In this document: piece by piece, positions 1 to 21,409 of the stretch
How positions within the stretch are numbered: position 1 is the first letter of the stretch
Layout of the letters: every line of letters begins with the position of its first letter
From: a virus
DNA: 21,409 nt
Reading direction: 5' to 3' (one strand)
Virus record (IMG/VR): IMGVR_UViG_3300005607_000063
Coordinates: 1 to 21,409 of that record
Program-made: the position numbers and the translations under genes
The notes under the pieces: model-generated
Told to the model about the DNA's origin: nothing
Databases searched by the model: none
Seen by the model: only the letters and a program-made list of their open reading frames with translations

Positions 1-254
1 ATTTGCCTCGCGCTGTTGGGTAATGCGAGAATGAATTTGACGGCCTCTCGAACGCATGGATTAACGAGCACCGGAATCTCGTCATGCGTTTGCGACCTGT
101 CAAGCGGAGGGTCGGAAGCAAGCTCCGGTGGCGCAGCTCGAGACCGCCCACGGTCCTGAAGAGAGAGGATAGGGACCGTCTAAAAGAAATGGATATGGAA
201 CAATATCGCCAAAGTAATATATTGGTCCGAAAGTGCGGGGAAGGGACTCGCGTA
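1..254. other. Window edge without a resolved gene
   Basis: All three forward frames are open for short distances, so the tail of an upstream gene may lie here, but nothing is recognisable. The frame of the next gene stays open back to an ATG at 84. Residues encoded between 84 and 254 are Arg-rich and low in quality, and no Shine-Dalgarno site precedes 84, so this extension is treated as untranslated. No hairpin, tRNA or copy of the AATAGC repeat is seen. Confidence 0.4.
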
Positions 255-623
255 ATGACACCGGAACGTAAAGCGGAAGTGAATCGGCTGCTGGCGGAAT
301 TGGATGGCTGGAGCTTTTGTAGAACAGGGCCGGGAGATGATGGATTCTGGCAGAAGTGTTCTGACTCAAGCATAGGCAAATGTTATAACCTTCCCGACTA
401 TACCGCCGATCTCAATGCGTTGGCGCGGCTGGAAAAAAATCTGCCGCGGCATTGGTGGCAGATCGATCTAACAGGAGACCTACCAGATATTCAGGCCTCC
501 TTGCACATACGTTTCAGCCTCAGTTTTTTCGAGTTTGGTCCTACCGAGGCCGAAGCCCGCGCCGAAGCCATCGCGAAGTATCTGAAATGGAGCAAAGATC
601 AGACGCGCGTCCAACCGGAATAA
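255..623 (+). CDS. Phage ABA-sandwich-like small protein
   Basis: The 122-residue product has a central segment PDYTADLNALARLEKNL followed by a Trp-containing strand and a C-terminal TEAEARAEAIAKYL helix. This order (PDY-x-x-DLNA motif, beta strands, then an alanine-rich helix) resembles the phage ABA sandwich (BC1872-like) family found in many phage accessory regions, whose function is unknown. The ATG at 255 was chosen because a purine-rich GGGGAAGGGA lies 8 to 10 bases upstream. A longer form from ATG 84 would add a basic, low-complexity stretch without a ribosome site. The family match is from pattern memory and is tentative; that the frame is a real gene is more certain. Confidence 0.5.
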   Translation: MTPERKAEVNRLLAELDGWSFCRTGPGDDGFWQKCSDSSIGKCYNLPDYTADLNALARLEKNLPRHWWQIDLTGDLPDIQASLHIRFSLSFFEFGPTEAEARAEAIAKYLKWSKDQTRVQPE

Positions 624-676
624 GGCTTGGAACTGCGAATCAATAAGTATTCGGCGCCCCGTCAGGAGAAAAGACC

Positions 677-871
677 GTGATCGCGGAAATCTTTATTGGC
701 CTTTGGTTCTTCACGGCTCGCAACGGGGGACAGACCTCGTTTGCCTATATCAGCCCGCCATACCGGACCCAGACCGAATGCGAAGCGGCCCGGCTTGAAT
801 TTCCCGCCGACTCAAATCCTTGCGAACAGCGCTTCGTGTGGGTGACCTACGACAGTTCGCGCCAAAAATAG
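677..871 (+). CDS. Small hypothetical protein, GTG start
   Basis: This 64-residue protein begins at GTG 677 with AGGAG at 664-668, a good 8-base spacing. The first dozen residues (MIAEIFIGLWFF) are hydrophobic and could be a short membrane or signal segment, although no Lys/Arg precedes them. Two Cys residues in the rest (TECEAAR and NPCEQR) could form a disulfide if the product is exported. No family is recognised. Its TAG stop at 869-871 is the TAG inside the left arm of an AATAGC-GCG-GCTATT inverted repeat, so gene end and repeat are fused. Confidence 0.5.
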   Translation: MIAEIFIGLWFFTARNGGQTSFAYISPPYRTQTECEAARLEFPADSNPCEQRFVWVTYDSSRQK

Positions 872-881
872 CGCGGCTATT
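867..881. repeat. AATAGC palindrome copy 1 (spacer GCG)
   Basis: AATAGC-GCG-GCTATT with perfect 6-base arms. The TAG of the left arm is the stop codon of the upstream gene. The right arm runs into TTTC. Confidence 0.85.
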
Positions 882-911
882 TTCTTGACGTGAAATAAAA
901 GCGGGGCCATC

Positions 912-1142
912 ATGGCCCAGCAGGGATTGATACCCAATATGGCCGACTGGCTCGATAGACTTCCCATTGGAGTTTATATCAGCGCGCCGGTGGCATGCCG
1001 CTGCTGCGGATTCCGCCAGTTGATGGAAATGACTAAGATACGGCGCGGCACGCTCGAAGTATTAAGCCCGCATCTGGACGCATGTCCCGGCTGCGGAGCT
1101 GGCGTGGTCGATGTCCAAATCCAAATCGAGGGCCTATGTTAA
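912..1142 (+). CDS. Small zinc-ribbon protein
   Basis: The 76-residue product carries two Cys pairs, CRCC near residue 30 and CPGC near residue 60, about 28 residues apart. This is the usual spacing of a zinc ribbon or rubredoxin-like knuckle. Such small zinc proteins often bind nucleic acid or protein, but nothing here shows the partner. The ATG at 912 has only a weak GCGGGG ahead of it. The end overlaps the next gene by 7 bases in an ATGTTAA junction, which suggests translational coupling. The true role is unknown. Confidence 0.6.
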   Translation: MAQQGLIPNMADWLDRLPIGVYISAPVACRCCGFRQLMEMTKIRRGTLEVLSPHLDACPGCGAGVVDVQIQIEGLC

Positions 1143-1336
1143 CCGTCTACTTTGAGCGCGATAGGGTAGAATTCAGCGGCAGCGCCGAGGACTTAAAGGC
1201 GCTGGCCAGCGTCATCAGCAATGCGGCGCGGCCTCAGCAAGCCAAGCCCACAACTATCCGCGCGGCGGTGGAAGGAATCAACGGCCGCCATGTGCTGTTG
1301 ATGTTTCAGCAGGGAAAGTCGGCGCCGGCGCTCTGA
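1136..1336 (+). CDS. Small hypothetical protein, coupled to upstream zinc ribbon
   Basis: The ATG at 1136 overlaps the TAA of the zinc-ribbon gene and follows GAGGG at 1128-1132. The frame is open back to 1082, but that start lacks a ribosome site and would overlap the upstream gene further. The 66-residue product starts with a beta-like MLTVYFERDRVEFSG, then a helix (SAEDLKALASVISNA), then another strand (HVLLMFQQG). No family is recognised. The following 90 bases to the next start hold no gene. Confidence 0.45.
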   Translation: MLTVYFERDRVEFSGSAEDLKALASVISNAARPQQAKPTTIRAAVEGINGRHVLLMFQQGKSAPAL

Positions 1337-1426
1337 AAGCGATTTCTGGACATAACCCCGCGGCGCCTGATAGTAGATGATTCCGAGGCCGTATTGCCCG
1401 CGAAATAAAGCAGGGAGACATCTATC

Positions 1427-2464
1427 ATGCCCGGATCAGCAGAAAAGGCGCTGAAAAAGCTTTATGAGGAAGAAGTGTCCGCAACCCCGGTGAAACCGGA
1501 TTTTGTCGGCGCGGATATCGCCAACGAACCGGAACCCGATTCCAGGAAGTCTTTAATCCTCCGCGACTTCGGAACGCCCGAAGTGGCGATCGGACATTTG
1601 GTCAGCGAGGTCGGATTTCGCGACCTGCCCAAAAATCTGACCTACGATGATTTTTCCCTGCTGCTCCAAGGAGTGGGAAAACTCAAGCAGGCTATGGTCT
1701 GGATGGCCGGCGACCTGTTGCTGGCGTGTTCCGACCGGATCGGCGAAGCCTATTCGCAGATTGCCGACCTGTGCGGCTACGACGACCAGATGATGCAGGT
1801 GGCCGAAAGTCTGGCGCGGTCCTATCCCTACGAGTATCGCCATCCCAAGTTGGAATGGACTTTCCACCAGGTGGTAAAGGCGCTGGCGCCCGGGTGCCGC
1901 GAGCACTTGAGCCGGCCTCTGCCGGATTGTCCTAAATGCGCGCCCGGACTGGCGGAGCGCGAGGACTGGCTGATTCAATGCGAGGAACACGGTTGGAGCC
2001 GCGAGGATCTGCGCGAGCGGCTGCGCAAAGCCCAGGGACGGGAAAAGCGAGGACCGGGAAGGCCGCGCAATCCCGATTCCAAAACGCCGCCGCGGGCAAA
2101 AAAGATGGACGAAAAGGCCGTCGCGGCGCTGCTTAGCGATAAAGTCGAACCGAAACTGAAGGCCGCCATCAAGCTGGGAAGGACATTTCTGGAGCGGGCG
2201 CAGACCATGCAAGAAAATCTGACATTGAATGGTCAGACCAGCCCCGCGGAAGCTCAAAGAATTGCGGCGGCGGCGGAGAAGCTGGGCGAGGAGGCGATGG
2301 AAGTGGCGCGCTCCATGCTGGAGCTGCGCAGGCATGCGCTGGTTTTGGCAAGCTATGTCCCGCCGCCCCGGCAGCAAAAAACAAAGACGGAAAAACCGCC
2401 GATACAGTCCAAACAAAAACGCCGCAAACGCCGGCTGGAAGGCGATCCTATCCCGGCTGCATAG
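1427..2464 (+). CDS. Probable DNA-binding protein of phage/plasmid type
   Basis: This 345-residue protein has a start supported by AGGGAGA at 1412-1418. Residues 75 to 160 read as a helical block: MVWMAGDLLLACSDRIGEAY, then LCGYDD, then YRHPKLEWTFHQVVKAL. Near residue 190 comes WLIQCEEHGWSREDLRERL. The order W-x-x-GD-L, Y, GY, L-W-x-x-H, WL-x-x-GWS-x-x-x-LR resembles a widespread family of phage and plasmid proteins with ParB/HTH-like helices, from memory only. Between the last two blocks is an unusual insert with CREH and CPKC, a possible zinc knuckle. The C-terminal third is a long Ala/Glu-rich helix (about 250-305) ending in a very basic tail. A nucleic-acid-binding role is inferred; the exact function is unknown. 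A strong terminator follows. Confidence 0.5.
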   Translation: MPGSAEKALKKLYEEEVSATPVKPDFVGADIANEPEPDSRKSLILRDFGTPEVAIGHLVSEVGFRDLPKNLTYDDFSLLLQGVGKLKQAMVWMAGDLLLACSDRIGEAYSQIADLCGYDDQMMQVAESLARSYPYEYRHPKLEWTFHQVVKALAPGCREHLSRPLPDCPKCAPGLAEREDWLIQCEEHGWSREDLRERLRKAQGREKRGPGRPRNPDSKTPPRAKKMDEKAVAALLSDKVEPKLKAAIKLGRTFLERAQTMQENLTLNGQTSPAEAQRIAAAAEKLGEEAMEVARSMLELRRHALVLASYVPPPRQQKTKTEKPPIQSKQKRRKRRLEGDPIPAA

Positions 2465-2471
2465 GCGCGGT

Positions 2472-2485
2472 AATAGCCTGCTATT
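2472..2485. repeat. AATAGC palindrome copy 2 (spacer CT)
   Basis: AATAGC-CT-GCTATT with perfect arms, 7 bases after the TAG stop at 2462-2464 and directly before an intrinsic terminator. Confidence 0.85.
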
Positions 2486-2488
2486 TCA

Positions 2489-2516
2489 GGGGCCGGAAGA
2501 CTCCGGCCCTTTTTCT
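2489..2516 (+). terminator. Rho-independent terminator
   Basis: GGGCCGGA (2490-2497) pairs with TCCGGCCC (2502-2509) over 8 bp with loop AGAC, followed by a T-rich run TTTTTCTTTG. It lies 25 bases after the stop of the 345-residue protein and separates the accessory block from the packaging genes. Confidence 0.85.
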
Positions 2517-2557
2517 TTGTCTAGTCATAAAAATTAGTCCGCCTTAAACTTGGACGT

Positions 2558-2794
2558 ATGAATACCGCGCCCACCATTATCCGCAAAGCCAAGCCGGGCT
2601 TGTTTCCACAAGCCTGCGACCATATCCGGAAACTGTTGGACCTGCTGGCGGCGCGCAACGCCAATCAGCTTGTGATTGATAAATGGTGCATCAAATGCGC
2701 GCGGATCGGCGCCGTTTTGCATGTAGAAAAGAACCGCTGCGACTGTGAATGCCATGCGGCGCGCCGCTTCCTCGCCGAACAGGAAGAATCATGA
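2558..2794 (+). CDS. Small Cys-rich (probable zinc) protein
   Basis: The 78-residue product has a helical N-terminus (CDHIRKLLDLLAARN) and a Cys/His cluster in the second half: CIKC near residue 44-47 and CDCECH near residue 61-66. This arrangement suggests one zinc site. The start at 2558 has a poor ribosome site (TTGGA), and it is the first gene after the terminator. Its TGA overlaps the ATG of the exported protein downstream (ATGA at 2791-2794), so the two are probably translated together. No family is recognised. Confidence 0.5.
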   Translation: MNTAPTIIRKAKPGLFPQACDHIRKLLDLLAARNANQLVIDKWCIKCARIGAVLHVEKNRCDCECHAARRFLAEQEES

Positions 2795-3348
2795 AAAAGA
2801 AAGCAATCTATATCGGCGGGGCGCTGTGCGCCGTGCTGGCGGTCGGGATCGTGTTGGCGGCCGGAACTCCAACCAGGAATCCGCCGTTTTCCACCTTGGG
2901 AAGCTTTGAGAACCGGGTCCGCATGATCATGGGAATGCCGCTGCCGACCGGAAATGAAAGCGCGGCCTATGAGGGCGCCCATTCGTTCAATACCTGCGTG
3001 AACGGCGCCGCCGGATCCAACTGCACCGCGAGTCTGGAAGGCGTCTGCGTGAGCATGCATACCGCGGCGCTGCGGCATCTGATGATCCTGGACGCGGCTT
3101 CCGTACCGGCGGACGGCGCGCTCGGCAGCTGCGCAAACACGAATCCTCCGTGCGTTGCGAAATGCATGGAGGGTTGGAGCCAGTCCACCGACCCGGCTGA
3201 AAGCTTCCGCTGCATCGATTGGGCAAACCATCCCATTCGGATAACGACGGGGCTTGTCGTTGAGTTATCGACTTCAACCAGCGGCTGCGCGACGCTGGCG
3301 AAGGACGGGAACAACGACTGGATTCAGGCTGATTTCAACGTTCCTTGA
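2791..3348 (+). CDS. Exported or membrane-anchored Cys-rich protein
   Basis: From ATG 2791 (AGGAAG seven bases upstream) the product has 185 residues. It begins MKKK followed by a hydrophobic stretch (AIYIGGALCAVLAVGIVLAAG), a textbook signal peptide or N-terminal anchor with a possible cleavage site after VLAAG. The mature part holds eight Cys (for example NTCVNG, GVCV, GSCANTNPPCVAKC, FRCID, SGCAT), consistent with disulfides outside the cytoplasm. The frame is open back to 2749, but that start ignores both the ribosome site and the ATGA junction. An exported protein directly upstream of terminase genes is unusual. It could be a lysogenic-conversion or superinfection-type moron, but no family is recognised. 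Confidence 0.6.
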   Translation: MKKKAIYIGGALCAVLAVGIVLAAGTPTRNPPFSTLGSFENRVRMIMGMPLPTGNESAAYEGAHSFNTCVNGAAGSNCTASLEGVCVSMHTAALRHLMILDAASVPADGALGSCANTNPPCVAKCMEGWSQSTDPAESFRCIDWANHPIRITTGLVVELSTSTSGCATLAKDGNNDWIQADFNVP

Positions 3349-3362
3349 AATAGCCCGCTATT
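3349..3362. repeat. AATAGC palindrome copy 3 (spacer CC)
   Basis: AATAGC-CC-GCTATT, perfect arms, starting on the base after the TGA stop at 3346-3348. Confidence 0.85.
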
Positions 3363-3386
3363 GCGCAACTGCGCATCGAAGAGCGC

Positions 3387-4028
3387 ATGGAACCTGAATG
3401 CGATATAGAACCCGAAGACGGCGCTCGGCCGTCATGCCGCGTTTGTGAAAGCGAGCATCGGCAAGAAGCGGATGTGCTCTTTTTGCGCGGCTATCGGACG
3501 GATCAGGTGCGCGATGCGCTTCAAGGCAGCGGCCTCGATATGCGCGCGCTGCGCAACCATCTGTTTCAGGGGCATGTTGTAGCGGACGCCAGTTCGCTCA
3601 GCACCGTTGTAATTCAGATGGCGCAGGAGGTGCGCGCGCATGCGGAGCGCTATGACGCTTTGGCGTCAGAGCCGGACGGCCGCTATCATCCGGATAGTCC
3701 GCGGTCGCGATTCAAGGAGCCAATGACCAAATCGATGCGTCCGGGAACAACGCGGCGCGGCCAGATGGTCCATGCCTATTTCCGCGATTACATGGCCATG
3801 CAGGCGCGGCTGGTGGAAATGCTGGGGCGTTTGAGCGGCGCGGTTTTGAAGAAAGATGACAAGAGCAACCCGGCGCAGGTCACTAACAACACGCTGAATC
3901 TGATCATGCAGGGCGACCCCGATATGGTAACGCGAATAGCGCGGACCCAGCTTGAAAAGCTGGGCTACGAAGTCAAACCGAAAATAGCCGCGCTATTGTC
4001 TGAACAGAAAAAAACGGATGCCGCTTGA
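3387..4028 (+). CDS. Putative terminase small subunit
   Basis: The 213-residue protein directly precedes, and overlaps by 11 bases, the large terminase, the usual place of the small subunit. The small subunit recognises phage DNA and recruits the motor. The N-terminal 60 residues contain CRVCES-x-x-R, then helices (EADVLFLRGYRTDQVRDAL and MRALRNHLFQGH) that look like a helix-turn-helix with a short zinc knuckle. The middle is charged and helical (GQMVHAYFRDYMAMQARLVEMLGRL), as in oligomerisation cores, and the C-terminus is basic. GAAGAG precedes the ATG. A copy of the AATAGC palindrome lies inside the 3' end. The assignment rests on position and general architecture, since these subunits diverge quickly. 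Confidence 0.55.
   Translation: MEPECDIEPEDGARPSCRVCESEHRQEADVLFLRGYRTDQVRDALQGSGLDMRALRNHLFQGHVVADASSLSTVVIQMAQEVRAHAERYDALASEPDGRYHPDSPRSRFKEPMTKSMRPGTTRRGQMVHAYFRDYMAMQARLVEMLGRLSGAVLKKDDKSNPAQVTNNTLNLIMQGDPDMVTRIARTQLEKLGYEVKPKIAALLSEQKKTDAA
3983..3997. repeat. AATAGC palindrome copy 4 (spacer CGC), inside a gene
   Basis: AATAGC-CGC-GCTATT, perfect arms, within the last codons of the putative small terminase. It is read as K-I-A-A-L-L, so its TAG is out of frame. A half-site AATAGC also occurs at 3935-3940. Confidence 0.85.
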
Positions 4029-5592
4029 GCATGAATTTCTGCTGGCGGGCCGCGACGATCTCGCCGCTTACGCCGTGGCGCAATACCCTTGGTACGAAGT
4101 CGCGCGGCATCACCGTGTGATAATCGATCATCTGGAGGCGCTGGAGCGCGGGGAATTCCTGAAACTGGCCATCTTCACGCCGCCGCAACATTCAAAAACG
4201 AGCACGGCAAGCGAACTGTTTCCGGCGTGGTATCTGGGCCGCCATCCGGATGCCCGGGTAATCGTGGTGTCCTACGGACAGGACCGCGCCGACGATTTCG
4301 GCGAACATATCCGCGCCTTGCTTTCGACCGACTATCACAAGGCCATCTTTCCCGACTGCCGGCTTAGCCCAACAACGAAGAGCAAAAATGACTTTGAATT
4401 GATTCCCGTATTTGGGAAACCCGCCGGCGCTTGCCGCGCGGCAGGGCGGGAAGCCAGCATCACCGGGCTTCCGGCGGACCTGATAGTTTTGGACGACCTC
4501 CAAAAGGACGAGACGGAAGCGCGCTCCGAGGCGGTCCAGATACAGTTGCGGTCTCTGATGAATACGGTAATCGATGCCCGTATGCATCCGAACAGCCGTT
4601 TGCTGTTCATTATGACTCGCTGGGACCCGAACGACATTGCGGGTTGGGAGCTGGAGAATCATCCCAAGGGATGGAAAGTGCTGTCGCTGCCGAATTTGGG
4701 CCATTGGATTGAGGACATGGACGACAGCCGCCGCGCCGCGCTGAAGCCGGAAGAACGCATATTATTGCGTCTGCCGGATTCTCAAAACGGTACGGCGTTA
4801 TGGCCGGAACGCTATCCAACGCAATGGGTGAAAGAGAACAAGCGCGACCGGCTGCTGCCTTCGCAGTGGATGGCGCTGCATCAACAGGTGCCCAACGTCG
4901 GCGGCGAGACTCAGACTTTCAATCCCGCATGGCATAAAACCATATCGGCGGCGCAGCTTCAGGACCACGACTGGCTGCGCCATCTGAAACTCTACATGGT
5001 CGTGGACCCGGCCAATTCCAAGCACAAGAAAAGCGACTATACCGTGATGCTTGTCGTGGGTCTCGCGATCGATCGAAACTGGTACGTAATCGACGGCATC
5101 AGGGACAGGATGAATCAGGCGGAGCGGTGTGACGCGGCATTCGATATGGTCTGCAAATGGACGCCGGTAAGCCGCATCCGCTGCGTAGGCTGGGAACATT
5201 ACGGACTTCAGACCGATCTCGAATATATCAGCGACAAGATGAAAAAGCGCAATTACCGGTTTCGCATCGAGCCGCTGGGCGGGAATGTGCGAAAAGAGGA
5301 CCGGATCAACGGCCTGACCGGCCTTTATTTTGACGGTCAGATACACTGGGTGGACAACATCCCGTGCGTGACTTCGGGCGAGCGGCGCAACCTGACCGAG
5401 GATTTCTACCGGCTGGAATTCAGCAAGTACCCGGCGGTGGCGCACGACGACATATTGGACTGCCTGGCGCGGATGCGTGACATGCTGGCGCTGGGATTTG
5501 CCAACTTTCCGACTCCGGTTACGAAAAGCGATGCGGCATTCTTTGAGCGCCGGCGCCGGATTCGGCAGGGCGTGAGCTTCTGGGGCAGATGA
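4018..5592 (+). CDS. terL: Terminase large subunit (packaging ATPase/nuclease)
   Basis: This 524-residue protein is the motor that pumps DNA through the portal and cuts it. The ATPase half shows a Walker A-like PPQHSKT at residues 55-61, a Walker B LIVLDD at 155-160, and FIMTRWDPNDI near 200, where a coupling motif is expected. The nuclease half starts with VVDPANS-x(5)-SDYT (Asp330), continues with the middle motif around GWEHYGLQTDLEY, and ends with AHDDILD (Asp477/Asp478). These supply the three acidic clusters of an RNase H-like fold. Length and order match Terminase_6-type large subunits. The start overlaps the small-subunit stop by 11 bases. No key residue appears to be missing. Confidence 0.93.
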   Translation: MPLEHEFLLAGRDDLAAYAVAQYPWYEVARHHRVIIDHLEALERGEFLKLAIFTPPQHSKTSTASELFPAWYLGRHPDARVIVVSYGQDRADDFGEHIRALLSTDYHKAIFPDCRLSPTTKSKNDFELIPVFGKPAGACRAAGREASITGLPADLIVLDDLQKDETEARSEAVQIQLRSLMNTVIDARMHPNSRLLFIMTRWDPNDIAGWELENHPKGWKVLSLPNLGHWIEDMDDSRRAALKPEERILLRLPDSQNGTALWPERYPTQWVKENKRDRLLPSQWMALHQQVPNVGGETQTFNPAWHKTISAAQLQDHDWLRHLKLYMVVDPANSKHKKSDYTVMLVVGLAIDRNWYVIDGIRDRMNQAERCDAAFDMVCKWTPVSRIRCVGWEHYGLQTDLEYISDKMKKRNYRFRIEPLGGNVRKEDRINGLTGLYFDGQIHWVDNIPCVTSGERRNLTEDFYRLEFSKYPAVAHDDILDCLARMRDMLALGFANFPTPVTKSDAAFFERRRRIRQGVSFWGR

Positions 5593-5603
5593 GGACGGGA
5601 AAC

Positions 5604-5807
5604 ATGGCTGAAGCAAAGATTTTTTTCGATACGCGGGTGGAGCAGGGCGAGGACGGGAGCTGCCGCGGAAAAGTATGGGTGGCGCGCAGCGACGGCAAGA
5701 TATCGGAACTGCATTTCGACGCGGCCAATTGGGAAGATGCCCGGATGCTGGCCGTGGCGTTCCTGGAAGTGCATAAAAAGCACGCCAGTCCGCTGATACG
5801 GGTGTGA
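5604..5807 (+). CDS. Small hypothetical protein after terL
   Basis: The start MAEAKIFFDTRVEQ at 5604 is preferred because GAGGAC lies 8 bases upstream. An ATG at 5589 in the same frame overlaps the terL stop (ATGA) and is the alternative, adding five residues. The 67-residue product looks like three or four beta strands (AKIFFDTRVE, GKVWVARS, ISELHFDA) and one helix (WEDARMLAVAFLEVHKKH), a small alpha/beta fold. No family is recognised. Its TGA is immediately followed by a perfect copy of the AATAGC palindrome. Confidence 0.5.
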   Translation: MAEAKIFFDTRVEQGEDGSCRGKVWVARSDGKISELHFDAANWEDARMLAVAFLEVHKKHASPLIRV

Positions 5808-5821
5808 AATAGCGCGCTATT
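5808..5821. repeat. AATAGC palindrome copy 5 (spacer CG, full palindrome)
   Basis: AATAGCGCGCTATT is a complete 14-base palindrome. It begins directly after the TGA stop and ends three bases before the next ATG, filling the place of a Shine-Dalgarno site. Confidence 0.9.
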
Positions 5822-5824
5822 TTG

Positions 5825-6715
5825 ATGAAGATATTGGCGATCATCGCGGGATGTTGTCTTTTACTGACCGGCAGCGCGTGGGCAACGGCCACGCCGACAT
5901 CAACGCCGACGGCGACGGCGACGCCGATTCCTACGCCGACCAATACGCCCAGCCCGACGCCGACCTCGATTCCGACGCAGTTCGGGGCGACGCCGACGAT
6001 GACGCCCGCGATTACGCCGACGGCGCTGCCGACCTGCGCGCCGGGTCTGAATTCGCCGGTTCTAAAAGGCAGCAACACGGCCGCCGGACGCCAGACAGTG
6101 CGGGTGGGACAGGCGGCGGGTGAGACGGCGGGCGACCTCCTGTTGGCTGACGTGATAATTAGCATGCCGGCGCAAAGCGTGAGCGCGGATGGCTGGACAA
6201 CGGCCTTGATCTTGAACTCGCGCGCATATGGCAGCAACACACAGGCGCTGTTCTGGAAGGTGGCGGGAAGCGCGGAACCGGATAAGTATATCTTCCGCGG
6301 CAGTCTGGGAGAGGCTTATTCCAGCGTTATCCTGTTGGATTTCACCAACGTGAACGCATCGCCGCTGGATGGCGCGGCGGCGGCATACGCGACTGACCTG
6401 GTAAATTACGGCAATCCGCCGGACGTGCTGTTCAACATCACCCAGATGACGGCGACGGCGCCGCCGCTGGTGACCAATTATTGCAATGATGCGTTGGTGG
6501 TATTCTGCGGGAGCGCTGAGCATAACTATTTCCAGCCGCCGGAGGCTCCTGCGGCGCCGCCCGGCTTCAGCTACATAACCGATGTGCATGATTACGCATC
6601 ACAGATAGCATGGAGCCAGATTCCCCCGGCGTTGGGACCGATTGGGCCATGGACGATTTATGCCGCGCATGCGGCCGACATCAAATGCGCGGCGGTGGCG
6701 CTCAGGGCGAATTGA
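5825..6715 (+). CDS. Exported protein with Thr/Pro-rich stalk
   Basis: From ATG 5825 the product has 296 residues. Residues 1-20 (MKILAIIAGCCLLLTGSAWA) form a signal peptide with an AWA-like cleavage site. IAGC at 7-10 also fits a lipobox, but the hydrophobic run before it is too short to favour that. Residues 21-70 are a Thr/Pro repeat stalk of the kind seen in secreted bacterial surface proteins. The rest looks like a beta-sandwich with two late Cys pairs. No Shine-Dalgarno is visible: a full AATAGC palindrome occupies that site. A stalked, exported protein between large terminase and portal is unexpected. It may be a moron acting on the host surface, or less likely a virion surface protein. 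No family is recognised. Confidence 0.65.
   Translation: MKILAIIAGCCLLLTGSAWATATPTSTPTATATPIPTPTNTPSPTPTSIPTQFGATPTMTPAITPTALPTCAPGLNSPVLKGSNTAAGRQTVRVGQAAGETAGDLLLADVIISMPAQSVSADGWTTALILNSRAYGSNTQALFWKVAGSAEPDKYIFRGSLGEAYSSVILLDFTNVNASPLDGAAAAYATDLVNYGNPPDVLFNITQMTATAPPLVTNYCNDALVVFCGSAEHNYFQPPEAPAAPPGFSYITDVHDYASQIAWSQIPPALGPIGPWTIYAAHAADIKCAAVALRAN
5884..6038 (+). repeat. Degenerate ACGCCGAC-type tandem repeat (Thr/Pro codons)
   Basis: Short imperfect repeats of ACGCCGAC and ACGCCGATT encode the Thr/Pro stalk of the exported protein. Such low-complexity DNA is prone to length change by slippage. Confidence 0.7.
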
Positions 6716-6716
6716 A

Positions 6717-6730
6717 AATAGCGGGCTATT
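6717..6730. repeat. AATAGC palindrome copy 6 (spacer GG)
   Basis: AATAGC-GG-GCTATT, perfect arms, one base after the TGA stop at 6713-6715 and three bases before the portal ATG at 6734. Confidence 0.88.
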
Positions 6731-6733
6731 GCG

Positions 6734-8851
6734 ATGGCAGAACCACCTGAAGTCGGCAGCAGAATCGAACAGGACCTTGATGACACCGCGCGGTTTGTCA
6801 ACAAGCTGATTAAGCAATGCCGCGGCGACGTGCGCCGTCAATGGCGCGAGGTGGAAAAGGCGCGCCGCTTTCGCATGGGCGAGATTTGGGAACCGGCGGA
6901 CAAGTCCAAGCTGAATACGGAAGGCCGTCCGGTGCCTGAAATCAATCTCGCCAAACGCTATCTGGACGTATGCTCCGGTCTGGAGATTATCAATCGCGTG
7001 CAGGTCCATTGCTTGCCGCGGGTTCAGGACCAGATGGAGCGCCAGCTTCTGGCGGAACTGGGCACCGGCGCGTACCGCGCCACGCTGGATGCCTGCATGG
7101 GCGATTTCGAGCACACGATCGCGTTCTCCGAAATGCTGGCGGGCGGAATCGCGTGCGTGGGTCAGCGCCTGGACGATACGTTGTCGGCGGGCGGCGAAAT
7201 CATCATCGAAAATGTTGACATCATGGAAATGTTCTGGGACACCTTCGACCGTACGCAGAACCTGGAGCGCATCCGATTCTGTGGACGGTTGAAAGTGGCG
7301 CCGAAATGGGTGGCGGTGGAGCAATGGCCGGACGAGGAAGAATACATCCTGGGGGCGGCGCATGACGGGCAACTGAATCCGCTGGAAGAACCGGACGTAG
7401 CGGAGAAACCCAGTCCGCTGCGTTACGACCCGGCAAACAAAGACATTCTCTCAACGCGCGCGCCCAAGGATTACGTCACCGTCAAGGAGGCTTTTTGGTT
7501 CGAGGATGAGCGCTGGCATGAGTTCATCGATCCATTTTCCGGGCAGGCCAAGGAGATGGCGAGCGATGAATTCCGCGAATTTCAAAAGGATTTCCAGCAG
7601 TACTATCCAGAGACGAAGATCATTTCCGTGCGCCATCTGCGCCGGGTCTATAAGCGCGCGTTTGTAATCAAACATAAGACGATGGAAGTGAGCAATTCTC
7701 CCATGCAGACCGGATTTCCGTATAAGTTCATTACCGGAGACTGGGATGCGCGGGAGAAGTGCTGGCGCGGGCTGTTGTACACCTTGATGGACCCGCAGCG
7801 GTTTGCGGCCAAGTATATGAGCCAGACCATGCACATTCTGGCGGTGGGATCGAAGATCACCACGTATTATGAAGACGGCGCATTCGAGAACATCACTCAG
7901 GCCAAAGACGAGATGAGCGATTTTAATCCGTTCATCAAGCTGGAAGAGAACGCGCTGTCGCAGCAGAAATTCAGGGTAGACCCGCCGGCGCCGCTGCCTG
8001 AAGGCATGTTTGCCATGTGGCAGTCGTTCACCAATCTGATCCGCGAGGTTACCGGCATCAATCCGGACGTGTTGGGAACGACCAGCGGCGAGGTGCCGGG
8101 CGTAACGACGCGGAAGAGGCTTATGCAGGGACTGGCGTCGGTGGCGTGGTTTTTTAACGCTTACCGGCGATTCCTCTTGCGGGAAGCGCCGGGCGTAATC
8201 GAGTACATCCGTGAGTTTTACACAGACGAGCGGCTGATGCGGATTGGCGGCGAGTTCGACGGACAGGTAATCCAGCTCTTCAAGCAGGATTTGGAGGTGC
8301 CGTGGGATTACATTCTTGACGACACGCCGGAATCGCCGGATATCCGCGCGGAGCGCTGGGATGGCGTGAAGGACATCGCCATCACGCTGTTTAAGACCGG
8401 CGGCATCGCCTTCGTGCCCTCGCTGATCGATGACATGCCGCTGCGCGCCAAGAGCCGCTACGAGATGAAGCAGTACCTGCAAGGCTTGCAGCAGATGCTG
8501 TTGCAGGGGGCGGCTGGCGGCGGCAAGGAAAAGGGCAAGGAGAAGTCGGGGCCGCCGCCGGAGATGGTGCAGGCGAACGTGCAGAAGCGGATGGCGGAGG
8601 TGGCGCTTACGATGTCCAAGGCCCGCGCGATCGATCAGGAGGCGGCGCTGTCGCGGCTCAAGGCGCAGACCGAGGCGTTTACGGGGCAGGCGGAGCATCA
8701 ACGCAAACAGAGTGAGCACATGATGGGCATGGCGGAGCGGCGCAACGCGCTTCAGCGGCTCGCGCAGGCGCATCGGATGGACCAATTGAGCCAACTGAGT
8801 CAGACCCTGAAAACGCTGTCCGGCATCGGACAGCCGCAGGCACAGGTATAA
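6734..8851 (+). CDS. Portal protein, P22-like
   Basis: This 705-residue protein forms the ring at one capsid vertex through which DNA is packaged and ejected. Its length is near that of P22 portal (725). Features fitting a portal are an N-terminal helix with RFRMGEIWEP, then PVPEINLAKRYLDVCSGLEIINRVQV near residue 60-80, a middle beta-rich part with YKFITGDWDAREKCWRGLL, and a clip/stem helix region with TSGEVPGVTTRKRLMQGLASVAWFFNAYRRFLL near 455-485. The C-terminal 110 residues are a Gln/Ala/Lys-rich helical barrel-like tail, as in P22-type portals. It has no visible Shine-Dalgarno; an AATAGC palindrome sits just upstream. Confidence 0.88.
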   Translation: MAEPPEVGSRIEQDLDDTARFVNKLIKQCRGDVRRQWREVEKARRFRMGEIWEPADKSKLNTEGRPVPEINLAKRYLDVCSGLEIINRVQVHCLPRVQDQMERQLLAELGTGAYRATLDACMGDFEHTIAFSEMLAGGIACVGQRLDDTLSAGGEIIIENVDIMEMFWDTFDRTQNLERIRFCGRLKVAPKWVAVEQWPDEEEYILGAAHDGQLNPLEEPDVAEKPSPLRYDPANKDILSTRAPKDYVTVKEAFWFEDERWHEFIDPFSGQAKEMASDEFREFQKDFQQYYPETKIISVRHLRRVYKRAFVIKHKTMEVSNSPMQTGFPYKFITGDWDAREKCWRGLLYTLMDPQRFAAKYMSQTMHILAVGSKITTYYEDGAFENITQAKDEMSDFNPFIKLEENALSQQKFRVDPPAPLPEGMFAMWQSFTNLIREVTGINPDVLGTTSGEVPGVTTRKRLMQGLASVAWFFNAYRRFLLREAPGVIEYIREFYTDERLMRIGGEFDGQVIQLFKQDLEVPWDYILDDTPESPDIRAERWDGVKDIAITLFKTGGIAFVPSLIDDMPLRAKSRYEMKQYLQGLQQMLLQGAAGGGKEKGKEKSGPPPEMVQANVQKRMAEVALTMSKARAIDQEAALSRLKAQTEAFTGQAEHQRKQSEHMMGMAERRNALQRLAQAHRMDQLSQLSQTLKTLSGIGQPQAQV

Positions 8852-8855
8852 AAGC

Positions 8856-9176
8856 ATGAATTGGGAATTTGCAATGGCGGCTAAATGGCCGGCAACAATT
8901 CGATACCGCGATACCGGACAAACCGAAGAGAAGGCATTAGTCTTCGCGACAACTCTGATTCAAACCGAATCGGAGGATATCACTCCCGAAAACTTCCGGG
9001 AGATGGTTTCTCAGCTTGAAAAGCTGCGGAACGACCGAATCAACAACACCAACACGCATTCGTTTCGAGTCGGCCAGCGGCCCTATGACGTGTTGCGATA
9101 CCTGTCGGAACAACCGAGTAAAGCGGTGTTGCAAGGACCAAAAGGATTGAGCGAAATAACGCTTCGTCAGGAATAG
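8856..9176 (+). CDS. Small hypothetical protein after portal
   Basis: The 106-residue product starts at ATG 8856, five bases after the portal stop. An internal ATG at 8874 is an alternative. The sequence mixes strands (ATIRYRDTGQTEEKALVFATTL) and a helix (TPENFREMVSQLEKLRND). Base composition is slightly more AT-rich than its neighbours, which hints at a separate origin. No family is recognised. Its TAG stop lies in GAATAGCGCGG, a half-site of the AATAGC palindrome, and a full copy follows eight bases later. Confidence 0.5.
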   Translation: MNWEFAMAAKWPATIRYRDTGQTEEKALVFATTLIQTESEDITPENFREMVSQLEKLRNDRINNTNTHSFRVGQRPYDVLRYLSEQPSKAVLQGPKGLSEITLRQE

Positions 9177-9183
9177 CGCGGCC

Positions 9184-9197
9184 AATAGCCCGCTATT
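9184..9197. repeat. AATAGC palindrome copy 7 (spacer CC)
   Basis: AATAGC-CC-GCTATT, perfect arms, with an extra left half-site (AATAGCGCGG at 9172-9181) just before it that carries the upstream stop codon. GGAGGA of the next gene follows two bases later. Confidence 0.87.
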
Positions 9198-9210
9198 TGG
9201 AGGAAAACAA

Positions 9211-9411
9211 ATGCCAGCAAGAGAAGTGATGAAGAAGTTTCGCAAGGGCAAGCTGCATTCGGGCAGCAAGAAAGGTCCGGTGGTGACCGATCCGAAGCAG
9301 GCCAAGGCGATTTTGCTGAGCGAGGCGCGGGCTGATGGGCGCGATATTCCGAAGGCGCCGAAGAAAAAGCGCAGCAGGAAAAAGGCGCTGCCCAAAGGTC
9401 TGCATGGCTGA
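9211..9411 (+). CDS. DUF6496-like small basic protein
   Basis: The 66-residue product starts at ATG 9211 behind GGAGGA. Its N-terminus REVMKKFRKGKLHSGSKKGP, then KQAKAILLSEA, matches the remembered pattern of DUF6496 proteins (VM-x-x-F-x-x-G-x-LHSGSK-x-GP ... KQAIAIALSEA), which occur in phages and bacteria and have no known function. The C-terminus is a Lys/Arg-rich tail (KAPKKKRSRKKALPKG), suited to DNA contact. Its stop overlaps the next ATG by 8 bases. Confidence 0.7.
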   Translation: MPAREVMKKFRKGKLHSGSKKGPVVTDPKQAKAILLSEARADGRDIPKAPKKKRSRKKALPKGLHG

Positions 9412-9610
9412 GCAAATCCTGAGCGCGCGGGACGTGATCGTATCGCTCGAACAATCCCGCGCCGACGCTCGCGAAATCCTGGCCAGCATGGATACACTGA
9501 TCCTGGCGGTGAAAAGCATGCTCCATCCGCGGCTGCCCGCCTGCGAGTTGCTTGAACAAATTCACGAACTGAATCACGAAACCGCGCGTGTCCTCGGAGC
9601 TGAGAAATAA
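9404..9610 (+). CDS. Small helical hypothetical protein
   Basis: From ATG 9404 the 68-residue product is almost all predicted helix (SARDVIVSLEQSRADAREILASMDTLILAVKSML and CELLEQIHELNHETARVL) and may form a coiled coil. A longer frame back to 9335 runs inside the DUF6496-like gene and is not favoured. It overlaps the upstream stop and the downstream ATP-grasp frame, so the three genes are probably translationally coupled. Confidence 0.5.
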   Translation: MAEQILSARDVIVSLEQSRADAREILASMDTLILAVKSMLHPRLPACELLEQIHELNHETARVLGAEK

Positions 9611-10841
9611 AACCTGTCTTGTCTGGGACTGGGGCATGTTCACCCACGTGGCGCAGGCGCTGGCCGACGAGGGCAAGTTCGGCCGCGTGGCTTACTATTG
9701 CCAGTGGGAATCGGCGTTTCCGCAGAGTAAGGACCGCGAGATCGGCGAAGGCCTGCCCGGCGTGGAGCGGGTTAAGTCCGTTGAAGAATTCATTCCCGAA
9801 GCCGATCTGATCGTATTTCCCGACTGCTACATGGGCGCGCGGGTCGAATTCCTGCGGTCACTGGGCAAGCGGGTCTGGGGGCCGGGCGCGGCGGAGTTCT
9901 TGGAAACGGACCGGCTCAAAGCCAAGGCGGCGCTGGCGGCGGCGGGACTGCCGGAAACTGATTGGACGCTTGTGGAAGGCGTGGACGCGCTGGAAAAGGA
10001 GCTGGCCAAGGTCAAGGACGCCTACGTAAAGTACTCCTTTTACCGCGCCGACATGGAATCCTATCACCATCAGAAACCGTGGGTTACCCAGATGTGGCTG
10101 GACAACCTGCGGGTGATTTTGGGACCGCGCCAGAAATACGCCGAATTCATCGTCGAATTGCCGGTCGAAGGCGTGGAGCTGGGCTTTGACGAATCGACCG
10201 TGGATGGCCAGTTTTGCTCTCAAGTCACCTGGGGCATCGAAAATAAAAGCAGCGGATATCTGGGGCAGGTGGTGGACTATGAGAATCTGCCGGAGCCGCT
10301 CCTGATGGTGAATGAGAAGCTGGCGCCGCTGCTCAAGCAGTACGAGGCGCGGACGTTCTTTTCGACCGAGATTAGGTTTGGCAAAGAAGGCGCGCCCTAC
10401 CTGATTGACCCCTGTGTGCGTTGCGGCAATCCGCCCTCGCAGGTGTATCTGCGGTTATACGACAACTGGTCGGAGCATATTTGGTACGGCGCGGCAGGGG
10501 AATTGGTGGACTTGAATCCGGTGGCGCGGTACGGCGCGCAGATTCAGTTGCATTCCAATTGGGCGAAGGAAAAATACCTGCCGGTTGATATTCCGGCGGC
10601 GCTCAAGCCGTATGTGCTGTTGCAGCGGCCGACGATGATCGGCGGCAAGACGTATGTTACGCCGGGCGGGGCAGGGGTTGGCGCGGTAATAGCCATGGGC
10701 GATACTTTGGAACAGGTAGTGCAGGAATGCCTGAGCCGCGCCGAGGCGTTGAAGTCCATCGAATTGAGCTACGACCATGATGCCTTGGACAAGGTGCTGG
10801 ATACGATTCAGGAAGCAAAAAACTTTGGTATCCGCTGGTGA
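9588..10841 (+). CDS. ATP-grasp ligase, GARS-like
   Basis: The frame opens with GTG 9588, but the true start is unsure: the conserved-looking protein begins at KTCLVWDWG (about residue 8). An N-terminal pre-ATP-grasp domain carries WGPGAAEFLETDRLKAKAALAAAGLP. The central domain shows YVKYSF and FIVELPVEGVELGFD. The catalytic, metal-binding end has STEIRF-x-KEGAPYLIDP-x-VRCGNPP (Glu261, Asp274, Asn281). The C-terminus (VGAVIAMGDTLEQVVQECLSRAEAL) resembles the C domain of phosphoribosylamine-glycine ligase. ATP-grasp enzymes join a carboxylate to an amine via an acyl phosphate. The substrate here is unknown, and a purine-synthesis role is unlikely since no other pur gene is present. It lies between portal and scaffold. 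Confidence 0.8.
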   Translation: MSSELRNKTCLVWDWGMFTHVAQALADEGKFGRVAYYCQWESAFPQSKDREIGEGLPGVERVKSVEEFIPEADLIVFPDCYMGARVEFLRSLGKRVWGPGAAEFLETDRLKAKAALAAAGLPETDWTLVEGVDALEKELAKVKDAYVKYSFYRADMESYHHQKPWVTQMWLDNLRVILGPRQKYAEFIVELPVEGVELGFDESTVDGQFCSQVTWGIENKSSGYLGQVVDYENLPEPLLMVNEKLAPLLKQYEARTFFSTEIRFGKEGAPYLIDPCVRCGNPPSQVYLRLYDNWSEHIWYGAAGELVDLNPVARYGAQIQLHSNWAKEKYLPVDIPAALKPYVLLQRPTMIGGKTYVTPGGAGVGAVIAMGDTLEQVVQECLSRAEALKSIELSYDHDALDKVLDTIQEAKNFGIRW

Positions 10842-10843
10842 AA

Positions 10844-10857
10844 TATAGCGGGCTATT
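10844..10857. repeat. AATAGC palindrome copy 8 (spacer GG, one mismatch)
   Basis: TATAGC-GG-GCTATT: the outermost left base differs. It starts three bases after the first base of the TGA stop region (stop 10839-10841) and is followed by TTTTC. Confidence 0.75.
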
Positions 10858-10877
10858 TTCAGTAAGGAGCAAAAGCG

Positions 10878-11951
10878 ATGGCTCACAAACCACTTGACGA
10901 TAAGTTTCTGGAGCGCCATTTGCCGCGCCGGCGCACGGGCGGCCTTGAGGCGCTGAAAGCGGACGAGCCGATAGCGGATCAAATCACCGCCGCGCCGGCG
11001 TCGGACCCCAATCCCGCGCCCGCTCCGGAAGCCGCGCCGGCTCCGCCGATGCCGGAACCGGCGGCGGTCAAGGAACCGGAGGCGGCGCAACCGCCGCCGC
11101 CGCCGTCTCCATCTGCACCGGCGCCGGAACCGTCGGTGCCGGTCCATTTGTATCGTGACTTGCGCACCGACCTGAAACGGGAGCGGGAAGAGCGGGAACG
11201 GCTGGCGCGGGAGTTGGAAGAAGCCCGGCGGCCCAAACCGGTCGAATCGAAGCAACCGGAAGACCCCGAACCCGATCCGCGCACCCATCCGGTGGAGCAC
11301 GACCAATGGGAACTGCGGCAATTGCGTCGAGACAACGCCGCGCTGCGCAAGGACATCGACGAAATCAAAACGGGCTACCAGGCGCGGACCGAACAAGAGA
11401 GGCAAGCGCAGGCGATCCAGGAATTCAATGAAACCATCGAAGCTATCGTTCAGAGCTACAAAACCGGCGCGCGGCCTGATGGGACGAAAATCGCGGACAT
11501 TGAAGAACGCCGGCAATACTTGCGCAATCTTCTGCGCAACGAAAACATCGATGCCGGCTACGACCCGGTAACGGCCGCGCAATTGGCGCAGCAGCAGGAA
11601 TTTACATTCTACGTGGATTGCGCGCGGCGCCAAGTCGATCCCATTGCGACACTGGCCAAATTGGCTGAGCGGCGAGGTTATAAGGCGGCAGGGGCGGCGC
11701 CGGGGGAGATGCTGGTAAAGTCAGATGCGGACCGAATCGCGGACAAAGCGAGGCGGCAAGATGCGGCTCGCAGCACGGGCAGCATGCCGGGCGCCCCGCC
11801 GCCGCGGGTCAATGAGGAGCGGATGACGGCGGAGCGCTGGGCGCGAATGACGCCAGCGCAAAAAAAAGCCTATTATCGGGACAACCCGGACGCGCGCAAG
11901 CGGACCGGCGGTATAGCGAGTCTGTTGCTGGATGATACGGGAACGGCATGA
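10878..11951 (+). CDS. Probable capsid scaffolding protein
   Basis: A 357-residue protein with AAGGAG eight bases before its ATG. It lies two genes before the major capsid protein. Residues 30-92 are Pro/Ala/Glu-rich and disordered. Residues 95-125 (LRTDLKREREERERLARELEEARR) and 150-200 are charged coiled coils. The C-terminus is basic (WARMTPAQKKAYYRDNPDARKRTGG), as in scaffolds that bind the capsid through a positive C-terminal helix. Scaffolds diverge fast, so the call rests on position and architecture. Pure coiled-coil structural protein is the alternative. Confidence 0.6.
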   Translation: MAHKPLDDKFLERHLPRRRTGGLEALKADEPIADQITAAPASDPNPAPAPEAAPAPPMPEPAAVKEPEAAQPPPPPSPSAPAPEPSVPVHLYRDLRTDLKREREERERLARELEEARRPKPVESKQPEDPEPDPRTHPVEHDQWELRQLRRDNAALRKDIDEIKTGYQARTEQERQAQAIQEFNETIEAIVQSYKTGARPDGTKIADIEERRQYLRNLLRNENIDAGYDPVTAAQLAQQQEFTFYVDCARRQVDPIATLAKLAERRGYKAAGAAPGEMLVKSDADRIADKARRQDAARSTGSMPGAPPPRVNEERMTAERWARMTPAQKKAYYRDNPDARKRTGGIASLLLDDTGTA

Positions 11952-11984
11952 TCCGCCGGGCGGCGGCATTTGGAGACGATTAGG

Positions 11985-12275
11985 ATGCCGATCTACGAAT
12001 ATCAATGCTCCGAACATGGCGTCTTCGAGGTCTGGCAGGGGATCAGGGAGCCGGCCCTGACCCGCTGTCAGACCACGGGTTGCCGCCGGAAGGTGGCGCG
12101 GCTCATATCGGCGCCTGCTGGCGCGGTAATTGACCCGGACAAGCTTTACGACATGCTTCCGCCGCGCTTTCCCGGCGACAAACGGGAAGCAAAAACGGAT
12201 TTGCCGCGCAACAGGGCGAAGCTGATTGGCATCCCGCGCGAAGAGCGCGGGAAGTACGAGCGCCTCTACTATTGA
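11985..12275 (+). CDS. FmdB-type zinc-ribbon protein
   Basis: The start MPIYEYQCSEHGVFEVWQ is the typical opening of FmdB/CxxC regulatory-type zinc ribbons, and it fixes the ATG at 11985 (GGAG ten bases upstream) rather than the TTG at 11970. A second Cys pair (RCQTTGC) appears near residue 28-33. In the first knuckle Cys-x-x-Cys is replaced by CSEHG, so the zinc site would be C/H plus C/C. After residue 45 the protein is basic and unlike the family core. In phages this type is often found near capsid genes, with no known role. A candidate promoter overlaps its stop codon. Confidence 0.65.
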   Translation: MPIYEYQCSEHGVFEVWQGIREPALTRCQTTGCRRKVARLISAPAGAVIDPDKLYDMLPPRFPGDKREAKTDLPRNRAKLIGIPREERGKYERLYY

Positions 12276-12300
12276 CGTACAAATTCCTGATCCTGAGAAT
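12272..12300 (+). promoter_or_regulatory. Candidate sigma70-type promoter for the capsid gene
   Basis: TTGACG (12272-12277, 5 of 6 to consensus), a 17-base spacer and GAGAAT (12295-12300, 4 of 6). The -35 box overlaps the TGA stop of the zinc-ribbon gene. Predicted start is near 12307, giving a leader of about 210 nt. The host sigma factor is unknown, so this is a prediction only. Confidence 0.4.
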
Positions 12301-12313
12301 TGACTCAAGGCGA

Positions 12314-12333
12314 TGACGGCCTTTAACGGTCAG
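12314..12333 (+). promoter_or_regulatory. Dyad element A (TGACGGC...CGGTCAG)
   Basis: TGACGGC and CGGTCAG flank 6 bases. TGAC pairs with GTCA. It shares both ends with a second element at 12477-12498. Possible protein-binding or RNA element near the predicted transcript start. Confidence 0.4.
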
Positions 12334-12460
12334 CCCCGGTAGAAATCGGGGTGCGCAGCGGAAAGGGCGATACACTTTCCGGGCGGCAGCGCGCCACATC
12401 CTCGCTGGGCCACTTTGGCCATCGCGCTTAAGCCTGAGCGGCGGCGACTGAAGGTCTCGG

Positions 12461-12507
12461 GTAACTGACGAAATTCTGACGGCAATTTTGCCGGTCAGGA
12501 CAGTTAC
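12461..12507 (+). promoter_or_regulatory. Two-level stem-loop before the capsid ribosome site
   Basis: GTAACTG (12461-12467) pairs with CAGTTAC (12501-12507). Inside, CTGACGGCAA (12476-12485) pairs with TTGCC plus GTCAG (12488-12498) with one bulged G. The stem ends one base before GAGG (12508-12511), the likely ribosome site for the GTG at 12519, so folding could affect access to it. The inner part is dyad element B, related to element A. Confidence 0.55.
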
Positions 12508-12518
12508 GAGGCTTTCAA

Positions 12519-13688
12519 GTGGCTGACACGATCTACGGGCTAGGAAATCCGTTAGCGGCGACGATACTGAGCGAAGAACTCACGTATCAGTCGATTTACG
12601 GAACCCCCATTTCAAAATTTATCGGCGAGGACATGGATTCGGGCATCCGGATCATGGATGACCTGACCCGGCGTCCCGGCGATACGATCCAATACGTGCT
12701 GCGCAAGAAGCTCCTCGGAGCCGGCGTGCTGGGCTTCGACCGGCTCAAAGGCAAGGAAGAGCGGCGCCAGGATCTTTCGGACAGCTTCTCAATCAATGCG
12801 ATTGCGCACGCGGTTAACATCGTGGGCGAAATGTCGCAACAGCGGGTGCCGTGGCCCTTGCGGCGCGACGCATATGACCAGTTGGCGGGCTGGATCAAAG
12901 AACGCATGGCGATTTGGTGCGGCAACCAGCTCGGCGGCAACGTCAACGCTGGCCTGGGCGCGACCGACCAGGATGGCAATGTCATCGGGATTGTGGCCGG
13001 GGACTTCCGCTACTGCGGAATGAACGCGCCGATAGCGCCGAACAATTTCGTGTTTCCCAACAGCACGATTACCGCGGAATCCCAATTGACTGGCCCCGGC
13101 GCCAGCGGCGTCAATCTCTTCAACCTCGCGATGATCAACCGGGCGGTGACCAAAGCGAAGACGATCACCTTTCCAATCCGACCGATAATGGTCGGTGAAG
13201 AGCCTTATTGGGTCTGCATTGCATATCCCTATCAGATCAACGATCTGAAGAATCAGACCGGCGAGGGCACTTGGGAGTCAATTCAGTTGGCGCGGATTCA
13301 GGGCGGCAACGCAGTATCTGAGAACCCGCTGATGACGGGCGCGGTGGGGATGTACAACCGGACGATCCTGCACGACGACATCCACGTACCTTACGGCGAT
13401 ACCACCCAGAATACGATGGGAACGGCGCTGGGCGCGGCGGCGAACGGAACGACTTCAGTTGCCCGGGCGATCTTTTTCGGCGCGCAGGCGGGCGTCATGG
13501 CCTTCGGACGCCGCACATCCTGGCCCGACCAGATGAAGTGGGTCGAGGAATCCGACGACTATATGCGCGAACTGGGCGTGGCGCTGGAATTGGTGGCGGG
13601 ATTGAAGAAGTCCGTGTTCACCGATACCACCGGCACCGCGTTCGATTTCGGCACCCAGACTTTGAGCACCTGGGCGCAGACGCCATAA
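12519..13688 (+). CDS. Major capsid protein, N4-gp56 family
   Basis: The 389-residue product starts at GTG 12519 behind GAGG. It shows the expected order for the N4-gp56 capsid family: an N-terminal helix with disordered basic DLTRRPGDTIQYVLRKKLLGAGVLGFDRLKGKEERRQDLSDSFSINAIAHAVNIVGEMSQQRVPWPLRRDAYDQL (residues 47-125), then WIKERM and the receptor fold. Internal Gly/Asn-rich loops and the strand-rich PYWVCIAYPYQINDLKN follow. It ends with DYMRELGVALELVAGLKKSVF. The product should assemble the icosahedral shell around the scaffold and is the best-expressed virion protein. It has its own candidate promoter and leader; its TAA overlaps an AATAGC palindrome. Confidence 0.88.
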   Translation: MADTIYGLGNPLAATILSEELTYQSIYGTPISKFIGEDMDSGIRIMDDLTRRPGDTIQYVLRKKLLGAGVLGFDRLKGKEERRQDLSDSFSINAIAHAVNIVGEMSQQRVPWPLRRDAYDQLAGWIKERMAIWCGNQLGGNVNAGLGATDQDGNVIGIVAGDFRYCGMNAPIAPNNFVFPNSTITAESQLTGPGASGVNLFNLAMINRAVTKAKTITFPIRPIMVGEEPYWVCIAYPYQINDLKNQTGEGTWESIQLARIQGGNAVSENPLMTGAVGMYNRTILHDDIHVPYGDTTQNTMGTALGAAANGTTSVARAIFFGAQAGVMAFGRRTSWPDQMKWVEESDDYMRELGVALELVAGLKKSVFTDTTGTAFDFGTQTLSTWAQTP

Positions 13689-13701
13689 ATAGCGGGCTAT
13701 T
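13688..13701. repeat. AATAGC palindrome copy 9 (spacer GG)
   Basis: AATAGC-GG-GCTATT, perfect arms. Its first A is the last base of the capsid gene's TAA stop. Confidence 0.88.
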
Positions 13702-13738
13702 AATCGGGACACCGAAAGCCTGAAGGAGAAAAAGATCG

Positions 13739-14284
13739 ATGGCTACGCACTATGTAGCATTACCCCAAAGCCCGCCGTCCACGCTGGTTGGACTCAACGA
13801 AATGGAGACTTCGTTCAACATCGCGAATACCAGCGGCGGGGCGGGCTTTGTCATCAACGATACGGTGGACTTTTTCGAGTTGCCGCCGGGTTCGGTGCTG
13901 GAAGATTTCTCGCTGGACCTGCCGATTCTGGATAGCAACGTATCGCCGGCCTGCGTGTTGAGTCTCGGCACTGATATTTCCGCCGCCAATGGCGGTCTCG
14001 GACCGACCGGCATTCTGTCCAATTCGACCGCGGGCAGTCATTTCAGCGCGGCAACTGTGTTGAGCAAGGTTGGCAACGTGAGCGGCTATCAGCAGGGATC
14101 GCTGCCGTTCTACTACCAGGCCAAGTTGTTCGGGCCAGGCGGAAACGTACAGCAGCAGTGGGCTAAATTCCGGCTGACTATCACTACGGCGCCAGCAACC
14201 ACGGCGACCACTGGAATCATGTGGGCGACGATTCGGTATCGCATGACCGGCGACGCGGGCACGTTTGGACTGAAGAACCTGTAA
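13739..14284 (+). CDS. Beta-rich protein, candidate capsid decoration protein
   Basis: A 181-residue protein with AAGGAG ten bases before the ATG, directly after the major capsid gene. Its predicted content is mostly beta strands and Gly/Ser/Thr loops (FVINDTVDFFELPPGSVLEDFSLDLPIL, WAKFRLTITTAPATTATTGIMWATIRYRM). It has one Cys and no signal peptide. Position and fold type suit a decoration or head-stabilising protein that binds outside the shell. No specific family is recognised, so a minor virion protein is the alternative. Confidence 0.5.
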   Translation: MATHYVALPQSPPSTLVGLNEMETSFNIANTSGGAGFVINDTVDFFELPPGSVLEDFSLDLPILDSNVSPACVLSLGTDISAANGGLGPTGILSNSTAGSHFSAATVLSKVGNVSGYQQGSLPFYYQAKLFGPGGNVQQQWAKFRLTITTAPATTATTGIMWATIRYRMTGDAGTFGLKNL

Positions 14285-14291
14285 TCGACGT

Positions 14292-14303
14292 GCGGCGCGC
14301 CGC
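14292..14303. repeat. GC-rich perfect palindrome
   Basis: GCGGCGCGCCGC, a 12-base palindrome 8 bases after the stop of the beta-rich protein, followed at a short distance by TTTT. A weak terminator or attenuator is possible, but the loop would be small. Confidence 0.35.
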
Positions 14304-14334
14304 CCTCGGTTTTAACGCAAGGAGTTGAAGGCAA

Positions 14335-14535
14335 ATGGCCAAGAAAACGTATCTCGTGCTGCGAAAGGAACTGGCTCCAGGGGAGAGTTTTGAAGCCTCT
14401 ACGGCGCCGGAGTTTGCCAGCGCTGACGAACATATGGACCAAGAGGAATTTCCTCAGATGAGCGCGAAGAATCCGGACGGCCCGGACATGCGCGAGCGCG
14501 CCAAGGGTCCGGGCGACAAACCGCCGCGAAAATAA
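14335..14535 (+). CDS. Small charged hypothetical protein
   Basis: The 66-residue product begins MAKKTYLVLRKELAPGESFEAST, a beta-like start, and continues as a disordered, charged tail rich in Asp, Glu, Pro and Lys. AAGGAG lies ten bases before ATG 14335. No family is recognised. Such proteins beside capsid genes are often minor virion components, but nothing here proves that. Confidence 0.5.
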   Translation: MAKKTYLVLRKELAPGESFEASTAPEFASADEHMDQEEFPQMSAKNPDGPDMRERAKGPGDKPPRK

Positions 14536-14546
14536 GAGTGTGAGTT

Positions 14547-14780
14547 ATGGCGAAGTTAACGAAAAAGCAGCGGGACAAGCTGCCCGCCAAAGACTTTGCG
14601 CTACCGGGCGGACGCTACCCGATTGAAGATGCCAATCACGCCAGGAACGCGCTGGCGCGGGTGGCGCAGCATGGGACGCCCGAAGAACAAGCCGAAGTGC
14701 GGGCCAAAGTGCGCAAAAAATATCCGGATATCGGGAAGACCGAATCTGACAAACATTGGGACAAACACCACGGACACTGA
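14547..14780 (+). CDS. DUF6582-like small protein
   Basis: The 77-residue product reads KLTKKQRDKLPAKDFALPGG, then RYPIEDANHARNALARVAQHGTPEE, then VRAKVRKKYPDIG. This matches the remembered conserved pattern of a small family found in phages and some bacteria (LT-x-x-QR-x-LP-x-x-DFALP-x-x-RYPI-x-D-x-x-HARNALARV, DUF6582-like). Its function is unknown. The C-terminal His/Lys tail (DKHWDKHHGH) could bind metal. Confidence 0.6.
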   Translation: MAKLTKKQRDKLPAKDFALPGGRYPIEDANHARNALARVAQHGTPEEQAEVRAKVRKKYPDIGKTESDKHWDKHHGH

Positions 14781-14783
14781 ATC

Positions 14784-15176
14784 ATGGCAGGATTTCCCGG
14801 TAGTTTCGGCATTGGCTTGCCCGCCGCGAGTCCGGTTGGCGGAATAACGGGCGCTGTACCGCCCAATATTCTCTCGCAGATTCGGTCGGAGAACTGGCCC
14901 CAGATTCTAAACGCGCTGAGACAGTACGTGCCCTATCTGCAAACATTGGGCGGACAGAACCCGGTCCCCTCACCGGGGCCGGGGATGCATCCGCAGAATT
15001 TGCATCCGGTAAATCGGATGCCGATAAGCTCGCCCGGGCCGGGCATGAGATTTCCGCCGCCGAACTTCGGGCCGGTTAATGGAAGGCCAATCGCATCGCC
15101 GGGACCGGGAATGCAGAATCCGATTCTTCAGGCGCTCAGCGGCCTGCGCAACATGATGCCGGGGATAAACCAATGA
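14784..15176 (+). CDS. Pro/Gly-rich protein with three SPGPGM repeats
   Basis: The 130-residue product has a short ordered core (NILSQIRSENWPQILNALRQYVPYLQTLG) and then three spaced copies of SPGPGM at roughly residues 63, 83 and 107, each followed by Pro/Asn-rich linker. The repeats probably form flexible or polyproline-like arms. Its ATG is 4 bases after the upstream stop and its end overlaps the next start by 4 bases. No family is recognised. Confidence 0.5.
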   Translation: MAGFPGSFGIGLPAASPVGGITGAVPPNILSQIRSENWPQILNALRQYVPYLQTLGGQNPVPSPGPGMHPQNLHPVNRMPISSPGPGMRFPPPNFGPVNGRPIASPGPGMQNPILQALSGLRNMMPGINQ

Positions 15177-15421
15177 AGAGGCGCAAGCACGACAAGCCCT
15201 TGTTTGTGGGCGTGGCTGCCGAGCCGCATCACGACGCGGAGCGCGGCGAGCCGATTCATAAGGGCTTGGCCCGCGGCGCGCTGCGCAAGGCGGCGCAGCA
15301 GTATCGCGAAGGCGAGATTGACCCGGCGGAAATGGACGCGCATATCGCGCGGGCGCACAACCGGCTGACGGACATGATGCCGATTCCGACGCCGCCGAGC
15401 CATCGCAAAAGGAAGAAGTGA
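15173..15421 (+). CDS. Small basic protein, paralogue 1
   Basis: The 82-residue product has basic ends (MKRRKHDK and SHRKRKK) and a helical core GALRKAAQQYREGEIDPAEMDAHIARAHNRLTDM. The core repeats in the next gene with the pattern A-x-x-x-x-EG-x-I-x-x-x-x-x-DA-x-x-x-RAH-x-RL. The ATG overlaps the upstream stop (ATGA). Function is unknown; basic character suggests nucleic acid or capsid contacts. Confidence 0.55.
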   Translation: MKRRKHDKPLFVGVAAEPHHDAERGEPIHKGLARGALRKAAQQYREGEIDPAEMDAHIARAHNRLTDMMPIPTPPSHRKRKK

Positions 15422-15422
15422 G

Positions 15423-15641
15423 ATGCCCTACCAGAAAATGACGGTCGGACCCTCGATATTGCGCCAGCCGTCCCAGGGAGATGAAGGGAAGGCAGAGTTG
15501 GCTATCCGCAGGCGCGAAGAAATGCGTCAGGCAGTGGTGGACGCGGCGCGCGACCATGCCGAGGGCAAGATTTCCACAGAGCAGCATGACGCCGTGCTGC
15601 ATCGCGCGCACTACCGGCTGAACTGCGACGACATCCTGTAA
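15423..15641 (+). CDS. Small protein, paralogue 2
   Basis: The 72-residue product has the core QAVVDAARDHAEGKISTEQHDAVLHRAHYRLN, matching the preceding gene. It starts one base after that gene's stop with a purine-rich ribosome site. The pair probably arose by tandem duplication and then diverged strongly. The N-terminal 30 residues are not shared. Function is unknown. Confidence 0.55.
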   Translation: MPYQKMTVGPSILRQPSQGDEGKAELAIRRREEMRQAVVDAARDHAEGKISTEQHDAVLHRAHYRLNCDDIL

Positions 15642-15653
15642 GGAATCGGGCCG

Positions 15654-16304
15654 ATGGCTGAAGCAGGCAGCACATGGCTGGATTTGCAGCAGGCTGTCCT
15701 CGACGAGATGGACCAGCGGACCGACATCGCCGACGCTGTGGTGCGCAAGCTCACCGAGGCGATCGAATTCTATCAGGATAAGATTTTCCTCGCGGACGAA
15801 GCAGAGCTTCAATGGGCATCCTGCACGACCGGAGTGCAGACGGTAAGCCTGCCGCCGAACTTCGAGAATCTGGATCGGCTTTTCGTGAACATCGACGGCG
15901 TATGGTATCCGATGGAGCAAAAAGACCAGGACTTCATCGAAACCTACAACGCGCAGGTGCCGCCCGTGCTTGGACCGCCGCTTTATTTCGCCATTTATCA
16001 GCAGGACCCGAATGTCGGTCCGTTGATAAATCTGGCGCCCGTGCCGGACCAGCCATATCAGCTCAAAGCCATTTACGAACAGATAATTCCTGTTCCGGCG
16101 AACGATACGACTTCAAATTTCTGGACGGTGGACGGCGCGTCGATGATTATGCATCGCGCGGTGGGATTGCTGCGAATGACGGTGGTAAGAAGCGAGGATC
16201 TGGGACAGGCGGATTTTTTGTTAGCTCAGCGCGAATACTGGCGCCTCAAGCGGCGTGTGGACACCATACAGGCCAGCCGCAAAGTCAAAGCGAGGTACTT
16301 ATGA
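15654..16304 (+). CDS. Head-tail connector/adaptor protein
   Basis: This 216-residue protein begins with helices (WLDLQQAVLDEMDQRTDIADAVVRKLTEAIEFYQDKIF), continues with a strand-rich middle (GVQTVSLPPNFENLDRLFVNIDGVWYPMEQKDQDFIETYN) and ends in a helix (LLAQREYWRLKRRVDTIQAS). The architecture fits phage adaptors of the SU10 or P22 gp4 type, which bind below the portal. Length and position between capsid block and ejection proteins agree. Its TGA overlaps the next ATG. Confidence 0.65.
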   Translation: MAEAGSTWLDLQQAVLDEMDQRTDIADAVVRKLTEAIEFYQDKIFLADEAELQWASCTTGVQTVSLPPNFENLDRLFVNIDGVWYPMEQKDQDFIETYNAQVPPVLGPPLYFAIYQQDPNVGPLINLAPVPDQPYQLKAIYEQIIPVPANDTTSNFWTVDGASMIMHRAVGLLRMTVVRSEDLGQADFLLAQREYWRLKRRVDTIQASRKVKARYL

Positions 16305-16777
16305 GCGGACTTAACGGCGCGGCAAATAGCGCGGCTATTCCGCATTTCGAGCTGCGCCAGATTCCAGCAGACAAGGATTCTATTGACCGCTGGTGGCCGG
16401 AGATTTTGGTCGAGATAGAGGGCATCATCGCGCGGGACCCCGAGTTATGCGACTTCATACCTGAAGAAGTATACGTCGAATTGCGCCGCCGCCGCGCCTT
16501 TTTGCACGTGGGCTTTCTGGATGGGGAATATGCGGGCTTCGGCATCTTAAAGGTGGAAAGGCGGCCATATTCGGGCGAGCCGTACCTGTTGTCATGGATC
16601 GGCGGCGGACTGAAAACCGAGGCGGTCAATCTCTACTTCGCGGAACTGGAAAACATCGCGCGCAAGGCGGGTTTGAAAACGATTCGCCACGAATCGACCC
16701 GGATGGGCTGGCTGCGCCGACTGCCCGGCGAGGGTTGGCGCACGGTTGCGATCGTACAGGAGAAGCGTCTTGGGTAA
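16301..16777 (+). CDS. GNAT-like protein (T7 gp13 type)
   Basis: From ATG 16301 (GAGG five bases upstream, ATGA overlap with the adaptor stop) the product has 158 residues. It reads as an acetyltransferase fold: FLHVGFLDGEYAGFGILKVERRPYSGEPYLLSWIGGG, then a helix TEAVNLYFAELENIARKAGLKTIRHEST, then a last strand. The acetyl-CoA motif (R/Q-x-x-G-x-G/A) is not clearly present, so it may be a non-catalytic relative, like T7 gp13 family proteins in virion assembly. The frame is open far upstream (15812), but only 16301 fits. An AATAGC palindrome lies inside codons 9-13. Confidence 0.6.
   Translation: MSGLNGAANSAAIPHFELRQIPADKDSIDRWWPEILVEIEGIIARDPELCDFIPEEVYVELRRRRAFLHVGFLDGEYAGFGILKVERRPYSGEPYLLSWIGGGLKTEAVNLYFAELENIARKAGLKTIRHESTRMGWLRRLPGEGWRTVAIVQEKRLG
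16325..16339. repeat. AATAGC palindrome copy 10 (spacer GCG), inside a gene
   Basis: AATAGC-GCG-GCTATT, perfect arms, near the 5' end of the GNAT-like gene, read as A-N-S-A-A-I so that its TAG is out of frame. Confidence 0.85.
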
Positions 16778-17612
16778 GGGATCAGGCGGCGGAACGCAAA
16801 GTGTCAGAACGACCTATACGCCGCCGCCATATCTGATACCGACGATCGCGTCGTATTTATCGGCAGTCAACAAGCTGGCTGGCGAGCCGTATCCGTTTCC
16901 GAATTACGAGGTGGCGCCGTTCACGTCGCTGGAAAATCAGGGACTGGCGCAGGCGGGACAGGCGGCGCGACAGGAAGCGGGACTGAATACCAATGCGATC
17001 AATGAGGCGAATGCGACGCTTCAAGGCAAATACCTGATACCGCCGCAACAGGTGCAGGATGCGATCAATCGGCAGACCATGCAGGAATACAGCCAGTCCG
17101 CGGCGCCATCGGAAATGTCGCAAGCGGCGCTGGCAGGCGCGTTTGGCGGCTCAGCGGACGCGGAACAGCGGGCGCTGAATCAGTTCAATTTGGCGACCGC
17201 GCTGGCGGATCCGGCCTATCAGCTTTACGAACAGGAACGGCAGAACCAGATCGGGACAGCGGCCGATGCGGCAAAAATCAGTCTCGGCGCCACCATTCCT
17301 TCGCAGGAGCTATTGCAAGCGGGGGGGATGCAGCAGGCGCAGAACCAGTCTCAACTCGATGCGCTCTATCAGAATCTTTACAATCAGGCTCAATTTCCAT
17401 TCGAGCAGGCGAACCTCTTAGGAACCGCGATTGGAACGGCGGGTGGGAATGCCGGTATTGTGACTCAGAACGCGCCGAATATGAGTCCATGGAATAACGC
17501 GGCCCCATATCTGGGGGCGGCGGGTGTGGGACTCGGGGCGCTGGGATTAGCGACCGGAAGCGGGCTGTTAACTGGGATTGGAAGCGTGCTGCCGTTGCTT
17601 GGACTGATTTAA
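16770..17612 (+). CDS. Probable internal virion / DNA-ejection protein, TTG start
   Basis: The TTG at 16770 is chosen because AGGAG (16758-16762) lies seven bases upstream; it overlaps the GNAT stop by 8 bases. The frame runs back to 16746, but without a better site. The 280-residue product is Gln/Ala/Asn-rich (for example LENQGLAQAGQAARQEAG, QQAQNQSQLDALYQNLYNQAQ) and mainly helical. Its last 35 residues are a Gly/Leu hydrophobic stretch (PYLGAAGVGLGALGLATG and GIGSVLPLLGLI) that could span a membrane. This fits proteins released into the host envelope during short-tailed phage infection. No named family is recognised. Confidence 0.5.
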   Translation: MGKGSGGGTQSVRTTYTPPPYLIPTIASYLSAVNKLAGEPYPFPNYEVAPFTSLENQGLAQAGQAARQEAGLNTNAINEANATLQGKYLIPPQQVQDAINRQTMQEYSQSAAPSEMSQAALAGAFGGSADAEQRALNQFNLATALADPAYQLYEQERQNQIGTAADAAKISLGATIPSQELLQAGGMQQAQNQSQLDALYQNLYNQAQFPFEQANLLGTAIGTAGGNAGIVTQNAPNMSPWNNAAPYLGAAGVGLGALGLATGSGLLTGIGSVLPLLGLI

Positions 17613-17618
17613 GGACAT

Positions 17619-18053
17619 ATGGACCCGACCCAAATTTTATCGCTGTTGCCGTTTCTGAAAAGCCTTGTGGGCGGCTCTGGTGGGAGCGTAGGAGCCGGAG
17701 CCGATCCAACCGCGCAAGCTTACATGGGCGGTCTCAGCGCGATGCCGCAATTGCAGCAACTTAGCGGCACGGCGCAGCCGGTGGCCCAGGCTATGAGCGC
17801 AATGCCATCACAAAATCAGGGGCAACAATTGGCGGATTATGCGTTGCTGATGAAAGCTATCGGACAGGTGGACCCGAACTCCGAAGAGCAACCGCCGCGT
17901 TTGCCGCCGTTCAGATTTGGCGCGCCGGCGCCGGCGCCGTTGCAATTCGGAAAAACCGGGTTCCATCCGTCGGTCGGCGCTTATTTGGCATCGCCGGCGG
18001 GGCAGCAAATCCTAAGGATGCTCCAAAGCGAGATGATGGGAATAGCGGGCTAA
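17619..18053 (+). CDS. Small hypothetical protein of the ejection block
   Basis: A 144-residue protein with AAGGA before ATG 17619. It begins PTQILSLLPFLKSLVGGSGG, is Gln/Pro/Met-rich in the middle (AMPQLQQLSGTAQPVAQAMSAMPSQNQGQQ), and ends in a basic, Pro-rich part and a short helix. It may be a minor virion protein. The 3' end contains a degenerate copy of the AATAGC palindrome, and its TAA is inside that copy. Confidence 0.45.
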   Translation: MDPTQILSLLPFLKSLVGGSGGSVGAGADPTAQAYMGGLSAMPQLQQLSGTAQPVAQAMSAMPSQNQGQQLADYALLMKAIGQVDPNSEEQPPRLPPFRFGAPAPAPLQFGKTGFHPSVGAYLASPAGQQILRMLQSEMMGIAG

Positions 18054-18054
18054 T
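18041..18054. repeat. AATAGC palindrome copy 11 (spacer GG, one mismatch)
   Basis: AATAGC-GG-GCTAAT: one base differs in the right arm, where the TAA stop of the upstream gene is formed. It sits directly before the ATG at 18055, in place of a ribosome site. Confidence 0.65.
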
Positions 18055-19017
18055 ATGCCGGACTGGGGCACAAACGATAGCAGCGGAACGCTGACGCCCG
18101 ACGAGCAGGCGCAATCGAATAAGCGCGCGCTCCAGTTGGGTTTGATAGCTGCTGGCCTCGGATTGTTGCGGGCGCATCGGAACTGGGGCGAGACGCGCGG
18201 ACAGGCCATTGCGCGCAGCCTTGGCGATGCTGGCATGACTGGGCTAAACGCTTATTTGGGCAGCGAGCAGGCGGCGCAGCAGGGCGCGCTGGAACATCAG
18301 AAGATGTTGCTTCAGCAGGCTCAGACGGCGGCGGAGATGCGCCGCGCTGATGCGGAGGCGGCCCAGACCGGACTGAATCTGCGGCGCTCGCAGCCGGTCG
18401 GACGCGACCCATTCGCGCGGTTCCGCGGCACCAACGCGGAGCGGTTTTTCCCTGACCCGGAGACTTCGAGCCAGCTTTCCATCGAGGAAATTCCCAAGGT
18501 CTATACCGAAGGCGTATCCGCCTATCAGAAATCGTTGGAAGCGGAAGGGCAGGGCTACCATCAGGAGACCAAGCCCGGCACAGACGGCATGATGCACCAT
18601 CTGGTGTATGACAAGACTGGGAAGATTGTCAGTGATACACCCCTGACGGGAATTCCGGCGCCTGCGAAGACCATCACCAAGACCCGTTTGGACCCCACGA
18701 CTGGTATCCGCTGGGACGTGGACTTCGATGCCAAGACTGGTAAACCGGTTGGAGTAGGGCCGTTAAAGGCCGGGAGCGAAAGTTATACCACCGGCCTGCC
18801 TTTCATGAAAAAGCCCGTTGAGGTGCCGCCTCTGAGCCGCTTCGAGCCGCTTGGACCTGATGAATTGGACGGTGATGCGGGAAGGGCCATACCCACGCTC
18901 GATCCTGACGCGGCCAAGAGGGCGGCGGTGGGTACCGTGGCGTACCGGACTTTAAAGAACGGACAGACGGTCAAGGTCCGCAAGCAAGCGGATGGTTCGT
19001 GGTCGGCGGTGCCCTAA
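18055..19017 (+). CDS. Probable internal virion protein
   Basis: A 320-residue protein. Residues 22-38 (NKRALQLGLIAAGLGLLRA) form a hydrophobic helix. Residues 70-115 (EQAAQQGALEHQKMLLQQAQTAAEMRRADAEAAQ) form a coiled coil. The C-terminal half carries small beta repeats such as HHLVYDKTGKIVSDTPLTG and RWDVDFDAKTGKPVGVG, and a final SH3-like end (VAYRTLKNGQTVKVRKQADGSWSAVP). It lies between two other putative ejection proteins, with no visible Shine-Dalgarno. No family is recognised, so the role is inferred from context. Confidence 0.45.
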   Translation: MPDWGTNDSSGTLTPDEQAQSNKRALQLGLIAAGLGLLRAHRNWGETRGQAIARSLGDAGMTGLNAYLGSEQAAQQGALEHQKMLLQQAQTAAEMRRADAEAAQTGLNLRRSQPVGRDPFARFRGTNAERFFPDPETSSQLSIEEIPKVYTEGVSAYQKSLEAEGQGYHQETKPGTDGMMHHLVYDKTGKIVSDTPLTGIPAPAKTITKTRLDPTTGIRWDVDFDAKTGKPVGVGPLKAGSESYTTGLPFMKKPVEVPPLSRFEPLGPDELDGDAGRAIPTLDPDAAKRAAVGTVAYRTLKNGQTVKVRKQADGSWSAVP

Positions 19018-21409
19018 ATGCCCGATCAGGACGATAGCTGGCAGGCTCTGCTGCCGCATCTTGAAGCCCAATATGGCTTGCCTGAAGGACTGCTGAGCGC
19101 GGTTATAGCCAAGGAGAGCAGCGGCAAGGCTGACGCCAAGGGCAAGGCGGGAGAGCGCGGCCTGATGCAAATCATGCCGGGCACCGCCAAGCATTATGGG
19201 GTGGATAACCCTGACGCCTTGGCCGATCCCAAGACCAACGTAAGCACTGGCGCGCGCATTCTTGGGGACCTGATGAAGGCCTACAATGGCGACATACATA
19301 AGGTCCTGCGCGCCTATAATGGCGGCCCGAAGGCGGCGCGGACTCCAACCGCGGAGACGACCGCATACGCTGATAGTGTCCTGAAGCGACTTAAACCCGA
19401 AGACGAAACGCCGGTGCCGTTCACGCCCGGAACCGGTTTCAGCGAAGGCAAGCCGAATCCTGACGCAGTGCCGGTGATGACCGGAACCGGATTCAGCAGC
19501 GGCACGATGCCGCCGACCGACGCGACTGGGCCGGTGCTCGAGATACCGCCCATCAGACGTCCATCAGGTGACACGGGGCCGGTGCTGGAAATTCCATCCA
19601 ACGTGGACAATCTGGCCATTGCCCCGGCGATCCGAGCTGGCAACAAGATTATTCCCGGCGCCAAGGGCGAGACGCACAAAGATATCATCGACCGGACGCC
19701 GGATTTGCCCGATAAAGTTGAGCACGGCTTTATCGATAATAGCGGGCTATTCCGCACCCGCCGGGAAATGCGCAACATCATCAACTCGCAGGGTGGTAAC
19801 CTGGGTCCGGGTCAACCCGATTCGCGCGACCTTAAGCCCAAGCCGGGTATTGCCCAGCAAATCGTCGGAGCATTGTCGCCGGCGGAAGCCTTCGCCGCCG
19901 AATTGCCGAAGACCTATTCCGAAGACGATTTCGCCGCCGAACCGCATCCCAAGGGCGGGCGCATTTCGCCGGGCGCTCCGGTTTTCCAAAAACCCATCCC
20001 GCGCGCCGCGGAAATTGCTGAAGAATATGTGATAGCTCCCGGCCTCATGGGCTTGGGCGCTGTCGGCGGCGGCGCGGCAGGCACAGCGGTGGCGCCGGGA
20101 CCTGGAACAGCGGCCGGCACAGTGGCTGGCGCGGCGGCTGGATCGGCGGCGGCGGACGTTTTAAATGCCGAGATAAACAAGCGGTTTTTTGGCCGCGACT
20201 ATTCATTGTCGCAGCCGGGCACACTGCCGGGATTCGAGCATCCTTATGGCGGGCTGGAGCAGAGCGCGGTTGAGGCTGGGGCTTTCGAGGGCGCAGGCCA
20301 TTACGGAGTGCCTGCCTTACGCAGTGCGTTACGTGGGGAAGGTATGGCCGCGAGGGCGGCGATCGAGGCAGCCGCGACACAAGACGCCGCCAACGCGGCG
20401 CAGGCGGCTGCCGCCAAGGCGCAACTACAGGCCAAAAGACAGACGCTCAAGAATGAGGTGGTGGACCGGATCGCCGCAGACAAGGCCAAGCTCCAGAAGC
20501 AGATTCTTGAAGAGCAGGCTCCAAGGGAGGCACGGACGCGGCTGGAAGCCATGCTGGGGAAGACGCCGGATGAGGTGGCCGCGGCGCAGGCATTGCCGCC
20601 GGAGCAGACGGGACCCGCGGCGCTGCCTGGCGAGCGCGCGGTAGCACGGCGCAAGGCGGTCCAGAATGCGGTTTTTGGACCGATCAGGCGCGCGGTCAAG
20701 GCGCTGGGCGAACGCTATGATCAGGTCTTCGCGAAGTATGACAAGAAATTAATCGATGCCAGCAGCCTTCAGGACACCATCGCGGACGAGAATAACTATA
20801 TCGCCCAGCGCAATATTGTTCTGAGTCCGAAAGCCAAGGCGCTGTTGAAGTTGGCGGCCAACGAGACTTCGGATGATTCAGGCGGACTGCTTACCCGTCG
20901 GGCGCGAGCCGAGGGATACCGGGACTGGGGGGAACTTGCCGCAGACGATCCCGAATTGGCTGAACAGATATCCGAGACATTGGCGCCGCCGGGGACCACG
21001 ACCATAGGACGGCTGCGCGGGCTTCGCAGTCAGGCGGCGGCGTTGATGTCCGCAGGCCAGAGCGCCAACGATCAGGCGCTGGGATACCACATGGTGTCCA
21101 AGATCGACGACATCCTGGGGCAGTCAGGCGTTCCGAAGGCGGCCGAACTCAACGCGCAGTACGCATTTCACAAGCATGTGTTCAATCGCGCCGTAACCCG
21201 CGATGTCGCGACCGAGATAGAGCCGGCCAACCTCGGGAAGGTCCTGTGGGAAGAGCCGCAGCGGGCGCTGCTTCTGTGGGATGGGGCCACGCCGGAAGAG
21301 AAACAGGTGCTGCGGGAAAATTTCGCGGACTACGTGCTGAGCAATGGATTCGACCCGCACAAGTTGGGGCAGAAAGTTAACCGCGACGTGCTCAGGCGCA
21401 TTTTCGGCG
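19018..21409 (+). CDS. Lytic transglycosylase-headed ejection protein (3' truncated)
   Basis: The frame starts at ATG 19018, next to the upstream TAA, and stays open to the window end, giving at least 797 residues. Residues 10-104 form an SLT-type lytic transglycosylase domain: VIAKESSGKADAKG with catalytic Glu33, GLMQIMPGTAKHYGV at 48-62, and VLRAYNGGP at 96-104. Such domains cut peptidoglycan so the phage DNA can pass. A linker follows with two near-repeats (TGPVLEIP twice, TGTGFS-type twice). Then comes a Gly/Ala hydrophobic segment at about 335-380 that could enter a membrane, a long coiled coil at about 453-513, and a helical region to the end. Analogues are T7 gp16 and other internal virion proteins. 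An AATAGC palindrome lies inside it. Confidence 0.8.
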   Translation, partial: MPDQDDSWQALLPHLEAQYGLPEGLLSAVIAKESSGKADAKGKAGERGLMQIMPGTAKHYGVDNPDALADPKTNVSTGARILGDLMKAYNGDIHKVLRAYNGGPKAARTPTAETTAYADSVLKRLKPEDETPVPFTPGTGFSEGKPNPDAVPVMTGTGFSSGTMPPTDATGPVLEIPPIRRPSGDTGPVLEIPSNVDNLAIAPAIRAGNKIIPGAKGETHKDIIDRTPDLPDKVEHGFIDNSGLFRTRREMRNIINSQGGNLGPGQPDSRDLKPKPGIAQQIVGALSPAEAFAAELPKTYSEDDFAAEPHPKGGRISPGAPVFQKPIPRAAEIAEEYVIAPGLMGLGAVGGGAAGTAVAPGPGTAAGTVAGAAAGSAAADVLNAEINKRFFGRDYSLSQPGTLPGFEHPYGGLEQSAVEAGAFEGAGHYGVPALRSALRGEGMAARAAIEAAATQDAANAAQAAAAKAQLQAKRQTLKNEVVDRIAADKAKLQKQILEEQAPREARTRLEAMLGKTPDEVAAAQALPPEQTGPAALPGERAVARRKAVQNAVFGPIRRAVKALGERYDQVFAKYDKKLIDASSLQDTIADENNYIAQRNIVLSPKAKALLKLAANETSDDSGGLLTRRARAEGYRDWGELAADDPELAEQISETLAPPGTTTIGRLRGLRSQAAALMSAGQSANDQALGYHMVSKIDDILGQSGVPKAAELNAQYAFHKHVFNRAVTRDVATEIEPANLGKVLWEEPQRALLLWDGATPEEKQVLRENFADYVLSNGFDPHKLGQKVNRDVLRRIFG
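19738..19751. repeat. AATAGC palindrome copy 12 (spacer GG), inside a gene
   Basis: AATAGC-GG-GCTATT, perfect arms, read as N-S-G-L-F inside the transglycosylase protein, with its TAG out of frame. Confidence 0.85.

Follow-up and report, generated by a model that had tools for sequence, protein, structure and literature searches.

Twelve palindromes in a phage late operon

The window, which is the whole stretch of 21,409 bases that makes up the record and over which the motif was scanned, is the late operon (packaging, head, injection) of a P22-portal-type podovirus and lies entirely on the + strand. The phage carrying it was previously uncharted. The window contains twelve copies of the 14-15 base palindrome AATAGC-N2/3-GCTATT, ten of them perfect and two with one mismatch, at exactly the positions given in the original prediction; this corresponds to about one site per 1.8 kb in this fragment of the genome. 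The prediction had also called the set far beyond chance, and we found no exact copy in 100 dinucleotide shuffles against the ten observed. With a symmetric half-site matrix, the twelve sites score at least 19.7 bits while the next best sequences reach at most 11.1 bits, inside the range of shuffled sequences, indicating that the set does not grade into degenerate sites. The arms are invariant and the centre is variable, being G/C only in 11 of the 12 copies, as had been noticed before. On the + strand, the spacers are GG (five copies), CC (two), GC (one), CT (one), GCG (two) and CGC (one), with GCG and CGC representing the same sequence on opposite strands. CT, CC, GG, GCG and CGC had been listed correctly; the CG in that list is absent from the + strand, and the spacer at 5808 is GC. 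Beyond the arms, the flanks have almost nothing in common.

Most of the sites sit at gene junctions. The palindrome at 867..881 (GCG spacer) contains the TAG stop of ORF 677-871 and is followed 30 nt on by the ATG at 912, and the one at 2472..2485 (CT) begins 7 nt past the stop of ORF 1427-2464. The sites at 3349..3362 (CC) and 5808..5821 (GC) both abut the preceding stop, with the ATG at 3387 lying 24 nt on and the ATG at 5825 lying 3 nt on, respectively. The palindrome at 3983..3997 (CGC) lies within the 3' end of ORF 3387-4028, where it uses the codons ATA and CTA, and the terminase start at 4018 is 20 nt on. The portal ATG at 6734 is 3 nt beyond the site at 6717..6730 (GG), and the ATG at 9211 is 13 nt beyond the site at 9184..9197 (CC), which is accompanied by an extra AATAGC half-site on the + strand (9172..9177) that contains the TAG stop of ORF 8856-9176. 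The first one-mismatch copy, TATAGC-GG-GCTATT at 10844..10857, is 20 nt from the ATG at 10878, and the site at 13688..13701 (GG) shares bases with the TAA stop of the major capsid gene and precedes the ATG at 13739 by 37 nt. The site at 16325..16339 (GCG) is within ORF 16301-16777, whose start is 24 nt before it. The second one-mismatch copy, AATAGC-GG-GCTAAT at 18041..18054, abuts the ATG at 18055, and its deviant base creates the TAA stop of ORF 17619-18053. The last site (GG, 19738..19751) lies within the transglycosylase ORF 19018-21408 and uses the rare codon CTA. CTA accounts for 2.4% of Leu codons, yet it is the codon found in both coding copies whose right arm encodes a Leu.

Overall, ten of the twelve copies have a start codon no more than 80 nt downstream (p 3e-8), and eight fall in non-coding DNA, which makes up 4.2% of the window (p 4e-9). 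The sites are also spaced more evenly than random (CV 0.42, p 0.002), with a mean of about 1.7 kb from one site to the next and a minimum gap of 634 (p 0.009). The window showed no excess of σ70-like promoters (7 found, 8.2 expected). Among the twelve sites, only the palindrome at 2472 is followed by a further strong hairpin, one that ends in a T tail; this intrinsic-terminator-like hairpin (2488..2511, + strand) comes right after the site, downstream of ORF 1427-2464.

Probable DNA sites rather than RNA hairpins

A small junction hairpin acting on translation, mRNA stability or termination would suit sites that follow the stop codon of one gene and precede the start of the next on one transcribed strand, and the larger inverted repeat at 9172-9197 does fold better than its shuffles (z -2.9). 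However, the palindromic hairpin is part of the best RNA fold at just three of the twelve sites, and the z-scores across the sites are mostly between -1.8 and +1.2, which does not support an RNA structure. The arm sequence is invariant without compensatory changes, there is no consistent U tract, and an Rfam search of the sites gave zero matches. An RNA element is thus very unlikely. The rarity of the RNA hairpin instead favors double-stranded DNA sites, in agreement with the earlier view that the palindromes make poor hairpins. The accompanying proposal of a symmetric site for a dimeric protein is likewise favored by the invariant arms, the variable centre, the rare hairpin fold and the retained CTA codons, and can now be extended by a candidate binder in the window. 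In short, the palindromes are very probably DNA sites for some symmetric protein.

A candidate binder encoded beside the sites

ORF 1427..2464 (+ strand), which the original prediction overlooked, encodes a 345-aa LmbU-like protein that is a candidate binder based on remote homology, a structural model and fold matches. It matches the NCBIfam family NF038070 (LmbU_fam_TF) with an E-value of 1.6e-10 and 41.2 bits, far short of the family cut-off of 125 bits, in two stretches that span profile positions 6-158 of 171. It also matches an alphaproteobacterial LmbU-like protein (pairwise E 1e-9) and aligns with annotated LmbU proteins; together these matches point to a homologous DNA-binding domain. 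LmbU itself is homodimeric and recognizes the palindrome CGCCGGCG (PMC6510168).

In the AlphaFold model of the protein, a ParB/Noc-type DNA-binding domain is predicted at residues 70-206 and a helical hairpin at residues 237-310. The mean pLDDT is 58, with values of about 70-90 across residues 120-205; the quality of a single-sequence AlphaFold model was too poor. The best nine fold matches of residues 70-206 are all ParB-family DNA-binding domains (Z 8.1 to 9.9), while a Foldseek search with the model gave a best E-value of 0.34. When profiles of LmbU-like proteins were compared with two ParB proteins, the similarity was not significant, although in the comparison with the ParB protein of the distant kin MW202512 the HTH was aligned to the HTH. 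A Pfam search of the ORF gave zero matches, and so none to the ParB_N CTPase domain. As judged from the homology and the model, the chance that this protein binds the palindromes is slightly below even, and the missing part of the genome may encode a better candidate.

Distribution of the palindromes and of LmbU-like genes

Searches of viral contigs with TerL, MCP and the 1427-2464 protein found no close relatives, and neither did a search of genome contigs with the latter. No AATAGC array was found in about 65 distant kin contigs, and each of 137 other viral contigs with a GG/CC or GCG/CGC variant has just a single copy within the sequence scanned. The original prediction had named absence from the rest of the genome and from all relatives as grounds for giving it up, and the absence from kin is part of this. 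The four nearest annotated phages have no palindrome family. Two distant kin, G037 and G001, carry palindrome families of their own with fixed arms and variable centres, and neither has an LmbU match. These different families suggest a rapid turnover of specificities, comparable to that of immunity specificities, and the absence of the motif from kin may therefore reflect such turnover rather than an artefact.

LmbU-like genes are rare, being present in 1 of 190 alphaproteobacterial genomes, and the kin records searched gave one further weak match. We found no association between an LmbU-like gene and an array, as none of nine other LmbU-like viral contigs contains a comparable array.

An operator array as the preferred reading

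Our preferred reading, to which we give a probability of about 0.4, is that the palindromes form an operator array that is read by a dimeric protein of the phage, most likely the 1427-2464 protein, and that silences the late operon. The palindromes would be double-stranded recognition sites of a dimeric sequence-specific protein, and the likeliest reader is encoded on the same strand, a short way before the structural genes. One AATAGC half-site would be bound by each subunit, and with DNA-binding domains on flexible linkers a spacer of either 2 or 3 bp would be tolerated; SpdA2 is known to bind its palindrome whether or not an additional base is present at the centre (PMC4170104). The sites would lie mainly at gene junctions because the coding cost is lowest there. 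In the repressed or early state, the bound protein would most likely hinder transcription through the structural genes, as happens at stoperators or KorB operators. Once binding is granted, there is about an even chance that silencing is the outcome. The twelve sites without a degenerate tail, their junction placement and even spacing, and the lack of a σ70 promoter excess count for the operator array, as do the rare RNA hairpin, the CTA codons, the LmbU and ParB-family matches of the candidate, the likeness to the KorB operator, and the spacer tolerance of ParT and SpdA2. The low LmbU score, the modest model, the Foldseek value, the nine LmbU-like viral contigs without an array, and the lack of an LmbU match in G037 and G001 count against it. 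Silencing is further disfavored in that it is unusual for a repressor to have its sites far inside a late operon and away from promoters and that the phage lacks any indication of a temperate lifestyle.

The same array could have its reader outside the window, be it a repressor or ParB-type protein whose gene lies in the missing part, or a regulator of the host. This is unlikely but is the foremost of the alternatives: the 21,409 bases are a fragment, distant kin have ParB-type proteins at other places in their genomes (MW202512 encodes a ParB HTH domain, E 2e-10, and G037 a ParB_N-methylase fusion), and both G037 and G001 have palindrome families without an LmbU-like gene. Against it, a plausible binder of a rare kind adjoins the sites, and no second protein of that sort is known for the phage. 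An array that organizes the genome, whether to partition a prophage maintained outside the chromosome, to compact the DNA or to package it, is rather improbable. It would account for the over-even spacing, the ParB-like fold of the modeled candidate and the sites without a promoter link, and the Cluster O authors likewise doubt a role in transcription initiation (PMC4351075); on the other hand, it does not require the strong placement just 5' of start codons, and no ParA-like or partition gene was recognized among the window ORFs searched. Somewhat less probable again is a version in which an LmbU-type, CTP-independent ParB/ParT-like protein loads every 1-2 kb and covers or slides along the DNA, either silencing the operon or organizing the genome. 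If true, this would give a phage a KorB-like system of long-range silencing and would offer a testable mechanism for the Cluster O palindromes. Finally, the palindromes might bind no protein and instead be linkers for recombination, or a repeat that spreads at gene borders, since the sites mark module borders and Cluster O phages show deletions between such repeats (PMC4351075). This is the least likely of all: the flanks share almost nothing beyond the arms, the variable centre is nearly always G/C, and coding copies are retained despite their codon cost.

Comparison with known systems

The conserved inverted repeats of phiC31 were considered as a comparison, and a literature search found no paper on them. 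The SPbeta repeated element is also 15 bp and dispersed in a phage genome; it differs in that its sites are in promoter regions and its binder, MrpR, found 24 years after the repeat, is a tyrosine-recombinase-like repressor (PMC10516654). The start-associated sequences of Cluster K are short repeats just 5' of the start codons of some genes as well (PMC3203893). They are, however, asymmetric 13-bp sequences linked to translation starts of non-structural genes (PMC3203893), whereas the window palindromes are symmetric, accompany structural genes and lie 0-72 nt from the starts, and we do not assign them to this class.

The stoperators of Cluster A (L5) are dispersed across a phage genome, mostly away from promoters (PMC6550527), which recalls the sites in the window. 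They are 13 bp long and asymmetric, share one orientation for the most part and are reported to be bound by a monomeric repressor (PMC9283540), while the palindromes here have no orientation and 10 of 12 are perfect. The KorB operator of plasmid RK2, TTTAGC(C/G)GCTAAA (PMC2680271), shares the palindromic core TAGC..GCTA and a G/C centre, with outer bases TT instead of AA and a 1-bp spacer. As in KorB and ParB-parS, the sites may act at a distance (PMC2680271, PMC11790492), and the candidate has a predicted ParB-like DNA-binding domain in its model, yet unlike KorB and ParB it has no ParB_N CTPase match. In this respect it resembles ParT of plasmid SCP2, which combines a ParB-like DNA-binding domain without CTPase and a C-terminal dimerization region (PMC12260392). 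ParT also reads an inverted repeat and tolerates an altered half-site distance, binding equally well with 10 bp added between the half-sites (PMC12260392); this likeness is one of described features. ParT/parS differs in having a single 18-bp site within its own gene and a ParA partner (PMC12260392).

The closest precedent is, by analogy, the 17-bp palindrome of Cluster O mycobacteriophages such as Corndog, TGTTCGG-NNN-CCGAACA, which occurs in 34 copies across about 70 kb, about one per 2 kb, and is thought to be a dimer-binding site (PMC4351075). Both sets combine invariant arms with a variable centre in many copies without orientation, and in both the copies tend to lie in short gaps between genes or close to 5' ends, without a tie to promoters. 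The sequences are not the same, and the Cluster O sites have 7-bp arms around an A/T-rich centre that is always 3 bp, compared with 6-bp arms and a 2- or 3-bp G/C centre here. About a third of the Corndog sites are deep in genes, and its host and phage type are unrelated to those of the window. Dispersed palindromes of such design have been known from Cluster O since 2015, when their function was unexplained, and the window phage represents a second, independent case from an unrelated lineage. In contrast to Cluster O, where nothing was proposed past three predicted DNA-binding proteins, it shows strict junction placement and has a specific candidate binder adjoining the sites, which could make this class of repeats a testable regulatory system.

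Twelve dispersed palindromes in the window

The window contains ten exact copies of AATAGC-N2/3-GCTATT, none of which appeared in 100 shuffles, and two further copies with one mismatch. The original prediction had claimed these twelve copies, ten perfect and two with one mismatch, and this count was borne out. A half-site matrix scan of the window recovered the same twelve sites with no others exceeding chance. The palindrome sites are real. All but one of the 12 copies have a G/C centre, and those with a three-base centre invariably carry GCG or CGC, while the flanking sequences have nothing in common except a slight bias to A beside the arms. An extra half-site lies 12 bases upstream of the site at 9184; together they form a larger imperfect inverted repeat (9172-9197) with an unusually stable RNA fold (z -2.9).

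All clear genes of this single virus record (21,409 bases, a genome fragment) are on the plus strand, including the terminase large subunit (4018), P22-type portal (6734), major head protein (12519), DNA ejection protein (16746) and lytic transglycosylase (19018). The head proteins have < 38% identity to the nearest annotated phages. Most of the relatives located in bacterial genomes belong to the Hyphomicrobiales (Bradyrhizobium, Bartonella), which makes an alphaproteobacterial host plausible. We also noticed a 417-aa protein (9588-10841) without a PHROG or Pfam match, which shows 43-45% identity to proteins of just two kin contigs (L243 and L249).

Most palindromes lie at gene boundaries

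The midpoints of eight of the twelve sites fall in non-coding DNA, which is 4.2% of the window (p = 4e-9), ten sites have a start codon at most 80 nt downstream (p = 3e-8), and the sites are spaced more regularly than chance predicts (p = 0.002), which also holds against randomly chosen gene starts (p = 0.002). All these p values depend on our own gene calls, with a few uncertain starts. Sites occupy 8 of the 13 gene gaps of at least 17 nt; the longest non-coding stretch, a 243-nt gap ahead of the major capsid gene (12276-12518), contains neither a palindrome nor any other recognised element. At several sites the motif furnishes the stop codon of the preceding gene, and at 18041 the sole deviant base makes a TAA stop. 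Both in-gene copies whose right arm encodes a leucine use CTA, which accounts for 2.4% of leucine codons, a choice that points towards selection acting on the DNA.

Regarding an RNA element, the palindromic hairpin is within the best RNA fold at only 3 of the 12 sites, and we found no compensatory variation among the copies, no regular U tract at the palindromes and no Rfam match for them. The palindromes very probably serve as DNA recognition sites. A rigid dimer would cope less easily with a shift from two to three central bases than would a protein whose DNA-binding domains are loosely linked. Tolerance of an altered centre length has precedents: SpdA2 binds its palindrome whether or not a central base has been inserted (PMC4170104), and ParT binding is undiminished when ten bases are added between the half-sites (PMC12260392).

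A candidate binder encoded at 1427-2464

The ORF at 1427-2464 (+) stops 7 nt ahead of the site at 2472 and matches the LmbU regulator family in two stretches that jointly cover profile positions 6-158 of 171 (E 1.6e-10, under the family cut-off). An alphaproteobacterial protein found with the LmbU family matches this ORF (E 1e-9) and has ~30% identity to annotated Streptomyces LmbU proteins. LmbU itself forms homodimers, and its binding site is palindromic (PMC6510168).

Ahead of any fold search, we predicted a ParB/KorB-type domain in this ORF from its sequence and because the motif resembles the KorB operator. In a structure model built with six phage homologues, which is good at residues 120-205 only, each of the nine best structure matches of residues 70-206 was a DNA-binding domain of ParB, Spo0J or Noc (Z 8.1-9.9, a size that a common arrangement can also give in helical proteins). 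Foldseek alone on the model was not significant (E 0.34). The modelling is suggestive of a ParB-like DNA-binding fold. No CTPase domain was detected, so the protein would be of the ParT kind if it acts like ParB. We infer both the identity of the palindrome binder and the effect of binding.

No comparable array occurs in nine viral contigs that encode LmbU-like proteins, and an LmbU-like gene is absent from G037 and G001, two distant kin with their own palindrome families, indicating no general association between LmbU-like genes and arrays. G037 has a ParB_N protein, though it lacks an LmbU-like gene. This ParB_N domain is fused to an N6/N4 DNA methylase (L284 11655-13235, minus strand), and an adjoining ORF contains the same HTH-like stretch. 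Separately, phage LmbU-like ORFs (in L376, L379, L380 and L381) are nearly identical in the C-terminal ~55 residues and more divergent in the DNA-binding parts, as if recognition domains had been swapped.

Palindrome families in distant relatives

Searches with the terminase, head or 1427 protein alone found no close kin, and portal and head protein profile searches recovered distant kin. Among the ~65 kin contigs scanned for palindrome families, many of them complete or nearly complete, none approaches the array of the window. Significant families with a variable three-base centre were observed in two, G037 and G001. The G037 family, TTTTTGCA-NNN-TGCAAAAA, has three exact copies and one two-mismatch copy across 36 kb (L283 3986 and 14847, L284 8817 and 14993), and G037 is among the two kin contigs with the most genes common to the window. 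Its protein at L283 6187-6792 contains a Thr/Pro-rich low-complexity stretch resembling the one that follows an apparent signal peptide in the window protein at 5822-6715. The G001 family, TTTACA-NNN-TGTAAA, has four exact and two one-mismatch (GTTACA) copies inside 4 kb (L289 2750-6670). It sits among short ORFs, away from the structural region, and resembles ordinary clustered operators.

Comparison with known dispersed repeats

Among known repeats, the array comes nearest to a 17-bp palindrome found in Cluster O mycobacteriophages, which has 34 copies, many intergenic, and no known function (PMC4351075); as in the window, its arms are invariant and its centre is variable. Start-associated sequences are asymmetric and linked to translation starts of non-structural genes (PMC3203893). 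Stoperators, unlike the window palindromes, are asymmetric and oriented (PMC6550527), so the palindromes do not belong to the stoperators. They may nevertheless have a stoperator-like mode of action. The SPbeta repeated element is a case of dispersed repeats that proved to be repressor sites (PMC10516654).
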